In this document: piece by piece, positions 1 through 64,000 of the stretch
Layout: each line of letters begins with the position of its first letter
Numbering within the stretch: position 1 is the first letter of the stretch
Program-made: the position numbers and the translations under genes
Source of the DNA: Alloactinosynnema sp. L-07
GTDB taxonomy: Bacteria > Actinomycetota > Actinomycetes > Mycobacteriales > Pseudonocardiaceae
Direction of reading: 5' to 3'
Assembly (NCBI RefSeq): GCF_900070365.1
Contig: NZ_LN850107.1
Span: 6,076,001-6,140,000 of the forward strand
Length of the DNA: 64,000 bases
The notes under the pieces: generated by a model
Seen by the model: only the letters and a program-made list of their open reading frames with translations
Databases searched by the model: none
Told to the model about the DNA's origin: nothing

Positions 1-65
1 TCGAGAGCGGCGGCTTCGAGGCGTGGCAGCGGGCACTGAACTGGTTCGACGCACACCTGCGCTGA
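1..65 (+). CDS. C-terminal end of a hydrolase, possibly S9 peptidase (partial)
   Basis: Only the last 20 codons are inside the window, read from base 3 to the TGA at 63-65. The tail contains W-Q-R-A-L-N-W-F-D-A-H-L, which resembles the end of prolyl-oligopeptidase-type (S9) alpha/beta hydrolases, where a similar helix closes the domain. That family assignment is an inference from very little sequence. The gene converges on the CoA-transferase pair, and a hairpin terminator overlaps its stop codon. Confidence 0.45.
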   Translation, partial: ESGGFEAWQRALNWFDAHLR

Positions 66-84
66 GCTTTCGCCCAGCGCAGGT
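55..84. terminator. Hairpin terminator between convergent genes
   Basis: Perfect 10-bp inverted repeat (55-64 with 75-84) around a 10-nt loop. It overlaps the stop codon of the upstream plus-strand gene and lies 10 bp from the 3' end of the minus-strand CoA-transferase subunit B gene, so it may serve both strands. Confidence 0.6.
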
Positions 85-93
85 GCTTCGGCG

Positions 94-756
94 TCAGACC
101 GCGACAGCCATCTCCAGGATGTCGGCGCCCACGGTCAGCTCCGGCTCGGTCTTCTCGCGCACCTCGTCGACGCTGACGCCCGGCGCGGTCTCCCGCAGCA
201 CGAGCCCGTCGGCGGTGATGTCGATGACCGCGAGGTCGGTGATGATGCGCTGGGCGACCTTGAGGCCGGTGTAGGGCAGCGAGCACTCGTTGACGATCTT
301 GTAGGAGCCGTCCTTGGCCACGTGCTCCATCAGCACGACAACGTGCTTGGCGCCGTGGACCAGGTCCATCGCGCCGCCCATGCCCTTGACCATCTTGCCG
401 GGGATCATCCAGTTGGCGATGTCGCCAACCTTCGACACCTGCATCGCGCCCAGGATCGCCGCGTCGACCTTGCCGCCGCGGATCATCCCGAACGACGTGG
501 CGGAGTCGAAGTACGACGCGCCCTTGCGGACGGTGACGGTTTCCTTGCCCGCGTTGATCAGGTCGGGGTCTTCCTCACCCTCGAACGGGTAAGCGCCGAC
601 GCCGAGGATGCCGTTCTCGGACTGCAGCACGATCTCGATGTCGTCGGACACGTAGTTCGGGACCAGCGTCGGCAGGCCGATGCCCAGGTTGACGTACGAG
701 CCGTCGGACAGCTCGGCGGCGGCGCGCGCGGCCATCTGCTCACGGGTCAGTGCCAT
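94..756 (-). CDS. scoB: 3-oxoacid CoA-transferase subunit B
   Basis: The 220-aa product is the beta subunit of a class I CoA-transferase, which moves CoA from succinyl-CoA to an acetoacetate-type 3-oxoacid (ketone body or 3-oxoadipate catabolism). It has the N-terminal G-I-G-L-P-T motif and Q-S-E-N-G-I-L-G near residue 45, where the Glu is the catalytic residue that forms the glutamyl-CoA thioester. Length matches the family. It starts 2 bp after the stop of the subunit A gene, so the two are one transcript. Whether the acceptor is acetoacetate or 3-oxoadipate (PcaJ-like) cannot be told from sequence; no other pca gene is nearby. Confidence 0.93.
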
Positions 757-758
757 CG

Positions 759-1526
759 TCAGGCCTCCTGCTTCGGACGGACGGTACGACGCTCGATGCG
801 CTTGTCGGCGGCTTGCTCGGGTGTCATCGGGACGACCCGCTGGATGAAGATGCCCGGCAAATGGACCTCACCGGGGGCGATGTCGCCGGGTTCGACCAGC
901 TCCTCCACCTCGGCGATGCTGATCTTTCCCGCCATCGCGCACAGCGGGTTGAAGTTCTGCGCGGAGTCCCGGAACACGAGGTTGCCGTGCCGGTCCCCCT
1001 TCCAGGCGCGGACCAGGCCGAAGTCGCACACGATCGCGCGCTCGAGCACGTAGTCCAGCCCGTCGAACTCCCGAACCTCCTTGGCAGGCGACGCGATCGC
1101 GACGTTGCCCTCGGTGTCGTACTTCCACGGAACCCCACCATCGGCGACCTGCGTGCCCACCCCGGTCCGGGTGTAGAACGCGGGAATCCCGGAGCCGCCC
1201 GCGCGCAGCCGCTCGGCCAGCGTGCCCTGCGGGGTCAGCTCGACCTCCAGCTCACCGGTCAGGTACTGGCGGGCGAACTCCTTGTTCTCCCCGACATACG
1301 AACTGGTCATCCGAGCGATCCGCCGGTCGCGCAGCAGCAGCCCCAGCCCCCACTCGTCGACCCCACAGTTGTTGGACGCCACGTCCAGCCCGGTGACCCC
1401 GGTCTCGTGCAACGCCTGGATCAACACGCTCGGGATCCCGCACAACCCGAACCCGCCAACGGCCAGGCTCGCGTTGTCCGGAATGTCGGCGACCGCATCG
1501 GCGGCGCTGCGGACGACTTTGTCCAT
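759..1526 (-). CDS. scoA: 3-oxoacid CoA-transferase subunit A
   Basis: The 255-aa alpha subunit pairs with the downstream beta subunit. It shows the family glycine motif G-G-F-G-L-C-G-I-P near residue 23, the N-N-C-G segment near residue 55 and an internal G-x-P-A-F-Y-T substrate-loop motif. The ATG at 1526 is preceded by a strong AGGAGGGG ribosome site. It is the first gene of a two-gene operon reading away from the tRNA pair. As a class I transferase it should be cytosolic and work as an A2B2 complex. Confidence 0.93.
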
Positions 1527-1676
1527 GTGTGCCCCTCCTTCTGGGTGTGGCGATTTCGACTCTAGCGGGGGCCGCTGGAGTGTCTATGTGGCCGAACACC
1601 ACGATCCGGCGACGCTTTCGTGTCCACCGACTATGTGGCCCTTGACCTGCTGTTTCCCTGCCCCCAGGGGGGCGTT

Positions 1677-1706
1677 TTGCTTGGGCCGTCCCACCCTGTG
1701 TAGTCT
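1677..1706 (+). promoter_or_regulatory. Candidate promoter of the tRNA-Ser(GCT)/tRNA-Arg pair
   Basis: TTGCTT (1677-1682) and TAGTCT (1701-1706) are separated by 18 nt and end 27 nt before the mature tRNA-Ser. The spacing suits a housekeeping sigma factor. Assignment is by position and weak consensus only. Confidence 0.35.
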
Positions 1707-1733
1707 TACCGCCGAGCGGCTTGGGGCTCCCCG

Positions 1734-1823
1734 GGAGGCTTCGCCTAGTCTGGTCTATGGCGCCGCACTGCTAATGCGGTTTGGGGTTACCCCCCATCCC
1801 GGGTTCAAATCCCGGAGCCTCCG
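1734..1823 (+). tRNA. tRNA-Ser(GCT)
   Basis: Class II tRNA with a long variable arm. The acceptor stem GGAGGCT (1734-1740) pairs with AGCCTCC (1816-1822), followed by discriminator G. The anticodon stem 1763-1767/1775-1779 encloses the loop CTGCTAA with anticodon GCT at 1770-1772. The T arm GGGTTCAAATCCC is intact. CCA is not encoded. It decodes AGC/AGU. Confidence 0.95.
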
Positions 1824-1859
1824 CTGTACCACCCAGCCCGCTGGGTGATAACTGAACAC

Positions 1860-1935
1860 GCGCCCGTAGCTCAACGGATAGAGCATCTGACTACGGATCA
1901 GAAGGTTAGGGGTTCGAATCCCTTCGGGCGCACCA
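1860..1935 (+). tRNA. tRNA-Arg(ACG)
   Basis: The acceptor stem GCGCCCG (1860-1866) pairs with CGGGCGC (1925-1931); discriminator A is at 1932 and an encoded CCA at 1933-1935. The anticodon loop CTACGGA carries ACG, whose A is normally deaminated to inosine by TadA. A tadA gene lies at 25.5 kb in this window. The gene begins 36 bp after tRNA-Ser(GCT), so the two are probably co-transcribed. Confidence 0.95.
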
Positions 1936-2238
1936 CTCGAAACCGCAGAGAGACCTCGTCTAGCTGCGGTTTCGTCTATGTTCGGATATTTTCACTCCGC
2001 TTGCTCTCGCTGTCGGACCCCTTTGGGTGCCCGAGCGTTTCTCTGGGTGCCCTAGGAATGAGCCAGCTAGGCCGCAGATCCGCGCCGTCCGCCGGTCGCT
2101 GGCCAGTCGTTGGCTGGTCGACTTTAGGTGCGTCGCCTGAGCTCACTGCCGACGCCAAGGACGACTGTCAAGCGCAGGCCGCCGCCCTGCAGCCACCCTG
2201 CCGGGAACCAGTCGTCGTGCATGCACGTCAGGTTCGGT
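1936..2238. other. Intergenic stretch without a recognised gene
   Basis: About 300 bp between tRNA-Arg(ACG) and the 3' end of the response regulator gene. I see no reading frame with a credible start and ribosome site, no clear terminator hairpin and no family I recognise. Confidence 0.5.
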
Positions 2239-2895
2239 TCAGTCCCCCACCCGGCCGGTGTCGTACGCCCACATCGCGATCTCGACCCTGTTCCTGGCGC
2301 CGATTTTGGTCAGCAGGCTGGCGACGTGGGTCTTGGCGGTCGTCAAGCCGATGAATAGCTCGGCGGCGATCTCGGCGTTCGTGCGGCCACGGGCGACCAG
2401 CGCCAGCACCTCCTCCTCGCGGTCGGTGAGCGGATCGATCGGTTGGGTACGTCGTTTCGACGGTTCCCTGGCGGCCAAGGTGGACAGCAGCCGCCGGGTG
2501 ATGTTCGGCGCGATCAGGGCATCGCCGACGGCGGCGGCATGCACGGCCTGGACGAGGAGCTCCGGCCCGGCGTCCTTGAGCAGAAAGCCTCGGGCGCCTG
2601 CCCGAAGCGCGCCGTGGACGTACTCGTCGAGGTCGAAGGTCGTGATCACCACCACCGCCATCGGGTCCGGGACGCCCCGCCCGGCTAGGAGCTCGGTCAC
2701 CTCGATGCCGTCGAGCCCGGGCATCCGGATGTCGACCAGGCACACGTCGGGGCGGAGCCGATGCGCCAGCTCGACGGCGGCGTGGCCGTCGGCGGCCTGG
2801 CCGACGACCTCGATGTCGGGCTGCGCGTCAAGGATCATCGACAGGCCGGTGCGCACCAGATCTTGGTCGTCGGCCACCAGCACGCGCACCGTCAT
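2239..2895 (-). CDS. NarL/FixJ-family response regulator
   Basis: The 218-aa protein has an N-terminal receiver domain (about residues 1-120) with acidic pocket D-D near residues 9-10, phospho-acceptor Asp in C-L-V-D-I-R-M-P-G near residue 54, the T-T-F-D-L-D-E-Y switch segment and the conserved Lys in F-L-L-K-D-A. A C-terminal LuxR-type helix-turn-helix (L-T-D-R-E-E-E-V-L-A-L-V-A-R-G) follows. The ATG at 2895 was chosen because it overlaps the kinase stop in an ATGA junction, so the two are translationally coupled. It most likely controls the divergent DUF6326/ABC exporter cluster, a common arrangement; this target is inferred. Confidence 0.93.
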   Translation of the reverse strand: MTVRVLVADDQDLVRTGLSMILDAQPDIEVVGQAADGHAAVELAHRLRPDVCLVDIRMPGLDGIEVTELLAGRGVPDPMAVVVITTFDLDEYVHGALRAGARGFLLKDAGPELLVQAVHAAAVGDALIAPNITRRLLSTLAAREPSKRRTQPIDPLTDREEEVLALVARGRTNAEIAAELFIGLTTAKTHVASLLTKIGARNRVEIAMWAYDTGRVGD

Positions 2896-4034
2896 CGGCG
2901 TACCTTCGTCGGCAGTTCGGCGTCGACCGCCCACCCGCCCTCGGGCGCGGGCCCGGCACGCAGCGTGCCGCCGAGCAGCTGCACGCGCTCGGTCATCCCC
3001 AGCAGCCCGAAGCCGTGGTTCACCGACCGTGCCGGGTCGATCTGTCCGTCGTCGGTCACACGTAGTCGCAGCCTTCCCGCGCCCTCTACGACCCGGATCT
3101 CCACACGCGAGGCGTTGCGGGCGTGCCGCAGGGCGTTGGTCAGCGCCTCTTGCGCCAGCCGGTAGACCGCCGCGTCGACCTGGAGCGGAAGTTCGTCCAG
3201 GTCATCTGGCAACTCCACGTCGACGACCGGGACCGGGTCGCGGCGGGCGAGGGACACCAGGTCGGCAACGCCGGGCTGGGGGGCGTACTCCGCAGGCGCT
3301 CCGTCGCGCAGCACCCGGACCATCGCCCGCATCTCCGCGAGCGTCCGCGACGCTTCCCCTTCGATGGCCGCCAGCGCCTCGAGCGCCGCTTCAGGTCGCT
3401 GCCCGGACATCGCCCGGCCCGCCTGCGCCTGCACAACGATCGCCAAGACGTGGTGGGCGACCATGTCGTGCAGCTCGCGCGCGAGGCCGACCCGCTCCTG
3501 GCTGCGGATCTGGCCCAACGCCCGGCGCCAACTCTCGGCGCGGTAGCGGAACGCCGCTCCGCCCGCCGCCGCCGCCGCCAGGACGGCGAACCCGCCGAAG
3601 AGCTCGGTCGGCCCGGTGTAGTCGGTCGCAATGCTGAATACCGCGGCGACCGCCACCACCGCCAGCCCGATCACGATCTCGCGCCCTGAGCCCCAGCGGA
3701 CCAGCGCGTAGACGAGCACCAGGATGTAGACCATCGTGTTCAGGCCCACGCCCGGGATCCCGCCCAGCAGGCTCGCCAGTCCCAACGCCATACCGGTGCC
3801 GAAGCCCACCACGACGCAGACCAACGGGTGGGTACGCCGCCACAGCAGCACCGGCGCGAGCCCGACCGCCACGATCGTCACGACCAGCCGCCAGGTGACG
3901 TCCTCTCGGAGGGTTCCTTCGAGCAGCGCCGTCACCATCAACACCCCGACCAGCACCCAGTCGCGCGACACCCGTTCGGGAGCGTCCGTGGCGCGGGGCT
4001 CGGCCCACAGCGAACTCAGGGCGTTGGTAATCAC
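2892..4034 (-). CDS. Sensor histidine kinase (HisKA_3/DesK-LiaS type)
   Basis: The 380-aa membrane kinase has several hydrophobic segments in the first ~160 residues with no large external domain, so it probably senses the membrane or a partner. The dimerisation/phospho-acceptor motif R-E-L-H-D-M-V-A-H-H follows, then a HATPase domain with N-A-L-R-H-A (N box), D-D-G and G-F-G-L-L-G-M-T-E-R (G box). It starts at GTG 4034 and overlaps the response regulator start by 4 bp. Divergence from the transporter cluster at 4.2 kb suggests that it responds to envelope stress or a membrane-active compound; the signal is unknown. Confidence 0.93.
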   Translation of the reverse strand: MITNALSSLWAEPRATDAPERVSRDWVLVGVLMVTALLEGTLREDVTWRLVVTIVAVGLAPVLLWRRTHPLVCVVVGFGTGMALGLASLLGGIPGVGLNTMVYILVLVYALVRWGSGREIVIGLAVVAVAAVFSIATDYTGPTELFGGFAVLAAAAAGGAAFRYRAESWRRALGQIRSQERVGLARELHDMVAHHVLAIVVQAQAGRAMSGQRPEAALEALAAIEGEASRTLAEMRAMVRVLRDGAPAEYAPQPGVADLVSLARRDPVPVVDVELPDDLDELPLQVDAAVYRLAQEALTNALRHARNASRVEIRVVEGAGRLRLRVTDDGQIDPARSVNHGFGLLGMTERVQLLGGTLRAGPAPEGGWAVDAELPTKVRR

Positions 4035-4196
4035 ACACCCAGCCTAGGGACCGCCGAGGCGTCGGGTACCGACCGAAAGAACGAGACGCCGCTCCTCCCA
4101 CCGAACGAGGCGGGTCCGGCCTCGACGCCGATGTGCCAGCCGCCGGGCTCGGAGATCGTGGACCTACCGATCCGCACCACGACAACGGAGCCCCTG

Positions 4197-4685
4197 ATGA
4201 GAACACGTCAACCCACCACCACACTGGAAGACCCGCGGATCCCGGTGAGAGCCAAGCTCGCCGCAGCGTGGACAAGCTTCATGTTCCTGTACGCCTATGT
4301 GGACATCATCGCCTTCTTCAAGCCCGGCGTCGTCAAGGACATCCTGGCCGGCGTCGTCTTTGAGTTCGACATCAACCAGACGTTGTTGACCACCTTCATC
4401 GCGCTCATGGCGATCCCGATCTTCATGATCGTGCTGTCGATGACGCTGCCCGCCCGGGCGAACCGCATCACGAACCTCATCGTGGCCTCGGTACAGATCC
4501 CCTACGCGGCATTCAACGTGGTGGGCGAGTCCTGGACTTACTTCTACGGCCTTGGCTTCGCACTGGAACTGATCCTTCTCGCCCTCATCCTGCGGTGGGC
4601 CTGGACCTGGCCCCGCACCGCACCGTCGGCGACCATGGCGACCAGCCCGGACCGTGAAACCGTTCGCGCCCAGCGGCAAGCGTGA
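4197..4685 (+). CDS. DUF6326 family membrane protein
   Basis: The 162-aa protein has four predicted transmembrane helices. It begins with a charged N-terminus followed by the conserved A-A-W-T-S-F-M-F-L-Y-A-Y-V-D-I motif I associate with DUF6326, a family of unknown function. The ATG at 4197 has a GGAG ribosome site, and upstream in-frame starts read through non-coding sequence. It is the first gene of a plus-strand cluster with an ABC exporter and lies divergent from the two-component system. Its role is not known; a part in membrane stress or transporter assembly is a guess from context. Confidence 0.8.
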   Translation: MRTRQPTTTLEDPRIPVRAKLAAAWTSFMFLYAYVDIIAFFKPGVVKDILAGVVFEFDINQTLLTTFIALMAIPIFMIVLSMTLPARANRITNLIVASVQIPYAAFNVVGESWTYFYGLGFALELILLALILRWAWTWPRTAPSATMATSPDRETVRAQRQA

Positions 4686-4782
4686 ACCCAAGAGCAGTCC
4701 CCGTCCTGTTCGGAGCCAGCTGCCTCGGTGCCGCGGTGTGGGCCTCCTGACGGTGGGCACCAACTACCACTGGGACGTCGCG

Positions 4783-4804
4783 TAGGGGCCTTCCAAGGCC
4801 CCTA
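4783..4804 (+). terminator. Hairpin between DUF6326 and ABC ATPase genes
   Basis: Perfect 10-bp inverted repeat TAGGGGCCTT/AAGGCCCCTA with a 2-nt centre. No T-run follows, so it may act as an attenuator or processing site between the two genes rather than as a full stop. Confidence 0.45.
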
Positions 4805-4869
4805 CCGGCAGGTCAGATGCGCACACAGGCCCGCCAGTCCCCACCGAACACCCAGGGAGGTCCCCGGTC

Positions 4870-5817
4870 ATGATCCAGGCACACCAGCTCACCAAGCGCT
4901 ACGGCGACAAGACCGCCGTGCACGCCCTCAGCTTCACCATCGCGCCCGGCACCGTCACCGGGTTTCTCGGTCCCAACGGTGCGGGCAAGTCCACGACCAT
5001 GCGGTTGATCATGGGACTGGACCGGCCGACTTCGGGCACCGTCACGGTCAACGGCAAGCCCTACGGGCAGCACCGTTCCCCGCTGCGGGAGGTCGGCGCC
5101 CTGCTCGACGCCAAGGCCGTGCACCCCGGCCGCAGCGCCCGCTCGCACCTGCGCACGATGGCCGCCACCCACAACATCAAGACCTCCCGCGTCAGCGAGG
5201 TCATCGAGATGACCGGCCTGGCCGGGGCCGCGACCAAGCGCGTCGGCGGGTTCTCCCTCGGCATGAGCCAACGCCTGGGCATCGCCGCCGCACTCCTGGG
5301 TGACCCCCGAACGCTCATCCTCGACGAGCCGGTCAACGGGCTCGACCCCGAGGGCGTGCAGTGGGTTCGGCAGCTGGTTCGCGACCTGGCCGCCGAGGGA
5401 CGGACCGTGTTCCTGTCCTCGCACCTGATGAGCGAGATGTCCCAGACCGCCGACCAGCTCCTCGTGATCGGCCGCGGTCACATCATCGCCGCAGGCTCGG
5501 TCCAACAGGTCATCGACTCCGTCGCCAGCGGCGCTGTGCGGGTGCGCTCCCCGCGCGTCGGCGAGCTCGCCGCCGCCCTGGCCACCGACGGTGTGACCAT
5601 CACCGCTCCGGAGGCCGGGACGATCGAGGTCAGCGGGACCACCGCGGAGCACGTCGGCAAGGTCGCCTTCAGAAACGGGCTGCCGCTGTACGAGTTGTCC
5701 CCGCGCCGCGCCAGCCTCGAAGAGGCGTACATGAACCTGACCCACGACGCGGTCGAGTACCGCTCCGAGCCCACCACCGCCCGACCCACCCCCACCGGGA
5801 AGGGCCAGAACCGATGA
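4870..5817 (+). CDS. ABC transporter ATP-binding protein (drug/lantibiotic exporter type)
   Basis: The 315-aa nucleotide-binding subunit has Walker A G-P-N-G-A-G-K-S-T near residue 37, signature F-S-L-G-M-S-Q-R near residue 133 (a variant of LSGGQ), Walker B L-I-L-D-E-P near residue 155 and the switch His in S-S-H-L-M-S. The C-terminal ~90 residues form the extra domain seen in the ABC-2 exporter group that moves lipids, bacitracin-like peptides or drugs. Its stop overlaps the permease start (ATGA). The adjacent two-component system is the likely regulator. Confidence 0.93.
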   Translation: MIQAHQLTKRYGDKTAVHALSFTIAPGTVTGFLGPNGAGKSTTMRLIMGLDRPTSGTVTVNGKPYGQHRSPLREVGALLDAKAVHPGRSARSHLRTMAATHNIKTSRVSEVIEMTGLAGAATKRVGGFSLGMSQRLGIAAALLGDPRTLILDEPVNGLDPEGVQWVRQLVRDLAAEGRTVFLSSHLMSEMSQTADQLLVIGRGHIIAAGSVQQVIDSVASGAVRVRSPRVGELAAALATDGVTITAPEAGTIEVSGTTAEHVGKVAFRNGLPLYELSPRRASLEEAYMNLTHDAVEYRSEPTTARPTPTGKGQNR

Positions 5818-6653
5818 GCACCCTGACCGCCGACCCCCCGATGACCTCACCCGCCGCGCAGGTGCATCCCACCTTCGCGGGGGTCATGCGCGGGGAGTGG
5901 ATCAAGCTGCTGTCCCTGCGCTCGACCTGGTGGGCGCTGGCCTCCACCGCCGCGGTGATCACGCTGGTGGCCCTGGCCGCCGCCATGTCGCTGAGCGCCA
6001 TGACCGACGACCCCACCCGGGCCCCGGGCATCGAGCAGATGCATGGCGCCGAGGTCATCGCAGGCGGCTTCCACTTCGGCATGCTCACCATCGCCGTCCT
6101 CGGCGCCCTGCTCATCACCGGGGAATACGCCACCGGCATGATCCGCTCCACGTTCGCGGCAGTCCCGACCCGGATCCCCGTCCTTGGCGCCAAAGCCCTC
6201 ACCCTGGTCGTCCTGACCGCCGCCGTGACCCTCGTCAGCGTGACCCTGTCCTACTTCGTCACCATGCCGCAGCTCTCGCAGTACGACCTTGTCCCAGCGC
6301 TGGACGACCCGGGCACCTGGCGCGTGTTCGGCGGCACCCTCTACTCCCTCATCGCCGCCGCCCTGTTCTCCCTCGGCATCGGCACGCTCCTTCGCTCCAC
6401 CGCTGCCAGCGTGACCGTTGCCCTGACAGTCCTGCTGCTGCTGCCCGGCACCCTCAGCTTCATCAGCCTGGACTGGGTAGAGACCATCGTCAGCTACCTA
6501 CCGCTGCCTGCGTCCTCAGCGTTGCTCACCACCGGAGCAGCCGAGACGCAAGGTGCCTACCTCTCCACACAGGCGAGCCTGATCGTGATGGCCGCCTACG
6601 CTGTCGTCCCCATCGCGGCGGCCGCCGTCACGCTGCACCGACGCGACGCCTGA
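5814..6653 (+). CDS. ABC-2 type exporter permease
   Basis: The 279-aa integral membrane partner of the preceding ATPase has about six hydrophobic helices. An N-terminal R-G-E-W-I-K-L-L-S-L-R-S-T-W-W segment is typical of actinobacterial ABC-2 permeases, and a G-E-Y-A-T-G-M-I-R-S-T motif follows the second helix. The start at 5814 overlaps the ATPase stop by 4 bp. The pair should form a homodimeric-permease exporter; the substrate is unknown. Confidence 0.9.
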   Translation: MSTLTADPPMTSPAAQVHPTFAGVMRGEWIKLLSLRSTWWALASTAAVITLVALAAAMSLSAMTDDPTRAPGIEQMHGAEVIAGGFHFGMLTIAVLGALLITGEYATGMIRSTFAAVPTRIPVLGAKALTLVVLTAAVTLVSVTLSYFVTMPQLSQYDLVPALDDPGTWRVFGGTLYSLIAAALFSLGIGTLLRSTAASVTVALTVLLLLPGTLSFISLDWVETIVSYLPLPASSALLTTGAAETQGAYLSTQASLIVMAAYAVVPIAAAAVTLHRRDA

Positions 6654-6826
6654 CGCCGTGCATCTCGGTTCCCCCCAAGGAGCTGAGCACGACGACCGGG
6701 GTGCGCGGAGCCGCCGTTCGTCGGCGCTGTCGAGTGCCGCGCGCACGTCCAGCGTCGCGTTGCGGTCCTTCAACTCGGGCGCCCTCTCAAAGTCCGGATT
6801 CACCACATCCGGGGCCCGGAGGCCGA

Positions 6827-6853
6827 CAACCTTTTCGGCGTGCCGCGGCGTCC
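6827..6853 (+). promoter_or_regulatory. Candidate ECF sigma-dependent promoter (autoregulatory)
   Basis: CAACC (6827-6831) and CGTCC (6849-6853) are separated by exactly 17 nt and lie 24 nt before the start of the SigE-family gene. An -35 AAC motif with a CGTC-type -10 is typical of ECF promoters, and ECF factors often transcribe themselves. Functional assignment is inferred. Confidence 0.5.
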
Positions 6854-6876
6854 TCCTTGTGTCGAGGGGAGTCCGG

Positions 6877-7383
6877 ATGGACGGCGAGGGGAAGTTCCGC
6901 CAGTTCGTGGCCGCGCGGCAGGACGCGTTGTTGCGGACCGCGTGTTTGCTCAGTGGGGACTGGGCCAGCGCGGAGGACCTGGTGCAGACCACGTTGACGA
7001 AGACCTATCTGGCGTGGGGGCGGATCACCGATCACGAGGCGGCTGACGCCTACGTTCGGCGGGTCATGGTGAATACGGCGACGTCGTTGTGGCGGCGGAA
7101 GTGGCGGGACGAGCGGCCGACCGAGGTATTGCCTGAGGTCGTCCAGCCGGATTTCACCGATCGGATGGCGTTGAGTCAGGACCTCTGGGCCGAGGTGCGC
7201 AAGCTGCCCGCGCGGCAGCGGGCCGTGCTGGTGTTGCGGTTCCACGACGACCTGTCCGAGGCCGCCACGGCCGCCGCGCTGGGGGTGTCGGTCGGGACTG
7301 TGAAGAGTCAGACGTCGCGGGCGCTGGGGGCGTTGCGCGGTCGTGTCGAACCGGTGGACGCAAAGGGGAGCGTGACCCGATGA
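6877..7383 (+). CDS. SigE-family ECF RNA polymerase sigma factor
   Basis: The 168-aa protein has sigma-70 region 2 (A-R-Q-D-A-L-L-R-T-A-C-L-L-S-G-D-W near residues 12-30, then A-E-D-L-V-Q-T-T-L-T-K) and region 4 (L-P-A-R-Q-R-A-V-L-V-L-R-F near residues 108-120, then a V-G-T-V-K-S-Q helix). This order and the D-W-A-S-A-E-D segment match the actinobacterial SigE-family subgroup. The ATG at 6877 follows a GAGGGGA ribosome site. The stop overlaps the next start (ATGA), so the sigma factor is coupled to a membrane partner that is the likely anti-sigma component. Confidence 0.92.
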   Translation: MDGEGKFRQFVAARQDALLRTACLLSGDWASAEDLVQTTLTKTYLAWGRITDHEAADAYVRRVMVNTATSLWRRKWRDERPTEVLPEVVQPDFTDRMALSQDLWAEVRKLPARQRAVLVLRFHDDLSEAATAAALGVSVGTVKSQTSRALGALRGRVEPVDAKGSVTR

Positions 7384-8567
7384 GCATCGAGGAGAACCTG
7401 CAAGAGGCACTGGCCGCACGGGTGGCCGTGGTGCCGGACACGGTTGACCTGGCCGACAGCGCGATCGCCGGGGGGCGGCGGATCCGTAGGCGTCGGGCGA
7501 TGGTGGCGATCACCGGGTCCGTGGTGGCTGTGGTCGCGGCGGCGCTCGTGGTGGTGCAGGTGGCGCGGCAGCCGGTGGCGGTGGTGCCCGCCGATCCGAC
7601 GTCGATCTCGGTGGCGCCCGCTCCTGGATCGCCTCGGCCCAGGTTGGATCTGGTCGACGGGCTGGTGCTTCGGCGGGCAGGCGGGGGGCAGGTCGCGCTT
7701 CCGGCCGTGGCGGACATGCGGGTCGCCGACGCGGTTCGGGTCGTAGGCGGGTGGTTGCTCACCTATCAGCGGGTCGACAGCCTGCAGGGGCACAGCGTGG
7801 TGCTCGTTCGGGAGGACGGCAGTAGCGCGCCCCTCGGCCAGGCGCCGGACACCGCGGTCGTCGTTGACCGTGATGGGAAGCGGGCCGTGGTCCAGTTCTG
7901 GAACGGGAGCTATCAGGACGGGACCCAGGTAGCGAACGCCGTGGTGGTCGAGTTTCCGTCGGGCACCGTGGTGGCGCGAACCCCACTGCCCGCCGGTGAT
8001 CAGTCCATGGTGGTGCGGGCCTGGTCGGGGGACCTGGTTGTGCTTGCCCGGGTCAGCGGGGACTTCGGTGCGGTGCCGGTCGACGCGTGGAATCCGGCGC
8101 GGGGCGCGTTCGTGGTTTCTCCTGTGCTGAAGGAGTTCGCGATCCTGGGGCGGTTCGGCGCGGCGGGTCACCTGCTGGCGATGGTCTCGGACACCGACTC
8201 ACAGGATGCCTGCCTGGTCGAGGTCGATCCGGCAGCCGAGTTCGCGGTGCTGCGCAAGGTCTGTCGCGTCGGTCTGGCCTGGGAGCCGCCGCCTGTCTCC
8301 AACGATGGGCAGTACCTGCTTTGGCAACGCGGCACCGAGTGGATCGCCCACGCCGACTTGCTCACCGGCAGCGGCTGGAGCAAAGGGCTCGGCACCATGG
8401 ACATCTTCGACTCACCGGACTTCTACTGGGAGACCGAGACCGCGGTGCTGATCGCGGGCCATCGGGGACTCGGCCTGCTGCGGTGTCACGTCGACGGATC
8501 GCCATGCGAGCGGGCGACGCTGCCCGGGGTGGATACGGAGAAGTCGGTCGTCGTGCGACGGCCGTGA
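7380..8567 (+). CDS. Sigma-linked membrane protein with extracytoplasmic domain
   Basis: The 395-aa protein has a short cytoplasmic N-terminus (about 42 residues, ending R-R-I-R-R-R-R), one transmembrane helix near residues 44-64 and a ~320-residue outer domain rich in beta-strand-like W-x-x-G and V-V-V repeats that resembles a beta-propeller. I know no named family. Its start overlaps the SigE-family sigma stop, which is the usual position of an anti-sigma or co-sensor. A short N-terminal sigma-binding segment with an external sensor is plausible, but no classical zinc anti-sigma motif (HxxxCxxC) is visible. Confidence 0.75.
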   Translation: MSIEENLQEALAARVAVVPDTVDLADSAIAGGRRIRRRRAMVAITGSVVAVVAAALVVVQVARQPVAVVPADPTSISVAPAPGSPRPRLDLVDGLVLRRAGGGQVALPAVADMRVADAVRVVGGWLLTYQRVDSLQGHSVVLVREDGSSAPLGQAPDTAVVVDRDGKRAVVQFWNGSYQDGTQVANAVVVEFPSGTVVARTPLPAGDQSMVVRAWSGDLVVLARVSGDFGAVPVDAWNPARGAFVVSPVLKEFAILGRFGAAGHLLAMVSDTDSQDACLVEVDPAAEFAVLRKVCRVGLAWEPPPVSNDGQYLLWQRGTEWIAHADLLTGSGWSKGLGTMDIFDSPDFYWETETAVLIAGHRGLGLLRCHVDGSPCERATLPGVDTEKSVVVRRP

Positions 8568-8617
8568 GCGACGCTCCGGTCCTGGGTGCGATCTTGTCTC
8601 CCCTTGTCGGGCTGTGT

Positions 8618-8651
8618 CCCAGGTGGTCCACAGGCCTGTGGACCACCTGGG
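8618..8651. terminator. Perfect 34-bp palindrome, bidirectional terminator
   Basis: Bases 8618-8634 are the exact reverse complement of 8635-8651 with no central spacer. It sits between the convergent ends of the sigma-linked membrane protein gene (8567) and the minus-strand gene ending at 8663, the expected place for a shared terminator. A stem this long with no loop would have to open a few central pairs to fold. Confidence 0.65.
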
Positions 8652-8662
8652 GATCGACCGAC

Positions 8663-9187
8663 TCACCGACCGGGCAGCCCAGGGGCGGCCTCCACATCCG
8701 CGATAAAGATCTCCCCGGCCACCGAGTTCCGGCCGACGACCGCGGCGGCTTCGGCGGACAGGAGCCTGCCCGCCACGTCCGGGTCGCAGCCGAGCCTGCC
8801 CAGGCGGGCGCGGATGGCGGCGGAGGAGCGTTGGCGGGCGGTGGCGAGTTCGCGGATGGCGTCGACCGCCGGTGTCGAGGGTGGGTACCTCAGCCAATCC
8901 GCGTGCAGCACGGCGTCGTCGGCCGGGGTCCAGCGGGCGTGGGAGTTGCCGACGCGAGTCCGGGTCCGTTTGCCCTCGAAGGTGGCGATGGCGGTCAGGG
9001 CGGTGCGGACAAGGTCCGCCGCGGCGGTCGCGCCGCCTGGCGGGAGGCGGACTTTCCCCTCGGCGACTATGTCGCCGGATTCGGCGGCGCCGATGAGTTC
9101 GAGGTCGACCGCGGTGCCGTCGTCGACCGCGGTGAGAGCGTAGGTGACGCCGTTGACGGTGCTGTTGTATTCCAAGGTGAAGGCCAT
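8663..9187 (-). CDS. Hypothetical protein with SANT/Myb-like helical C-terminus
   Basis: The 174-aa protein is of a type I do not recognise as a named family. Residues 1-80 look like a beta-strand domain (L-E-Y-N-S-T-V-N-G-V-T-Y-A-L). Residues 85-135 read R-W-T-P-A-D-D-A-V-L followed by helices ending in I-R-A-R-L-G-R-L-G-C, which resembles small Myb/SANT-like DNA- or protein-binding helices. It lies on the minus strand downstream of the long hairpin element at 9240-9402, so any read-through transcript from the small gene at 9.5 kb would carry that hairpin as its leader. Confidence 0.65.
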   Translation of the reverse strand: MAFTLEYNSTVNGVTYALTAVDDGTAVDLELIGAAESGDIVAEGKVRLPPGGATAAADLVRTALTAIATFEGKRTRTRVGNSHARWTPADDAVLHADWLRYPPSTPAVDAIRELATARQRSSAAIRARLGRLGCDPDVAGRLLSAEAAAVVGRNSVAGEIFIADVEAAPGLPGR

Positions 9188-9239
9188 GAGGTCACGTTAC
9201 GTGCCCGTGTCGACACGCGTCGCAAGTTATCCACAGGCT

Positions 9240-9402
9240 AGGGCGTGGTTGAGAAGTGGCGCACGCGATATCCGCGCCGAGGCGGCCCCTGACGGCACGG
9301 CCGGATTCGCCCGAATACGCCCGGTAGGAGGGCGATCCGGCCGCACCGCCAGGAGCCACCTCGATCACGGATCTCACGTACGCCACTTCTCAACCACGCC
9401 CT
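9240..9402. repeat. Long-hairpin element, copy 1
   Basis: A 163-bp element folding end to end. Outer arms 9240-9261 and 9381-9402 are perfect 22-bp inverted repeats. Inside, the left part (from 9262) pairs with the right part over another ~45 positions with one short asymmetry. Within-copy mismatches are almost all C opposite A or A opposite C on the plus strand, which become G-U pairs in a minus-strand RNA. A related copy is at 23539-23703. Flanks carry CTA on both sides (9238-9240 and 9401-9403), consistent with a target duplication. Either a non-autonomous mobile hairpin (MITE/REPIN-like) or a structured RNA. Confidence 0.85.
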
Positions 9403-9577
9403 ACTGCTTGCGGTGGCGGCCGATCCGGTGTGCGGGCTGCTCGACTTCGGCGGGCTCCAAGTCGTCGGCGTGATCTTCGCGCAGGATGGCGGTGAGTGTC
9501 TGGTTGGCTCGGCGCAGGCGCCAGATGATGAACGCCGCGAACAGCGCGGCTGTCACCACCCACAGTGCCGTCGCCAT
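9401..9577 (-). CDS. Small single-span membrane protein
   Basis: A 58-aa peptide with one transmembrane helix (A-T-A-L-W-V-V-T-A-A-L-F-A-A-F-I-I-W near residues 2-19), then a charged cytoplasmic tail (L-R-R-A-N-Q, ending R-I-G-R-H-R-K-Q). The ATG at 9577 was chosen over a GTG three codons upstream because an AGGTG ribosome site is correctly spaced for it. The TAG stop (9401-9403) coincides with the right end of the long-hairpin element, so the mRNA's 3' UTR would be that hairpin. No family recognised. Confidence 0.6.
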   Translation of the reverse strand: MATALWVVTAALFAAFIIWRLRRANQTLTAILREDHADDLEPAEVEQPAHRIGRHRKQ

Positions 9578-9715
9578 ACCAATCACCTGCCTTATGCCCT
9601 ATGACAAGGCTCCCACCCGGCAGGCCGCGACGCACGAACTTGACCGACGTTGCCGGTCCGGATCAACGGATTCCGCCCCTTCGGAGCAATCCGGACACTG
9701 TCCGTGACTGTCGAC

Positions 9716-10969
9716 TCAGGGCAGTTCGGCGCCGATCGCCTCGGCGGGCGTCGGGTGGACGGGGCCGGGGGCGGGGTGGCGCGGCAGGGTCTCGCGGGCG
9801 GGCAGCCAGATCAGGGCGGCCACGATGAGCAGGGCACCCGTGGCCAGGAACGAGGCGGTGTAGGACAGCTGGTCGGCGAGCACGCCCGCGATGATCGGGC
9901 CCAGGATCGCACCGATGTCGGCGACCATCTGGAACGCCGCGAGCACCTGGCCGCCGCGGGCGTTGCTGCCGATCACGTCGGCGACCGCGGCGCTCTGCGG
10001 CGGCGAGAGGATGCCCGTCCCGAGCCCGGCGACGGCGGTGAGCAGCATGAACACCGGGACCGACTCGGTGTAGCCGACGGCCATGGTGGCCAGTCCGGCC
10101 ACGACGAGTCCGATGAGGACCGGCGGTTTGCGGCCCCAGCGGTCCGACAGCCTGCCCGACACCATCAGCATCGCGACGTTGCCCGCCGCGAACACCGCCA
10201 GCGCGGTCCCGGCGAACGAGTCCTCGCGGTCGAGCACCTCGGTGATGAACAGCGGGACCAGCGACACGCGTACACCGAACGCCGCCCAGCCGTTGGCGAA
10301 GTTCGACGCCAGCGCCGCCCGGAAGCCGCTGTCGCGCATCGCGGTGCGCAGCGGCAGCTCAGGGTGCGGGTTCTCGCCTGCCTCGGCGATCAGGGTCGAC
10401 CCGCGCAGTGACAGCCAGACGATCAGGATGGCCACGACCAGCGCCGCGGCGTAGGCGATGAACGGCGCGCGCAGCGAGATCGTGATCAGCCCGCCGCCGA
10501 CCAGTGGGCCGACGACGGTGCCGAGCAGGAAGCTGGTGCCCCACAGGCCGGTCGCCTTGCCGCGCACGGTCGGTGGCGTCAGGTGCACCAGGAGGGCGAC
10601 CCCCGACACGGTGAACATGGTCGAGCCGATGCCGCCCAGCGCGCGGACGGTGACCAGCTGCCAGTACTCGTCGGCGAACGCGCAGGCGCCCGTGCTGACC
10701 GCGACGATCATCAGGCCGGTCAGGTACACCTTGCGCTCGCCGATCCGGCCGAGCAGCGCGCCCGCGGCGGGCGCGAAGACCAATCGGGCCACCGCGAACG
10801 CACTGACCACGATGGACGCCGCGGTCACGCTGACGTCGAAGCTGCGGGCGAAGGTGGGCAGGGCGGGCGCGACCAGGCCGAAGCCGATGGCGATGACGAA
10901 GTTGGCCGCGACCAGCACCCAGACTTCACGGGGGAGGGTCTCGGGCCGATCCAACGCAGACACCGTCAC
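9716..10969 (-). CDS. MFS transporter (drug efflux type)
   Basis: The 417-aa protein has 12 predicted transmembrane helices. The first-half loop motif reads G-R-I-G-E-R-K-V-Y (motif A) after helix 2, and the second-half equivalent is G-R-L-S-D-R-W-G-R-K-P-P. A G-x-x-x-G-P-L-V-G-G segment in helix 5 resembles antiporter motif C. These place it among proton-driven exporters; the substrate cannot be inferred. A 12-bp palindrome ACCCGATCGGGT lies about 50 bp upstream of its start, in the short gap to the ABC permease gene, and may be an operator. Confidence 0.9.
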   Translation of the reverse strand: MTVSALDRPETLPREVWVLVAANFVIAIGFGLVAPALPTFARSFDVSVTAASIVVSAFAVARLVFAPAAGALLGRIGERKVYLTGLMIVAVSTGACAFADEYWQLVTVRALGGIGSTMFTVSGVALLVHLTPPTVRGKATGLWGTSFLLGTVVGPLVGGGLITISLRAPFIAYAAALVVAILIVWLSLRGSTLIAEAGENPHPELPLRTAMRDSGFRAALASNFANGWAAFGVRVSLVPLFITEVLDREDSFAGTALAVFAAGNVAMLMVSGRLSDRWGRKPPVLIGLVVAGLATMAVGYTESVPVFMLLTAVAGLGTGILSPPQSAAVADVIGSNARGGQVLAAFQMVADIGAILGPIIAGVLADQLSYTASFLATGALLIVAALIWLPARETLPRHPAPGPVHPTPAEAIGAELP

Positions 10970-11059
10970 CCGAGACCGCCCCCAAGAAGTTGTTAGCTGC
11001 GCGAACTATATGTCGGAGTCACCCGATCGGGTAACTAGTTTCCGAGCCCGCGCATTCCG

Positions 11060-12643
11060 TCATCCGACATCGCGTCGACGGAACGCCGTGACACCCGCGC
11101 CGAAGAGCACGACCGCGGTCCCCGCGAGCCAGAGCAACGGCGTCGCGGTGAACTCCGCCCCCGGGATCCTCGGCACGTGGGTGAACGGCGAGATGTCGAG
11201 AACCGACTGGCTCAACTGGACCGCCGGGCCGAACAGCGTGATCAACGCGAACAGTGCGACCGCGCCCCATGCGACCGTGGTGACCTGGGGCAGCAGCCCG
11301 AACAGCAGCGCCGCGACGCCGCCGGCCACCCACACCGCGGGCAGCTGCGCGAGCGTTCCGGCCACGATCCCGCCGACCTGGCCCAGGTCGCCGATCCGCA
11401 GCCCGTGCGCCAGCCCCATCGCCAGTCCGGCGCCGCCCAGCAGCACCGCCGAGCCGATCACCGCGAACGCGAGATGGCTGCCCACCCACACCACCCGGCC
11501 TGCCCCGGTGGCGAGCACGGGTTCGGCGCGCGCGGCGGTCTCCTCCGACCGCGCCCGCAGCGCCGCCTGCACCGCGTACATCGCGGTCACGATGCCGATC
11601 AGCTGCGCGATCGCCGCGATGAACGAGTCGACCAGGCTCCGCGCCCCGCCCATCCGCTCCATGATCTCCCGCACCTGGTCGCTGGTGCCGACCAGATCGC
11701 TGATGCCGTTGGCGATCGACCCGAACACCGCCGCGACGATCACCGCGCCGACGGTCCAGCCGATGAGCGCGCCGCGCTGCAGCCGCCACGCCAGGCCGAG
11801 CGGGCTCGACAGCGACGCGGGCGCGGTCGCCGGACCCAGCCGCGCCGGGAACAGGCCCGCGCCGAGGTCGCGACGGGGCACCAGCGAGTACGCCACCGTC
11901 AGGATCACGCCCGCGACCAGGACGACCAGCCCAAGCGGCCACCAGTTGTCCGCGACGAACGGTTTGGCGCGCTGCGGCCAGGCCAGCGGCGAGAACCAGG
12001 ACACCCAGGACAGCGACGCCGTCGAGTCGCCGACCGCGCGGACCAGGAACGCGCCGCCCAACACCGCGCACGCGATCCCGTTGGCCGAGCGCGCGTATTC
12101 GGTCAGCTGGGCGGTCACCGCAGAGATCGCGGTGAACACCAGACCGGCGCCCGCGACGCCGAGTCCGAGCAGGAACGAGCCCGACGCGGGCAGCCCGGCC
12201 CCGACCAGACCGAGCGCCGCGGCGAGTCCGATCACGACGTTCGCGCCTGCCGCGACCGACACCGCCGCCGTCAGCGCCGCGTAGCGGCCGACCACCGCCG
12301 ACCCGATCAGTTCGAGCCTGCCGCTGTCCTCCTCCGCGCGTGTGTGCCGGGTGACGGTGAAGACGCTCATCAACGCGGCGAAGAGAGCCAGGAACAGCCC
12401 GTACCGCCACGCGGTGAACCCGCCCGCGGTGGTCAGGTCGTACGCCGGTCCGTAGATCACCGCGATCGACGGGTTGGCTCCCGCGCCCGCGCTCAGCGCC
12501 ACCCGGGACGCGGCGTCGGGATACAGCTGGTCGTAGGCCGCGACGGTGCTCGCGGGGGTGAGGCCGAGCAGCACGATCCAGATCGGCAGGATGATCCGGT
12601 CGCGGCGCAGTGCCAGCCGGATGAGCGGCCATGTCCCGGTCAT
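11060..12643 (-). CDS. ABC exporter permease, large two-module type
   Basis: The 527-aa polytopic protein has about 12 hydrophobic segments in two similar halves, the layout of the actinobacterial ABC permeases that pair with TylC/antibiotic-type exporters. In both halves a cytoplasmic loop carries an E-E-(D/T) motif ([12 protein letters not shown] in the first, R-S-E-E-T-A-A-R-A in the second). The start at 12643 overlaps the ATPase stop by 4 bp (ATGA), which fixes it against longer in-frame starts. Controlled with its ATPase by the divergent GbsR/MarR regulator, by context. Confidence 0.9.
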
Positions 12644-13533
12644 CGGGCGACTTCTTCCTGGTAGTGACGCAGGAACAGCTCTTCGAGCGTCGGCGGCTGA
12701 CTGGTCAGCGCGCGCACGCCGGAGTAGGTGAGCGCCTTGAGCGCGCCGTCGAGTTCCCGGGTGTCGACGTCGAAGGACACGTGGTTCCCGTTGACCTTCA
12801 CGTCGTGCACCCCCGCGAGCGCGGCGATGCCGTTGGGCGGGGTGGCCAACTCGGCGGTGATCGCGGTGCGGGTCAGGTGGCGCAGCTCCGACAGCGTGCC
12901 GGTCTCGACCGTGCGGCCCGCGCGGATGATGCTGACCCGGTCGCAAAGGGTCTCCACCTCGGCGAGGATGTGGCTGGACAGCAGCACCGTGCGCCCCCGG
13001 TCGCGCTCCTCCTCAATGCACTCCTGGAACACCGCCTCCATCAGCGGGTCCAGCCCGGAGGTCGGCTCGTCGAGCACCAGCAGTTCCACGTCCGAGGCCA
13101 GCGCCGCGACCAGCGCGACCTTCTGCCGGTTGCCCTTGGAGTAGGTGCGGCCCTTCTTGCGCGGGTCGAGGTCGAAGCGTTCCAGCAGGTCGGCCCGGCG
13201 GCGCTGGTCGAGCCCGCCGCGCAGCCTGCCGAGCAGGTCGATCACCTCGCCGCCGGACAGGGTCGGCCACAGCGAGACGTCGCCGGGCACGTAGGCCAGC
13301 CTGCGGTGCAGGGCCGTCGCGTCCTTCCACGGGTCGCCGCCGAGCAGCGTCGCGGTGCCGGAGTCGGATCGCAGCAGGCCGAGCAGGACGCGGATGGTCG
13401 TGGATTTGCCCGATCCGTTGGGGCCGAGGAAGCCGTGGACCTCCCCGGTCCGCACCGTCAGGTCGAGCCCGTCGAGCGCGCGGGTCCGGCCGAAGGTCTT
13501 GACCAGGCCGGACACCGAGATTGCGGTTGTCAT
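12640..13533 (-). CDS. ABC exporter ATP-binding protein
   Basis: The 297-aa ATPase has Walker [10 protein letters not shown] near residue 39, a degenerate signature Y-S-K-G-N-R-Q-K near residue 134, Walker [13 protein letters not shown] and S-S-H-I-L as the His switch. The YSKGNRQK signature is usual for this exporter subfamily. First gene of a two-gene operon with the permease. The 75-bp gap to the divergent regulator holds a dyad operator. Confidence 0.93.
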
Positions 13534-13553
13534 ACTTCAGAAGCTACTCTTAT

Positions 13554-13569
13554 TTCACAAACTTGTGAA
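13554..13569. promoter_or_regulatory. Operator-like palindrome between ABC exporter and GbsR/MarR regulator
   Basis: TTCACAA-AC-TTGTGAA is a perfect 7-bp-arm dyad in the 75-bp divergent gap. A smaller palindrome, CTTCAGAAG, sits at 13535-13543 next to the ATPase start. MarR-type dimers bind such short palindromes, so this is the probable autoregulatory operator. Confidence 0.6.
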
Positions 13570-13608
13570 CATTAAGAACTCGTAAGGGTGGCATGAGAAG
13601 GTGGGCCC

Positions 13609-14082
13609 GTGACCGAGAGATCCCAAGACGACGCGGTGGCCAGGTTCGTGGAGCGGTTCGCCCTGCTGCTGGCCGACGCGGGCATGGCGCGCATGCCCGC
13701 GCGAGTGTTCACCCGCCTGCTCGCCACCGACTCCGGCCGGATGACGGCGGGTGAGCTGGCCGAGGCGCTCAACGTCAGCCCGGCGGCGATCTCCGGCGCG
13801 GTCCGCTACCTCGACCAGGTCCATCTTGTCCACAAAGGACGGGAACCCGGCGAGCGGCGCGACCACTACGCGGTGGACGACGACACCTGGCTGGACGCGA
13901 TCACCAACCGCGACAAGCTCTACGACACGTGGAACGCCGCGCTCGGGGAAGGCGCCGAGGCGCTGGGCACCGACACGCGCGCGGGCAAGCGCATCGGCGA
14001 CACGCGGCGGTTCTTCGAGTTCCTGCAGAAGGAGACCCCGCTGCTCATGGAGCGCTGGCGTGCCCAGGAAAAGGGCCGTTGA
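13609..14082 (+). CDS. GbsR/MarR family transcriptional regulator
   Basis: The 157-aa winged-helix protein has the N-terminal helix with R-F-V-E-R-F-A-L-L-L-A-D-A-G-M-A-R-M-P-A-R, typical of the GbsR branch, and an HTH around residues 45-75 (L-A-E-A-L-N-V-S-P-A-A-I-S-G-A-V-R-Y-L). The GTG at 13609 has a GAAGG ribosome site. Divergent from the ABC exporter and flanked by a dyad, it is most likely the local repressor. Its stop overlaps the next gene (TGATG). Confidence 0.9.
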   Translation: MTERSQDDAVARFVERFALLLADAGMARMPARVFTRLLATDSGRMTAGELAEALNVSPAAISGAVRYLDQVHLVHKGREPGERRDHYAVDDDTWLDAITNRDKLYDTWNAALGEGAEALGTDTRAGKRIGDTRRFFEFLQKETPLLMERWRAQEKGR

Positions 14083-14810
14083 TGCGCGCGACAGTCGCCA
14101 CCGCAGCCCTGCTTCCCGTGCTCGCCGCCCAAGGCCTGATGCTGCGCCGCACCATCCCGCGGCTGCCCGGTGCGGACGGTCCCACCACCGGGACCGCGGG
14201 GTCCGGCGACCCGCTGCGCCTGGCCGTCCTCGGCGAGTCGACCGCGGCAGGCGTCGGCGCCCGCACCCACGCGGTCGGACTCGCCGGCAGGCTGGCCGAC
14301 GCCGTCGCCGCGCGCGGGCACGCCGTGCGCTGGCAGGTCTCGGCCCGGATCGGCGCCAACGCCCACGTCACCCGAACCGAACTGGCCGACGCGCTAGACC
14401 CGGCCGACGTCGTGCTGGTCGTGCTGGGCGTCAACGACGTGATCGAGTTCCACTCGGCCGCCCGCTGGACCCGCGACCTGCTGCGGCTGAGCATCGACCT
14501 GCGCGCCCGCCACGGTCGGATCGTGTTCGCCGGAGTGCCGCCGATGGACCGCTTCCCGGCGCTGCCGCGTCCACTTCGGACAGTCCTGGGACTCCGCGCG
14601 GCCGAACTCGACGCGGCGGCGGCGCGGATCGCTCGGCGGGTGCCGGGCGTGGGTCACGTGCCGCTGCCCGGTGAACTCGTCGACGGCGGGCTGTTTTGCG
14701 CCGACCGTTTTCACCCATCTGAGGCGGGGTATGCGCTGTGGGCCGACGGCCTGGCCGAGACGGTCAGCGCTCGGCCGCGCGGACCAGCTTCTTCGTCAGC
14801 GCTTCGATGA
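14082..14810 (+). CDS. SGNH/GDSL-type hydrolase, secreted or membrane-anchored
   Basis: The 242-aa protein has an N-terminal hydrophobic stretch (V-A-T-A-A-L-L-P-V-L-A-A) that may anchor or export it. SGNH blocks are present: L-G-E-S-T-A-A-G (catalytic Ser near residue 53), a block III G-V-N-D and the C-terminal D-R-F-H-P-S with the Asp/His pair. Members are esterases or lipases; the substrate is unknown. The ATG at 14082 shares its A with the regulator's TGA. The last 47 bp of the gene are also coding on the other strand for the SRPBCC protein. Confidence 0.88.
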   Translation: MRATVATAALLPVLAAQGLMLRRTIPRLPGADGPTTGTAGSGDPLRLAVLGESTAAGVGARTHAVGLAGRLADAVAARGHAVRWQVSARIGANAHVTRTELADALDPADVVLVVLGVNDVIEFHSAARWTRDLLRLSIDLRARHGRIVFAGVPPMDRFPALPRPLRTVLGLRAAELDAAAARIARRVPGVGHVPLPGELVDGGLFCADRFHPSEAGYALWADGLAETVSARPRGPASSSALR

Positions 14811-15246
14811 ACTTGTGCACGCCCAGCCGCAGCACCGCGCCCGTGCCGGGCAGCCGCTCGCCGAAGCTGCCGCGCCACACCAGGTCCGTGCCGCCGCCTT
14901 CGCGTGGGGTCAGCGTGATCTCGGCGGTGTAGTCGCGCAGCGGGCCAGGCGTGCGCAGGGCGTAGCGGTGGCGGCGGTCCTGTTCGTACTCCAGCGTCTC
15001 CTCGCGGACCAGGACCGGCTTGTGGCCCAGCAGCCGCACCGCGCCCACCCCGGCGGGCGCCGGGTCGCCGATGCGCTCGATCGCCGAGTACGACACCAGC
15101 GGTTTGGCCCACTCCGACCAGCGGGCGCCGTTGGCGACCAAGGCGAAGATCGTGGCGGCGTCCGCGGTGCTGCGGGCGGTCACCTCGAAGGCGAAGGTGG
15201 TGCGGCTGTCGACCATGCGCCACATCGTGACATCGAACGGTGGCAT
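14764..15246 (-). CDS. SRPBCC (START-like) domain protein
   Basis: The 160-aa protein matches the polyketide-cyclase/dehydrase type of SRPBCC fold: an N-terminal strand followed by A-T-I-F-A-L-V-A-N-G-A-R-W-S-E-W, then alternating beta strands with V-R-E-E-T-L-E-Y and a long C-terminal helix. Such proteins bind hydrophobic ligands in a deep cavity; no catalytic residues can be assigned. The first ATG (15246) has GAGG 8 nt upstream; a later Met would shorten it by ten residues. Its 3' end overlaps the convergent hydrolase gene by 47 bp. Confidence 0.82.
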   Translation of the reverse strand: MPPFDVTMWRMVDSRTTFAFEVTARSTADAATIFALVANGARWSEWAKPLVSYSAIERIGDPAPAGVGAVRLLGHKPVLVREETLEYEQDRRHRYALRTPGPLRDYTAEITLTPREGGGTDLVWRGSFGERLPGTGAVLRLGVHKFIEALTKKLVRAAER

Positions 15247-15263
15247 CCGCGTAGCCTCGTGCC

Positions 15264-16892
15264 ATGACCTCTGGGGTGAATGACGTCACGGCCCTGGCCG
15301 ACGAACTGCTCGACGTGCTGTTCGACGCGGAACCGCTCGGCGCGAGCCTGATGGGCGTGCCCGGCTACGACGACCGCCTGGCCGACCCGTCCGAGGAGGC
15401 CGAAGTCGCGCTCCGCGCCAAGTGCGCCGACATCGCCACCAGGGCCGAGGCGTCCGACGACGTCACCGCCCAGGTCACCGCCCAGCAGGCCAGGGCCACC
15501 ATCGACCGGATCGACGCCCGCCAGGTCGAGTACACGATCACCGACCTGTTCAACGGCGCCGCGTCGTCGCTGCTGACCTTCCTGCCGATGGTCTCGCTGC
15601 CCGACGCCGAGCACGCCCGCGACTACGTGACCAGGCTGCGCGCGATCCCCGGCCACCTCGACGGGCACCTCGACCGGCACCGCGCGGGCATCGTCGCGGG
15701 CCGGGTGCCGGTGCGCAGGCTCGTCGACAACGCCATCGCCCAGCTCGACCGCTACCTCGCCGACGACAACGACCCGCTGCTTTCGCACAAGCACGACGAC
15801 AGCGCCGCCGAGCGCGCAAAGGCCGTGGCCGAGGTCGTGCGCCCGGCGTTCGCCCGATACCGGGCCGCGCTCGCCGACGAGATCGCCCAGCACGGGCGCA
15901 CCGACGACCGGCCTGGCCTGTGCGCGCTGCCCGACGGCGACGCGATCTACGCCGGGCTGTCACGGGTGCACACCACCACCGACCGCACCCCCGACGACCT
16001 GCACCAGACCGGCCTCGACCTGATCGCCGGGCTGCGCGCGGAGTACGCCGAGATCGGCGGCCGCGTCTTCGGCGTGTCCGACCAGGCCGAGATCTTCCAG
16101 CGGCTGATCAGCGACCCGGCGCTGCGCTGGCGCGACGCCGACGAGCTGCTCGGGCACGCCCGGTCGGCCATCGAGCGGGCCGAGGCGGAGGCACCCAAGT
16201 GGTTCGGCAGGCTGCCGGGGCAGCGCTGTCAGCTGGAGCCGGTCCCGGCCGCCCAGGCGCCCGGCGCGCCCGCCGCCTACTACATGCAGCCCGCGCTCGA
16301 CGGGACCCGACCGGGGATCTACTACGCCAACACCGACCGCGCCCACGAGCGCGACCGGTTCACCTCCGAGGTCACCGCGTTCCACGAGGCCGTGCCCGGC
16401 CACCACTTCCAGCTCACCATCGCCCAGGAGCTGACCGGCCTGCCGCTGCTGCGCAAGCTGGCCGACGTCAACGCCTACGCCGAGGGCTGGGGGCTCTACA
16501 CCGAGCGGCTGGCCGAGGAGATGGGCCTGTACTCCGGCGACGTCGACCGGCTCGGCATGCTCGCCATGGACTCCCTGCGCGCCGCGCGGCTCGTGGTCGA
16601 CACCGGGCTGCACTCGAAGGGCTGGAGCCGTGCGCGGGCGGTGGCCTACATGCGGGAGAACACCCCGGTGTCGGACCTGGAGATCAGCAACGAGGTCGAC
16701 CGCTACATCGGCTACCCCGGCCAGGCACTGTCCTACATGGTCGGACGGCTGGAGATCCAGCGCATCCGCGCCGCGGCGACCGCCCGGCTCGGCGACCGGT
16801 TCGACATCCGGGCCTTCCACGACCTGGTGCTCGGCGGCGGCCCGCTGCCGCTGTCGGTGCTCGACGAGGTCGTCACCGCCTGGCAGGGCTAG
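15264..16892 (+). CDS. DUF885 family protein (putative metallopeptidase)
   Basis: The 542-aa protein has the family hallmark T-A-F-H-E-A-V-P-G-H-H-F-Q near residue 375, an HExxxxGHH variant of a zinc-binding helix, followed by E-G-W-G-L-Y-T-E-R about 35 residues later, which supplies the likely third ligand Glu. A C-terminal G-Y-P-G-Q-A-L-S-Y motif is also conserved. No signal peptide, so cytosolic. Function in the family is not settled; a peptidase is inferred from the motif. Confidence 0.9.
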   Translation: MTSGVNDVTALADELLDVLFDAEPLGASLMGVPGYDDRLADPSEEAEVALRAKCADIATRAEASDDVTAQVTAQQARATIDRIDARQVEYTITDLFNGAASSLLTFLPMVSLPDAEHARDYVTRLRAIPGHLDGHLDRHRAGIVAGRVPVRRLVDNAIAQLDRYLADDNDPLLSHKHDDSAAERAKAVAEVVRPAFARYRAALADEIAQHGRTDDRPGLCALPDGDAIYAGLSRVHTTTDRTPDDLHQTGLDLIAGLRAEYAEIGGRVFGVSDQAEIFQRLISDPALRWRDADELLGHARSAIERAEAEAPKWFGRLPGQRCQLEPVPAAQAPGAPAAYYMQPALDGTRPGIYYANTDRAHERDRFTSEVTAFHEAVPGHHFQLTIAQELTGLPLLRKLADVNAYAEGWGLYTERLAEEMGLYSGDVDRLGMLAMDSLRAARLVVDTGLHSKGWSRARAVAYMRENTPVSDLEISNEVDRYIGYPGQALSYMVGRLEIQRIRAAATARLGDRFDIRAFHDLVLGGGPLPLSVLDEVVTAWQG

Positions 16893-16903
16893 GGGTCACA
16901 CCG

Positions 16904-17707
16904 CTAGATTCGCGCGGCGCTTTCCACGATCTCCTGGGCGGCGTCGGCGGTCAGCGGCTTCGGGGTGGCCGGGCCGCCCGCGAGGTCGCTGGTCACGACC
17001 AGCAGCGAGATCTCCTTGTCGCTGAGGGGAACGGCCAGCACGGTGACCTCGGCGTCCGACGCCTCACACGCGGCGTCGGCGACCTTGGGTGTGACCTTGA
17101 CGGTGACCACCACGGCCGGATCGCCGTCGACCTCGGTGGCACTGCTCCTCGGTGCCCCGACCTGGCCGCCCGGATAGAAGCGCTCGCCGAACGCCTTGGC
17201 GAAGGTGGCCGCCGTGGGCTCCGGGTTCAGGCGCTGCTCGGACTTGCTTCGCGCCGCCGCGCTGACGGCGAACGACCTTGTGTAGGTGTTGTTACCGCAT
17301 TGATATGCGCCGTAGGCGGCGGTTCCGCCGAACTCGACGCCGAGTACCTCGACGGTTCGGTCACTGGTCTTCCAACCGTCCGGGACCTGGTAGCCCAGCC
17401 GGGCCCGCGGATTGTCGATCCGACCCGGTTCCGGCGCCGATGTCCGGGTCGACGTGGGAGTTTGGCTCGCAGTCTGGCTCGGCCGGGTGCTCGGTGGGGC
17501 GGAGACGGGCTCCGGGGTACCGCCATTCCGGTTCAGCAAAACGATAGTGATCACAGTGGCGACAATGATCACGATCGCGGTGACACTGAGGATTGCGGGC
17601 AATAACGAGCGACCCCTGGTCGGGGATTCGCCGAATCCCGCAGATGTCGGAAACCCGCTATCAGTGGGTTGGTCCCGCAGCGGGTCGTCGTTGTGCCAGC
17701 CGCTCAC
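16904..17707 (-). CDS. Membrane-anchored hypothetical protein
   Basis: The 267-aa protein has a proline-rich cytoplasmic N-terminus, one transmembrane helix near residues 40-63 (A-I-L-S-V-T-A-I-V-I-I-V-A-T-V) and a Thr/Pro/Ser-rich linker before an outer domain with four cysteines. The domain resembles the small secreted lipoprotein-like domains common in actinobacteria (an A-Y-Q-C-G-N-N-T segment), but I cannot name it. GTG 17707 was chosen because upstream in-frame sequence is AT-rich and promoter-like; an ATG further upstream (near 17806) is possible. Confidence 0.65.
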   Translation of the reverse strand: MSGWHNDDPLRDQPTDSGFPTSAGFGESPTRGRSLLPAILSVTAIVIIVATVITIVLLNRNGGTPEPVSAPPSTRPSQTASQTPTSTRTSAPEPGRIDNPRARLGYQVPDGWKTSDRTVEVLGVEFGGTAAYGAYQCGNNTYTRSFAVSAAARSKSEQRLNPEPTAATFAKAFGERFYPGGQVGAPRSSATEVDGDPAVVVTVKVTPKVADAACEASDAEVTVLAVPLSDKEISLLVVTSDLAGGPATPKPLTADAAQEIVESAARI

Positions 17708-17867
17708 CGGCTGACGATAACCCGGCCCCGACCTCGGTGGACGTGGTTTCGGAGAGTGTCCTAGTTGGACAGGGTCACCTGATGGAGTAGTTGCCAAATC
17801 GGAATGTGACCCCATTGAGGGACTAGGTACAACGCTCGGTAGAGTCCGCCGCACTGATCTACGGTGA

Positions 17868-17884
17868 TCACCCCATTCGGGTGA
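17868..17884. promoter_or_regulatory. Dyad in the regulatory gap upstream of the thioester adhesin gene
   Basis: TCACCC-CATTC-GGGTGA is a perfect 6-bp-arm dyad about 95 bp before the adhesin start, inside a 271-bp divergent gap. Nearby GATC-containing repeats (GTGATCAC, GTTGATC) flank it. A regulator-binding site is likely; which regulator is unknown. Confidence 0.4.
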
Positions 17885-17978
17885 GTTGATCTCCGGCAGT
17901 CGGTGGCGGCGGACTTCTGGGCGAATCCGCGCGCATCCAGCAGTCCAGGATTGACGTCGGATCCGTTCAAGGAGAGTC

Positions 17979-19166
17979 ATGGGCCGTTCCTCCCTCCGCC
18001 GCGCCGGTGTCGCGATCGCCGCCGCCGCAGCCACCCTCACGCTGGCCGCGCTTCCCGCGGCCGCCGACCCCGTCGTCGGGCGCGTCCAGCACGAGCCGAA
18101 GGCTGAGGGCTGGGAAGTCAACATGGGCGGTGGCAACCTCGGCGAGATCCAGCCGACGCTGTTCACCCTCAAGCTCAACGACGGCTCGACGCTGCGTGTC
18201 TACTGCGTCGAGATCCACGTCAACCTCAACCACGACGAGGACATGGTCGAGGTCCCGTGGGACGAGTACCCCGTGCAGGACTCCCCGTTCCACCTGAACC
18301 GCGCGAAGGTCAACTGGGCGCTGCACAACGGCTTCCCGGGCAAGACGCTGGCCGAGCTCAACGCCATCCCCGGCCTTGAGTGGAGCGAGGACGGCCTTGA
18401 GGAGCGCGAGGCCATCTCCGCGACCCAGGCCGCGGTGTGGCACTTCAGCGACGACGTCGACCTCAACCAGAAGAACCCGACGCCGACCCGCGAAGACGCC
18501 GAGAAGGATGTCCTCGCGCTCTACAACTACCTCGTCGGCGAGGCCAACGTCGGCATCGAGGACCAGCCCACCCCGGCGCTGGAGGTCAACCCGGACGCCA
18601 AGAGCGGCGAGGCGGGCAAGCTCGTCGGCCCGTTCACCGTCAGCACCAACGGCGGCATCACCGAGATCGTGAAGAAGCTGCCCGAGGGTGTCTCGCTGAC
18701 CGACAAGGACGGCAAGGAGATCGCCGCCGGTGACATCAAGGACGGCACCGAGCTGTACCTGAAGGTCCCGGCAGGCGCCGCCGCCGGCTCTGGCGAGTTC
18801 CAGCTCAAGGGCGAGTCCAAGCTCGACACCGGCAGGCTCTTCGTGGTCGAGAACCGCGACAAGCGCGGCCAGTCGCTGATCGTGGCCGACTCGCAGCTGA
18901 TCAAGGTCGAGGCGGGCGCCAAGGGCGACTGGAAGGTCGCGCCGACCACGCCGCCGAGCACCACCACGACCACGACCACCACGGCGCCGTCGACCACCAC
19001 CACGACGACGGCCCCGCCGGTCACCACGACCACCACCCCGGTCCCGCCGGGCAGCGACCTGCCGGACACCGGTGCCTCGATCCTGCTGCCGGTCCTGATC
19101 GGTGTCGGACTCGTGGGCGCGGGCACCGGCGCGGTGCTCTACCAGCGCCGCCGCCGCTCCGCCTGA
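17979..19166 (+). CDS. LPXTG-anchored Cys-Gln thioester (TQXA) adhesin-like protein
   Basis: The 395-aa precursor has a signal peptide (R-R-A-G-V-A-I-A-A-A-A..., cleavage near A-A-A-D at residue 30). The next ~170 residues form a thioester domain: Cys76 in R-V-Y-C-V-E and Gln150 in S-A-T-Q-A-A-V-W-H-F are placed to make the internal Cys-Gln thioester that lets such Gram-positive adhesins bond covalently to host or surface amines. A linker domain, a long Thr/Pro wall-spanning region (about 320-355), L-P-D-T-G at 361, a hydrophobic helix and an R-R-R-R tail complete a sortase substrate. No sortase gene is in the window. Confidence 0.9.
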   Translation: MGRSSLRRAGVAIAAAAATLTLAALPAAADPVVGRVQHEPKAEGWEVNMGGGNLGEIQPTLFTLKLNDGSTLRVYCVEIHVNLNHDEDMVEVPWDEYPVQDSPFHLNRAKVNWALHNGFPGKTLAELNAIPGLEWSEDGLEEREAISATQAAVWHFSDDVDLNQKNPTPTREDAEKDVLALYNYLVGEANVGIEDQPTPALEVNPDAKSGEAGKLVGPFTVSTNGGITEIVKKLPEGVSLTDKDGKEIAAGDIKDGTELYLKVPAGAAAGSGEFQLKGESKLDTGRLFVVENRDKRGQSLIVADSQLIKVEAGAKGDWKVAPTTPPSTTTTTTTTAPSTTTTTTAPPVTTTTTPVPPGSDLPDTGASILLPVLIGVGLVGAGTGAVLYQRRRRSA

Positions 19167-19180
19167 TAGCGCACTGAGCT

Positions 19181-19211
19181 GAGCCCCTTCCGGCTGGTCC
19201 GGAAGGGGCTC
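19181..19211 (+). terminator. Intrinsic terminator after the adhesin gene
   Basis: Perfect 13-bp stem (19181-19193 with 19199-19211) around a 5-nt loop, 15 bp after the adhesin stop codon. Confidence 0.85.
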
Positions 19212-19318
19212 ACTCATCTGCGGCGCCGAGTCGCGAACTGAGCGGGAATGGGTAAGTTGCCGGTTGGTACCCTGCTGGAAGGGTGCACAGCAGACTTTTG
19301 AGTGCGTGAGGAGCACCG

Positions 19319-19522
19319 ATGGGCATCGACTTCAACGAGCTGAAGAACAAGGCGGAAGACCTTGTCGAGCAGCACGGCGACAAGATCGAGCAGGGCGTCG
19401 AGAAGGCGGGCGAGTTCGTCAAGGGCAAGTTCGGCCACGACGAGCAGGTCGACGGGGTCGTCGACAAGATCCAGGACATGATCCCGGACAAGCCCGGCAC
19501 CGCCGAGGGCACTCAGGCGTGA
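19319..19522 (+). CDS. MT0933-like small antitoxin family protein
   Basis: A 67-aa charged helical protein beginning M-G-I-D-F-N-E-L-K-N-K-A-E-D-L-V with a lysine/glutamate amphipathic repeat, matching the MT0933/Rv0909-like 'antitoxin' family of actinobacteria. In mycobacteria the relative is paired with a toxin, but most actinobacterial copies are orphan. No toxin-like gene is adjacent here; the next gene is a glycolipid-binding-domain protein starting in a GTGA overlap. A stress or general protein role is equally possible. AGGAG ribosome site upstream. Confidence 0.75.
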   Translation: MGIDFNELKNKAEDLVEQHGDKIEQGVEKAGEFVKGKFGHDEQVDGVVDKIQDMIPDKPGTAEGTQA

Positions 19523-20160
19523 ACTTAGGCAATCAGGCCGACGAGCGGGTCCTTCCTCCGGGAGGGACCCGCTCGCCTGCTGCCCGCAAACCGACCATCC
19601 ACACCTGGCAGCGGGTCAGCCCGCCCCGGTTGGAGTCCGTGCGGCTGCTGGTCGCCGAGACCCGGCTGCGCGCGTCGGGCAGGCTCATCGCCGCCGCGGA
19701 CGGCGACGTCGAGGCGTTCAGCGCGTCGTTCGAGGCGTCGGTCGACAAGGGTGAGACCGCTGGTCGACTGCTGCTGCGCACGACCACCGCCGAAGAGGAA
19801 CGCCAGATCTCGCTGAGCCGGACCGAGGACGGCGCCTGGCTGGTCGACCGGGCCGGTGCCTCCCGGCGCGAGGAGTTCGATGGCTCGCTGACGGTCGCGG
19901 TCGCGGGCGCGGTCACCTTCCACACGCTGCCGATCCGCAGGCTGGGCCTGCACCGCACGCCCGGCGAGGCGGAGCTGCCGGTGGTGTGGGTGAACGCCCC
20001 GGATCTGGCGGTCAGCCTGGTCACCCAGTCCTATCGCACGGTATCCATCGACGCCGACGGCGCGGTGATCGCGTTCACGCAGAACGGTGAGACGACCGAG
20101 TTGACCGTGGACACCGACGGCGTGGTCGTCGACTTCCCCGGCGTGGCGGGCCGGGTCTAG
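19519..20160 (+). CDS. Putative glycolipid-binding domain protein
   Basis: The 213-aa product contains P-R-L-E-S-V-R-L-L-V near residue 40, E-A-F-S-A-S-F-E-A and T-T-A-E-E-E-R-Q-I-S-L-S-R, the pattern of the putative glycolipid-binding family (formerly DUF1089). Function is not established in that family. The only in-frame start before the conserved domain is GTG 19519, overlapping the previous stop as GTGA; it adds ~30 residues compared with typical members. A strong hairpin (19542-19575) lies inside these extra codons, so the true start or coupling deserves care. Confidence 0.75.
   Translation: MNLGNQADERVLPPGGTRSPAARKPTIHTWQRVSPPRLESVRLLVAETRLRASGRLIAAADGDVEAFSASFEASVDKGETAGRLLLRTTTAEEERQISLSRTEDGAWLVDRAGASRREEFDGSLTVAVAGAVTFHTLPIRRLGLHRTPGEAELPVVWVNAPDLAVSLVTQSYRTVSIDADGAVIAFTQNGETTELTVDTDGVVVDFPGVAGRV
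19542..19575 (+). terminator. Hairpin within the 5' codons of the glycolipid-binding gene
   Basis: An 11-bp perfect stem (19542-19552 with 19565-19575) lies 20 bp after the antitoxin-like gene's stop. It looks like that gene's terminator, yet sits inside the annotated N-terminus of the next coding region. It may work as an attenuator between the two. Confidence 0.55.
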
Positions 20161-20213
20161 ACCCTGCCTGCGAGTCCGGCACGCGCTATCCCGCGTACGG
20201 ATTCATAGGTCAT

Positions 20214-22187
20214 CTAGATGGTGAACGGCGCGTAGGCCACGGCGAAGGCCGCCCGCGCGTCGACGCCGATCGCTTTGACCTCGATCGTGTGCGCGCCCGC
20301 CGACAGTCCCGTGGTGTTGAGCGCCAGCCGCCAGACCCCCGCCACGCCAGGGCCGTCGGCGACGGTCGGGATGCCCGCGATCTTCGTCCCGTCCAGCCGC
20401 ACCTCGACCCCGGCCAACCCGGCCAGTTCGCCGCCGAGCCGTTGGCCGCCGGGGCCGTCCGCGGTCACCTCCAGCACCAGCCGCCCGCGTGGCACCGCCG
20501 TGTCGGCCGCGATGGGCTGGCCCGCCGCGTCGAGGAACCGGGCCGACGGCCGGGCCAGCGCCAGCCGGGTGCGCGCCAGCGGCACGTCCGTGCCGGACCC
20601 GGCCGCCGCCGACACCGCCCCCGGCGGGGCCAGCAGCTCGATCGACGCGCTGACGATCCGCGCGGCGCCCTCACCCCGGCGGAACGGCCCGCGCACCCGC
20701 ACGGGCAGCGTGTCACCGTCGGCGCGCAGGATCAGGGCCTCGGCGGGCACGTCGGCCACGATCGGATAGCGCACGCCGCGGATCAGCGGCTGACCCGCGA
20801 CGGCGGGTCGGGTGGGGAACTCGCGGCCGCCGACCTCGACGGTGTAAAGGTGCTCCATCGGGGTGGCGTTGCCGGGCACCAGCGTCACCCGCAACTGCGC
20901 GCCGACCGTGCCGCCGACCCGGGCACCGCCGGACGGGGTGGACAGCTGCGGGCCGGACTCCATCACCCGGCCGGTGTCGAGCACGGGCGGGGCCACGAGC
21001 ACCGGCGGCGCGGTCTCCGCGCCCAGGAAGCCGACCAGGTCCACCGCGGCGCGCAGCCCGCCGGGTCCGCCGACGAACCCGAGCAGCGCCGTCGCCTCCC
21101 GCCACGCGGGCACCACGTCGCCGCCGCCGACCACCTTGCCGTCGCGGACCACCCGGATCCCGTCGGCCCGGAACACGACCTCCCAGCGCGTCGAGATCCC
21201 GATCTCCGCGGGCGCCATCGGCGTCAGTGCCACCGCACCGCCCAACCGCGGGGTGCCTGCCGCGACGAGCACCTGCGCGGTCGGCACCGTCGCCCCCGCT
21301 ATCCGGATCCGGACCGCGCCGGGTGGGAGCCCGGGGTCGTCCTGCGCGAGGCCGGGCGGACCGGACGGGCCGGGCACGTTGACCGAGCCGATCAGGTCGG
21401 CCGGGCCGGGGACGAGGTCGATGGTCAGCTCTCCGGCCTGTCCAGGGTGGTCGGTCTCCAGGACCAGCCGCCCCAACTCGCCTGCCACGGGGGCGTCGCG
21501 CAGCCGGAACGGCGCCCGCGACCGCAGCACCAGCGGATCCGCGCCGCACTGCCCGCTCACCACCATCCGCTTGCCGTCCTGACCCTCGCCGCGGGTGGCC
21601 CGACCGCAGTCGGAGGTCCCGGCCAGCCGCCACCGCGACGGCTCCGGCACCACCCGCGAGGCGAACCGGTCGACAAACACCCACGGCGGCTCGTTCTCCG
21701 GCGCCCGCGGCGTGCCCACGGTCAACGCGGGCATCGAGCGCTTGCCGAACGAGTCGATCGTCCGCACCTCGATCTGATACGCCACATCGTTGTCCAACGC
21801 GTCGAGTTGGGCGACGGGCTGGGAGAGCAGCCGGACGTTGGTGAGCGTGCCGTCGCGACCCCAGCGGATCTCGTACCCCGCCGCGCGCTCGGGCTCCGGC
21901 TTGCCCGTCCGCTGCGGCCCCCACGCCACCAGCAGCCGCTGCGGCCCCGAGTCGACGCTCAGCCCCTCCGGCTGGGCAGGGGGATTGCCGGGGGACGGGA
22001 TAACGACGGCGTCGCCTGCGAACTCTTTGACTGTGGTCTGTGGCGGGGCGACGGGTTTTGGCAGGTCAGCAGCTTGTTCGGGGGACCGCAGCACCGCGAC
22101 GGCCCCGCCGATGACGACCACCCCGGCCACGATGATCGCGGCACGCCGAAGCAGCGTCTTGCGGCCGGGCGGCGGGGGTTGATCCAC
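20214..22187 (-). CDS. Large membrane-anchored protein with fibronectin type III domain
   Basis: The 657-aa protein has a cytoplasmic N-terminal R-K-T-L-L-R-R, a transmembrane helix near residues 14-33, a Pro-rich linker and an FN3 domain at about 70-160 (P-E-G-L-S-V..., L-L-V-A-W-G-P, A-A-G-Y-E-I-R-W, V-A-Y-Q-I-E-V-R). The remaining ~480 residues are beta-rich repeats with no family I can name and two cysteines near 190-210. Single gene, probably surface exposed. FN3 modules in actinobacteria often accompany glycan or wall binding, but no catalytic domain is visible. Confidence 0.7.
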   Translation of the reverse strand: MDQPPPPGRKTLLRRAAIIVAGVVVIGGAVAVLRSPEQAADLPKPVAPPQTTVKEFAGDAVVIPSPGNPPAQPEGLSVDSGPQRLLVAWGPQRTGKPEPERAAGYEIRWGRDGTLTNVRLLSQPVAQLDALDNDVAYQIEVRTIDSFGKRSMPALTVGTPRAPENEPPWVFVDRFASRVVPEPSRWRLAGTSDCGRATRGEGQDGKRMVVSGQCGADPLVLRSRAPFRLRDAPVAGELGRLVLETDHPGQAGELTIDLVPGPADLIGSVNVPGPSGPPGLAQDDPGLPPGAVRIRIAGATVPTAQVLVAAGTPRLGGAVALTPMAPAEIGISTRWEVVFRADGIRVVRDGKVVGGGDVVPAWREATALLGFVGGPGGLRAAVDLVGFLGAETAPPVLVAPPVLDTGRVMESGPQLSTPSGGARVGGTVGAQLRVTLVPGNATPMEHLYTVEVGGREFPTRPAVAGQPLIRGVRYPIVADVPAEALILRADGDTLPVRVRGPFRRGEGAARIVSASIELLAPPGAVSAAAGSGTDVPLARTRLALARPSARFLDAAGQPIAADTAVPRGRLVLEVTADGPGGQRLGGELAGLAGVEVRLDGTKIAGIPTVADGPGVAGVWRLALNTTGLSAGAHTIEVKAIGVDARAAFAVAYAPFTI

Positions 22188-22353
22188 GACGTCAACGTAG
22201 GGCCGGTGTGCGGCCGGTCACGGTTTTGTTGCCGACCCGATATCTGCGCACGTTGTCCACAGGCACCACCGAACCAAGATCATCTGTCGCCCTGCTCGGA
22301 TAGACTGGTTCAAGGGCCGCCCCCCAGGGCGGGTGGGGTTTGTGCGCTCGCGG

Positions 22354-22440
22354 TCATCGGGCTGAGATCGGGACTTCGGCCACAGCCGTCGTGCTCTCGA
22401 ACCCGATCACCCGGCCCGCGGTCACCTTGACGCCGAGTCC
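22354..22440 (-). pseudogene. Diverged partial copy of the prephenate dehydrogenase 3' end
   Basis: Sequence from 22361 to about 22420 repeats 22551-22610, the last codons of the prephenate dehydrogenase gene, at roughly 85% identity. In the same frame it encodes G-R-V-I-G-F-E-S-T-T-A-V-A-E-V-P-I-S-A-R then TGA, against G-R-V-V-G-F-D-G-T-M-A-V-A-E-V-P-I-S-A in the intact gene. No start or upstream domain is present, so it is a remnant. Tandem duplication followed by deletion is the simplest history. Confidence 0.75.
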
Positions 22441-22546
22441 CGGCGCCCATCGGACTCGCGCCTGCCGGGTTGCGCTGCGAGTCGCAGCCAACCAGGCCCG
22501 TCTACGACCTCGCGCCGCCCCCAGGCCTAGGGCAGTGCGCGGGTTG

Positions 22547-23521
22547 TCAGGCCGAGATCGGGACCTCGGCCACGGCCATCGTGCCATCGAACCCGACCAC
22601 CCGGCCGCCGTCCGCGCCGATCACCGACAGTTCCTCCAGCACGTTCCCGCCTTCAAGATCCACCAGTACCCGCGCCGACTTAGCCGCCCGGTGGGCGTCC
22701 AGCGTCAGCCGACCGTCGTGCCCCGCCTGCACCGTCGCACGCAGCGCGCCGGTTGAGGCAAGGGCGCCGCGGGCGGCGCCGAGGCGGCCGAGGGCTTCGT
22801 CGACGGCCGCAAGCAGAGCGGCGCGATTTCCCTCGCACATGGCCAACACCAGGTCGGGCCGCGTGCCCATCACCCGGGTCCCGTCGCCGAAGGAGCCCGC
22901 CGCCAGGGCCAGCGCCAACGGGCCACCGTCGACTCCGCAGGCGGCCAGCACCGCGGCGAGCACGTGTGGCAGGTGCGAGATCCGCGCTACCGCCGCGTCG
23001 TGCTCGCCCGCGGAGACCGGGACCACGTGCGCGCCGCAGTCCATGGCCAGGTCGGCGGCCGCGCGCCAAGCGGTGAAGTCGGTGTCGTCGTCGGTGGTGA
23101 CGACCCAGGCCGCGCCCTGGAACAGCTCGGCCGAGCCCGCCGACCAGCCCGAGTCGGACGTGCCCGCCATCGGGTGCCCGCCCGCGTACCGGGTCGCGGG
23201 CGCGTACCGGGCGACTGCCTCCGCCACCGGAGCCTTGACGCCTGCCACGTCGGTCAGCAGACACTCCGGCGCGAACTCGGCGACCCGCCGCAGCACCTGG
23301 TCGACGGCGGTCAGCGGCACCGCGAGGACCACCAGCGCGTCCTCGCGGCCAGCCCGTCGAAGCGCGTCCTCCACTGACCCGATGTCGAAGCCGGACGCGG
23401 CGGCGGCCTCCGCGTCGGTCTCCGACGCCGTCGCGCCCCACGCCGGGCGGCCCGCGCCGACCGCCGCGCGCAGTACCGAGCCGCCGATGAGTCCCAGGCC
23501 GATCACGCACACCGATCGCAT
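22547..23521 (-). CDS. tyrA: Prephenate dehydrogenase
   Basis: The 324-aa NAD(P)-dependent enzyme oxidatively decarboxylates prephenate to 4-hydroxyphenylpyruvate in tyrosine synthesis. The Rossmann motif is I-G-L-G-L-I-G-G-S near residues 7-15; substrate-site motifs G-G-H-P-M-A-G-T near residue 117 and S-H-L-P-H-V near residue 181 carry the conserved histidines. No ACT domain, and slightly long at the C-terminus, as in other actinobacteria. ATG 23521 has AGGA 7 nt upstream. The long-hairpin element (copy 2) ends 18 bp upstream of this start, so it would lie in the 5' UTR or promoter. Confidence 0.93.
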   Translation of the reverse strand: MRSVCVIGLGLIGGSVLRAAVGAGRPAWGATASETDAEAAAASGFDIGSVEDALRRAGREDALVVLAVPLTAVDQVLRRVAEFAPECLLTDVAGVKAPVAEAVARYAPATRYAGGHPMAGTSDSGWSAGSAELFQGAAWVVTTDDDTDFTAWRAAADLAMDCGAHVVPVSAGEHDAAVARISHLPHVLAAVLAACGVDGGPLALALAAGSFGDGTRVMGTRPDLVLAMCEGNRAALLAAVDEALGRLGAARGALASTGALRATVQAGHDGRLTLDAHRAAKSARVLVDLEGGNVLEELSVIGADGGRVVGFDGTMAVAEVPISA

Positions 23522-23538
23522 CGACACATCCTGCCCTA

Positions 23539-23703
23539 AGAGCGCGTCTGGGAACTGGCGCACGCGATAGCCGCGCCGAGATGGCTCCTGGCGGCACGGC
23601 CGGATACGCCCACAGACCACTCCGGTATGCGGCCGATCCGGCCGCACCGCCAGGAGCCATCTCCATCACGACTCTCACGCACGCCAGTTCCCAGACGCGC
23701 TCT
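23539..23703. repeat. Long-hairpin element, copy 2
   Basis: A 165-bp element with perfect 22-bp outer arms (23539-23560 and 23682-23703) and an inner stem that includes 17 consecutive pairs, then two positions that would be G-U in minus-strand RNA, then 9 more pairs. It shares internal sequence with copy 1 (9240-9402), for example C-G-C-A-C-G-C-G-A-T-A near the left and C-A-C-C-G-C-C-A-G-G-A-G-C-C-A near the right. Its outer arms differ from copy 1 at six positions, each compensated on the opposite arm. Flanked by CTAAG direct repeats (23536-23540 and 23702-23706). Confidence 0.87.
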
Positions 23704-24910
23704 AAGACCCCAGCACCGCCAGCGCGAACGCGGCGTACGTGGTGACCCCGTGCGCCATCGCGGCCTCGTCGAACACCACCCGGTTGGAGTGGTTGGGCGG
23801 GGCGTCGGCCGGTTCCATCCCCGGCGGGCAGGCGCCGAGGAAGGCCATCGCCCCCGGCACGCGCTGCAGGACATAGGAGAAGTCCTCCGCGCCCATCAGC
23901 GGGTTGGGCATGATGTTGGCCTGCCCGCCGACCTTGCCCACCAGCTTCACCAGCCACTCCGCGACGACCGCGTCGTTGACCGTCACCGGGTAGCCCGGCT
24001 TGATGTCGACTTCGACCTCGCACCCGTGCGCCGCGCCGACATTCACGCAGACCCTCGCGATCTCCTCGACCATCGTCTTGCGGGTCTGCTCGGACAGCGT
24101 GCGCAGCGTGCCCTCCAGCAGCGCCGTCTCCGGGATGATGTTGGACGTGGTCCCGGCCGTGATCCGGGCGACGGTGACGACCGCGGGCTCGAAAACGCTG
24201 ACCCGTCGGGTCACCGCGGTCTGCAGCGCGCCCACCATCGCCGCCGCCGCGGGCACCGGGTCGAGCGCGTCGGCCGGGGTGGACGCGTGGCCGCCCCGAC
24301 CGGTTACCACGACCCGGAACGAGTCCGCGCTCGCCATGATCGGACCCGGCCTGCACCGGATCACCCCGGACTTCTCCTTGGACGTGATGTGCAGCGCCAG
24401 CGCCTTCTCCACCGGATTGTCCGCGGCGTCGAGCACGCCTTCGTCGAGCATGAACCGGGCGCCGTGGTGGCCTTCCTCGCCCGGCTGGAACATGAACACG
24501 ACCTGCCCGGAGAGCGCGTCGCGCCGGTCGTGGAGCAGGCGCGCGGCCGAGGCGAGCATCGCGACGTGGGTGTCGTGGCCGCAGGCGTGCATGGTGCCGT
24601 CCTCGACCGAGGCGAACTCCAGCCCGGTCTCCTCGGTCAGCGGCAGCGCGTCCATGTCGCCGCGCAGCAGCACGGCCGGACCGGGGCGCGCGCCGCTGAG
24701 CACGGCGACGACCGAGCCGACGGCGGTGCCGGTCTGGATCTTGAGGTCGAGGCCGTCGAGCGCGTGCAGCACCGCGGCCTGGGTGCGGGGCAGCGTGAGC
24801 CCCTGTTCTGGGTGTTTGTGCAGCTGTCGGCGGAGGGCGACGGTCTTGGGCTGGAGCGCCCTTGCGGCTTCGAACAGGCCGCTGAACCTCGGGTCGGGCT
24901 GCGTCTTCAT
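23702..24910 (-). CDS. M20 family amidohydrolase/metallopeptidase
   Basis: The 402-aa enzyme of the M20D group (N-acyl amino-acid, hippurate or indole-3-acetyl amide hydrolases) carries the di-metal ligands in G-D-M-D-A-L-P, H-A-C-G-H-D-T-H, P-G-E-E-G (catalytic Glu) and G-A-E-D-F-S-Y. The central dimerisation domain has G-R-G-G-H-A-S-T. Cytosolic; exact substrate unknown. The TAG stop lies on the right end of the long-hairpin element. The gene reads toward tyrA, but the hairpin separates them. Confidence 0.92.
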   Translation of the reverse strand: MKTQPDPRFSGLFEAARALQPKTVALRRQLHKHPEQGLTLPRTQAAVLHALDGLDLKIQTGTAVGSVVAVLSGARPGPAVLLRGDMDALPLTEETGLEFASVEDGTMHACGHDTHVAMLASAARLLHDRRDALSGQVVFMFQPGEEGHHGARFMLDEGVLDAADNPVEKALALHITSKEKSGVIRCRPGPIMASADSFRVVVTGRGGHASTPADALDPVPAAAAMVGALQTAVTRRVSVFEPAVVTVARITAGTTSNIIPETALLEGTLRTLSEQTRKTMVEEIARVCVNVGAAHGCEVEVDIKPGYPVTVNDAVVAEWLVKLVGKVGGQANIMPNPLMGAEDFSYVLQRVPGAMAFLGACPPGMEPADAPPNHSNRVVFDEAAMAHGVTTYAAFALAVLGS

Positions 24911-24987
24911 CTCTCGATAGTGTCATTGACCCCCAGTTAGGGGGACTGCTTCTTCCGGGTGACCGCTGATCGGAATACGGTGGGGCC

Positions 24988-25473
24988 ATGTCGGAGCAGG
25001 AGCCGGTAACGGGCTTCGGAGTTGCGGTCGTCCGTGAGGACGGCAAATGGCGATGCGACCCAATGGACGGCTCCGCGCTGCGGGAGCTGGACGCGGCCAT
25101 CACCGAGTTGCGCAAGACCAGGTCGACGGGTGCGGTCTTCGGACTGCTCGCGATCGACGACGAGTTCTTCCTGCTGCTCAGGCCTAGTCCGGGCGGGGTC
25201 TCCCTGCTGCTGTCCGACTCCGCCGCCGCACTGGACTACGACATCGCCGCCGACGCGCTGGACCTGCTGCGCGTCGACCCGCCGGAGGACGAGGACGAGG
25301 TGTGGCCGGAGGGCTCGCTCGACATCCTCGCCGATCTTGGGCTGCCCGCCCCGGAGATGCAGGTGATCATCGACGAGATCGACCTGTACCCCGACGAGCA
25401 GCTGCAGATGATCGCCCAGCGCCTCGGTTTCGCCGACGAGTTCACCAAGCACCTCGACACCATCCTGCAGTGA
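24988..25473 (+). CDS. tRNA adenosine deaminase-associated protein
   Basis: A 161-aa acidic protein matching the family always found directly upstream of tadA in actinobacteria. Conserved stretches include G-F-G-V-A-V-V-R-E-D-G-K-W and a C-terminal D-E-I-D-L-Y-P-D-E-Q-L. Function is unproven; context suggests help in tRNA A34 deamination. Its TGA overlaps the tadA GTG (GTGA), so translation is coupled. Confidence 0.88.
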   Translation: MSEQEPVTGFGVAVVREDGKWRCDPMDGSALRELDAAITELRKTRSTGAVFGLLAIDDEFFLLLRPSPGGVSLLLSDSAAALDYDIAADALDLLRVDPPEDEDEVWPEGSLDILADLGLPAPEMQVIIDEIDLYPDEQLQMIAQRLGFADEFTKHLDTILQ

Positions 25474-25925
25474 CCTCGGACGAACAGCTGGTGCGCGCCG
25501 CGATCGAGGCGGCACGCCGCGCCGACGCGACCGCCGACATCCCGATCGGCGCGGTCGTGACCGGCCCGGACGGCACTGTGCTCGCCGCGGCCTGCAATGC
25601 CCGCGAAGCCCTCGGCGACCCCACCGCCCACGCCGAGATCCTCGCCCTGCGCGCCGCCGCCACCCGTCTGGGCGACGGCTGGCGGCTCACCGGCTGCACC
25701 CTCGCGGTGACCGTCGAGCCCTGCACGATGTGCGCGGGCGCCTTGGTCCTGGCCCGCGTCGCCCGCGTCGTGTTCGGCGCGTGGGAACCCAAGACCGGAG
25801 CTGTCGGCTCCCTGTGGGATGTCGTGCGCGACCGCAGGCTGACCCACCGCCCCGAGGTCGTCGGCGGTGTCCTCGAAGCCGAGTGCGCCGCTCTGCTCGA
25901 CGAGTTTTTCGCTGACCGTCGATAG
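25470..25925 (+). CDS. tadA: tRNA-specific adenosine deaminase
   Basis: A 151-aa zinc deaminase converting A34 of tRNA-Arg(ACG) to inosine. Zinc ligands are His54 in T-A-H-A-E (with catalytic Glu56) and Cys85/Cys88 in E-P-C-T-M-C-A-G. Length is normal. The GTG start at 25470 is fixed by the 4-bp overlap with the preceding partner gene. Its substrate tRNA-Arg(ACG) is encoded at 1.9 kb. Confidence 0.93.
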   Translation: MTSDEQLVRAAIEAARRADATADIPIGAVVTGPDGTVLAAACNAREALGDPTAHAEILALRAAATRLGDGWRLTGCTLAVTVEPCTMCAGALVLARVARVVFGAWEPKTGAVGSLWDVVRDRRLTHRPEVVGGVLEAECAALLDEFFADRR

Positions 25926-25941
25926 TGTGACCTGCATCACA
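25926..25941. promoter_or_regulatory. CRP/GlxR-type binding site
   Basis: TGTGA-CCTGCA-TCACA is a perfect match to the TGTGA-N6-TCACA consensus of CRP-family regulators. It begins right after the tadA stop codon and lies 80 bp before the csbD-like gene, a suitable position for activating or repressing it. Confidence 0.6.
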
Positions 25942-26020
25942 AAGATGTGGGATTAGGCCGAACGCAGGACACCCCTGTAGCGAGGGCTTCGAGCCCTCGG
26001 ACAGGGAGAGGAGTGCCCCG

Positions 26021-26224
26021 ATGAGCATTTTCGACAAGGCCAAGGACAAGGCCGAACAGCTGATCGGCGATGCCAAGGAGAAGATCGGCGAGCTGACCGG
26101 GAACGAGGATCTGGCCAACTCCGGCCGGGCCGACCAGGTCGAGGGCGAGGTCAAGGAAGCCGCCCACGACGTCCGCGACAAGGCCGAGGACGCACTGGGG
26201 CAGGCCAAGGACAAACTGAGCTAG
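26021..26224 (+). CDS. CsbD-family stress protein
   Basis: A 67-aa hydrophilic helical protein with the CsbD pattern K-D-K-A-E-Q-L-I-G-D-A-K-E-K-I-G-E-L-T-G and A-D-Q-V-E-G-E-V-K-E-A. In Bacillus CsbD is a general stress protein of unknown mechanism. GAGAGGAG ribosome site. Upstream are a CRP-type site (25926) and a short hairpin with 8-bp stem and TCG loop (25981-25999). A strong terminator follows, so it is a single-gene unit. Confidence 0.88.
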   Translation: MSIFDKAKDKAEQLIGDAKEKIGELTGNEDLANSGRADQVEGEVKEAAHDVRDKAEDALGQAKDKLS

Positions 26225-26236
26225 CGGCCGGCTTTC

Positions 26237-26267
26237 GCGAGCCCGCCACGGCCGGTGGCGGGCTCGC
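26237..26267 (+). terminator. Terminator of the csbD-like gene
   Basis: Perfect 13-bp stem (26237-26249 with 26255-26267) around a 5-nt loop, 12 bp after the stop codon. Confidence 0.85.
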
Positions 26268-26325
26268 GGGCGCTATGACCACCCCCGCGAGCGGATCCCG
26301 CCCCCAGATCTGTACTCTCTTCTGC

Positions 26326-26415
26326 GGTGGCGTGTCCGAGCGGCCGAAGGAGCGCGCCTCGAAAGCGCGTGACGGTTCACCCCGTCCGTGGGTTCAAATC
26401 CCACCGCCACCGCCA
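26326..26415 (+). tRNA. tRNA-Ser(CGA)
   Basis: Class II tRNA. The acceptor GGTGGCG (26326-26332) pairs with CGCCACC (26405-26411); discriminator G, then encoded CCA at 26413-26415. Anticodon stem CGCGC/GCGCG encloses CTCGAAA with anticodon CGA. The long variable arm and T arm TGGGTTCAAATCCCA are intact. Reads UCG. Confidence 0.95.
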
Positions 26416-26422
26416 TATTCAG

Positions 26423-26464
26423 GCAGAACGCCCGTTCCTTGATCTCAGGGAACGGGCGTTCTGC
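26423..26464 (+). terminator. Terminator of tRNA-Ser(CGA)
   Basis: A 16-bp stem (26423-26438 with 26449-26464) around a 10-nt loop directly after the tRNA CCA end. Confidence 0.8.
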
Positions 26465-26598
26465 TGTCTGGTCTCATTCGCCCCGATCACGCACCTGGCG
26501 CGAATGATTGCCCGAACGCGCAGCGGGATCGGTGCGTTGGGCCCTACTCGACGCGCTCGTGGGCGTGGCCTACTTGATCAATCGCGCGAGGAGGGGCC

Positions 26599-27444
26599 AT
26601 GACCGATACCACCAGCGAGAACGTCAACCAGACCTATCTGACCCTGCGCCTGGCGATGGTCCTGCTCGTCGGCCTGCTCTTCCTCTCCGTCATAGTCCAG
26701 TACTTCGCCAGCGCCCCGGACTGCCTCCAGCACTCCATCAGCGCCTACTACTTCACCCCCGCGCGTGCGGTGTTCGTCGGAGCCCTGTGTGCGATCGGCG
26801 CCTGTCTGATCGTCTACCGGGGCAGCACCGACACCGAGAACGTGCTGCTCGACTACTCCGGTTTCATGGCCTTTGTCGTCGCTTTCGTGCCCACGACGGT
26901 CGACAACACCTGCGCCGTCAGCAACGTCCCGACGGCGGAAGAGCTGACAGACGCGGTGAGCAACAACGTGCTCACGCTGCTCGTCGTCGGGTTCGGTGCC
27001 GCGTTGCTGGCGATGGTGGTGCGGTGGCTGCGCAAGAACCCGGACCGGCCCCTCAGCAAGTACGCCCGGATCTCAGTGGCCGTGACGCTGACCGCGCTGG
27101 CCGCGGGCACCGTGTTCTTCCTTTTCTGGGGCGACACTTTCGAGCGGATCGGCCACGCCGTCTCGGCTATCGCGCTGTTCGCGGGCATCATCGGCGTGGT
27201 CATGGTGAACGCCGTGGGATTCGCCAAGAAACAGGGCGACACCGCCGCGGCCAAGGTGGCCACCAACCGCTATTCCCTCGTCGCCTTCGCCATGGGACTT
27301 TCGCTGGTCGGTTGCCTGGTGTCCAAATGGCTGGGGTTCGGCCACTGGCTGTTCGTCCTGGAAGCGCTGCTCATCGCGGAGTTCGCGGTGTTCTGGATGC
27401 TCCAGACGACCGAGCTGCGCGGCAAAGTCAGTCGTGCGGCGTGA
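26599..27444 (+). CDS. Polytopic membrane protein of unknown function
   Basis: The 281-aa protein has about seven transmembrane helices. A conserved-looking Q-H-S-I-S-A-Y-Y-F-T-P-A-R segment after helix 1 and Y-R-G-S-T-D-T-E-N-V-L-L-D in the next loop recall a DUF998-like actinobacterial membrane family; I cannot assign a function. GAGGAGGG ribosome site. Single gene between tRNA-Ser(CGA) and the secreted nuclease gene. Confidence 0.8.
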   Translation: MTDTTSENVNQTYLTLRLAMVLLVGLLFLSVIVQYFASAPDCLQHSISAYYFTPARAVFVGALCAIGACLIVYRGSTDTENVLLDYSGFMAFVVAFVPTTVDNTCAVSNVPTAEELTDAVSNNVLTLLVVGFGAALLAMVVRWLRKNPDRPLSKYARISVAVTLTALAAGTVFFLFWGDTFERIGHAVSAIALFAGIIGVVMVNAVGFAKKQGDTAAAKVATNRYSLVAFAMGLSLVGCLVSKWLGFGHWLFVLEALLIAEFAVFWMLQTTELRGKVSRAA

Positions 27445-27495
27445 CCCCTTAAGTACTTTCGCCGACTTCCCATGTTCACCCGATAGGGGAAGGAT

Positions 27496-27517
27496 TCCCT
27501 CACCGTCCAGTGAGGGA
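27496..27517 (+). promoter_or_regulatory. Hairpin overlapping the nuclease ribosome-binding site
   Basis: An 8-bp stem (27496-27503 with 27510-27517) around a 6-nt loop. The right arm runs into the GGAGGA Shine-Dalgarno sequence (27515-27520) of the secreted nuclease gene, so folding would partly hide the ribosome site. A regulatory role is inferred. Confidence 0.4.
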
Positions 27518-27526
27518 GGACTTCCC

Positions 27527-29947
27527 GTGAGAACAACCGCGCGCCCCCGGGCAGCGCTGTTCAGCGCCGCCGTCCTGTCAGTCGGCTTCGTCGCCGCCAC
27601 CGCGTCGACCGCCGCGGCCGTGCCGAGCGCCGACGCGCTCATCGCCGAGGTGTACGGCGGTGGGGGCAATTCCGGTGCGACCCTGACCAATGACTTCGTC
27701 GAGCTCGCCAACGCGAGCTCGGCCTCGGTCGACCTGTCCGGCTGGAGCGTGCAGTACCTGCCCGCGTCGGCGAGCCCGACCAGTCCGTGGCAGGTCACCC
27801 CGCTCACCGGCGCGCTCGGCGCCAACAGCCGCTACCTGGTCGCCGAGGCGGCCGGTGCGGGCGGGACCGTCGCGCTGCCCACGCCCGACGCCACCGGCGC
27901 CATCCCGATGTCGGCCACCGGCGGCACGATCGCGCTGGTCACCACGACCACGCCGCTGACCTGCAAGACCGCCGCCGACTGCGCCGCCGACACCCGCGTC
28001 CGCGACCTGGTCGGCTATGGCGCCGCCGTGGTCCGTGAGACCACGGCGACCCCCGCGACGTCGAACACCACGTCGGCCGCCCGCCCCGCGCTGACCGACA
28101 CCGACAACAACTCGGTCGACTTCGCGATCGGCGCGCCGACGCCGACAAACTCCCTCGGCGAGACCCCGGGCGGCGGCGGTCCCGCGCCGACCCCGGCCAA
28201 GATCAGTGAGATCCAGGGCACGACGCACTTGTCCACCTTGGACGGCACGAAGGTCAGCACGACCGGCGTCGTGACCGCGATCCGCGCGTTCGGCTCGGCC
28301 CGCGGCTTCTGGTTCCAGGACCCGCAGCCCGACGCGAACCCGGCCACCAGCGAGGGCCTGTTCGTCTTCACCGGCTCCACCACGCCGACCGTGGGCGTCG
28401 GCGACGCGGTCACCGTCGTCGGTACGGTCGACGAGTTCTACCCGGACGCGGCGCCCGCGTCGTCGGTCATGCTCGCCACCACCGAGCTGACCAGCGCCAC
28501 GTGGACGGTCGGCTCCAGCGGCAACCCGCTGCCCGCAGCCGAGGCGCTCACGCCGACCACCGTCCCGGACACCTACGCGCCCAGCCCCGGCGGGTCGATC
28601 GAGGGCCTGACCCTGGACCCGGCCGCCACCGCGCTCGACTTCTTCGAGTCGCGTGAGGGCATGCGCGTGCAGGTCAGCGACGCGCGCGTGGTCGGCCCGA
28701 CCACGGCGTTCAATGAGCTGTTCCTGACCACCAAGCCCGACCAGAACCGCTCGGCGCGCGGCGCGACCGTCCTCACCGGATACGAGCAGCAGAACAGCGG
28801 CCGGGTCCAGGTCCTGTCGCTGATCCCGTTCGCCCAGCGCCCGTTCCCGGTGGCCGACGTCGGCGACACCCTCGCGGGTGTCACCGCGGGTCCGGTCGAC
28901 TTCAGCCGCTTCGGCGGCTACGTCATCCAGGCCACTGAACTGGGCAACCTGGTCTCCGGCGGCATCCAGCCCGAGATCACCCGCGCGGAGCGGGGCGGCG
29001 AGCTGTCGGTGGCGACCTACAACGTCGAGAACCTGTCGCCGGTGGACTCGCAGGCCAAGTTCGACCGGCTCGCGCAGGCGGTCATCACCAACTTGTCGAC
29101 GCCGGACATCCTGTCGCTGGAGGAGATTCAGGACAACTCAGGTCCGGTGAACAACGGCGTCGTCGCCGCGGACCAGACGCTGCAGAAGTTCTCCGACGCC
29201 ATCGTCGCGCTCGGCGGACCGCGCTACGACTGGCGCCAGATCGACCCGGTCAACGGTGCCGACGGTGGCCAGCCGGGCGGCAACATCCGGGTCGCGTTCC
29301 TGTTCAACCCGGCTCGGGTGTCCTTTGTGGACCGCCCGGGTGGCGACTCGGTGACCCCGGTGCAGGTCGGCCGCGGCCGGTTCCCGTTCCAGGCCAGGCT
29401 GTCCGCGTCACCCGCGCGGATCGCCCCGGCCGACGAGGCGTGGCTCAACAGCCGTAAGCCGCTGGTCGGCGAGTTCTCCTTCCGCGGTCACCCCGTGTAT
29501 GTGGTGACCAACCACTTCAACTCCAAGGGTGGCGACCAGCCGCTGTTCGGCCGCTTCCAGCCGCCGAACCGCACCTCCGAGGTGCAGCGGCTCAAGCAGG
29601 CCGCGCTGGTGAACGACTTCGCCCGCCAGATCGTGCGGATCGACCCGTTCGCCAACCTGGTGGTCCTTGGCGACATCAACGACTTCCAGTTCTCGCCGGT
29701 GATGGCCAAGCTGACCGAGGACGGGGTGCTGCGCGCGCTGATCAACGGGCTGCCCGTGACCGAGCGGTACAGCTATGTCTTCCAGGGCAACGCGCAGGCG
29801 CTCGACCACACCACGGTCAGCCCGTTCGTGCTGCGCCCGGACTACGACATCGTGCACATCAACGCCGAGTTCTCCGACCAGGCGAGCGACCACGATCCGC
29901 AGGTCACCCGCTTCGTCCCGACCAGCATCCCCTGGCCGAACCGGTAG
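27527..29947 (+). CDS. Secreted nuclease with lamin-tail and endonuclease/exonuclease/phosphatase domains (ExeM/NucH type)
   Basis: The 806-aa exoprotein starts at GTG 27527 after GAGGGAGGA. A signal peptide covers residues 1-33 (cleavage near A-A-A-V-P). A lamin-tail domain follows (~35-170: A-E-V-Y-G-G-G-G-N-S-G, D-F-V-E-L, W-S-V-Q-Y), then an OB-like nucleic-acid-binding domain (~220-480). The catalytic EEP domain (~490-805) shows A-T-Y-N-V-E-N-L, S-L-E-E-I-Q-D-N, N-H-F-N-S-K, L-G-D-I-N-D-F and S-D-H-D-P as metal and catalytic residues. Such enzymes degrade extracellular DNA for phosphate or biofilm remodelling. Confidence 0.93.
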   Translation: MRTTARPRAALFSAAVLSVGFVAATASTAAAVPSADALIAEVYGGGGNSGATLTNDFVELANASSASVDLSGWSVQYLPASASPTSPWQVTPLTGALGANSRYLVAEAAGAGGTVALPTPDATGAIPMSATGGTIALVTTTTPLTCKTAADCAADTRVRDLVGYGAAVVRETTATPATSNTTSAARPALTDTDNNSVDFAIGAPTPTNSLGETPGGGGPAPTPAKISEIQGTTHLSTLDGTKVSTTGVVTAIRAFGSARGFWFQDPQPDANPATSEGLFVFTGSTTPTVGVGDAVTVVGTVDEFYPDAAPASSVMLATTELTSATWTVGSSGNPLPAAEALTPTTVPDTYAPSPGGSIEGLTLDPAATALDFFESREGMRVQVSDARVVGPTTAFNELFLTTKPDQNRSARGATVLTGYEQQNSGRVQVLSLIPFAQRPFPVADVGDTLAGVTAGPVDFSRFGGYVIQATELGNLVSGGIQPEITRAERGGELSVATYNVENLSPVDSQAKFDRLAQAVITNLSTPDILSLEEIQDNSGPVNNGVVAADQTLQKFSDAIVALGGPRYDWRQIDPVNGADGGQPGGNIRVAFLFNPARVSFVDRPGGDSVTPVQVGRGRFPFQARLSASPARIAPADEAWLNSRKPLVGEFSFRGHPVYVVTNHFNSKGGDQPLFGRFQPPNRTSEVQRLKQAALVNDFARQIVRIDPFANLVVLGDINDFQFSPVMAKLTEDGVLRALINGLPVTERYSYVFQGNAQALDHTTVSPFVLRPDYDIVHINAEFSDQASDHDPQVTRFVPTSIPWPNR

Positions 29948-29973
29948 CAGTAGAACAACTAGTTATCCACAGG

Positions 29974-30008
29974 CAGCGGGCCCGCGTCGACACGACGTGG
30001 GCCCGCTG
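29974..30008 (+). terminator. Terminator of the secreted nuclease gene
   Basis: A 16-bp stem with one G-T position (29974-29989 with 29993-30008) and a 3-nt loop, 27 bp after the stop codon. Confidence 0.85.
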
Positions 30009-30048
30009 TGCTTTGGTGGTGGCAAGGCCTACGTGAGAGAGGTGTGCC

Positions 30049-31464
30049 ATGAGCGACCGCCCGGCTCGACGAGACCCGTCGAAGTTGGTGGAAGCCGAAG
30101 GTTTCCGTGACTACATCCGCGACGACTGGGGCCCGGCCGACCGCCGCGTCCGGGCCGTCCCCGGCGCCGCCAAGGCCGCCGCCGCGCACCGGGCCCGTCT
30201 GTCGGCCGCCTTCCCCGGCAAGCGCGTCGCGCTCGGCGCGGGCCGCGCGCCCGTGCGGTCCAACGACACCGACTACGCCTTCCGCGCCGACAGCGACTTC
30301 GCCTGGCTCACCGGCTGCTACGCCGAGGGCGCCGTGCTGGTCATGCACCCCTCCGGCGACGGCCACGACGCCGTGCTGCACCTGCGTGAGCCAGCGGGCC
30401 CGACCGAGGCCGATTTCTTCGCCAACGCCCGCGACGGCGAGCTGTGGATCGGTGCCGCGCCCGGCCTGGCCGAGTGGTCCGACGCGCTGGGCATCATCTG
30501 CCGCCCGCTGGAGGAGCTGCCAAGAGCGCTGCGCGGCAACCTGCCGCAGGTCCTGGCCGCGCGCGGGGTCGAACCGATGCTCGACGCGCTGGTCGGGGCC
30601 CACAGCGGCGAGCTGCGCACGGTCTTGTCCGAGTTGCGGCGGATCAAGGACGAGTGGGAGATCGGCCAGCTGCGCGCCGCGGTCGACGCGACGGTCATCG
30701 GCTTCGCCGACGTGGCCCGGGAACTGCCGGAGGCGGTGCGCGGCGGCGGCGAGCGCTGGCTGCAGGGCACCTTCGACCGTCGGGCCCGCACCCTGGGCAA
30801 CGGCGTCGGCTACACCTCGATCGTGGCCGCGGGCGAGCACGCCCCGGTGCTGCACTGGACCCGCTGCGACGGCCCGGTCGCCGAGGACGGCGTGCTGCTA
30901 CTCGACGCCGGGGTCGAGATCGACACGCTGTACACCGCCGACGTCACCCGCACCTTCCCGGTGTCCGGCGAGTTCAGCCCCGCTCAGGCCCAGGTGTACG
31001 ACCTGGTCCACGCGGCGCACCTGGCCGCGATGGCCGAGGTCCGGCCGGGCCGGGAGTACCATGCGTTCCACCAGGTGGCCATGCGGGTGCTCGCCGAGGG
31101 CCTGCACGACTGGGGCCTGCTGCCGGGCTCGGTCGACAAGTCGCTCGACCCGGCGGGCCAGCACCACCGCCGCTACATCGCCTGCGGCGTCGGCCACTTC
31201 CTCGGCCTCGACGTGCACGACTGCGCCAACTCCAGCGCGGGCGCGTACAACGAGGGCGTGCTGGAGGTCGGCATGGCGCTGACCGTCGAGCCCGGACTGT
31301 ACTTCCACCCCAACGACCTGACGGTGCCCCCGGAGCTGCGCGGCATCGGCGTGCGCATCGAGGACGACCTGGTGGTCACTTCGGACGGTGCCGACGTGAT
31401 CTCCGCCGCATTGCCGATCACCCGCGACGGCATCTCCGAGTGGGTGCGCGCCCATCGGGGGTAG
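30049..31464 (+). CDS. Xaa-Pro aminopeptidase (aminopeptidase P, M24B)
   Basis: The 471-aa enzyme removes N-terminal residues preceding proline. The N-terminal creatinase-like domain (~1-190) includes S-D-F-A-W-L-T-G. The pita-bread catalytic domain carries the di-manganese ligands: Asp residues in L-L-D-A-G-V and T-A-D-V-T-R-T-F, His in G-V-G-H-F-L-G-L-D-V-H-D, Glu in T-V-E-P-G-L-Y and Glu in G-V-R-I-E-D-D. Length and motifs fit the PepP group. Cytosolic, single gene with its own ribosome site after the nuclease terminator. Confidence 0.93.
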   Translation: MSDRPARRDPSKLVEAEGFRDYIRDDWGPADRRVRAVPGAAKAAAAHRARLSAAFPGKRVALGAGRAPVRSNDTDYAFRADSDFAWLTGCYAEGAVLVMHPSGDGHDAVLHLREPAGPTEADFFANARDGELWIGAAPGLAEWSDALGIICRPLEELPRALRGNLPQVLAARGVEPMLDALVGAHSGELRTVLSELRRIKDEWEIGQLRAAVDATVIGFADVARELPEAVRGGGERWLQGTFDRRARTLGNGVGYTSIVAAGEHAPVLHWTRCDGPVAEDGVLLLDAGVEIDTLYTADVTRTFPVSGEFSPAQAQVYDLVHAAHLAAMAEVRPGREYHAFHQVAMRVLAEGLHDWGLLPGSVDKSLDPAGQHHRRYIACGVGHFLGLDVHDCANSSAGAYNEGVLEVGMALTVEPGLYFHPNDLTVPPELRGIGVRIEDDLVVTSDGADVISAALPITRDGISEWVRAHRG

Positions 31465-31517
31465 CCTCTGGCCTTTGTTGGGAGTGCAGTTAGTCAAGGG
31501 GAGCTAAGGAGGGCGTC

Positions 31518-31673
31518 GTGTCCGATCACGACACTCGCAGGGAGACCGAGACGGACGTCAAGGTCGGCAGGCACGCGGCGCCGGAAGGCGCGCAGCGGCA
31601 CCCGCTGATCGATCTGTCCCGCGACCCGAACCCCGGCAAGGCCGACCACGCCGCGCCGGACGACGAGGGCTGA
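31518..31673 (+). CDS. Small hydrophilic hypothetical protein (51 aa)
   Basis: GTG 31518 is preceded by a near-perfect AAGGAGGG ribosome site, and the frame runs 51 codons to TGA 31671-31673, where a strong terminator follows. The peptide starts M-S-D-H-D-T-R-R-E-T-E-T and ends K-A-D-H-A-A-P-D-D-E-G; it is highly charged, with no hydrophobic core and no cysteine, so probably disordered. No family recognised. The ribosome site and dedicated terminator are the evidence that it is real. Confidence 0.65.
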   Translation: MSDHDTRRETETDVKVGRHAAPEGAQRHPLIDLSRDPNPGKADHAAPDDEG

Positions 31674-31693
31674 TCTCTCGTTATTCGAGACGG

Positions 31694-31724
31694 ACGCCGG
31701 TCACCCCGCGGGGGTGGCCGGCGT
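31694..31724 (+). terminator. Terminator after the 51-aa gene
   Basis: A 14-position stem with one mismatch around a GCG loop (arms 31694-31707 and 31711-31724), followed by a short T-rich tract. Confidence 0.75.
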
Positions 31725-31753
31725 TTGTCGTACCGGGGGTGCACCATGTCCGC

Positions 31754-32875
31754 ATGCGAACACCTGATCGAGAGACCGCACTCCTGGCGGCCCGCCTGAC
31801 CGCGGCCGCCCTGGCCGACGCGGCGACTCGCTCAGCACACGTTCGCGACATCGGTGTGCACGACCGGGCTCCCGCCGCCGCGGCCGCCGCCCTGTCCCAC
31901 ACCATCGAGTCCCTCTGGCGGCGCGGCTGGGCCCCCACCGACGTCGTCGGCGCCACCCCTCGCCCCCTGTCCGGCCTGGCCACCGACGCGATCGCGGCCC
32001 AGTGCGCGGGATACGGCCGGGTCCATCCCCGCTGGCGTGACCAGTTGGCGGAGATCGACGCCACCGTCTGGTGGACTGGCGCCCACTTACCCGCCTGGGC
32101 CACTCGCAAACGCTTGCCCATGGCCGACGCGCTCGCCCGGGTGATCGACCTGCTCGCGGTCCTGCTCGCGTTGCCGCCGCTCCCGGAGTTGGTGCCACCT
32201 CCGGACGCGGTGGTCGCGATGGAACCCACGGGCCGCGTCGATGAAAGGGTGTTGGCGAAGGTCCGGGGTCTGCTGGCGAAGGCGGAGTCGACGCCGTTTC
32301 CCGAGGAAGCTGAGGCGCTCTCGGCCAAGGCTCAGGAACTGATGACCAGGTACGCCTTCGAGCAGGCCGCTGTTGATGAGGTTCCGCAGGAGGCGGGCGC
32401 CGCTCGCCTGTGGATCGAGGCGCCTTACCAAGGTCCCAAGGCACAGTTGGTCGACGCGGTGGCCGGGGCGAACCGATGTCGGGCGGTGTTCTATCCGAAG
32501 CTCGGGTGCGTTGTCCTTGTGGGGCACTCGACCGACATCGAGCTCGCCACACTGCTTTCGCGGTCACTACATGTCCAGGCCACTCACGCGCTGGCGGGTT
32601 CCGGATCCAAGGCGTACCGACACGCGTTCCTGGTCGCATACGCCCAACGGATTCGCGAGCGTCTGACCGTGGTCAACCAGGTCTCGGTCGACACCCGTCT
32701 GGTCCCGGTCTTCACTCGGCGGGAGGCGGCGGTGCGCACCCGATTCGAAGCCATGTTCCCTGGTGTCCGAACTCGGCACTCTTCGGTGAGCAACGCGGCG
32801 GGGTGGAGCGCGGGCCGTGCAGCGGCCGACCGGGCAGACCTGGTTCCGCAACGGGTTCGGGTGGCGGCGGGCTAG
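31754..32875 (+). CDS. DUF2786 domain-containing protein
   Basis: The 373-aa protein has the DUF2786 core near residues 160-200 (V-L-A-K-V-R-G-L-L-A-K-A-E-S-T, E-A-E-A-L-S-A-K-A-Q-E-L-M). The N-terminal 150 residues are helical, and the C-terminal part contains a D-T-R-L-V-P-V-F segment seen in phage- and plasmid-linked relatives. Function unknown. ATG 31754 is preferred; an in-frame GTG at 31739 would add five residues, and neither has a clear ribosome site, so a leaderless start is possible. Confidence 0.8.
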   Translation: MRTPDRETALLAARLTAAALADAATRSAHVRDIGVHDRAPAAAAAALSHTIESLWRRGWAPTDVVGATPRPLSGLATDAIAAQCAGYGRVHPRWRDQLAEIDATVWWTGAHLPAWATRKRLPMADALARVIDLLAVLLALPPLPELVPPPDAVVAMEPTGRVDERVLAKVRGLLAKAESTPFPEEAEALSAKAQELMTRYAFEQAAVDEVPQEAGAARLWIEAPYQGPKAQLVDAVAGANRCRAVFYPKLGCVVLVGHSTDIELATLLSRSLHVQATHALAGSGSKAYRHAFLVAYAQRIRERLTVVNQVSVDTRLVPVFTRREAAVRTRFEAMFPGVRTRHSSVSNAAGWSAGRAAADRADLVPQRVRVAAG

Positions 32876-32898
32876 ACGCAACGGGCCAAGCAAAACGG

Positions 32899-33036
32899 CC
32901 TGTTTGGGTGGTTCGCCTTGATTTGGGGGAAATGGGCCTAAAATCGCGGTGCGGGTGAGGTTCCTTGAGCTCGCCTTTTGACCCGCACAGGCCCATTTCT
33001 AGGGGTCCCCAAATCAAGGCGAACCACCCAAACAGG
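32899..33036. repeat. Long-hairpin element of a second type
   Basis: Perfect 30-bp arms (32899-32928 and 33007-33036) enclose two further stems in register: 10 bp (32930-32939 with 32989-32998) and 8 bp (32949-32956 with 32981-32988), with a 24-nt apical loop. Total 138 bp. Sequence unrelated to the 9.2/23.5-kb elements. It lies between convergent genes, 23 bp after the DUF2786 gene, and is followed by the separate terminator of the LysM gene. Local G+C is clearly lower than in neighbouring genes. Confidence 0.85.
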
Positions 33037-33087
33037 CACCCGCACACCAAGCTCGCCACGGCCGCAACCTGTGCCGTAGCAAGCCAA

Positions 33088-33116
33088 ACAGGCCCCGCCG
33101 AATCGACGGGGCCTGT
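33088..33116 (-). terminator. Terminator of the lectin/LysM gene
   Basis: Perfect 10-bp stem (33088-33097 with 33107-33116) around a 9-nt loop, 13 bp beyond the 3' end of the minus-strand lectin/LysM gene. Confidence 0.8.
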
Positions 33117-33129
33117 CCAAAGTGGAGCG

Positions 33130-33696
33130 TTATGCCGGAATGGTGAGCACCTGTCCCGGGCGGATCAGGTCCGGGTTCGAGATCCCACTGGCGTGCGCGA
33201 TCCTCATGTACTGGCTGCCGTCACCGTAGAACCGCTTCGCGATCGCCGACAGCGTGTCGCCGGGAACGACCGTGTAGGTCTGCGCCGCTGGGGGAGCGGG
33301 AGCGGCCTGCGGGGCGGGCGTAGGCACCGGCACCGGGGCGGGTTCCGGCGCGGCGACGGCCTCGGCCGTTCCGGACGTCCACAGGGATCCGCCGTCCGAA
33401 CCGACGACACTCACGCCGCGGTCGTCGCCGATGATCAGGCTGGCGCCCGCGGTGCCGCCGGTCTTGGTGGCCCAGACCGCGTCGCCGCCGTCCTTGTAGA
33501 GCACGAAGTTGCCGTCTGACTGCATGTCTCCACGCACGGCGCCGGAGCCGTCGGTACCGGAGGCCCAAACAGCCGTGCCGTTGGTCGACAGCACGAGGTT
33601 GCCGTCGGCCTGCAGCTTCAGCGAGTGCTTGCCGTTCGGCGAGGTGAGCTGCTGGCCCACGGCGAGGCTCAGGCCGGAGTCGAGTGCGTCAGCCAC
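33130..33696 (-). CDS. B-type lectin and LysM domain protein
   Basis: The 188-aa protein has a bulb-type (mannose-binding) lectin domain at about 8-110 with three L-Q-A-D-G-N-L-V-L/M-Q-S-D-G-N-F-V-L-Y type repeats. These include the Q-x-D-x-N-x-V-x-Y sugar-binding pattern, degenerate in the third repeat. A Pro/Ala linker leads to a C-terminal LysM (~140-187: Y-T-V-V-P-G-D-T-L-S-A-I-A-K-R-F-Y-G). No signal peptide is visible, which is common for this actinobacterial architecture. It probably binds peptidoglycan and glycans; no enzyme domain. Confidence 0.9.
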   Translation of the reverse strand: MADALDSGLSLAVGQQLTSPNGKHSLKLQADGNLVLSTNGTAVWASGTDGSGAVRGDMQSDGNFVLYKDGGDAVWATKTGGTAGASLIIGDDRGVSVVGSDGGSLWTSGTAEAVAAPEPAPVPVPTPAPQAAPAPPAAQTYTVVPGDTLSAIAKRFYGDGSQYMRIAHASGISNPDLIRPGQVLTIPA

Positions 33697-33860
33697 GTCT
33701 ATGTCCTTACGTTGGAAGACCGATGAGCGTCCCGAGGCTAAGTCGGCGCCACCGATCCCGCCTGCCGGCAGGACAGGTTTTCACCCGGCAGAGGGGTTTC
33801 CGGTGAATGTTCCGTGTGCGACACAGCGCGCGGCCCGTCCCGCCACCCTGACTACCGCTT

Positions 33861-33889
33861 TTGGGTGGTCCAAGCCGCTGCGGTACCCT
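33861..33889 (+). promoter_or_regulatory. Promoter of tRNA-Ser(GGA)
   Basis: TTGGGT (33861-33866) and TACCCT (33884-33889) are 17 nt apart and end 10 nt before the mature tRNA. Good spacing for the housekeeping sigma factor. Confidence 0.5.
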
Positions 33890-33899
33890 CTCCGACGTT

Positions 33900-33989
33900 G
33901 GAGGATTCGCATAGTGGCCTAGTGCGCACGATTGGAAATCGTGTTGGGTGTAAAAGCCCTCAGGGGTTCAAATCCCCTATCCTCCGCCA
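33900..33989 (+). tRNA. tRNA-Ser(GGA)
   Basis: Class II tRNA. Acceptor GGAGGAT (33900-33906) pairs with ATCCTCC (33979-33985); discriminator G; CCA encoded at 33987-33989. Anticodon stem CACGA/TCGTG encloses TTGGAAA with anticodon GGA at 33934-33936. It precedes ffs and dnaX, the usual actinobacterial order. Confidence 0.95.
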
Positions 33990-34103
33990 CCAGCGGCCCG
34001 TGTCCCTCGGACACGGGCCGCTGTGCGTCTGTCGTTAGTAGCGCTAAGCAGTGTTGCCCTGGTGGGTGACACCCGTGTCCCACGGCCCCGGTACACTGAA
34101 CTC

Positions 34104-34190
34104 GGACCCCGTGCGGTGTTCATCTCGCGAACCTCCCCAGGGCCGGAAGGCAGCAAGGATAAGCGGGCTCTGGCAGGTGCACGGGGTCCC
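34104..34190 (+). ncRNA. ffs: Signal recognition particle RNA (4.5S, small bacterial type)
   Basis: The terminal stem GGACCCCGTGC (34104-34114) pairs with GCACGGGGTCC (34179-34189). The apical part has the Ffh-binding core C-C-A-G-G-G-C-C-G-G-A-A-G-G-C-A-G-C-A-A and A-A-G-C-G-G with a GGAA tetraloop. This RNA with Ffh targets nascent membrane proteins to SecYEG. A TACACT -10 lies at 34092-34097. It lies between tRNA-Ser and dnaX, its classic location. Confidence 0.95.
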
Positions 34191-34192
34191 CT

Positions 34193-35188
34193 TTATGCCC
34201 GGGTCTTGGCCAGCAGCTCATAGCTGCGCACCCGGTCGGCGTGGTCGTAGACGTTCGTGGTGATCATCAGCTCGTCCGCCGCCGTGGCCGTCAGCAGGTC
34301 GGCGACGCCCGCCCGGACGGTCTCCGGTCCGCCGATGACCTGGCTGTCCAGCCGCTCGTCGATCATCAGTCGGTCCAGGTCGGTGTATGGGTACGCCGCG
34401 GTCTCGGCCGGGGTGGGCATCCGCCCTGGTGTGCCCTTGCGCAGCTGGAGGAACTGCAGCGCGCCTGGCTGGGCCATTTCACGGGCGGTCGCGTCGTCAT
34501 CGGCGCAGATCACCGACGCGGCGACCATCGCGTACGGCTCGGACAGCACCTCCGACGGGCGAAAACGCTCGCGGTAGAGCGCCAGCGCGGGCAACGTGTT
34601 CTCGGCGCTGAAGTGGTGGGCGAAGGCGAACGGCAGCCCGAGCATCCCCGCCACCTGCGCGCTGTAGCTGCTGGACCCGAGCAGCCACAGCGCGGGCTGG
34701 TTGCCCAGCGCGGGCACGGCGGTCACCCCGCGCCGGTCGCGGCCGGTGAAGTAGTTGGCCAGCTCGGCCAGCTGCTCGGGGAAGTCGTCAGCCGACAGCG
34801 GCCCGGTCGAGCGACGCAGCGCGCGGGCGGTCACCTGGTCGGTGCCGGGGGCCCGGCCGATCCCCAGGTCGACCCGGCCGGGGTGCAGCGCCTCCAACAT
34901 GCCGAACTGCTCGGCCACCACCAGCGGCGGGTGGTTTGGAAGCATCACCCCGCCGGACCCGACCCGCAGCGTCGAGGTCGCCATGGCCAGGTGCGCGAGC
35001 AGGACCGCGGGCGCCGAGCTGGCGATGCCAGGCATGTTGTGGTGCTCGGCGACCCAGTAGCGGTGATAGCCGAGGCGCTCGGTCTCGCGCGCCAGGTCGA
35101 TGCTGTTGCGCAGGGCGATCGTCTCGGTCGAGTCGCTGGCGACCGGCGCCAGGTCCAGCACGGAGAACGGGATGTCGAAGGTGGCCAC
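34193..35188 (-). CDS. LLM class flavin-dependent oxidoreductase (luciferase-like)
   Basis: The 331-aa protein of the bacterial luciferase-like fold has typical stretches [43 protein letters not shown] and W-L-L-G-S-S-S-Y-S. It should use reduced FMN or F420; the pattern is the MsnO8-like group. The start is uncertain: GTG 35188 begins V-A-T-F-D-I-P, and a TTG four codons upstream is possible. It is divergent from dnaX and convergent on ffs. Confidence 0.88.
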
Positions 35189-35264
35189 GCCGTGGTGCAA
35201 CGCCGCGCGGCGGCCGGTGCTTCCCGACCGACGTGATGTCGGGCCTGACCGGTAAGGTCGCGGC

Positions 35265-37523
35265 GTGGCGCTCGCCCTCTACCGCAAATACCGCCCGGCG
35301 ACCTTTGCCGAGGTCGTCGGTCAGGAACACGTCACCGACCCGCTGCGCACGGCGTTGAGCGCCGGTCGGGTCAACCACGCCTACCTGTTCTCCGGGCCGC
35401 GCGGCTGCGGCAAGACCTCCAGCGCGCGCATCCTCGCGCGGTCGCTGAACTGCGTCGAAGGCCCCACCGACGAGCCGTGCGGCGTGTGCGACTCCTGCAT
35501 CGGCCTCGCGCCGAACGGGCCCGGCACGGTCGACGTCGTCGAGCTCGACGCGGCCAGCCACGGCGGCGTCGACGACGCGCGCGAACTGCGTGACCGGGCC
35601 TTCTACGCGCCCGCCCAGTCCCGCTACCGCGTCTTCATCGTCGATGAGGCGCACATGGTCACCACCCAGGGCTTCAACGCGCTGCTCAAGATCGTTGAGG
35701 AGCCGCCGGAGCACCTGATCTTCATCTTCGCCACGACCGAGCCGGAAAAGGTGCTGCCCACCATCCGCTCGCGCACCCACCACTACCCGTTCCGTTTGAT
35801 CCCGCCGGGCGCCATGCGCGACCTGCTGGAACGCAACTGCGCCGCCGAGAACGCCACGGTCGAACCGGCGGTGTTCCCGCTGGTCATCCGCGCGGGCGGC
35901 GGCTCCGCGCGCGACACGCAGTCGGTCCTCGACCAGCTCCTCGCTGGCGCGGGACCGGAAGGCGTCACCTACGAGCGCGCGGTGTCGCTGCTCGGGGTCA
36001 CCGACGTCGCCCTGATCGATGACATGGTCGACGGTCTCGCCGCGGGCGACGCGGCGGCGGTCTACGGCACGGTCGACCGGCTGGTCGAGGCAGGCCACGA
36101 CCCGCGCCGCTTCGCCTCCGACCTGCTCGACCGGCTGCGCGACCTGGTCCTGCTGCGCGCGGTCCCCGACTCGGCGAGCCGCGGCCTGGTCAGCGCGCCC
36201 GGCGACGAACTCACCCGGATGGTCGGCCAGGCCGAGCGCCTTGGCGCGGGCACCCTCACCCGCTACGCCGAGATCGTCCACACAGGACTCGTCGACATGC
36301 GCGGCGCCACCGCGCCGAGGCTGCTGCTGGAACTGCTGTGCGCGCGGATGCTGCTGCCGGGCGCGGTGCCCACCGACGCGGCGGCGGATTCGGCTGTGCT
36401 GCAGCGGTTGGAGCAGATGGAGTCGCGGATGGCCGCCGGGGTGCGGTCCGGCCCCGCTCCCCAAGCGCAGACGGCCGCACAGACCGACCGCGCACAGACC
36501 GACCGCGCGCAGGCCACCGCGCCCGCGCGGGCCGCGGCCGAGCCGTCCCCAGCGCGATCCGAGCCCGCTCCGGCTCGGTCTGAGTCCGCTGCGGCGCGAT
36601 CCGAGTCCGCCCCGGCGCGCGAGTACCGCCGCCGGTCGTCGGCAGAGTCCACTGTGGCCGCTCGGTCCGACGAGTCCGCGCGGGCCGCGCCCCAGCCGAC
36701 GCGGCCGACCGCGCCCACCGCCGACGCCGAGCCCACCCCGACCGCGGCGCAGACCACGCGCGCGGCCGAGCCCGCTCGTCAGGCCGGGTCCGCCCGCCAG
36801 CCTGAGCCCGCCCGCCAGGCTGAGTCGGCCCGTCAGGCTGAGTCGGCCCGTCAGTCCGAGCCCGCTCGCCAGACGGAGCCTGCTCGCCAAGCTGAGTCCG
36901 CTGGCCATCCCGAGGTCGCCCGTCAGACCGAGCCTCGTCAGGCCGAGTCGGCCCGCCAAACCGAGCCCGCCGACGCCGGGCCCGCCTCGGCGCCGGGCGC
37001 CATGGATGCGACGGCGATGCGCAACGTCTGGCCCGAGGTGCTCCGGGCACTGGGCAAGGTGCGGGCTTCGATGCTCGCCCAGGCCGCCGTCCAGTCCGTC
37101 GACGGCGACCTGGTCACCATCGGCCACCCCGCCGAACCACTGGCCCGCAGGCTGTCCTCGCCGGACAACATCGAGCCGATCACCGCCGCCATCCGATCCG
37201 CGGTCGGCGGCTCCTGGCGGGTGCAGATCGTGCACGCCCCGCCCGGTAGCGGCGGCCCAGTCCGCCAGCAGGCCAAGGCCGCGGCGCCGACCCGCACCTA
37301 CGAGCCGCCCAAGCGGGTCCTCGACAGCAGGCCGCCCAGCGATGGTTTACCGCCTGAGCCGCCCGAGCCCGAACTCCCGCCGGAGCCCGAGGACGAGGAG
37401 GAGCTGATGGCCCAGGCCGCCCGCGCCCCCGAGCCCGGTGCCGAGGGGTCCCGGCAGGACCCGGAAGAGACCATGCTCAAGCTCCTCGCCGACAAACTCG
37501 GCGCCCGCCCGCTCGAGGCTTGA
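35265..37523 (+). CDS. dnaX: DNA polymerase III subunit gamma/tau
   Basis: The 752-aa clamp-loader motor has Walker A G-P-R-G-C-G-K-T at residues 44-51, a zinc module with Cys63, Cys72, Cys75 and Cys78, Walker B/DEAH in V-F-I-V-D-E-A-H, sensor 1 A-T-T-E-P-E-K and the S-R-T arginine finger. Domain III ends near residue 370. Residues ~400-575 are a low-complexity Arg/Glu/Ala/Pro/Gln stretch with many A-R-Q-x-E-(P/S) and A-R-S-E repeats. The tail (~585-752) is the tau region binding polymerase and helicase. GTG 35265 has AAGG upstream. No obvious slippery site for a shorter gamma form. Confidence 0.95.
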
Positions 37524-37764
37524 GTTCCGGCTCCGGACTCCCATGCCCTCTCAACCGCACCAGACGGCCCCGGCCCTCTCGTGCAGCTTCTAACCGTGCG
37601 GGCCCGTCCGATCGAGGATTCCACCACTCGGTGAGGACGTGGCCGCGACCTGCCAAGGTCAGCAGCGACTGCCCGTCCGGCGACCCCGCCGGTGGTGATC
37701 CCGGCCGCGTCGAGCACCGCGTGAACGCGTCGCCTCGCATCGGGCAACACATGATGTGAGGACG

Positions 37765-38358
37765 ATGACCGATCGCGACGGCGCCGAGTCGCTGCCCGCC
37801 GACAAGGACCGCCCGTACCTGGGCGGACCGGACCCGGCGGGGGAGTTCGGCCGCCTGTTCGACCGCTACGCCGGGCCGCTGCGGAACTACCTGGCCCGGC
37901 GGGTCGGACCGGACACCGCCAACGACCTGGTGAGCGAGACCTTCCTGGTCGCGCTCAACCAACGGCACGCCTACGACCCCCGCCTTGGGGCCGTGCGCTC
38001 GTGGCTCTACGGGATCGCGACCAATCTCCTGCGGCGGCACGTCCGCCAGGAGATCCGTGCGCTGCGGGCTGGGTCCCGCTCACTCGACCGGGAGGACACG
38101 CACGACACGCGCGTGGTCGACCGGGTCGACGCGGAGGCCGCGGTGCGCAGGCTCGCGGGGTCGCTGGCCGAGCTGTCCGACGGCGACCGCGATGTCCTGC
38201 TGCTCACGTCGTGGGCGGGCCTGGACTCCACCGAGGTCGCCGAAGTGCTGGGCATCCCGGTCGGCACGGTGCGGTCACGGCTGCACCGGGTGCGCAAGAC
38301 GCTGCGGCGGGGTCATCGAACTCAGCAATCCGCACGGGAGGAGGACTGCCATGACTGA
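37765..38358 (+). CDS. ECF RNA polymerase sigma factor
   Basis: The 197-aa protein has region 2 (F-G-R-L-F-D-R-Y-A-G-P-L-R-N-Y-L, D-L-V-S-E-T-F-L-V-A) and region 4 (L-S-D-G-D-R-D-V-L-L-L, G-I-P-V-G-T-V-R-S-R-L-H-R-V-R-K). ATG 37765 has a GAGG site; a GTG three codons earlier is possible. It overlaps the CU044_5270 gene by 8 bp. This sigma/CU044_5270 pairing is repeated throughout actinomycete genomes; the partner probably senses or restrains the sigma factor. Confidence 0.92.
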   Translation: MTDRDGAESLPADKDRPYLGGPDPAGEFGRLFDRYAGPLRNYLARRVGPDTANDLVSETFLVALNQRHAYDPRLGAVRSWLYGIATNLLRRHVRQEIRALRAGSRSLDREDTHDTRVVDRVDAEAAVRRLAGSLAELSDGDRDVLLLTSWAGLDSTEVAEVLGIPVGTVRSRLHRVRKTLRRGHRTQQSAREEDCHD

Positions 38359-39451
38359 CCACAACCCGCGTGAACTCTGGTCCGACGAGGAACTGGACGA
38401 CGCGCTCGACCGGCTGAATCCCGCCCCGCGGACCGACGCGCGCGCGATGGAACGACTGCGCGCCGAGCTGATGGTCGCCGCCGGGGCGGCGACCACCGAT
38501 GAGGGGAACACTTCAATGGGGACCAAGAAGAAGCACTGGCGGCTGGTTGCGTCCGCCGCGGCGGTGGTCGCGGTGGCGGCGGGCGTCCTGGTGGCGCAGA
38601 CGTTCTCGTTCAACGGGAATCCGCCCGCGGCGAGCGCGGCGGCCGCCGCGCTCAACCAGGCCGCCGACCGGGTGGGCGCGACAGACCAGCCGGTCGGGCC
38701 TGGCCAGTACCGCTATGTCGCGACCCGCGCCTGGTGGATGTCCAGCATCGCGACGAGCGACGGCGGCACCGACTTCGCCTACCTGGCCGAGAACCTGATC
38801 GAGACGTGGGTCCCCCAGACCTACGACCAGGAGTGGATGCAGCGCCGCGACGTCACCGGCAAGCGCGAATGGGTCAAGGGCACCGAAGCGGAGGCGAAGG
38901 CGGCGGGCTACCCGGTCGACCGGCCGAGCTGGCCGGAAGGCGAGCGCCGCGCCCCCTGCGGTGACTTCTACGCCGCCGACAGCAACGAGAAGCCCTGCGC
39001 GGGGTGGTCGGGCTGGGCGAAGCCGTCGCCGGAGTTCATCGCGGGGCTGCCGAAGGATGCCAAGCAGCTCTATGACCGCATCCGCACCGAAACCAAGGGC
39101 CTCGGCCAGACCCCGGACCAGGAGTTCCTGGTCTACGTGGCCGACTTCCTGCGGTCGGGGACCGTGCCCGCCGAGACCCGGGCCACCGTCTACCGCGCGC
39201 TGGCGATGGTTCCCGGAATCGTGGTGACCGACCGGGCGGCGAACCTCGACGGCAAGGTCGGCGTCGCCTTCGGCGTCCAGACCGACGTCGCGCGCCACGA
39301 GATCATCATCGATGAGGCGACCGGCCAGTTCATCGGCGAGCGGCAGACCGCGGGCTCTGGTCAGTCCGACCTACCGGCGGGCACGGTCACCTCGTTCACC
39401 TCGGTCGAGACCGCGGTGGTCGACAAGATCGGTGTCGCACCGTCCAAGTAG
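38351..39451 (+). CDS. CU044_5270 family membrane protein (sigma partner)
   Basis: The 366-aa protein has a ~60-residue cytoplasmic N-terminus containing W-S-D-E-E-L-D-D-A-L-D, a transmembrane helix near 60-80 and a ~280-residue outer domain with P-G-Q-Y-R-Y-V-A-T-R-A-W-W. This matches the CU044_5270 family found next to ECF sigma genes. An anti-sigma or signal-receiving role is inferred from the genetic link; no zinc anti-sigma motif is present. Confidence 0.85.
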   Translation: MTDHNPRELWSDEELDDALDRLNPAPRTDARAMERLRAELMVAAGAATTDEGNTSMGTKKKHWRLVASAAAVVAVAAGVLVAQTFSFNGNPPAASAAAAALNQAADRVGATDQPVGPGQYRYVATRAWWMSSIATSDGGTDFAYLAENLIETWVPQTYDQEWMQRRDVTGKREWVKGTEAEAKAAGYPVDRPSWPEGERRAPCGDFYAADSNEKPCAGWSGWAKPSPEFIAGLPKDAKQLYDRIRTETKGLGQTPDQEFLVYVADFLRSGTVPAETRATVYRALAMVPGIVVTDRAANLDGKVGVAFGVQTDVARHEIIIDEATGQFIGERQTAGSGQSDLPAGTVTSFTSVETAVVDKIGVAPSK

Positions 39452-39454
39452 GAC

Positions 39455-39494
39455 AAAGCTGGTTCGGCGGCGTCGGGGCCGCCGAACCAGCTTT
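39455..39494. terminator. Strong bidirectional terminator
   Basis: Perfect 17-bp stem (39455-39471 with 39478-39494) around a 6-nt loop, with A and T runs at the base so that it works on both strands. It separates the CU044_5270 gene from the convergent WD40-like gene. Confidence 0.92.
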
Positions 39495-40370
39495 CTAGAC
39501 TGTGCGGACGGCGGCGGTGTTCGCGGTGACGACCGCGGCTTCGCCCGACTTCGTGGAGATCGCGACGCTGCGCGAGGCAGGCGACCATATGAACTCGTCC
39601 ACCTGGTCCGGCAGGTCGGCCGCGCGCAGGAAGCGGCCGTTGTCGGTCTGGTGGAAGGAGATCCGCTGTCCGTCGACCACCGCGATCCGTCGACCGTCCG
39701 GTGCCACCAGGGCTTCCGCGCCCGCGGGCAGTGACGGCACGACCGGCTGCCACAGCTCCGCCCCGACCGTCCACCGCACCACCCTGGCCTCATCGGCGGC
39801 GTACTCGGTGGCGACCAGGCGGGTCGAGTCGGGCAGCCAGCGCAGGTTGCGCCTGCCCAGCGTGGCCGGTTCGGCGGAGATCAGCCGGACGTGGTCGTCC
39901 TCGGTCACCGGCATGGTGTCGACCAGGATCAGCTTGCGCGGCAGCCGGATGGCGACATAGCGGCTGTTCGGGCTGACCGCGGCCTCCAGCACCGAACCGC
40001 CGCGGTCGTAGACCGCCGTTTCCTCGCCCACCAGCACGTTGCGGATCACCACGGTGAACAGCAGGCGGTGGCGCCGGTTGGCCCGGTACACGACCCGGCC
40101 GGGGAGCACGCCCAACAGCTCGGTCGCGTGGTCGGCCGAGCCGAGCAGCGGGGTGAGTCTGCCGCCGATCTTCAGTTGCGACAGGCGGGCGGGGGAGCCG
40201 TGTTGGATGACGATCTTGCGTTCGCCGGGCAGGTACTTCGCCGCCGTCAGGTCCGGGACGCGCGCTAGATCCCGTCGTGTGCCCTTCGTGTCCAGCTCAG
40301 CCAAGTCCTGGCCCACCGCGATGAGCAACCGTTCGCGCTCGTCGACATCGAGCACCCGCATCCCCGACAT
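39495..40370 (-). CDS. WD40/beta-propeller-like hypothetical protein
   Basis: The 291-aa protein has beta-propeller-like repeats (V-S-P-N-S-R-Y-V-A-I-R, W-L-P-D-S-T-R-L-V-A-T, W-S-P-A-S-R-S-V-A-I-S), of the type seen in TolB/WD40 families. No signal peptide. ATG 40370 follows GGTGGAG; another ATG three codons on and a GTG three codons before are alternatives. It follows the wall amidase gene by 25 bp on the same strand, so the two may be co-transcribed. Function unknown. Confidence 0.65.
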   Translation of the reverse strand: MSGMRVLDVDERERLLIAVGQDLAELDTKGTRRDLARVPDLTAAKYLPGERKIVIQHGSPARLSQLKIGGRLTPLLGSADHATELLGVLPGRVVYRANRRHRLLFTVVIRNVLVGEETAVYDRGGSVLEAAVSPNSRYVAIRLPRKLILVDTMPVTEDDHVRLISAEPATLGRRNLRWLPDSTRLVATEYAADEARVVRWTVGAELWQPVVPSLPAGAEALVAPDGRRIAVVDGQRISFHQTDNGRFLRAADLPDQVDEFIWSPASRSVAISTKSGEAAVVTANTAAVRTV

Positions 40371-40395
40371 GATCTCCACCCTGTCACATCTGGTG

Positions 40396-41304
40396 TCAGC
40401 CAAGGAATCCGAGGATGCCGTTGGCTATCGCATCGGCGTAGCGCTGTCTGCCCGCCGGGCTCGCGAGCACGGCCGCCTCGGCTGTGTCGCGCATGTTTCC
40501 GCACTCGACGAGCACGGTGGGCCGCTCGGTCAGGTTCAGCCCGGCGAGGTCGTCGCGCGGGGACAGGCCGTCGGTGCCCGCGTAAGTCGAGGTCGCCAAG
40601 CCGCCCGCGACCATCTTGTCGCGCAGCGTGCGGGCCAGCCGCAGCGACGGCTCACCCTGGGCGGCGTTCAGCGGCGGCGACGAGTACGCCAGGTGGAAGC
40701 CGTGCGCGCCCGCCGCCGTCGAGCCGTCGGCGTGCAGCGACACTACGGCCGCGGCGCCGGACTCGTTGCCGATGGCGGCGCGCTTGTCCACACACGGGCC
40801 GACTCCGGCGTTGTCCTTCCTGGTCATGATCACCTTGACCCCGCGCGCGGTGAGCAGGTCGCGCACCCGCTGCGCCACGTCCCAGGTGAACGCGTGCTCG
40901 GGGTAACCCGTCTGGGTGGCGGTCCCGGTGGTGTTGCACGGCTTGGTCCGCCCGCGCCCGGCGGGCACCGCCCGGTTGATCTCCGCGGTGTGGGTGGAGT
41001 TGCCGCCGTTGTGGCCGGGATCGATCACCACGACCCGCCCGGTCGCGGGCGGGTTCTGCGTCGTCGGCTTCGCCGATGCTGTCGGCGGCACTGTCGTCGG
41101 CGCCGCGCTGGACGATGTCGGTTCGGCCGACGGCGATGACGACGGTGGCGGTGTCGTCGATGGTGTTGACGGTGACGACGACGTGGTCACCACCGGCAGC
41201 GCCTGTCCGGACTGGGCCGCCGGACCCGCGCACGCGGACATCGCCGCGGCCAGGGCACCGGCGGCGGCGAGGGCCGTCGCGTGTCGTCTCAGCACGGCGC
41301 CCAC
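40396..41304 (-). CDS. N-acetylmuramoyl-L-alanine amidase, probable lipoprotein
   Basis: The 302-aa peptidoglycan amidase of the Amidase_3 type cleaves the muramoyl-L-Ala bond. The N-terminal signal ends in A-A-A-M-S-A-C, a near-lipobox, so it may be lipid-anchored. A Ser/Thr/Pro linker (~30-85) leads to the zinc domain with I-D-P-G-H-N-G-G (His), Y-P-E-H-A (Glu), S-L-H-A-D-G (His) and the catalytic Glu in L-V-E-C-G-N-M. It is divergent from the ybaB-recR operon. Confidence 0.9.
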   Translation of the reverse strand: MGAVLRRHATALAAAGALAAAMSACAGPAAQSGQALPVVTTSSSPSTPSTTPPPSSSPSAEPTSSSAAPTTVPPTASAKPTTQNPPATGRVVVIDPGHNGGNSTHTAEINRAVPAGRGRTKPCNTTGTATQTGYPEHAFTWDVAQRVRDLLTARGVKVIMTRKDNAGVGPCVDKRAAIGNESGAAAVVSLHADGSTAAGAHGFHLAYSSPPLNAAQGEPSLRLARTLRDKMVAGGLATSTYAGTDGLSPRDDLAGLNLTERPTVLVECGNMRDTAEAAVLASPAGRQRYADAIANGILGFLG

Positions 41305-41386
41305 GATGCCACAGGTGGGTGCCCACTAAGCTGGACTTGACGCCGACCCGAGGTGGTCGGGTCGTTCCCGGATGAGAGGGGCCACG

Positions 41387-41725
41387 GTGTTTCCTGGTGG
41401 CGGTGCGCCGGACCTGCAGGCGATCATGGCGCAGGCGCAGAAGATGCAGGAACAGCTGCTCAGCGCGCAGCAGGAGCTGGCCGACGCGGAGGTCTCCGGG
41501 ACCGCGGGCGGTGGCCTCGTGGTGGCGACCGTGTCCGGCGCCGGTGAGCTCAAGGCCCTCGAAATCGACCCGAAAGTGGTCGACCCGGAGGACACCGAGA
41601 CCCTCGCCGACCTGATCGTCGCCGCCGTGCGCGACGCGGGCGCGCAGGCGCAGAAGCTGGCCGAGGACAAGATGGGTCCCCTCGCGGGCGGCCTGGGCGG
41701 CGGGCTCGGCCTGCCGGGCATGTGA
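41387..41725 (+). CDS. YbaB/EbfC family nucleoid-associated protein
   Basis: A 112-aa protein with [14 protein letters not shown] and the central [20 protein letters not shown]. EbfC proteins bind DNA as dimers and almost always precede recR. GTG 41387 was chosen because GAGGGG is spaced 5 nt before it; an ATG five codons upstream lacks a ribosome site. The TGA shares its A with the recR ATG. Confidence 0.93.
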
Positions 41726-42321
41726 TGTACGAGGGCCCGGTCCAGGACCTGATCGACGAACTCGGCAGGCTGCCGGGCGTCGGGCCCAAAAGCGCGCAGC
41801 GCATCGCCTTCCACCTGCTCGGCGCCGAACCCGCCGACGTCACCCGATTGCAGGACGCACTGCAGAAGGTTAAGGACGGCGTGGTGTTCTGCGACGTCTG
41901 CGGCAACGTCTCCGCGGAGACAAGGTGCCGCATCTGCAGTGACGCCCGGCGCGATCCGTCGGCGGTGTGCGTGGTCGAGGAGCCCAAGGACGTCCTCGCC
42001 ATCGAGCGCACCCGCGAGTTCAAGGGCCGCTACCACGTCCTCGGCGGCGCGCTGGATCCGTTGTCCGGCATCGGTCCCGAGCAGCTGCGCATCCGCCAGC
42101 TGCTCGCCAGGATCGGCGCCGCGGAGATCACCGAGGTGATCCTGGCGATGGACCCGAACACCGAGGGCGAGGCCACGGCCACCTACCTGGTGCGGATGCT
42201 GCGCGACTTCCCCGGCCTGACGGTCACCCGCCTGGCCTCTGGTCTGCCGATGGGCGGCGACCTGGAGTTCGCCGACGAGCTGACGCTGGGCCGGGCGCTG
42301 TCCGGCCGTCGCACGGTGTGA
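41725..42321 (+). CDS. recR: Recombination mediator RecR
   Basis: A 198-aa gap-repair protein that works with RecF/RecO to load RecA. HhH motif [11 protein letters not shown] near residue 16, four-cysteine zinc finger C56-C59...C68-C71, Toprim domain with V-V-E-E-P-K-D and a C-terminal [12 protein letters not shown]. Start in a TGATG overlap with ybaB; GTG 41722 is the only rival. The dnaX-ybaB-recR neighbourhood is conserved. Confidence 0.95.
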
Positions 42322-42857
42322 TCGGTCGGGTCCTGGCGGCGCCGCCCCGGCTGGGCGCGGTCCGGCTGGTGGCCATCGACGGCCCGTCCGGCGCGGGAAA
42401 GTCGACCGTGGCCGCCCAGTTGGCCGCTGACCTGCGCGAACAGGGTGTGTCCACGGCCGTCGTGCCGACTGATCACTTCGCCACGTGGACCGATCCGGTC
42501 GCCTGGTGGCCGCGGCTCGTCGAGGGCGTCCTCGACCCGCTCGCCGCGAATCGGCCGGGCGGCTATAAGCAAATGATATGGGCAGATGGCATACCCCGAC
42601 CCGGCGATTTGATCACTGTCGGTGTTCCTGAGGTGCTGATCGTCGAAGGTGTTTCGGCCGGGCGGCGCTCGGTTCAGCACCGGATTTCTCTGCTCGTCTG
42701 GGCCGAATGCGCCGATCCCGGCACCCGATTGGCCAGGTCGGTGGCCCGCGACGGCGAAGCCAGCCGCGCCGAGCTGAGTCGCTGGCAGGCGTTCGAGACC
42801 GGCTGGTTCGCCGTCGATGGCACCCGCGAGCGCGCGGACGTGCGTGTCCGTTCCTGA
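42318..42857 (+). CDS. P-loop kinase (uridine kinase-like)
   Basis: The 179-aa protein has Walker [13 protein letters not shown] near residue 20, a D-H-F motif where uridine or phosphoribulokinase-like enzymes place the catalytic Asp (V-V-P-T-D-H-F), and L-I-V-E-G-V-S as a Walker B-like strand. These fit the small uridine-kinase-like ATPases often found behind recR in actinobacteria. Substrate unproven. Starts at GTG 42318 in a GTGA overlap with recR. Confidence 0.82.
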
Positions 42858-43073
42858 CCGGTCAGCCCACCTTGAGTGTCCGCTGAACGGACGAATTCTT
42901 CGCAAATCTCACTGACCGTGGCGACACGATCGCGGACGGCATATTCGTCGTATGCCAGTTGGCCGGATCGTGACCTCCCGTAGTTAAGGGAAGTAGACCG
43001 AAGCGGCTATGGTCGGCGACCACACGGTGAGATCCCGTGCACAGTTTTCGATCGGGGACACGAGGAGTGCGTG

Positions 43074-43163
43074 ATGGCTTACCAGCGATCCGCGCGACTT
43101 AGTCGGGCAGGAACGCCTCGACTTGTCGCGCAGTCGCCCCGGCACGGGCGGTCGAGCGGATGA
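43074..43163 (+). CDS. Upstream small ORF/leader peptide of the peptide ABC operon
   Basis: ATG 43074 has a GAGGAG site 6 nt upstream. The frame runs 29 codons (M-A-Y-Q-R-S-A-R-L-S-R-A..., seven arginines) and its TGA overlaps the permease ATG (ATGA). The permease itself has no separate strong ribosome site, so this ORF probably supplies ribosomes by translational coupling. No amino-acid run like a classical attenuator is present. Real expression is inferred. Confidence 0.5.
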   Translation: MAYQRSARLSRAGTPRLVAQSPRHGRSSG

Positions 43164-44158
43164 CGCCGCCACTCGAAGTGACCGAGGCGACCGCTGCGGT
43201 GCCACCGGAGGCCACCCTCGCGGGTGCGAGCCAGAAGGCGATCCAGGGCCGCTCGCTCGGCCAGATCGCCTGGCGTCGCCTCAAGCGCGACAAGGTCGCG
43301 ATGACCGGCGGGCTCGTCGTCGTCTTCCTGGTCCTGGTGGCGGTCTTCGCCCCGCTGATCATCGACCTGCTGGGGACCGACCCCAACTTCCGCGACTACA
43401 AGCTCGTCGACGCCGACACCGGCCTGCCGATCGGCGGCGGCGGCGGGGTCAGCTCCGAGCACATCTTCGGCGTCGAGCCGGGCAACGGCCGCGACATCTT
43501 CAGCCGGGTCGTCGAAGGCGCCAAGATCTCCCTGCTGATCGCGTTCCTCGCGACGATCCTGTCGGTGGTCATCGGCACCGTCATGGGCATCGTCGCAGGC
43601 TACTTCGGTGGCTGGGTCGACACCCTGATCAGCAGGCTGATGGACATCTTCCTGGCCTTCCCGCTGCTGCTGTTCGCCATCGCGCTCGTCGGTGTCATCG
43701 GCACCGCGGGGTTCGGCCTGGACGGTCTGACCCTGCGCATCGTGGTGATCATCTTCATCATCGGGTTCTTCAACTGGCCCTACATCGGGCGCATCGTCCG
43801 CGGACAGACACTGTCGCTGCGCGAACGCGAGTTCGTCGACGCCGCGCGCAGCCTGGGCGCCAAGCCCAAGTACGTGCTGTTCAAGGAACTGCTGCCCAAC
43901 CTTGTCGCACCGATCCTGGTGTACTCCACGCTTCTGATCCCCACCAACATCCTGTTCGAGGCGGCACTGTCCTTCCTTGGAGTGGGCGTGCCGCCGCCTA
44001 CCGCGACGTGGGGCGGCATGCTCTCGGACGCGACCCGGTGGTACCAGGTCGATCCGCAGTTCATGTTCCCGCCCGGCCTCGCCATTTTCGTGACCGTTCT
44101 GGCGTTCAACCTGTTCGGTGACGGTCTGCGGGACGCGCTCGACCCGCGCTCGCGGTGA
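43160..44158 (+). CDS. Peptide ABC importer permease (OppC/DppC type)
   Basis: The 332-aa permease has an N-terminal cytoplasmic segment, a first helix at ~50-72, a periplasmic loop with the family H-I-F-G-V-E-P-G-N-G-R-D-I-F-S-R motif, and five further helices. The EAA loop E-F-V-D-A-A-R-S-L-G-A contacts the ATPase. C-terminus G-D-G-L-R-D-A-L-D-P-R is diagnostic for DppC/OppC. It is the first gene of the operon; the usual order starts with the binding protein or the B permease. Confidence 0.92.
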   Translation: MTPPLEVTEATAAVPPEATLAGASQKAIQGRSLGQIAWRRLKRDKVAMTGGLVVVFLVLVAVFAPLIIDLLGTDPNFRDYKLVDADTGLPIGGGGGVSSEHIFGVEPGNGRDIFSRVVEGAKISLLIAFLATILSVVIGTVMGIVAGYFGGWVDTLISRLMDIFLAFPLLLFAIALVGVIGTAGFGLDGLTLRIVVIIFIIGFFNWPYIGRIVRGQTLSLREREFVDAARSLGAKPKYVLFKELLPNLVAPILVYSTLLIPTNILFEAALSFLGVGVPPPTATWGGMLSDATRWYQVDPQFMFPPGLAIFVTVLAFNLFGDGLRDALDPRSR

Positions 44159-44212
44159 TCATCCGCGTTCCCTGAGTTTCAACTCCTAACCGATAAAGGG
44201 GTGCAACTGGAG

Positions 44213-45985
44213 ATGAAGAAAAATCGAGTTGTCTCGGTTGTCGCACTCGGTGCGGCCGCCGCGATGGGCCTGTCGGCCTGTGGCGGGGGCACGTCCAATG
44301 GCGGCAACAACGGTGGTGGTGGCACGACCACTCCCGGGTTCGGCGCTGCGGTCGGCAAGGTCTTCAACCCGTCGGACACGAAGGGTGGGACGCTGCGCTT
44401 CGCCAACTCGGGCGACTGGGACTCCCTTGACCCGGCCGACACTTACTACGGCTACTCGTGGAACTTCATCCGCAACTACGGCCGCGGTCTAGTCGTCTTC
44501 AAGTCCGCTCCGGGCGCCGAGGGCAACAAGCTCGCCCCGGACCTCGCGGAGAAGCTCGGTGAGCCGAGCAACGACGCCAAGACCTGGACGTACAAGCTCC
44601 GCAAGGGCATCAAGTACGAAGACGGCACCGAGGTCAAGTCCAAGGACGTCAAGTACGCGGTCCTGCGCTCGCTGGACAAGACCACGTTCCCGAACGGCCC
44701 GACGTACCTCGGCGACTTCCTCGCCGTGCCCGACGGCTACAAGGGCCCGTACGCCGACCCGAACGTCGACGCGATCACCGCGATCGAGACGCCGGACGAC
44801 TACACCATCAAGTTCAACCTGAAGACCTCGTTCTCCGGGTTCGACTACTTCATGGCGCTGCCGTCGACGATCCCGGTGCCGCAGGCCAAGGACACGGGCA
44901 CGAAGTACAAGGAGCACGTCATCTCGACGGGCCCCTACAAGTTCGAGACCAACGAGCTCGGCAAGAAGTTCGTCCTCGTGCGCAACGAGCACTATGACCC
45001 CAAGTCCGACCCCGACACCGGCCGCAAGCCGCTGGCGGACAAGATTCAGGTCGAGCTCAACGTCAACGCGGACGACGTCGACAACCGCCTGCAGTCCGGC
45101 GACCTCGACATCTCGATCGAGGGCACCGGCGTGCAGCCCGCGGGCCAGGCCAAGGTCCTCAACGACCCGGCGCTCAAGGCCAAGTCCGACAACCCGGTCA
45201 ACGCCCGTACCTGGTTCACGGTGCTGAACTCCGAGGTCGCTCCGCTGGACAACATCGACTGCCGCAAGGCCGTTCTGTACGCCGCCGACAAGACCGCCTA
45301 CCAGCGCTCTTACGGTGGTGCCACCGGTGGTGACATCGCGACCAGCCTCATGCCGCCGGTCATCCCCGGTCAGAAGAAGATCGACCTGTACGAGGCCCTG
45401 ACCAAGCCCGAGGGCGACGTCGACAAGGCCAAGGAAGCCCTGGCCAAGTGTGGCAAGCCGGACGGCTTCAGCACCGCGATCTCCTACCGGGCCGAGCGTC
45501 CGAAGGAGAAGGCGACCGCCGAGGCCATGCAGCAGGCCCTGGGCCGCGTCGGCATCAAGCTGGAGATCAAGCCCTTCCCGCTGGCCGACTACACCAAGCT
45601 GTACGTGGGCAAGCCGGACTTCGCCAAGGCGAACAACATCGGCCTGATCATCTACGGCTGGGGCGCGGACTGGAACGACGGCTTCGGCTTCATGCAGCAG
45701 ATCGTCGACTCCCGGGTCATCCGGGCGGCCGGTGGCAACACCAACCTCGGTATTCGTCTTCCCGAGGTTGACAAGACCATCGACGAGGCGCTCAAGGAGA
45801 CCGACACGGCCAAGCGTGAGGCGCTGTGGGCCAAGACCGACGAACTGGTCATGCAGAACGCCGCGGCGCTGCCGGGTGTCTGGTCGAAGGGCTTGCTGTA
45901 CCGCCCGGAGAACCTGACCAACGTCTTCGTCACCGAGGCGTTCGGCATGTACGACTACACGGCCATCGGTACCTCCCGCAAGTAG
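44213..45985 (+). CDS. Peptide ABC importer substrate-binding lipoprotein (SBP family 5)
   Basis: The 590-aa solute-binding protein has signal and lipobox G-L-S-A-C near residue 23, a Gly/Asn/Thr-rich tether, then the family 5 opening G-G-T-L-R-F-A-N-S-G-D-W-D-S-L-D-P-A. It is longer than average but within range for actinobacterial oligopeptide-binding proteins. C-terminal P-G-V-W-S-K is typical. ATG 44213; an in-frame GTG at 44201 is possible. Codon use is strongly biased, consistent with high expression. Transported peptide unknown. Confidence 0.92.
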   Translation: MKKNRVVSVVALGAAAAMGLSACGGGTSNGGNNGGGGTTTPGFGAAVGKVFNPSDTKGGTLRFANSGDWDSLDPADTYYGYSWNFIRNYGRGLVVFKSAPGAEGNKLAPDLAEKLGEPSNDAKTWTYKLRKGIKYEDGTEVKSKDVKYAVLRSLDKTTFPNGPTYLGDFLAVPDGYKGPYADPNVDAITAIETPDDYTIKFNLKTSFSGFDYFMALPSTIPVPQAKDTGTKYKEHVISTGPYKFETNELGKKFVLVRNEHYDPKSDPDTGRKPLADKIQVELNVNADDVDNRLQSGDLDISIEGTGVQPAGQAKVLNDPALKAKSDNPVNARTWFTVLNSEVAPLDNIDCRKAVLYAADKTAYQRSYGGATGGDIATSLMPPVIPGQKKIDLYEALTKPEGDVDKAKEALAKCGKPDGFSTAISYRAERPKEKATAEAMQQALGRVGIKLEIKPFPLADYTKLYVGKPDFAKANNIGLIIYGWGADWNDGFGFMQQIVDSRVIRAAGGNTNLGIRLPEVDKTIDEALKETDTAKREALWAKTDELVMQNAAALPGVWSKGLLYRPENLTNVFVTEAFGMYDYTAIGTSRK

Positions 45986-46026
45986 ATCTCGAGACGCATA
46001 GAGGTAGGTGAAGGCACTGGTGGCCT

Positions 46027-47091
46027 GTGGTGCCGCGGCGGATCGCCGCGGCACCGCGGGCCACCACGCCGAGTACGGTGTTCACATACATTGTCCGTAG
46101 GCTGATCGGAGCAGTGATCCTGCTCTTCGTGGTCACCGCCGTCACGTTCTCGATCTTCTTCCTGGTGCCCCGCCTCGCGGGCGCCACGTCGGACGACCTT
46201 GCCTCCCGCTACGTTGGCAAGACCGCCGGTGCCGAGCAGATCCACGAGATGGCCCAGAAGCTCGGCTTCACCGACCCGCTCTATGTGCAGTACGGCAAGT
46301 TCGCCAAGGGGCTGATCGTCGGGTCGGAGTACAACACCGGCACGTCGATCGAGCAGTGCCCGGCGCCCTGCCTCGGCTACTCGTTCCTCAAGCAGAACCC
46401 GGTGCTGCCCGACATCCTCGGCAGGCTCCCGGTGACGATCTCGCTGGCCGCGGGTGCCGCCCTGATCTGGGTGCTGGCCGGTGTCGCCACCGGCGTGCTC
46501 TCCGCGCTGCGCCGAGGAACGATCTTCGACCGGTCCGCCATGATGATCGCACTGGCGGGCGTCTCGCTGCCGATCTTCTTCACCGGCATGCTGTCGCTGT
46601 CGATCTTCCGCGACGGTCTCGGCTGGTCGGTCGGCGGCAGTTTCTACAGACCGCTCACCGAGGATCCATTGCTGTGGTTCAGCAGCCTGTCGCTGCCGTG
46701 GATCACGCTGGCCTTCCTCTACGCGGCCCAGTACGCGCGGCTCACCCGCGCGGGCATGCTGGAGACGATGAACGAGGACTTCATCCGCACGGCAAGGGCC
46801 AAGGGCCTGCCGGAGCGAACCGTCGTCGTCAAGCACGGCCTGCGCTCGGCGCTGACGCCGATCCTCACCATCTTCGGTCTCGACGTCGGCCTGCTGCTCG
46901 GCGGCGCCATCCTGACCGAGACCACCTTCTCCCTGCCGGGCATCGGCCAGTACGCGGTCATCGCGGTCGCCAACAACGACCTGCCGCAGGTGCTGGGCGT
47001 GACGCTGACCGGCGCCTTCTTCATCGTCATCGCCAACCTGGTCGTTGACCTCTTGTACGCCGTCGTCGACCCGAGGGTGCGCACCACGTGA
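46027..47091 (+). CDS. Peptide ABC importer permease (OppB/DppB type)
   Basis: The 354-aa permease has the family N-terminus F-T-Y-I-V-R-R-L-I, six helices, the EAA motif D-F-I-R-T-A-R-A-K-G-L-P-E and C-terminal D-L-L-Y-A-V-V-D-P-R-V-R. The annotated GTG 46027 gives about 17 residues before the family start; GTG 46078 is the main alternative. A Cys-containing external loop (E-Q-C-P-A-P-C-L-G) is typical for actinobacterial members. GTGA overlap with the next ATPase gene. Confidence 0.9.
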   Translation: MVPRRIAAAPRATTPSTVFTYIVRRLIGAVILLFVVTAVTFSIFFLVPRLAGATSDDLASRYVGKTAGAEQIHEMAQKLGFTDPLYVQYGKFAKGLIVGSEYNTGTSIEQCPAPCLGYSFLKQNPVLPDILGRLPVTISLAAGAALIWVLAGVATGVLSALRRGTIFDRSAMMIALAGVSLPIFFTGMLSLSIFRDGLGWSVGGSFYRPLTEDPLLWFSSLSLPWITLAFLYAAQYARLTRAGMLETMNEDFIRTARAKGLPERTVVVKHGLRSALTPILTIFGLDVGLLLGGAILTETTFSLPGIGQYAVIAVANNDLPQVLGVTLTGAFFIVIANLVVDLLYAVVDPRVRTT

Positions 47092-48170
47092 CCACGAATC
47101 CCGAAGACAGCCTGGCCGAAGTCAGCGAAGTGATTCCGCAGGCGGCCCCCGGCAACAGGTTCCTCGAAGTCCGCGAACTGCGGGTGCACTTCCCGACCGA
47201 CGACGGCGTCGTCAAGTCGGTCGACAACCTCACCTTCGGCGTCGACCGCGGACAGACGCTGGGCATCGTCGGCGAGTCCGGCTCCGGCAAGAGCGTCACC
47301 AGCCTGTCGGTCATGGGCCTGCACAAGAAGGGCACCGCCCACATCACCGGCGAGGTCCTGCTCGACGGCGAGAACCTTGTCGGCGCGAGCGAGGAGCGGG
47401 TGCGGTCGCTGCGCGGCAAGCGGATGGCGATGATCTTCCAGGACCCGCTGTCGGCGATGCACCCCTATTACACAGTGGGCGCGCAGATCGTCGAGGCCTA
47501 CCGGATCCACAACAAGGTCACCAAGCAGGTCGCGCGCAAGCACGCCATGGACCTGCTCGACCGGGTCGGCATCCCGAACCCGAAGTCGCGGGTGGACGAC
47601 TACCCGCACCAGTTCTCCGGCGGCATGCGCCAGCGCGCGATGATCGCCATGGCGCTCTCGTGCGACCCGGAGCTGCTGATCGCCGACGAGCCGACCACCG
47701 CGCTGGACGTGACGGTGCAGGCGCAGATCCTCGACCTGATCCGGGACCTGCAGCAGGAGTTCAACTCCGCGGTCATCATCATCACCCACGACCTCGGCGT
47801 CGTGGCGGAGCTGGCCGACGACATCATGGTCATGTACGCGGGCCGCGCGGTGGAGTACAGCACCGCGTCGGACATCTTCAACTCGCCGCAGCACCCGTAC
47901 ACGTGGGGCCTGCTGCGGTCGATGCCGCGACTTGACCGGGAGCGCACCGCGCGGCTCGTGCCGATCAAGGGCACGCCGCCGAGCCTGATCAACGTCCCGG
48001 ACGGCTGCCCGTTCAACCCGCGCTGCGTCTACCAGGAGTCGACCGGCGGGCTCAGCACCACCGAGCGGCCCGAGTTCCGCGACATCGGCGGCGGCCACCA
48101 CATCGCCTGCCACCTGACCGCCGAGGACCGGGTCCGCATCTGGGACACCGAGATCAGGCCGACGCTGTGA
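47088..48170 (+). CDS. Peptide ABC importer ATPase (OppD/DppD type)
   Basis: The 360-aa ATPase has Walker [10 protein letters not shown] near residue 64, signature F-S-G-G-M-R-Q-R near residue 176, Walker [13 protein letters not shown], and the C-terminal iron-sulfur-type cysteine motif C-P-F-N-P-R-C...C-H of oligopeptide ATPases. Coupled at both ends by GTGA overlaps. Confidence 0.95.
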
Positions 48171-49258
48171 GTATCGAAGACGGGGACGCCGTGACAGCAA
48201 AAACCGACACCCCCGCCGCCGAGCCCAAGACGCTCGGCGCGGACCTGCTGACCGTGACCGGTCTGCAGAAGCACTTCCCCATCCGCCGCGGCCTGCTGCA
48301 GCGCCAGGTCGGCGCCGTGCAGGCGGTCGACGGGCTGACCTTCTCGGTCAAGCAGGGCGAGACCTTGTCGCTGGTCGGCGAGTCCGGCTGTGGCAAGACG
48401 ACCACCGGCAGGCTGCTGACCCGCCTGCTGGAGCCCACCGCGGGCAAGATCGTCTTCGAGGGTCGCGACATCACCCACATGTCGACCGCCCAGATGCGAC
48501 CGCTGCGGCGCGACGTGCAGATGATCTTCCAGGACCCGTACTCCTCGCTGAACCCGCGCCACACCGTCGGCACGATCGTCGGCGCACCGTTCCGCCTGCA
48601 GAAGGTCAAGACCGAACACGGCGTCAAGCGCGCTGTGCAGGACCTGCTGGCCCTGGTCGGTCTGAACCCGGAGCACTACAACCGGTACCCGCACGAGTTC
48701 TCCGGCGGCCAGCGCCAGCGCATCGGCATCGCCCGCACCCTGGCCCTGCGCCCGAAGCTGATCGTGGCCGACGAGCCGGTGTCCGCGCTGGACGTGTCCA
48801 TCCAGGCCCAGGTCGTCAACCTGCTCGAAGATCTGCAGGACGAGTTCGACCTGACCTACGTGATGATCGCCCACGACCTGTCAGTGGTGCGCCACGTGTC
48901 CGACCGGGTCGCGGTCATGTACCTCGGCAAGATCATGGAGGTCGCCGACCGCACCGCGCTGTACGAGCGCCCCATGCACCCGTACACCGTGGCCCTGCTG
49001 TCCGCGGTCCCGATCCCGGACACCGCCCGCCGCGAGAACCGCGAGCGGATCCGGCTGCAGGGTGACGTGCCCAGCCCGATCAACCCGCCGTCGGGTTGCC
49101 GCTTCCACACCCGTTGTTGGAAGGCGCAGGAGGTGTGCAAGGTCGAGGAGCCCCCGCTGGTCGACCTCGCCCCCGGCCACCAGGCCGCCTGCCACTTCCC
49201 GGAGAACCAGGGCGAGATCACCATCGACCCAACGGGCGCCGCGGCGACTGAGTCCTAA
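48167..49258 (+). CDS. Peptide ABC importer ATPase (OppF/DppF type)
   Basis: The 363-aa second ATPase has Walker [10 protein letters not shown] near residue 73, the D-P-Y-S-S-L-N-P-R motif characteristic of OppF, signature F-S-G-G-Q-R-Q-R, Walker [11 protein letters not shown] and C-terminal C-R-F-H-T-R-C...C-H. The D/F pair forms the heterodimeric motor. Last gene of the operon, followed by a terminator. Confidence 0.95.
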
Positions 49259-49268
49259 GTGTCCTGAT

Positions 49269-49304
49269 CGGCGATGGGCGTCACTTCAGTGGCGCCCATC
49301 GCCG
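49269..49304 (+). terminator. Terminator of the peptide ABC operon
   Basis: A 12-bp stem (49269-49280 with 49293-49304) plus an inner CAC/GTG, followed by TTT, 11 bp after the stop codon of the last ATPase gene. Confidence 0.88.
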
Positions 49305-49384
49305 TTTCCGAGGGCGGTTCAAGTGAAACCCGGCGGATATCGGGGCACAACACTCGCGCGCGTCAATGGGCGCGGAGGTGCGTC

Positions 49385-49513
49385 ATGCCCGAGGCCGCTC
49401 ATGTGTTCGCGCCCGACCCGCTCGCCGTGACCCTGCGGTACCAGGAGATCCATGGCTACCGCCGCGCGTACCGGATGGGCGGCACCGGGCCGCGCTGCTG
49501 TTCATCGGGGTAG
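49385..49513 (+). pseudogene. Truncated alpha/beta hydrolase, N-terminus only
   Basis: ATG 49385 begins a 42-codon frame whose product contains L-R-Y-Q-E-I-H-G-Y-R-R-A-Y-R-M-G-G-T-G-P, the usual start of actinobacterial alpha/beta hydrolases before their A-L-L-L-I-H-G strand. A one-base shift replaces that strand with R-C-C-S-S-G and a stop; in the next frame A-L-L-F-I is still visible for a few codons. Nothing of the remaining ~270 residues follows; the orphan antitoxin gene occupies the site. A deletion or replacement scar is inferred. Confidence 0.7.
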
Positions 49514-49978
49514 ACGCTCGAAGGGCACGTCCTCCGGCAAGTCGTAGATTCCGTGATCCTCAGCGTCGCGCACCATCTCGTCCAGACCCGCCGCTCGTGC
49601 ACGCCGAGCGCGCTCTTGATAGGCGAGGACGTCCTGAAGGCGGACGCGTCGATGCCGGGCGGGCTGCTCATATGGGATTTCCCCTGATTCGAGCAACCGG
49701 ACCAGCGTCGGCCTGGAGATCCCAAGAAGATGAGCGGCCTCGCTGGTTGTGAGCACGGTGTGCGATGGGGCGATCGTGATGGCGAGACCTTGCGAGAGCG
49801 CCTGGAGTACGTCTCTCAGCAGGTCGAACACCTCGGTGGGCACGTCCAAGCGGCTGCCGTCAGGCGCGACCAGGGCAGCTCGGTCGGGTGAGTGTCGAGT
49901 CAAGGCCACTAGGGCGTCGTTCAGTCGTCCGGGGTCGGCCGGAGGCAGTAACGTCCGCTCGCTCATAGTGGTCGCCAT
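49502..49978 (-). CDS. Excisionase-like helix-turn-helix antitoxin, no toxin partner
   Basis: The 158-aa protein has a MerR/excisionase-type HTH at about 77-118 (L-T-T-S-E-A-A-H-L-L-G-I-S-R-P-T-L-V-R-L-L, R-H-R-R-V-R-L-Q-D-V) followed by Y-Q-E-R-A-R-R-A. This layout is typical of actinobacterial antitoxins whose downstream gene encodes a PIN-domain RNase. Here nothing toxin-like follows; the gene ends inside the hydrolase remnant. Start ATG 49978; ATG 49966 is possible. It may be an orphan or act on a distant locus. Confidence 0.75.
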   Translation of the reverse strand: MATTMSERTLLPPADPGRLNDALVALTRHSPDRAALVAPDGSRLDVPTEVFDLLRDVLQALSQGLAITIAPSHTVLTTSEAAHLLGISRPTLVRLLESGEIPYEQPARHRRVRLQDVLAYQERARRARAAGLDEMVRDAEDHGIYDLPEDVPFERLPR

Positions 49979-50127
49979 AGCCCAATGCTACCGCAAACGA
50001 ACAAAACGAACGCTCTCTGAATGAGTCGACCTACCCACGCGGCCTCCGCAAGGATGGGTATTCCGTCCGACGCGAACGCCCCCGTCACTCTCTAACGTCG
50101 AAGCCACCCCCACAGAGGAGGCGCGAC

Positions 50128-51216
50128 ATGACCACTCAACACGTCGAGACGCTCATCATCGGTGCAGGTCAGGCCGGTCTCAGTACCGGTTACCACCTGC
50201 GCAAGCTGGGGCGGGACTTCCTCGTCGTCGACGGCAACGACCGCCTCGGCGACAACTGGCGCAGGCAGTGGGACACCCTGCGGCTCTACACCCCGGCCAA
50301 GTACGACGGCCTCCCCGGCATGCCCTTCCCGAAGGCCCCCTGGACCTTCCCCGGCAAGGACGAGGTCGCCGACTACCTGGAGTCCTACGCCCTGCGCTGG
50401 GACCTCCCCGTCCGCATGAGCACCCGCGTCGAAGCCCTCCGAGCCACCGAGACGGGCTATGAAGCCGCCCTCGGCGCTGACACCATCACGTGCGACAACG
50501 TCGTCGTCGCCACCGGCACCTTCGGCCGCACACCGGACATCCCCGAGTTCGCCGACCGGCTCGACCCCGGCATCCGCCAGCTGCACTCCAGTGCGTACCG
50601 CAGGCCCAGCCAGCTCAAGCCCGGCCGCGTCCTTGTCGTCGGGGCTTCGCATTCGGGGACCGATGTGGCCTACGAGGTCGCGCTCACCCATGAGACCGTC
50701 CTCTGTGGACGTGACTGTGGACAGATCCCGTTCCGGCTGGAGTCGCGGCGGGCGAAGCTGGGGCTGCCGGTGATGATGTTCCTGGCCAAGCATCTGCTCA
50801 CGCGCCGGACGCCGATCGGCCGCAAGGTGATGAAGGAGATCCGGGTCCACGGTGGACCGATGCTCCGGGTCAAGCGCGCCGATCTCGAAGAACGCAAGGT
50901 CGAGCGGGTCACCGACCGGGTCACCGGGGTCAAGGACGGGCTCCCGCAGTTCGCCGATGGAACAACCATCGACGTGGCCAACGTGGTTTGGTGCACGGGA
51001 TTCCAGCAGGTGTTCGACTGGATCAAACTCCCCATCATCGGCGACGACGGCTGGCCGACCGAACTGCGCGGCCTGGTCAAGGACGCCCCGGGGCTCTACT
51101 TCTGCGGCCTGAGCTTCCAGTACGCGTTCAGCTCGATGCTGCTGCCCGGCGCGGGCCGCGACGCGGAGTTCGTCGCCAGGCGAATCGCCGCGCGCAAGGT
51201 GTCTGTGGCGGCTTGA
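50128..51216 (+). CDS. Flavin-containing monooxygenase-like oxidoreductase
   Basis: The 362-aa protein has an FAD dinucleotide motif I-I-G-A-G-Q-A-G-L-S near residue 10, a second NAD(P)H motif V-V-G-A-S-H-S-G-T-D near residue 172 and a late V-V-W-C-T-G-F motif. It resembles the CzcO/YUCCA-like single-component monooxygenases that oxidise S or N atoms or carry out Baeyer-Villiger reactions. AGGAGG ribosome site. The LuxR regulator starts 27 bp downstream and probably belongs to the same transcript. Confidence 0.9.
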   Translation: MTTQHVETLIIGAGQAGLSTGYHLRKLGRDFLVVDGNDRLGDNWRRQWDTLRLYTPAKYDGLPGMPFPKAPWTFPGKDEVADYLESYALRWDLPVRMSTRVEALRATETGYEAALGADTITCDNVVVATGTFGRTPDIPEFADRLDPGIRQLHSSAYRRPSQLKPGRVLVVGASHSGTDVAYEVALTHETVLCGRDCGQIPFRLESRRAKLGLPVMMFLAKHLLTRRTPIGRKVMKEIRVHGGPMLRVKRADLEERKVERVTDRVTGVKDGLPQFADGTTIDVANVVWCTGFQQVFDWIKLPIIGDDGWPTELRGLVKDAPGLYFCGLSFQYAFSSMLLPGAGRDAEFVARRIAARKVSVAA

Positions 51217-51242
51217 CCGGCGGTTATCCTGCCAAGGTGGGC

Positions 51243-52841
51243 GTGGTCGACGACCTGGCGAAGGCCCGCGCGGCCTTCGAGCACCGCCGCTGGGTGGCGG
51301 CGTACGACGCGCTGTCCGACGTCGGTGACCTCGATCCCGACGACTTCGCCCGCCTCGCCACCGCCGCCTACCTGGTCGGCCGCAAGAACGACTGCGTGCA
51401 GGCCATGCAGCGCGCCTACCAGGGCCACCTCGACGCGGGCGACCCGCTCGCCGCGGTCCGCTGCGGGTTCTGGCTGGCGCTGGTCCTGCTGACCAGCGGC
51501 GAGGCCGCCATCGGCGGCGGTTGGGTGAGCCGCTGCAAACGCCTGCTGGACGAGGTCCCCGGCGACGTGGTCGAGCGCGGCTACCTGCTCATGCACCTGA
51601 TGATGGGCAGCGTCTTCGCGGGCGAGTTCGCCGCCGCGCAGGCCATGGCGCTGGAGGTGTCCGACTACGGCCGCCGGTTCCGCGACCCCGACCTGACCGC
51701 TACCGGCCTCAATGCGCAGGGCAGGATGGCGCTCTACTCGGGCCGGGTCCAGGAAGGGCTCGCGCTGCTGGACGAGGCGATGATCGGTGTCGCCACTGGC
51801 GAGGTGTCGCCGATCATCGCGGGCCAGGTCTACTGCTCGATGATCGAAGCCTGCCGGGAGGTCTCCGACTACGGCCGCGCCGCCGAGTGGACCAGCGCCC
51901 TCACCGCTTGGATCGACGCACAGCCGGGCCTGCTCCTGTTCACCGGCCAGTGCGCGGTGCACCGCGGCCAGCTCATGCGGGTGCACGGCTGCTACCCGGA
52001 GGCCATCGAGGAGTTCGACCTCGCCGTCCACCGCTACCTCGACGCCGAGTTCCCGGCGCCCGCCGGACTCGCGCTGGCCGAGTGGGGCGATGTGCTGCGG
52101 CTGCGCGGCGAGTTCGAAGCGGCCCAGGCCGCCTACGACCGGGCAGCGGGTTTCGGCCACGAAGCGCAGCCGGGTTTGGCACTGTTGTGGCTGGTCAACG
52201 GCCGGGCGGACGCCGCGCTGGCCGCGGTCCGCAGGCTGCTCGCCGAACCCCGCGACCCGGTGCACCGGTCGCAACTGCTGCCCGGCGCCGTGGAGGTCCT
52301 GCTCGCCGCGGGCGAACCGGACGACGCGGCGGCCATCAGTGCCGAGCTGATGTCGATCGCAGAGTCCTTCGGCTGCGCGGCCTTGCGCGCGATGGCCCAC
52401 TACGCGCGCGGCGGTGTGCTGCTCGCCGCCGACCCGCCCGCCGCGCTCGCCGAACTCAAGAATGCCCTGCACGAGTGGCAGCGCCTCGACGCGCCGTACG
52501 AGGTCGCCCGCTGCCGCGCGCTCATCGGCACGGCCTTGCGCGCCTTGGGCGACGAGCACTCCGCGACAGCCGAACTCACCTCGGCCCGCCAGGCTTTCCT
52601 CGACCTCGGCGCGGCCCCCGCCGCCCGCCTGCTCACCCCCACCGTCCCAGGTGGACTCACCGAACGTGAGGTCGAGGTGCTGCGGCTGGTCGCGGCCGGG
52701 CACAGCAACCCCGAGATCGCCGCGACCCTGGTGCTCAGCGAGAAGACCGTCGCCCGGCACCTGTCGAACATCTTCACCAAACTCGACGTCTCATCCCGCA
52801 CCGCCGCCGCGAAGTTCGCCTTCGAGAACCGCCTGACCTAA
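51243..52841 (+). CDS. LuxR-family transcriptional regulator with TPR-like sensor region
   Basis: The 532-aa protein lacks an N-terminal ATPase; about 450 residues are helical repeats of TPR type, and a C-terminal LuxR/GerE HTH follows (L-T-E-R-E-V-E-V-L-R-L-V-A-A-G-H-S-N-P-E-I-A). GTG 51243 has AAGG spaced 5 nt; an in-frame GTG two codons upstream is possible. Presumably regulates the adjacent monooxygenase. Its TAA overlaps the stop of the convergent HxlR remnant. Confidence 0.88.
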   Translation: MVDDLAKARAAFEHRRWVAAYDALSDVGDLDPDDFARLATAAYLVGRKNDCVQAMQRAYQGHLDAGDPLAAVRCGFWLALVLLTSGEAAIGGGWVSRCKRLLDEVPGDVVERGYLLMHLMMGSVFAGEFAAAQAMALEVSDYGRRFRDPDLTATGLNAQGRMALYSGRVQEGLALLDEAMIGVATGEVSPIIAGQVYCSMIEACREVSDYGRAAEWTSALTAWIDAQPGLLLFTGQCAVHRGQLMRVHGCYPEAIEEFDLAVHRYLDAEFPAPAGLALAEWGDVLRLRGEFEAAQAAYDRAAGFGHEAQPGLALLWLVNGRADAALAAVRRLLAEPRDPVHRSQLLPGAVEVLLAAGEPDDAAAISAELMSIAESFGCAALRAMAHYARGGVLLAADPPAALAELKNALHEWQRLDAPYEVARCRALIGTALRALGDEHSATAELTSARQAFLDLGAAPAARLLTPTVPGGLTEREVEVLRLVAAGHSNPEIAATLVLSEKTVARHLSNIFTKLDVSSRTAAAKFAFENRLT

Positions 52842-53172
52842 GCCTCGACCCGGTTGCGCAGAATGGTGTCCATGTGTTTCTGCCCCCATTCACCGAGTGG
52901 CCCGAGTGCGGCGTTCAATTCGGCTCCGTATTCGGTCAGTGAGTATTCGACTCGCGGGGGACCTCGGCGAACACCTCCCGGTGGACCACCTGCGCTGCCT
53001 CCAATTCCCGCAGGTGGGCGGCGAGCACCTTCTCGCTCACACCGGGCAGCTCCCGCTTGAGCTCACCAAAGCGGCAGGTCCGGACGTTGAGCGACCACAG
53101 GATGAGCACTTTCCACTTGCCGCCGATGACGTCGATGGCCGCGTCGATTCCGCACACATAAGGCGATTCCAT
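52838..53172 (-). pseudogene. HxlR-family regulator, frameshifted
   Basis: The first ~70 residues are an intact HxlR winged helix (C-G-I-D-A-A-I-D-V-I-G-G-K-W-K, L-R-E-L-E-A-A-Q-V-V-H-R). In a run of five C (around 52966-52972 on the plus strand) the frame is lost and stops at TGA 52936. Adding one base restores P-P-R-V-E-Y-S-L-T-E-Y-G, the normal wing and C-terminal helix, up to TAG 52838. Real single-base deletion or sequencing error in the homopolymer. Divergent from the reductase gene with an operator-like dyad between. Confidence 0.8.
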
Positions 53173-53193
53173 TTCCCCCGCTAACCTCAAGGT

Positions 53194-53220
53194 AAGTAGC
53201 TGACAATATTGTACCTACTT
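53194..53220. promoter_or_regulatory. Operator-like dyad between HxlR gene and reductase gene
   Basis: AAGTAG (53194-53199) and CTACTT (53215-53220) flank the central palindrome ACAATATTGT (53203-53212) in an AT-rich divergent gap. HxlR regulators bind such dyads between themselves and the gene they control. Confidence 0.55.
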
Positions 53221-53254
53221 GATCATTCACCGGCAGGAGCCGACGATTGGTCGC

Positions 53255-54103
53255 GTGAACGGAAATGACAAGAACCCCGTGACGGTGATCGGCCTGGGCG
53301 CCATGGGGTCGGCGCTCGCCCGAGCACTGGTCGCCGCGGGCCACCCGACGACCGTCTGGAACCGGACCCCCGGCAAAGCCCCCGAGGGCGCGAACGAAAC
53401 CGCGACCGCCGCCGAAGCCGTCGCCGCGAGTCCGCTGACCGTCCTCTGTGTACTCGACTACCCGGTGGCCCAGGACGTGGCCAAATGGGCGGACTGGGCG
53501 GGCCGCACCCTGGTCAACCTCACGAATGGAACTCCCCAGCAGGCCGACGCGATGGCCGACTGGGCCGCCGAGCGCGGCGCCGACTACCTCGACGGCGGGA
53601 TCATGGCCGTGCCCCCCGGCATCGGCACCCCGCACGCGATGCTGCTCTACAGCGGTTCGCGGACCGCGTTCGACCAGGCCGAGCCCGTTCTCTCGACTTT
53701 CGGTGCGGCGAACTACGTCGGCGCCGAGCCCGGCCGGGCGGCGATGTTCGACCTGGCCCTGCTGACCGGCATGTATGGCATGTTCGCCGGGTTCGTCCAA
53801 GCCGCCGCGTTCGTCCGCAAGCAGGCCACCGCGACCGAACTGACCGAACTGCTGGTCCCGTGGCTGGCCGCGATGTCCGGCCTGCTGCCGGACCTGGCCC
53901 GGCGCGTGGACTCCGGCGACCACACCACCGACGTCGACTCGCCTTTGGGCATGCAGGCCGCCGCGTTCCCCAACCTGGCCGCCGCGTGCCGCGCGAACGG
54001 CGTCAGCCCGGAACTGCTGGCCCCGCTGGCCGCCTTGGTCGACCGTGCCGTGGCCGCCGGTCATGCCAACACCGAACTCTCCAGCCTCGTCGATCTGCTC
54101 TGA
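53255..54103 (+). CDS. NADPH-dependent imine reductase-like/6PGDH-fold oxidoreductase
   Basis: The 282-aa protein has a Rossmann motif V-I-G-L-G-A-M-G-S-A near residue 10, W-N-R-T-P-G-K after beta2 (Arg for NADPH phosphate), the linker helix and a C-terminal helical domain of the type seen in imine reductases and beta-hydroxyacid dehydrogenases. N-L-T-N-G-T-P-Q-Q is the characteristic loop of the IRED group. GTG 53255 has no good ribosome site; the true start may differ by a few codons. Followed by an SDR gene 7 bp later, so co-transcribed. Confidence 0.85.
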   Translation: MNGNDKNPVTVIGLGAMGSALARALVAAGHPTTVWNRTPGKAPEGANETATAAEAVAASPLTVLCVLDYPVAQDVAKWADWAGRTLVNLTNGTPQQADAMADWAAERGADYLDGGIMAVPPGIGTPHAMLLYSGSRTAFDQAEPVLSTFGAANYVGAEPGRAAMFDLALLTGMYGMFAGFVQAAAFVRKQATATELTELLVPWLAAMSGLLPDLARRVDSGDHTTDVDSPLGMQAAAFPNLAAACRANGVSPELLAPLAALVDRAVAAGHANTELSSLVDLL

Positions 54104-54110
54104 AGGGATT

Positions 54111-54872
54111 ATGGGTACCTACACCGACAAAACCGCCGTCATCAGCGGCGGCACCCACGGCATCGGCCTCGCCACGGCGAAAGCCGTGATCGAGGGCGGC
54201 GGCCGGGTGATCGTCACCGGACGCAACAAGGACACCGTCGACAAGGCCGCCGCCGAGCTTGGCCCACAGGCCATCGTGGTCCGCTCTGACACCACCGTCC
54301 GCACCGACATTGACGCGCTCGTAGAACTTGTCCAAGGAGAGTTCGGCCGCACCGACCTGGTTTTCGTCAACGCGGGCGTTGCCGAACTCGGCCCGGTCGG
54401 CGAGGTCGACGAAGCCGCCTTCGACCGGATCTTCGACGTCAACACCAAAGGCGCGTTCTTCACCGCCCAGGGCCTCGCGCCCCTGGTGGTCGACGGCGGC
54501 GCGATCGTGTTCACCACCGTCACCGACGGCACCGCCGCGCCGGGGATGACCGTCTACCTGGCGTCCAAGGCCGCCGTCCGCTCCTTCGCCAAGGGTTTCG
54601 CCGTCGAGTTGGTCGGTCGCGGCGTGCGGGTGAGCACCGTGGCCCCCGGCTACACCGACACCCCGACCATGGGCGTCGCGGGCCTGACCGCAGCCGAGCG
54701 CGCCGACTTCATGGCCGCGGGCGACGCGATCATCCCGATGCGCCGCCACGCGACCGCGGAGGAAGTCGCGAAAGCCGTGCTGTTCCTCGGCTTCGACGCC
54801 ACCTACTCGACCGGTGTGGAACTGGCCGTCGACGGCGGCTTGGCCCAGATCAACTCGCCCACCGACATTTAA
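54111..54872 (+). CDS. Short-chain dehydrogenase/reductase (SDR)
   Basis: A 253-aa classical SDR: G-G-T-H-G-I-G near residue 16, N-A-G-V near residue 91, active-site Y-L-A-S-K near residue 153. The catalytic Ser usually 13 residues before the Tyr is replaced by Thr/Asp-rich sequence (T-T-V-T-D-G-T), so a Thr may substitute or activity may differ. AAGGG ribosome site. Second gene of the putative HxlR-controlled operon. Confidence 0.9.
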   Translation: MGTYTDKTAVISGGTHGIGLATAKAVIEGGGRVIVTGRNKDTVDKAAAELGPQAIVVRSDTTVRTDIDALVELVQGEFGRTDLVFVNAGVAELGPVGEVDEAAFDRIFDVNTKGAFFTAQGLAPLVVDGGAIVFTTVTDGTAAPGMTVYLASKAAVRSFAKGFAVELVGRGVRVSTVAPGYTDTPTMGVAGLTAAERADFMAAGDAIIPMRRHATAEEVAKAVLFLGFDATYSTGVELAVDGGLAQINSPTDI

Positions 54873-54893
54873 AACATACGGGATGTATGTTTT
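54871..54893. promoter_or_regulatory. TetR-type operator
   Basis: AAAACATAC-GGGAT-GTATGTTTT is a perfect 9-bp-arm palindrome. It starts on the SDR stop codon and ends 9 bp before the hydrolase ATG, overlapping where its promoter or leader must be. The TetR regulator two genes on is the expected ligand-controlled repressor. Confidence 0.8.
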
Positions 54894-54902
54894 ACTGGCC
54901 GC

Positions 54903-55778
54903 ATGACGATCAGCACGGAACTCGGCTCCCGTCGCGCGGTGGACGCCGGAGCGGCCAAACTGGACTACTTCGAGCGCGGCGAGGGCCCTCCGGTGGTGTT
55001 CCTTCACGGTCTGATGGCGAACTCGGACCTCTGGCGGGCGGTCGTTCCCCAGGTGGCCGCAGGCGGGTATCGCTGCCTGGCCGTGGATCTGCCGCTCGGC
55101 GCGCATCGAGTTCCGATGCCCGCGGGTGCCGACCTGTCGCCCCCGGCGGTCGCAGACCTCATCGCGGAATTCCTGACCGCGCTCGACCTGGTCGACGTGA
55201 CCCTGGTGGCCAACGACACCGCCGGAGCGCTCACCCAGATCCTGCTGACCCGGCACCCGGAGCGGATCGGACGGGTCGTGCTCACCAATTGCGACGCACT
55301 CGACCGCTTTTTCCCGCCCACCTTCAACTACCTGACCAAGCTCATCCGGCTGCCCGGCGCGGCTTGGCTCCTGGGTCGGATACTGCGGGTGCCGCCCCTG
55401 CGCCGCCTGCCGCTCACATACGGTTGGCTGAGCAAGCGACCCATCCCACGCGAGGTGATGGACTCCTACTGCCTGCCCTCCGGGGACAGTTCGGATATCC
55501 GGCGGGATCTTCGAGCGTTCGTCGGATCCGTGCACCGGCGCCACAGCCTTGCCGCGGCGCGTCGGCTACCAGGGTTCACCAAGCCCGTGCTGCTGGCGTG
55601 GTCGCCAGAGGACCGGCTGTTTCCCTTGTCGCTGGGGCAAGCGCTCGCCGACCTGTTCCCGATGGCGACGTTGGTCGAGGTGCCCGACAGCTACACCTTC
55701 GTCCCCGAGGACCAGCCCGAACGCCTCGCCGAACTCATCACCGACTTCATCGGGTCCGAAGTCCCTGGAACACAATGA
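54903..55778 (+). CDS. Alpha/beta hydrolase with Asp nucleophile position
   Basis: The 291-aa protein has the oxyanion H-G motif V-F-L-H-G-L near residue 32. The nucleophile elbow reads V-A-N-D-T-A-G (Asp105) instead of G-x-S-x-G, as in haloalkane dehalogenases and epoxide hydrolases. The acid is likely Asp in W-S-P-E-D-R-L-F-P. The usual catalytic His position near the C-terminus reads D-S-Y-T-F-V-P-E-D, with no His, so classical chemistry is doubtful. Controlled by the adjacent TetR through the 54871 operator. Confidence 0.85.
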   Translation: MTISTELGSRRAVDAGAAKLDYFERGEGPPVVFLHGLMANSDLWRAVVPQVAAGGYRCLAVDLPLGAHRVPMPAGADLSPPAVADLIAEFLTALDLVDVTLVANDTAGALTQILLTRHPERIGRVVLTNCDALDRFFPPTFNYLTKLIRLPGAAWLLGRILRVPPLRRLPLTYGWLSKRPIPREVMDSYCLPSGDSSDIRRDLRAFVGSVHRRHSLAAARRLPGFTKPVLLAWSPEDRLFPLSLGQALADLFPMATLVEVPDSYTFVPEDQPERLAELITDFIGSEVPGTQ

Positions 55779-55781
55779 CCT

Positions 55782-56372
55782 ATGCCCCGCAAGCCGCAGA
55801 AACGATCGGAGGCGACCCGGGCCACCCTGCTCCGGGTCGCCCGTGAGCTGTTCGCCGATCGCGGATACAGCGCCGTGACCGCTGAGGACATCGTCAGTGC
55901 CGCCGAACTGACCCGGGGCGCGCTGCACCACCAGTTCGGCGACAAACGCGGACTGTTCCGTGAACTGCTGCTGGTCGTGGAAGCCGAGCTGGTCGCCGAG
56001 ATCCGCGCCGCCGTGTCGGCGCAGCAGGGTCCGCCGGAACAGATGGTCGCCGCGATGAACGTGTTTCTCGACGCGTGCACCAGGCCCGAAGTCAGCCGCA
56101 TCGCGCTGCTCGACGCCCCCGTCGTGCTCGGGTGGACCCAATGGCGGGCGATCGAGGCCGACTACGGCCTCCAAGTGATCATCGAACTGCTCGAGGCCGG
56201 GATGGACGCTGGATTCATCCAGCGCCAACCCGCCCCGCCGCTCGCCCAGATCATCCTCAGCGCTCTGATCGAGTCCGCGCTCCTCATCGCCCATGCCGAC
56301 GACAAGCCCGCGACGCGTGCCACCGTCTCGCACGCCCTCGGCCTTCTCCTCAGCGGACTCCTGACTCCGTAG
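55782..56372 (+). CDS. TetR/AcrR family regulator
   Basis: The 196-aa repressor has an HTH at ~20-60 (T-L-L-R-V-A-R-E-L-F-A-D-R-G-Y-S-A-V-T, L-T-R-G-A-L-H-H-Q-F-G-D-K). The C-terminal ligand domain is the usual length. It starts 3 bp after the hydrolase stop, so the operon is hydrolase-regulator with the operator in front. Ligand unknown. Confidence 0.92.
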   Translation: MPRKPQKRSEATRATLLRVARELFADRGYSAVTAEDIVSAAELTRGALHHQFGDKRGLFRELLLVVEAELVAEIRAAVSAQQGPPEQMVAAMNVFLDACTRPEVSRIALLDAPVVLGWTQWRAIEADYGLQVIIELLEAGMDAGFIQRQPAPPLAQIILSALIESALLIAHADDKPATRATVSHALGLLLSGLLTP

Positions 56373-56377
56373 ACCGG

Positions 56378-58240
<1,863 letters not shown>

Positions 58241-58256
<16 letters not shown>

Positions 58257-58279
58257 CAGCGAAGCAGGAGGAGAGCCAC
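58241..58279 (-). CDS. leuA leader peptide with four consecutive leucine codons
   Basis: GTG 58279 opens a 12-residue frame reading V-A-L-L-L-L-R-C-R-D-G-A and ends at TGA 58241-58243. The four Leu codons are CTC CTC CTG CTT. The frame overlaps the left arm of the terminator stem, so ribosome stalling when charged tRNA-Leu is scarce would change folding. Peptides of this kind control leuA in actinobacteria. No strong ribosome site is visible. Confidence 0.75.
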
Positions 58280-58415
58280 CTGGCCAGAGTAGCCACCATT
58301 CGGCCGAATGTGGAATCCGGTGTCCACATCCTGGGCGGACACGGTTTCGAGGGGCGAAATGACTCAACCGATTGGGCTGGTTGCGCGCTGTTGTCGGCGG
58401 CGCTCCAATGAGGAC

Positions 58416-59258
58416 GTGATCAGCAACGAAAGCCCCGCCAGGGTGCGGGCACTCGCGATGGAGTTGAAGGCCGCCCGCGAGGGCGCGAACCTCAGAACGA
58501 GGGACGCGGCCCGCATGATCGGCACCTCGGCGCCGACCTTGAGCCGAACCGAGACCGCCAAACGTTTCGCCCTCGCCACGGACGTGTCGGCGCTGTTGGC
58601 CATCTACGGCGTGACGGGGGCGGATCGAACTCGGATCATGGAACTGGCCGAGAATCTCGACGCCCCACACTGGCTAGAGTCGGGAGACCACAGGCCCCGG
58701 CTCCTGCCCGCACTGAAACACTTCGAGCGGCGTGCCATCAAGATCACGCAGTTCTCACCCGCTTTGGTTCCCGGTCTGCTCCAGACACCCGCCTACATCC
58801 GGGCGCTCATGCGTTTCGCCAACTCCGATGAGCAGGTGCGGGAAGAGTGGATAGCCGCACGGCTGGATCGCCAGGCGATCCTCAACGCGAGGCTCAGCCC
58901 GCGTTATGTCGCCTATCTTGACGAGGGGATGCTGCGCAGGCCCTGCGGTGGATCGGAAGTCATGACTCATCAGCTCCAATGGCTGATGGGCAGAGATGAA
59001 CAGCCGCACATCACAGTCAGGATCATCCCCTTCAAGCACGGTTTCTATGACAGTCACGGCGCGTTCACGCTGTTCGAGTTCCGCGACGACGATCCGATCG
59101 TCTACATCGAGAGCGCCGATGCTGCGGGATTCCTGCACGCGTCGGAAAGCATCGCGAGGTTCCGTGGCTTCGCCGGTAAGCTGGACCGGGTCGCGCTGGG
59201 ATCATCCGATTCGGTGGATTTCCTGGCGAGAATGGTGGTCGACTACGGACGGAGCTGA
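58416..59258 (+). CDS. XRE-family regulator with DUF5753 domain
   Basis: The 280-aa protein has a helix-turn-helix at ~20-70 (R-T-R-D-A-A-R-M-I-G-T-S-A-P-T-L-S-R-T-E) and the DUF5753 region (A-L-V-P-G-L-L-Q-T-P-A-Y-I-R-A-L, L-R-R-P-C-G-G, Q-P-H-I-T-V-R-I-I-P). This domain pair is abundant in actinomycetes and usually sits with a DUF397 gene, as here. GTG 58416 follows GAGGAC. Roles known in relatives include control of development and antibiotic production. Confidence 0.9.
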   Translation: MISNESPARVRALAMELKAAREGANLRTRDAARMIGTSAPTLSRTETAKRFALATDVSALLAIYGVTGADRTRIMELAENLDAPHWLESGDHRPRLLPALKHFERRAIKITQFSPALVPGLLQTPAYIRALMRFANSDEQVREEWIAARLDRQAILNARLSPRYVAYLDEGMLRRPCGGSEVMTHQLQWLMGRDEQPHITVRIIPFKHGFYDSHGAFTLFEFRDDDPIVYIESADAAGFLHASESIARFRGFAGKLDRVALGSSDSVDFLARMVVDYGRS

Positions 59259-59264
59259 AACAGG

Positions 59265-59435
59265 ATGCACGGAGAGTGGCGAAAGTCGACGTTCAGCCAT
59301 CCCAACCAAGCTGACTGCGTTGAGGTCGCCTTCGCCACCGAGGTCCGTGTGCGGGACTCCAAGAACCCGTCCGGCGGCGTCCTGACCTTCCCGGTCCCCA
59401 CCTGGTTCCCCCGCCGCGTGCCTGCCAACGTTTGA
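59265..59435 (+). CDS. DUF397 domain protein
   Basis: A 56-aa protein with W-R-K-S-T-F-S...C-V-E-V-A and V-R-V-R-D-S-K-N-P, the DUF397 signature. It starts 6 bp after the XRE regulator's stop. DUF397 proteins are the small partners of XRE/DUF5753 regulators and may act as modulators or antitoxin-like inhibitors. Confidence 0.88.
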   Translation: MHGEWRKSTFSHPNQADCVEVAFATEVRVRDSKNPSGGVLTFPVPTWFPRRVPANV

Positions 59436-59508
59436 CGCCCCCGCAGGTCAAGATCCGACTTGGGGCGCCGTTGCTCAGCTCAGCGTTGCTCGCCCGCTAG
59501 GACGACCT

Positions 59509-59853
59509 CTAGAACGTGCCGTCGGAGGTCGGCGCCTCGATTGCCGCGTCGGCCGAGGCCAGACCAGCGAGTTCGCGAAGGGCGTCCCGGTACTCAGCCC
59601 AGTCCTCGCCCGGCAGACGTTTCTCCGCGTCCGGGACAAGTTCGTCACGGATGGCCGCGACCATGGTGTTGCGAACCGGAGTCGGGAAGTCCTCGACCAC
59701 GACGACACCAAGGTTCTCGTCGCGGATCTCTTCGAGGTCGGCCAGGGTCTCTGCGTCAACGGTGCGATCGATGAGGAAGTCCAGGACCCAGTGATACAGC
59801 GAGTCGTTGACCGGCCAACGAAGCTGCCTGGTGATCCAGATGTCGCCTGACAT
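59509..59853 (-). CDS. Putative immunity protein of the toxin-like module
   Basis: A 114-aa acidic protein (D-A-E-T-L-A-D-L-E-E-I-R-D-E-N, V-V-V-V-E-D-F-P). No family recognised with certainty. ATG 59853 overlaps the stop of the upstream toxin-like gene (TGATG), the tight coupling expected of a toxin-immunity pair, and immunity proteins of tRNase-type contact-dependent toxins are of this size and acidity. Assignment is inferred from context. Confidence 0.55.
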   Translation of the reverse strand: MSGDIWITRQLRWPVNDSLYHWVLDFLIDRTVDAETLADLEEIRDENLGVVVVEDFPTPVRNTMVAAIRDELVPDAEKRLPGEDWAEYRDALRELAGLASADAAIEAPTSDGTF

Positions 59854-60521
59854 CACTCTCCCACGGTGAAGACTCGGGGGCCGAGAGGCCCGATGAATTC
59901 TCGCACGCGCGCGATCTGCTCGGGAGTGAACTGGGAGACGTCGACCGGCACCCAGTCAGCTTTGGTCATGTGATCCACGATCCTGCCCTGGAAGATCTCC
60001 CACTGTCGATCGAAGTACTTGCCTGCGAATGGACCGACAGCGTCATAGGTCTTGCCGTCCGGGCCGATCCAGTCCGGCCCCTTTTTCCTCGTCGACCGGA
60101 CCAGGACGGTACGACGCTCGTCTTCCACGCGTCGGGCAGTGACAGTTTCGCCGCGCCGATACCGCTGACTCGCGGGGTCATAGCCGAGCTTCCAGTCACG
60201 CTCGCTGCCGTTGCTCGCCCCCTCAGCCTCCCGGGCCGCTAGCCCCGCCACCACGCCAGGATCGGTTAGCCCCCGCATATACATGGCGAGGTAGTTCTCC
60301 ATCCCCGCGAGCAGTCCAAGCGTGTGACTGACGGATTCCCGCACCTGCTCCAGCGCGGCGACCGCTCGGGGCGGGTGGGGGTTACTGCTGCCACTGGTCG
60401 CCCTAGCCAACACAGCCTGGGCCTGGTCGAACTGACCAGCTGCGACCATGAGTTGTCCGCGAAGCGCCTCCGACCCCTCGACGACGGGCGTCAGACCCGC
60501 GATGACGTCCTGGACACTCAT
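59853..60521 (-). CDS. Putative polymorphic toxin: helical N-terminus plus CdiA-like C-terminal domain
   Basis: The 222-aa protein has a helical region without Cys at residues 1-85, reminiscent of WXG100/DUF6244-like secretion or chaperone domains. A variable linker (~86-140) leads to a C-terminal domain (~148-215) with P-D-W-I-G-P-D-G-K-T-Y-D-A-V-G, K-Y-F-D-R-Q-W-E, H-M-T-K-A-D-W-V-P-V-D and F-T-P-E-Q-I-A-R-V. From memory this looks like the tRNase domain at the C-terminus of some CdiA toxins. Three nt after the helical gene, coupled to the putative immunity gene. Export by type VII secretion is a guess. Confidence 0.6.
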   Translation of the reverse strand: MSVQDVIAGLTPVVEGSEALRGQLMVAAGQFDQAQAVLARATSGSSNPHPPRAVAALEQVRESVSHTLGLLAGMENYLAMYMRGLTDPGVVAGLAAREAEGASNGSERDWKLGYDPASQRYRRGETVTARRVEDERRTVLVRSTRKKGPDWIGPDGKTYDAVGPFAGKYFDRQWEIFQGRIVDHMTKADWVPVDVSQFTPEQIARVREFIGPLGPRVFTVGE

Positions 60522-60524
60522 CGC

Positions 60525-60782
60525 CTACAGCACCGCCTTGAACAGCTCTGCGGCTTCCAGCGCCGTTTTCGCCGCCTGCCGCGCTGCGACCAACTGCTCG
60601 GCGGCCTCGACCAGGCTGCCCTGCGCCGCGTCAGCCTCCAGTCGTACCGATGACTCGAGCAGCACGCCAAGGCAGGCCACGGCGGACTCAATCGGCTCGG
60701 GTGCGGCCTGCAAGATCGCCAGCCCCTGTGCAATGAGTGTCTCGGCCTCCCCGATCGCGGCCCGCAATTCCTCGATGCTCAT
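60525..60782 (-). CDS. Small coiled-coil protein, first gene of the toxin-like module
   Basis: An 85-aa almost fully helical protein (E-E-L-R-A-A-I-G-E-A-E-T-L-I-A-Q, A-A-E-Q-L-V-A-A-R-Q-A-A-K-T). GGGGAG ribosome site; it ends 3 nt before the toxin-like gene. Size and helix pattern suit a WXG-like partner or chaperone that pairs with the helical N-terminus of the toxin-like protein. No family recognised. Confidence 0.6.
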   Translation of the reverse strand: MSIEELRAAIGEAETLIAQGLAILQAAPEPIESAVACLGVLLESSVRLEADAAQGSLVEAAEQLVAARQAAKTALEAAELFKAVL

Positions 60783-60839
60783 CGCTCCCCAGTGTCGGCC
60801 TAACGTTTGACGATCCCCTGGTCGGGGCATATCTCGACC

Positions 60840-61142
60840 ATGACTACGCACAGGTGGTACGCAGCTCGGGGGCGTGGGCGCAGCACCCCCGCCCGCATCG
60901 TCGCCGGGATCGGCGCCTTGTTCGCGTTGATCGAGGTCGTCTACGTCCTGCTGATCATCTTCGGCGCGAACGCCGCGAACGGCTTCTTCCGGTTCATCCA
61001 GTCGCTGGCCGAGCCGCTCGCGCTGTTCTTCCCCGGTCTGTTCCCCATCGCCAACCAGACACTCGCCGTCATCGTGAACTACGGCCTGGCCGCCGTGTTC
61101 TGGCTGGTGGTGACCGGACTGGTGGCTCGCGCGCTGCGCTGA
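60840..61142 (+). CDS. Small membrane protein, paralog 1
   Basis: A 100-aa protein with two transmembrane helices (~18-42 and ~75-95). The segment V-N-Y-G-L-A-A-V-F-W-L-V-V near the C-terminus is shared with the next gene. Function unknown. Divergent from the toxin-like module. No strong ribosome site before ATG 60840. Confidence 0.7.
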   Translation: MTTHRWYAARGRGRSTPARIVAGIGALFALIEVVYVLLIIFGANAANGFFRFIQSLAEPLALFFPGLFPIANQTLAVIVNYGLAAVFWLVVTGLVARALR

Positions 61143-61161
61143 CGGGTGTCAGAATTCGCTC

Positions 61162-61503
61162 ATGGCCGACAGCACCGAAGAGACCGAAGCCCAGCCCCGG
61201 CGCACCCCCGCCGAGTGGCGGGCCGACATCGTCGGGCTGGTGGCGGGCCTGGTCCGCTGGGTCGGGCTGCTGATCGCCCTGATCCTGGTCGTGCACGTCG
61301 TCCTGGTGATGGGCAACGCGAACACGGGCAACGGCATCACCAGCTTCTTCCGGAGCTGGGCCGAGCCTCTGTCACTGGCCTTCAGGGACCTCTTCACGCC
61401 GGACGACCAGAAACTCAAAGTCCTGGTCAACTACGGCCTGGCGGCGGTGTTCTGGCTCGTGGTCTCCACGGTCGTCGCCAAGCTCATCCGCCGCCTGGCC
61501 TGA
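61162..61503 (+). CDS. Small membrane protein, paralog 2
   Basis: A 113-aa protein with two transmembrane helices. It shares N-(T/A)-x-N-G-(I/F), L-A/S-x-A-E-P-L and L/I-V-N-Y-G-L-A-A-V-F-W-L-V-V with the upstream gene, so the two are tandem duplicates. N-terminus is charged (E-E-T-E-A-Q-P-R-R). Stops one base before the end of the convergent nitroreductase gene. Confidence 0.75.
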   Translation: MADSTEETEAQPRRTPAEWRADIVGLVAGLVRWVGLLIALILVVHVVLVMGNANTGNGITSFFRSWAEPLSLAFRDLFTPDDQKLKVLVNYGLAAVFWLVVSTVVAKLIRRLA

Positions 61504-62070
61504 TCAGAACGCCTGGCCCCAGCGGTCGGTGAACGCGAGTTCCTCCGGCGGCTTTCGCCTGCGCGGCTTGGTTTCGCGCTCGCGCTTGTCCGGCGGCAGC
61601 AGCTCCGGCGAGCCGAGCACGCCGACGGCCACGGCGGCCAGCGGGCGGATCGTCTCCGGCAGGTCGAACTCGGCGACCACCGCCGCCTTGTCGAACCCGG
61701 CCATCTGGTGCGCGACCAGGCCCTCGGCCACGGCTTGCAGGACCAGGTTCTCCGTGGCGAGCCCGACGCCGTACTCGGCGTACGGGATCACGCCCTTCTC
61801 GTTCACCGTCGACGCGCACGCCACCAGCAGGGCACCCGCGTTGACCGCCCACGCCTGGTTGCCCCGGTTCAGACACGCCAGGATTCGGTCGAACGTCGAC
61901 GTGCCGCGCGGCCCGACCAGGTAGCGCGCGGGTTGGGTGTTGCCGTACGACGGCGCCCAGCGGGCCGCCTCCAGCATCCGGCGCAGGGCGTCCTCCGGCA
62001 CTACACCGGCCGGGTCGAGCGCGCGCGGGCTCCAGCGGGCCTTGATCAAGGGATGCGGCTCAGATGGCAT
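61504..62070 (-). CDS. Nitroreductase family protein
   Basis: A 188-aa FMN-binding fold: R-W-S-P-R-A-L near residue 12, A-A-R-W-A-P-S-Y-G-N-T-Q-P near residue 35, E-N-L-V-L-Q-A-V-A-E-G-L near residue 106 and the C-terminal V-G-V-L-G-S-P-E. Such enzymes reduce nitro groups or quinones with NAD(P)H. The ATG overlaps the end of the mannosyltransferase-like gene by 11 bp. Confidence 0.92.
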   Translation of the reverse strand: MPSEPHPLIKARWSPRALDPAGVVPEDALRRMLEAARWAPSYGNTQPARYLVGPRGTSTFDRILACLNRGNQAWAVNAGALLVACASTVNEKGVIPYAEYGVGLATENLVLQAVAEGLVAHQMAGFDKAAVVAEFDLPETIRPLAAVAVGVLGSPELLPPDKRERETKPRRRKPPEELAFTDRWGQAF

Positions 62071-63268
62071 AGCCCCACGACGTGATCGAGTAGGCGCCGA
62101 ACCAGGCCGACGCCACGGCCGCGCCCGCGAGCGTCAGCAGCACCGTCGACGTTCGGCGCTTCGCCAGGCCGATCGCGATCGGGATCAGCAGGGTGAAGGC
62201 GGGCACCATGAGCCGCGCCTTGGAGTTCATCAGGCCGTTCGAACACAGGTCCATCGCCAGCACTCCGGCCGCGTAGACCACCAGCGGCCACTCCAGCCGA
62301 CGCCGCCAGCAGATCACCAGCAGGGCGAGCGCGACCACGATCAGCCCGACCGTGGCCACCTCCAGCACCGACCGCGCGTTGCCCAACACTTCCAGGCTGA
62401 ACTTGACCGTCGCCCCGCCGCCGTCGAACTCCGAGTCCCAGCCGCGCCGCTGCAGGGCGAACCAGCCGTCCCACTCGCCGGTCCGCGTGCCGACCCACGC
62501 CAGGTAGCCGATCAGGCCGACCGGGGCGATCAGCCCGCCGACCCACGGCCGCCAGGTCTCGCGCCGCTGGACCACGGCGATCACGATGGCCAGGCCCACG
62601 GCCAGGATCAGCGCCGCCGCCGTCGGCCGGACCAGGCCCGCCGCCGCGCAGCACAGGCCCGCGGCGATCCACCGCCGCTCCAGCACGAACACCAGCGCCC
62701 ACACGGCGAACGCGCAGAACATCGCCTCCGAGTACGCCATCGACAGCACGATCGCCATCGGCGACGCGGCGAACAGCGCCACCAGGATCAGCCCGACCCG
62801 CCGCGAGCCGCCGGTGATGATCGTGCCGAGCCTGGTCATCCCGTACGCGCACACCACGCCGAACGCGACCGTGATCGCCAGCGCCGACGGCAGCAGCAGG
62901 AACCCGAGATCGCTCAGCCAGCCGACCACCGTCGGATAGCCGGGGAAGAAGGCCAGCGGCGTCTCGGCGCTGCGCCGGTTGAACGCGTCGACCAGATTGG
63001 GCGGCACACCGTCGTAGCCGTGCGCGGCGATGGCCAGGAACCACTGCCCGTCCCAAGACTTCAGCGCGTTGGTGGCGGACTGGCCGTTCTGCCCCGCCAT
63101 CCACGACAGCACCAGCAAACCGATCTCGCGCACCCCGAGGAACACCAAACCAGGCGCGAGCAGATTGGCGATCCTGACCAGCGACCAGCGTCGAACGCGG
63201 TGCGGAACCGGCGCCTGCCGAGTGGGCGTCGCCTCCTCGGCGCTCGTGGGCACCACGTCAGTAGACAT
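62060..63268 (-). CDS. GT-C family glycosyltransferase (mannosyltransferase, PIG-V-like)
   Basis: The 402-aa protein has about ten transmembrane helices. W-D-G-Q-W-F-L-A-I-A-A-H-G-Y after the first helix and F-F-P-G-Y-P later are the conserved outer-loop motifs of PIG-V-type mannosyltransferases, which use polyprenyl-phosphate mannose outside the membrane. ATG 63268 was chosen; an upstream in-frame start adds 22 non-conserved residues. Acceptor unknown. Confidence 0.85.
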   Translation of the reverse strand: MSTDVVPTSAEEATPTRQAPVPHRVRRWSLVRIANLLAPGLVFLGVREIGLLVLSWMAGQNGQSATNALKSWDGQWFLAIAAHGYDGVPPNLVDAFNRRSAETPLAFFPGYPTVVGWLSDLGFLLLPSALAITVAFGVVCAYGMTRLGTIITGGSRRVGLILVALFAASPMAIVLSMAYSEAMFCAFAVWALVFVLERRWIAAGLCCAAAGLVRPTAAALILAVGLAIVIAVVQRRETWRPWVGGLIAPVGLIGYLAWVGTRTGEWDGWFALQRRGWDSEFDGGGATVKFSLEVLGNARSVLEVATVGLIVVALALLVICWRRRLEWPLVVYAAGVLAMDLCSNGLMNSKARLMVPAFTLLIPIAIGLAKRRTSTVLLTLAGAAVASAWFGAYSITSWGYAI

Positions 63269-63336
63269 GCCTGCCCGCCTCCCCGTGTGCCAGGCCGTAG
63301 GCCACCAGGGTAGCGGCTGCGCCATCCGGGCCAATG

Positions 63337-63364
63337 GGGCACGGCGGCGAGGACCGCCGTGCCC
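63337..63364 (-). terminator. Terminator of the serine hydrolase gene
   Basis: Perfect 11-bp stem (63337-63347 with 63354-63364) around a 6-nt loop, 10 bp beyond the minus-strand stop codon. Confidence 0.82.
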
Positions 63365-63374
63365 GTCAGTCAGC

Positions 63375-64000
63375 TCAGTGACCGTCGCAGAGGACCTTGG
63401 TCAGCGTGACGGAGCGGTCCAGGCCGTTGGAGTCGCTTCCGCCACCGCCGTTGAACACGTTGATCACCGCGAACGCCGCGCGGGAGCCGTCGAGCGTGCC
63501 GCCCGCGATCGACTGGTAGCCGGGCCACACGCCGTAGTGGCCGTAGGCGATTCCGCCGCAGGGGAGCACGAACTTGTCGACGCCCAGGCCGTAGTTCGGC
63601 GCCGTCGAGCCCGGCGCGTTGTTGGGGGTGAGCAGCTGGGTCATCTGCGCGGGCGCGAGTAGCTGGCCGCCGAACAGCGCCCGGTAGAACTTCGTCTCGT
63701 CGGCGCCGCTGGACACCAGGCCGCCCGCTGGTCCGCCGATGCTGGGATCGACCAGTTCGGTGGTGTCCACCGCGAAGAACCCTGTGCCGATGTACCCGCG
63801 CACGTGTCCGGGCGGCAGGGTCTTGACCGTGGGCAGGAACGTGCTGGTCAGACCGACCGGGGTGACGATCCGGTCGGTCAGCTCCTGGGTGTAGGTGCGC
63901 CCGGTGACCGCCTCGATGATCATTCCGGCGAGGAAGTAGTTCGTGCCCGAGTAGAGAAAACCCGCACCGGGCGCGAACAGGGCGGGCTTGGCCAGGCCCC
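63375..64000 (-). CDS. Serine hydrolase, beta-lactamase/DD-peptidase fold (partial, C-terminal)
   Basis: About 208 C-terminal residues are inside the window and the gene continues beyond its end. F-L-Y-S-G-T-N-Y near the visible start is the Y-x-N motif of class C beta-lactamase-like and D-alanyl-D-alanine carboxypeptidase-like enzymes; G-H-Y-G near the C-terminus is the H-x-G counterpart of K-T-G. The S-x-x-K nucleophile must lie outside the window. Likely secreted; substrate unknown. Confidence 0.88.
   Translation of the reverse strand, partial: GLAKPALFAPGAGFLYSGTNYFLAGMIIEAVTGRTYTQELTDRIVTPVGLTSTFLPTVKTLPPGHVRGYIGTGFFAVDTTELVDPSIGGPAGGLVSSGADETKFYRALFGGQLLAPAQMTQLLTPNNAPGSTAPNYGLGVDKFVLPCGGIAYGHYGVWPGYQSIAGGTLDGSRAAFAVINVFNGGGGSDSNGLDRSVTLTKVLCDGH

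What the first reader, a model, noticed from the sequence alone, without database searches (positions are those of the whole stretch)
9240..23703. Two long-hairpin elements with compensated arm changes and minus-strand G-U bias
Elements at 9240-9402 (163 bp) and 23539-23703 (165 bp) each fold end to end. The 22-bp outer arms are perfect within each copy yet differ between copies at six positions, all compensated on the opposite arm; a seventh compensated change is in the inner stem. Within each copy, nearly all remaining mismatches are C-A or A-C on the plus strand, i.e. G-U in RNA read from the minus strand (one T-C mismatch and a 1-nt bulge excepted). Compensation plus one-sided wobble is what selection on an RNA fold gives. 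Both elements lie between minus-strand genes and could be in their transcripts. A drifting mobile hairpin (MITE/REPIN) is the main alternative, but random drift should not favour one strand's wobble.
Basis: partly seen in the sequence, partly recalled or inferred. Interest (0 to 1): 0.8.

Follow-up and report, generated by a model that had tools for sequence, protein, structure and literature searches.

The report
Mobile hairpins with one-sided G-U pairs
The two hairpins belong to a large family of short mobile DNA elements in soil bacteria whose two halves keep matching each other as one RNA strand would, which suggests that a hitch-hiking piece of DNA carries a conserved hairpin RNA.

Summary
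Both elements are near-complete hairpins (z -17.5, -19.3) of a multi-copy family found in 88 of 249 sampled genomes of the window's family, 15 genomes of another family and Streptomycetaceae plasmids. The family is mobile: YTAR target, probable TA duplication, one clean empty site of six pairs viewed, and an IS630 with the same target in this genome. The one-strand wobble survives its controls: with duplicates and wobble-oriented copies removed, Watson-Crick pairs became G-U 160 times and A-C 25 times, against 81:100 for the same changes in unpaired columns. The bias is alike in both replication orientations (15:3, 25:7). Best reading: an IS630-type MITE whose interior is a conserved hairpin RNA. 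Unforeseen: the G-U strand lies mostly on the leading-strand template (34 of 48; 22 of 26 in G000, hand tally; not in G093, 5 of 13), and elements often sit on stop codons of convergent genes. No transcript was examined, no transposase with the common ends was found in the genomes searched, and the RNA's function is unknown.

The parts
9241..9401 (-). hairpin element 1; the minus strand is the well-paired (G-U) strand
   Evidence: CM hit G000:C1:6085259-6085383 minus, E 1.2e-25 (this copy is one of the 19 in the CM)
9239..9240 (.). TA at the left end of element 1 (inside CTAG 9238-9241), proposed target duplication
   Evidence: empty-site comparison at another locus
9402..9403 (.). TA at the right end of element 1; part of the TAG stop (9401-9403) of the minus-strand ORF before it
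9401..9577 (-). 58-aa ORF (looks like a small membrane protein, by reading) whose stop codon is the element boundary; not called by my gene caller
   Evidence: translation ends GRHRKQ* at the boundary; absent
8663..9187 (-). next minus-strand gene, downstream of element 1 on the G-U strand
23540..23702 (-). hairpin element 2 (GAGCGCG end type); the minus strand is the well-paired strand
   Evidence: CM hit G000:C1:6099558-6099684 minus, E 1.0e-20 (this copy is also in the CM)
23537..23539 (.). TAA at the left end of element 2, proposed 3-bp target duplication
23703..23705 (.). TAA at the right end of element 2; overlaps the TAG stop (23702-23704) of the minus-strand gene before it
23702..24910 (-). 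minus-strand gene that ends on element 2
22547..23506 (-). next minus-strand gene, downstream of element 2 (start uncertain)

Best explanation
The elements are non-autonomous mobile DNA (MITE type) of about 165 bp. They insert at TA inside YTAR (mostly CTAG, often the stop codons of genes) and were probably moved by an IS630/Tc1-type transposase; the window's second element has another end type with 3-bp flanks. Their interior is a conserved hairpin RNA: one strand, the minus strand in the window, is kept paired by selection when read as RNA, G-U being accepted and A-C not. Shown by computation: dispersed copies with one clean empty site and flank duplications, covariation, strand-specific wobble that unpaired columns lack, a conserved tip (RUAC-loop-GUAY) and G-U pairs fixed at the same place in most copies. 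Inferred: that the molecule under selection is RNA rather than single-stranded DNA. [quoted passage not shown] this would also explain why most copies have the better-pairing strand on the leading-strand template. Not known: promoter, partner protein, function of the RNA.
For: Covariation: 19 diverse copies, 37 of 54 pairs with two-sided changes, score 0.528 against 0.202 in shuffles and at most 0.110 in slid controls. Wobble in copies oriented without counting wobble: G-U to A-C 980:33 in 86 pattern-oriented copies, 609:18 in 60 and 200:13 in 20 CM-oriented copies. Changes on a tree: WC to G-U 229 and to A-C 39 in 176 rows; without duplicate loci and wobble-oriented copies 160:25 in 137 rows, unpaired control 81:100, Fisher p 1e-17. 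Private changes among copies over 88% alike 82:15 paired, 28:21 unpaired; over 96% alike 20:1. Same bias in both replication orientations: 15:3 in 14 copies and 25:7 in 32 (with wobble-oriented copies 16:4 and 36:10), so it belongs to the element's own strand. Mobility: L132 has one CTAG where L061 has CTAG..CTAG; TTAG..CTAA flanks in seven copies (L126, L144, L045, L191, L216, L237, L241) fit a TA duplication; two IS630 copies in G000 have ends C-TA|GTGTCGCGTGAT..|TA-G, and L046, from another genome, has the matching end CTAGTGTCCCG. Orientation: 34 of 48 copies in seven single-contig genomes and 22 of 26 in G000 (hand tally; origin from dnaA; terminus assumed opposite) have the G-U strand on the leading-strand template; p 7e-6 for 57 of 75, which counts one more copy, L050.
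Against: No transcript evidence. The G-U strand is not preferentially sense to neighbouring genes (29 sense, 34 antisense), so outside transcription does not explain the strand choice, and no internal promoter was identified (none was searched for). G-T is also better tolerated than A-C in DNA hairpins (DNA parameters: mean -77 against -63 kcal/mol, 157 of 157), so single-stranded DNA could be the selected molecule. No IS with the common ends was found in G000 or G242; not all lone ends were examined. Five of six empty-site pairs were not clean. Some copies have TA on one side only (for example L188, L204, L208, L210) or complementary non-TA flanks (L203 CTGG..CCAG, L225 TTGG..CCAA; L011), which a simple TA duplication does not give. 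Element 2's end type has 3-bp flanks. L043, L050 and L056 lack a clear strand bias. The replication-orientation bias fails in G093 (5 of 13) and is absent between divergent genes (4:4).
Confidence: 0.55

Rival explanations
1. [quoted passage not shown] This leaves G-T, G-G and T-T only on the other strand.
For: New mismatches on the G-U strand: G-G 25 to C-C 12, T-T 6 to A-A 3, A-G 23 to C-T 29 in one resolution of ties; G-G to C-C is 20:12 and 22:14 in two others, and 23.2:12.5 on average without duplicate loci. This is the asymmetry expected from NucS specificity (PMC11551767 and PMC8228993, passages). Mismatches visible on the other strand are depleted more than invisible ones (odds ratio 0.47, p 5e-4; 0.43, p 0.002 in the stricter set). 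The replication-orientation bias fits. A 246-bp interrupted palindrome forms a lagging-strand hairpin cut by SbcCD in E. coli (PMC3315005, passages); CTG/CAG repeats show strand-dependent instability (PMC3310812, passages).
Against: Copies in the opposite replication orientation should show the reverse bias but show the same one (G-U to A-C 15:3 against 25:7; 16:4 against 36:10). A-G and C-T mismatches, not NucS targets, are also depleted 3.5-fold against G-U, so pairing itself is constrained. RNA also tends to tolerate G-G and U-U better than C-C and A-A (recalled). The same E. coli paper says that an 85-bp palindrome is not such a target. NucS was not looked for in these genomes.
Confidence: 0.17
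2. Single-stranded DNA mobile element (IS200/IS605- or REPIN/RAYT-like), in which one DNA strand must fold for a HUH transposase.
For: One strand folds better also with DNA parameters; orientation follows replication; REPs carry tetranucleotide tags and GT pairing was noted in them (PMC3733652, abstract and passages).
Against: The strand that would have to be single-stranded lies mostly on the leading-strand template. The clean empty site shows a duplication. G000 has one Y1 transposase hit, next to a TnpB-like ORF. The outer arms are perfect inverted repeats of variable sequence, not a fixed tag.
Confidence: 0.08
3. Two different conserved double-stranded DNA protein sites in the two arms; the fixed G-U positions are only places where the two sites differ.
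For: Seven G-U pairs are fixed in 62-99% of 157 rows (for example columns 40-127 TG in 156), with conserved flanking letters.
Against: Wobble also exceeds A-C for private changes away from the local consensus, in outer and inner stem alike (38:7 and 44:8), and variable positions covary.
Confidence: 0.07
4. Host-domesticated 3'-end element: a bidirectional terminator or mRNA stabiliser between convergent genes.
For: 72 of 166 copies lie between convergent genes and 34 have both neighbours' stop codons at their two ends. On terminal branches the wobble bias is strongest where the G-U strand is sense (26:3; antisense 21:8, divergent 14:3, convergent 36:16, no test made).
Against: CTAG is rare (32 seen, 178 expected from base composition in the window, 8 of the 32 at called stop codons), so insertion there can follow from target choice. 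The bias is weakest, not strongest, between convergent genes and is present in antisense and divergent settings.
Confidence: 0.1
5. Strand mutation bias or drift of a dead palindrome.
For: None found beyond the bias itself.
Against: Unpaired columns show no such bias (86:107; 28:21; 81:100); two-sided compensations are frequent (40 among close copies).
Confidence: 0.03

Closest known systems
IS630/Tc1-mariner MITEs
   Same: Short, multi-copy, inverted ends, TA in YTAR/CTAG as target. IS630 preference for TA in CTAG is the title of Tenzen and Ohtsubo 1991, seen only in the reference list of PMC2170065; TA duplication by ISY100 is stated in its passages.
   Different: Paired over nearly the whole length with one-strand wobble, a conserved tip, fast-changing but mutually matching ends, orientation bias with replication; no autonomous partner with the common ends found in the genomes searched.
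REP/REPIN (GTAG- and CGTC-tagged palindromes, PMC3733652, abstract and passages)
   Same: Repeated palindromes, mostly between unidirectional and convergent ORFs; GT pairing noted there and read as a hint of RNA.
   Different: About 165 bp as one hairpin, CTAG target with duplication, no RAYT seen in G000, found in Pseudonocardiaceae and Streptomycetaceae; that paper's main text has 0 occurrences of actinobacteria, streptomyces and amycolatopsis.
Small mobile bacterial repeats such as RUP, Correia/NEMIS and ERIC (names recalled; PMC2229807 and PMC10969869 seen only as listings)
   Same: Mobile intergenic repeats that can be transcribed and fold.
   Different: No systematic one-strand covariation or replication-linked orientation is known to me; this is recall, not a test.
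Structured RNA families (Rfam 15)
   Same: Covarying helix with a conserved tip.
   Different: No match at gathering score at either element (whole window); for 9200-9440 at E up to 10 four miRNA precursor models and one mgtE fragment, all below gathering.

Membership tests
IS630-type MITE | short non-autonomous element with terminal inverted repeats in many loci | tested here: met
IS630-type MITE | 2-bp TA target duplication in YTAR | tested here: inconclusive
   for: one clean empty site (L061/L132; CTAG leaves TA and CTAG duplication both possible) and TTAG..CTAA flanks in seven copies. Against: several copies with TA on one side only or TG..CA flanks; the GAGCGCG end type of element 2 has identical 3-bp flanks in 3 of 4 G000 copies (reading)
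IS630-type MITE | autonomous element with matching ends | tested here: inconclusive
   common ends: none with a transposase found in G000 or G242 (not every lone end was examined); rare end type of L046 matches IS630 copies L264/L265 of G000, but L046 is from another genome
REPIN/RAYT | GTAG or CGTC tag and RAYT (Y1) transposase | tested here: not met
   ends CTAG/TTAA; one Y1 hit in G000, in an IS605-like gene pair by reading; other genomes not searched for Y1
IS200/IS605-like ssDNA element | no target duplication; active strand on the lagging-strand template | tested here: not met
structured non-coding RNA | covariation beyond controls | tested here: met
   R-scape itself was not run
structured non-coding RNA | expressed transcript | not testable with these tools
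   no RNA-seq held
known Rfam family | match at gathering score | tested here: not met
   whole window; 9200-9440

The most novel reading that the evidence does not exclude
A mobile RNA family of high-G+C soil bacteria: a hairpin RNA gene of about 160 nt with a conserved RUAC-loop-GUAY tip travels on exchangeable transposon ends across Pseudonocardiaceae and Streptomycetaceae. Its G-U pairs are selected because they keep the RNA paired while the DNA palindrome is broken on the lagging-strand template, so that one element resolves the conflict between RNA pairing and DNA palindrome instability.
Probability: 0.3. Interest if true: 0.82.

Novelty: new variant of a known kind. Interest (0 to 1): 0.62.

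Why it matters
Long palindromes are unstable DNA, yet this family has kept a nearly fully paired 160-nt hairpin across genera and two bacterial families. It offers many natural replicates for asking whether G-U pairs are used to keep an RNA folded while breaking a DNA palindrome, and whether palindrome survival depends on replication direction. If the RNA is real, it is an RNA family that Rfam does not hold; if not, the strand rule still needs a DNA explanation.

Tried and rejected
An autonomous element with the same ends was sought with a 22-bp end and a 15-bp end in G000 and a 15-bp end in G242, G005 and G014. Ten stretches around partial or lone ends and eleven more showed remnants of hairpins or chance matches and no pair of good ends around a gene; the genes there were not identified, and some lone ends (for example G000 3011835, 7104370, 6940945; most of those in G005 and G014) were not fetched. 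The Y1 transposase of G000 was taken up as a RAYT candidate and dropped, as it sits beside a TnpB-like ORF (by reading). Rfam at E up to 10 gave only sub-threshold models. Plasmid search with window element 1: no match. Phage search with a copy from the second family (L290): no match. Viral contigs, one pattern: none. GC skew of small stretches did not help to confirm the leading strand; dnaA was used. Two orthologous pairs differ inside the element (L115/L197, L093/L200); arm-to-arm correction and second insertion at the same site are not resolved.

Rows dropped, and weaknesses of the counts. One search reported 91 stretches and named 80. One search used 86 of 91. The 46 copies were oriented by G-U over A-C, which is circular, and 14 sources there were left out as weak; one search repeats the main counts without them. 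Alignments left out copies outside 158-176 nt, over 178 nt or over 190 nt. At least four loci stand twice in the 157 and 176 rows (for example L015/L156, L131/L231, L033/L202, L045/L201); removes them. One search printed three of five resolutions of ties, and the tests use the first. The G000 replichore tally (22 of 26) left out 5329758 (ends ambiguous), the degenerate pair at 6261137-6261393, the short derivatives and the lone ends. dnaA was located in 14 further genomes, but only the seven with copies among the rows listed were used. One search scored 14 candidates per genome, so copy numbers are floors; fetched 60 of the places it listed. The gene caller is my own codon-score script, so stop-codon and orientation counts are approximate; one search left out the copies.
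Full report
Observation. Both elements are in the sequence as described. The minus strands fold end to end at -153.1 and -155.9 kcal/mol, against means of -75.2 and -77.5 in 200 shuffles each, z -17.5 and -19.3. The outer 22 bp are perfect inverted repeats in each copy, and the two arm sequences differ at six positions, each compensated. In a strand-neutral arm alignment each has 9 G-U and 0 A-C on the minus strand. Each element begins at the TAG stop codon of the minus-strand ORF before it.

Where it is. The window lies at 6.076-6.140 Mb of a 7.41-Mb single-contig genome, G000. Identical flanks tie a same-genus genome to Actinokineospora iranica (L035 of G013; L088), so the genus is probably Actinokineospora (inference). 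G000 holds several end types: those of the two window elements, one type with 18 copies that have both 22-bp ends at full spacing, and tandem, truncated and 54-bp derivatives. A pattern scan of public genomes found 91 stretches; the 80 named in the list are from Actinokineospora, Amycolatopsis and Crossiella. A covariance model of the core (19 copies, both window elements among them) matched 88 of 249 sampled genomes of the family at E 1e-3. In the class it matched 18 of 394 at E 1e-5: two of the own genus, 15 of one genus of another family, one elsewhere. Elements of that other genus match 23 and 32 plasmid records of Streptomyces, Embleya and (first search only) Kitasatospora, so it is probably Streptomyces (inference). 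They have the same CTAG ends and the same kind of tip, and 200 G-U against 13 A-C in 20 copies.

Mobility. At the locus of L061 the relative L132 has a single CTAG where L061 has CTAG-element-CTAG, with flanks about 95% alike; the other five pairs viewed were not clean. Copies flanked by TTAG..CTAA (L126, L144, L045, L191, L216, L237, L241) fit a duplicated TA in YTAR better than a 4-bp duplication. Against this, some copies have TA on one side only, and L011, L203 and L225 have TTGG..CCAA or CTGG..CCAG. ISY100 duplicates TA, with some one-sided exceptions, and IS630 prefers CTAG (PMC2170065, passages and a title in its reference list). Two of three DDE_3 hits in G000 (L264, L265) have ends C-TA|GTGTCGCGTGAT at CTAG, and the hairpin L046, from a genome of another family, has the matching end CTAGTGTCCCG. 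The commoner ends (CTAGG.C.TGTCC) were not found around a transposase in G000 or G242. The GAGCGCG type, to which window element 2 belongs, has 3-bp flanks and may use another transposase.

Pairing. On 19 diverse copies 95.4% of cells form standard pairs and 37 of 54 pairs change on both sides; none of 500 shuffles and no slid control comes near. On 157 rows the cells are WC 8480, G-U 1585, A-C 45, other mismatch 212. Some G-U pairs are fixed as G-U: columns 40-127 in 156 of 157, 60-107 in 143, 37-129 in 142.

Is the one-sided wobble mutation or selection? Among copies over 88% alike, Watson-Crick pairs changed to G-U 82 times (C to T 49, A to G 33) and to A-C 15 times (7 and 8), while unpaired positions changed 28 to 21 (Fisher p 5e-4). 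On a tree of 176 rows the one-sided changes are 229 and 39, with 86 and 107 in unpaired columns. Without duplicate loci and without copies that had been oriented by wobble, 137 rows give 160 and 25 against 81 and 100 (p 1e-17). The bias holds in outer and inner stem (38:7, 44:8) and among copies over 96% alike (20:1). So it needs pairing; it is not a strand mutation bias. It is not universal: L043, L056 and L050 are near even, and L050 and L056 have the tip reversed (reading).

Which strand reads it? The G-U strand is not the sense strand as a rule: 29 sense against 34 antisense between co-directional genes, 72 convergent, 24 divergent and 7 with a gene on one side only, among 166 copies. In the window 10 of 62 adjacent gene pairs are convergent. 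The strand does follow replication. With dnaA as origin and the terminus assumed opposite, 34 of 48 copies in seven single-contig genomes have the G-U strand on the leading-strand template; in G000 it is 22 of 26 by hand tally. G093 shows no bias (5 of 13). By gene setting the split is 17:4 between co-directional genes (8:3 where the G-U strand is sense, 9:1 where antisense), 13:6 convergent and 4:4 divergent. As the outer ends are perfect inverted repeats, a double-strand transposase can hardly tell left from right, so the bias more likely arises after insertion (inference).

DNA or RNA? A lagging-strand hairpin of a 246-bp palindrome is cut in E. coli, while an 85-bp one is not a target (PMC3315005, passages). 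Actinobacterial NucS attacks G-T, G-G and T-T but not A-C, C-C or A-A (PMC8228993 and PMC11551767, passages). The mismatch spectrum leans that way: G-G 25 to C-C 12 (20:12 and 22:14 under other tie choices), T-T 6 to A-A 3, A-G 23 to C-T 29. Mismatches visible on the other strand are depleted more than invisible ones (p 5e-4; p 0.002 in the stricter set). But if that were the cause, copies in the opposite replication orientation should show the reverse bias, and they do not: G-U to A-C 15:3 in 14 such copies and 25:7 in 32 others (16:4 and 36:10 with wobble-oriented copies). The bias belongs to the element's own strand. I therefore prefer selection on RNA pairing, with lagging-strand instability as a second filter that sets orientation and perhaps the use of G-U. 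Single-stranded DNA of that strand is not excluded: DNA parameters also favour it in 157 of 157 rows.

Weak points. No transcript, promoter, partner protein or function is known. On terminal branches the wobble bias is 26:3 where the G-U strand is sense, 21:8 antisense, 14:3 divergent and 36:16 convergent; this is small and untested. The ten paper searches gave listings in which I saw no description of this family; that is a statement about those listings only.

Noticed in passing
window 1-64000: CTAG occurs 32 times against 178 expected from base composition; 8 lie at called stop codons.
   Followed up: partly
G000:C1:6261137-6261393 (L252:2130-2396): Two degenerate hairpin elements side by side after a gene end.
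   Followed up: no
G000:C1:2416629-2416682, 4803901-4803954, 4837071-4837124; G242:C1:1386828-1386905, 5243472-5243558, 9085058-9085119: Paired ends only 54-87 bp apart, as if the middle had been lost by slippage at a palindrome (only the first two were read).
   Followed up: no
L043, L050, L056: Divergent elements (G019, G031) with a similar tip but little or no strand bias; in L050 and L056 the tip reads in reverse relative to the other copies.
   Followed up: partly
L115 and L197 (orthologous insertion sites, flanks 94% alike): The element differs at 21 positions with six fully compensated pairs, faster than its flanks: arm-to-arm correction, conversion by another copy, or a second insertion at the same site.
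   Followed up: partly
G000:C1:4831705-4832067 (L180): IS605-like TnpA/TnpB pair (by reading), the only Y1 transposase hit in this genome.
   Followed up: partly
window 9401-9577, minus strand: 58-aa ORF with one likely membrane span (by reading) whose stop codon is at the element boundary.
   Followed up: no
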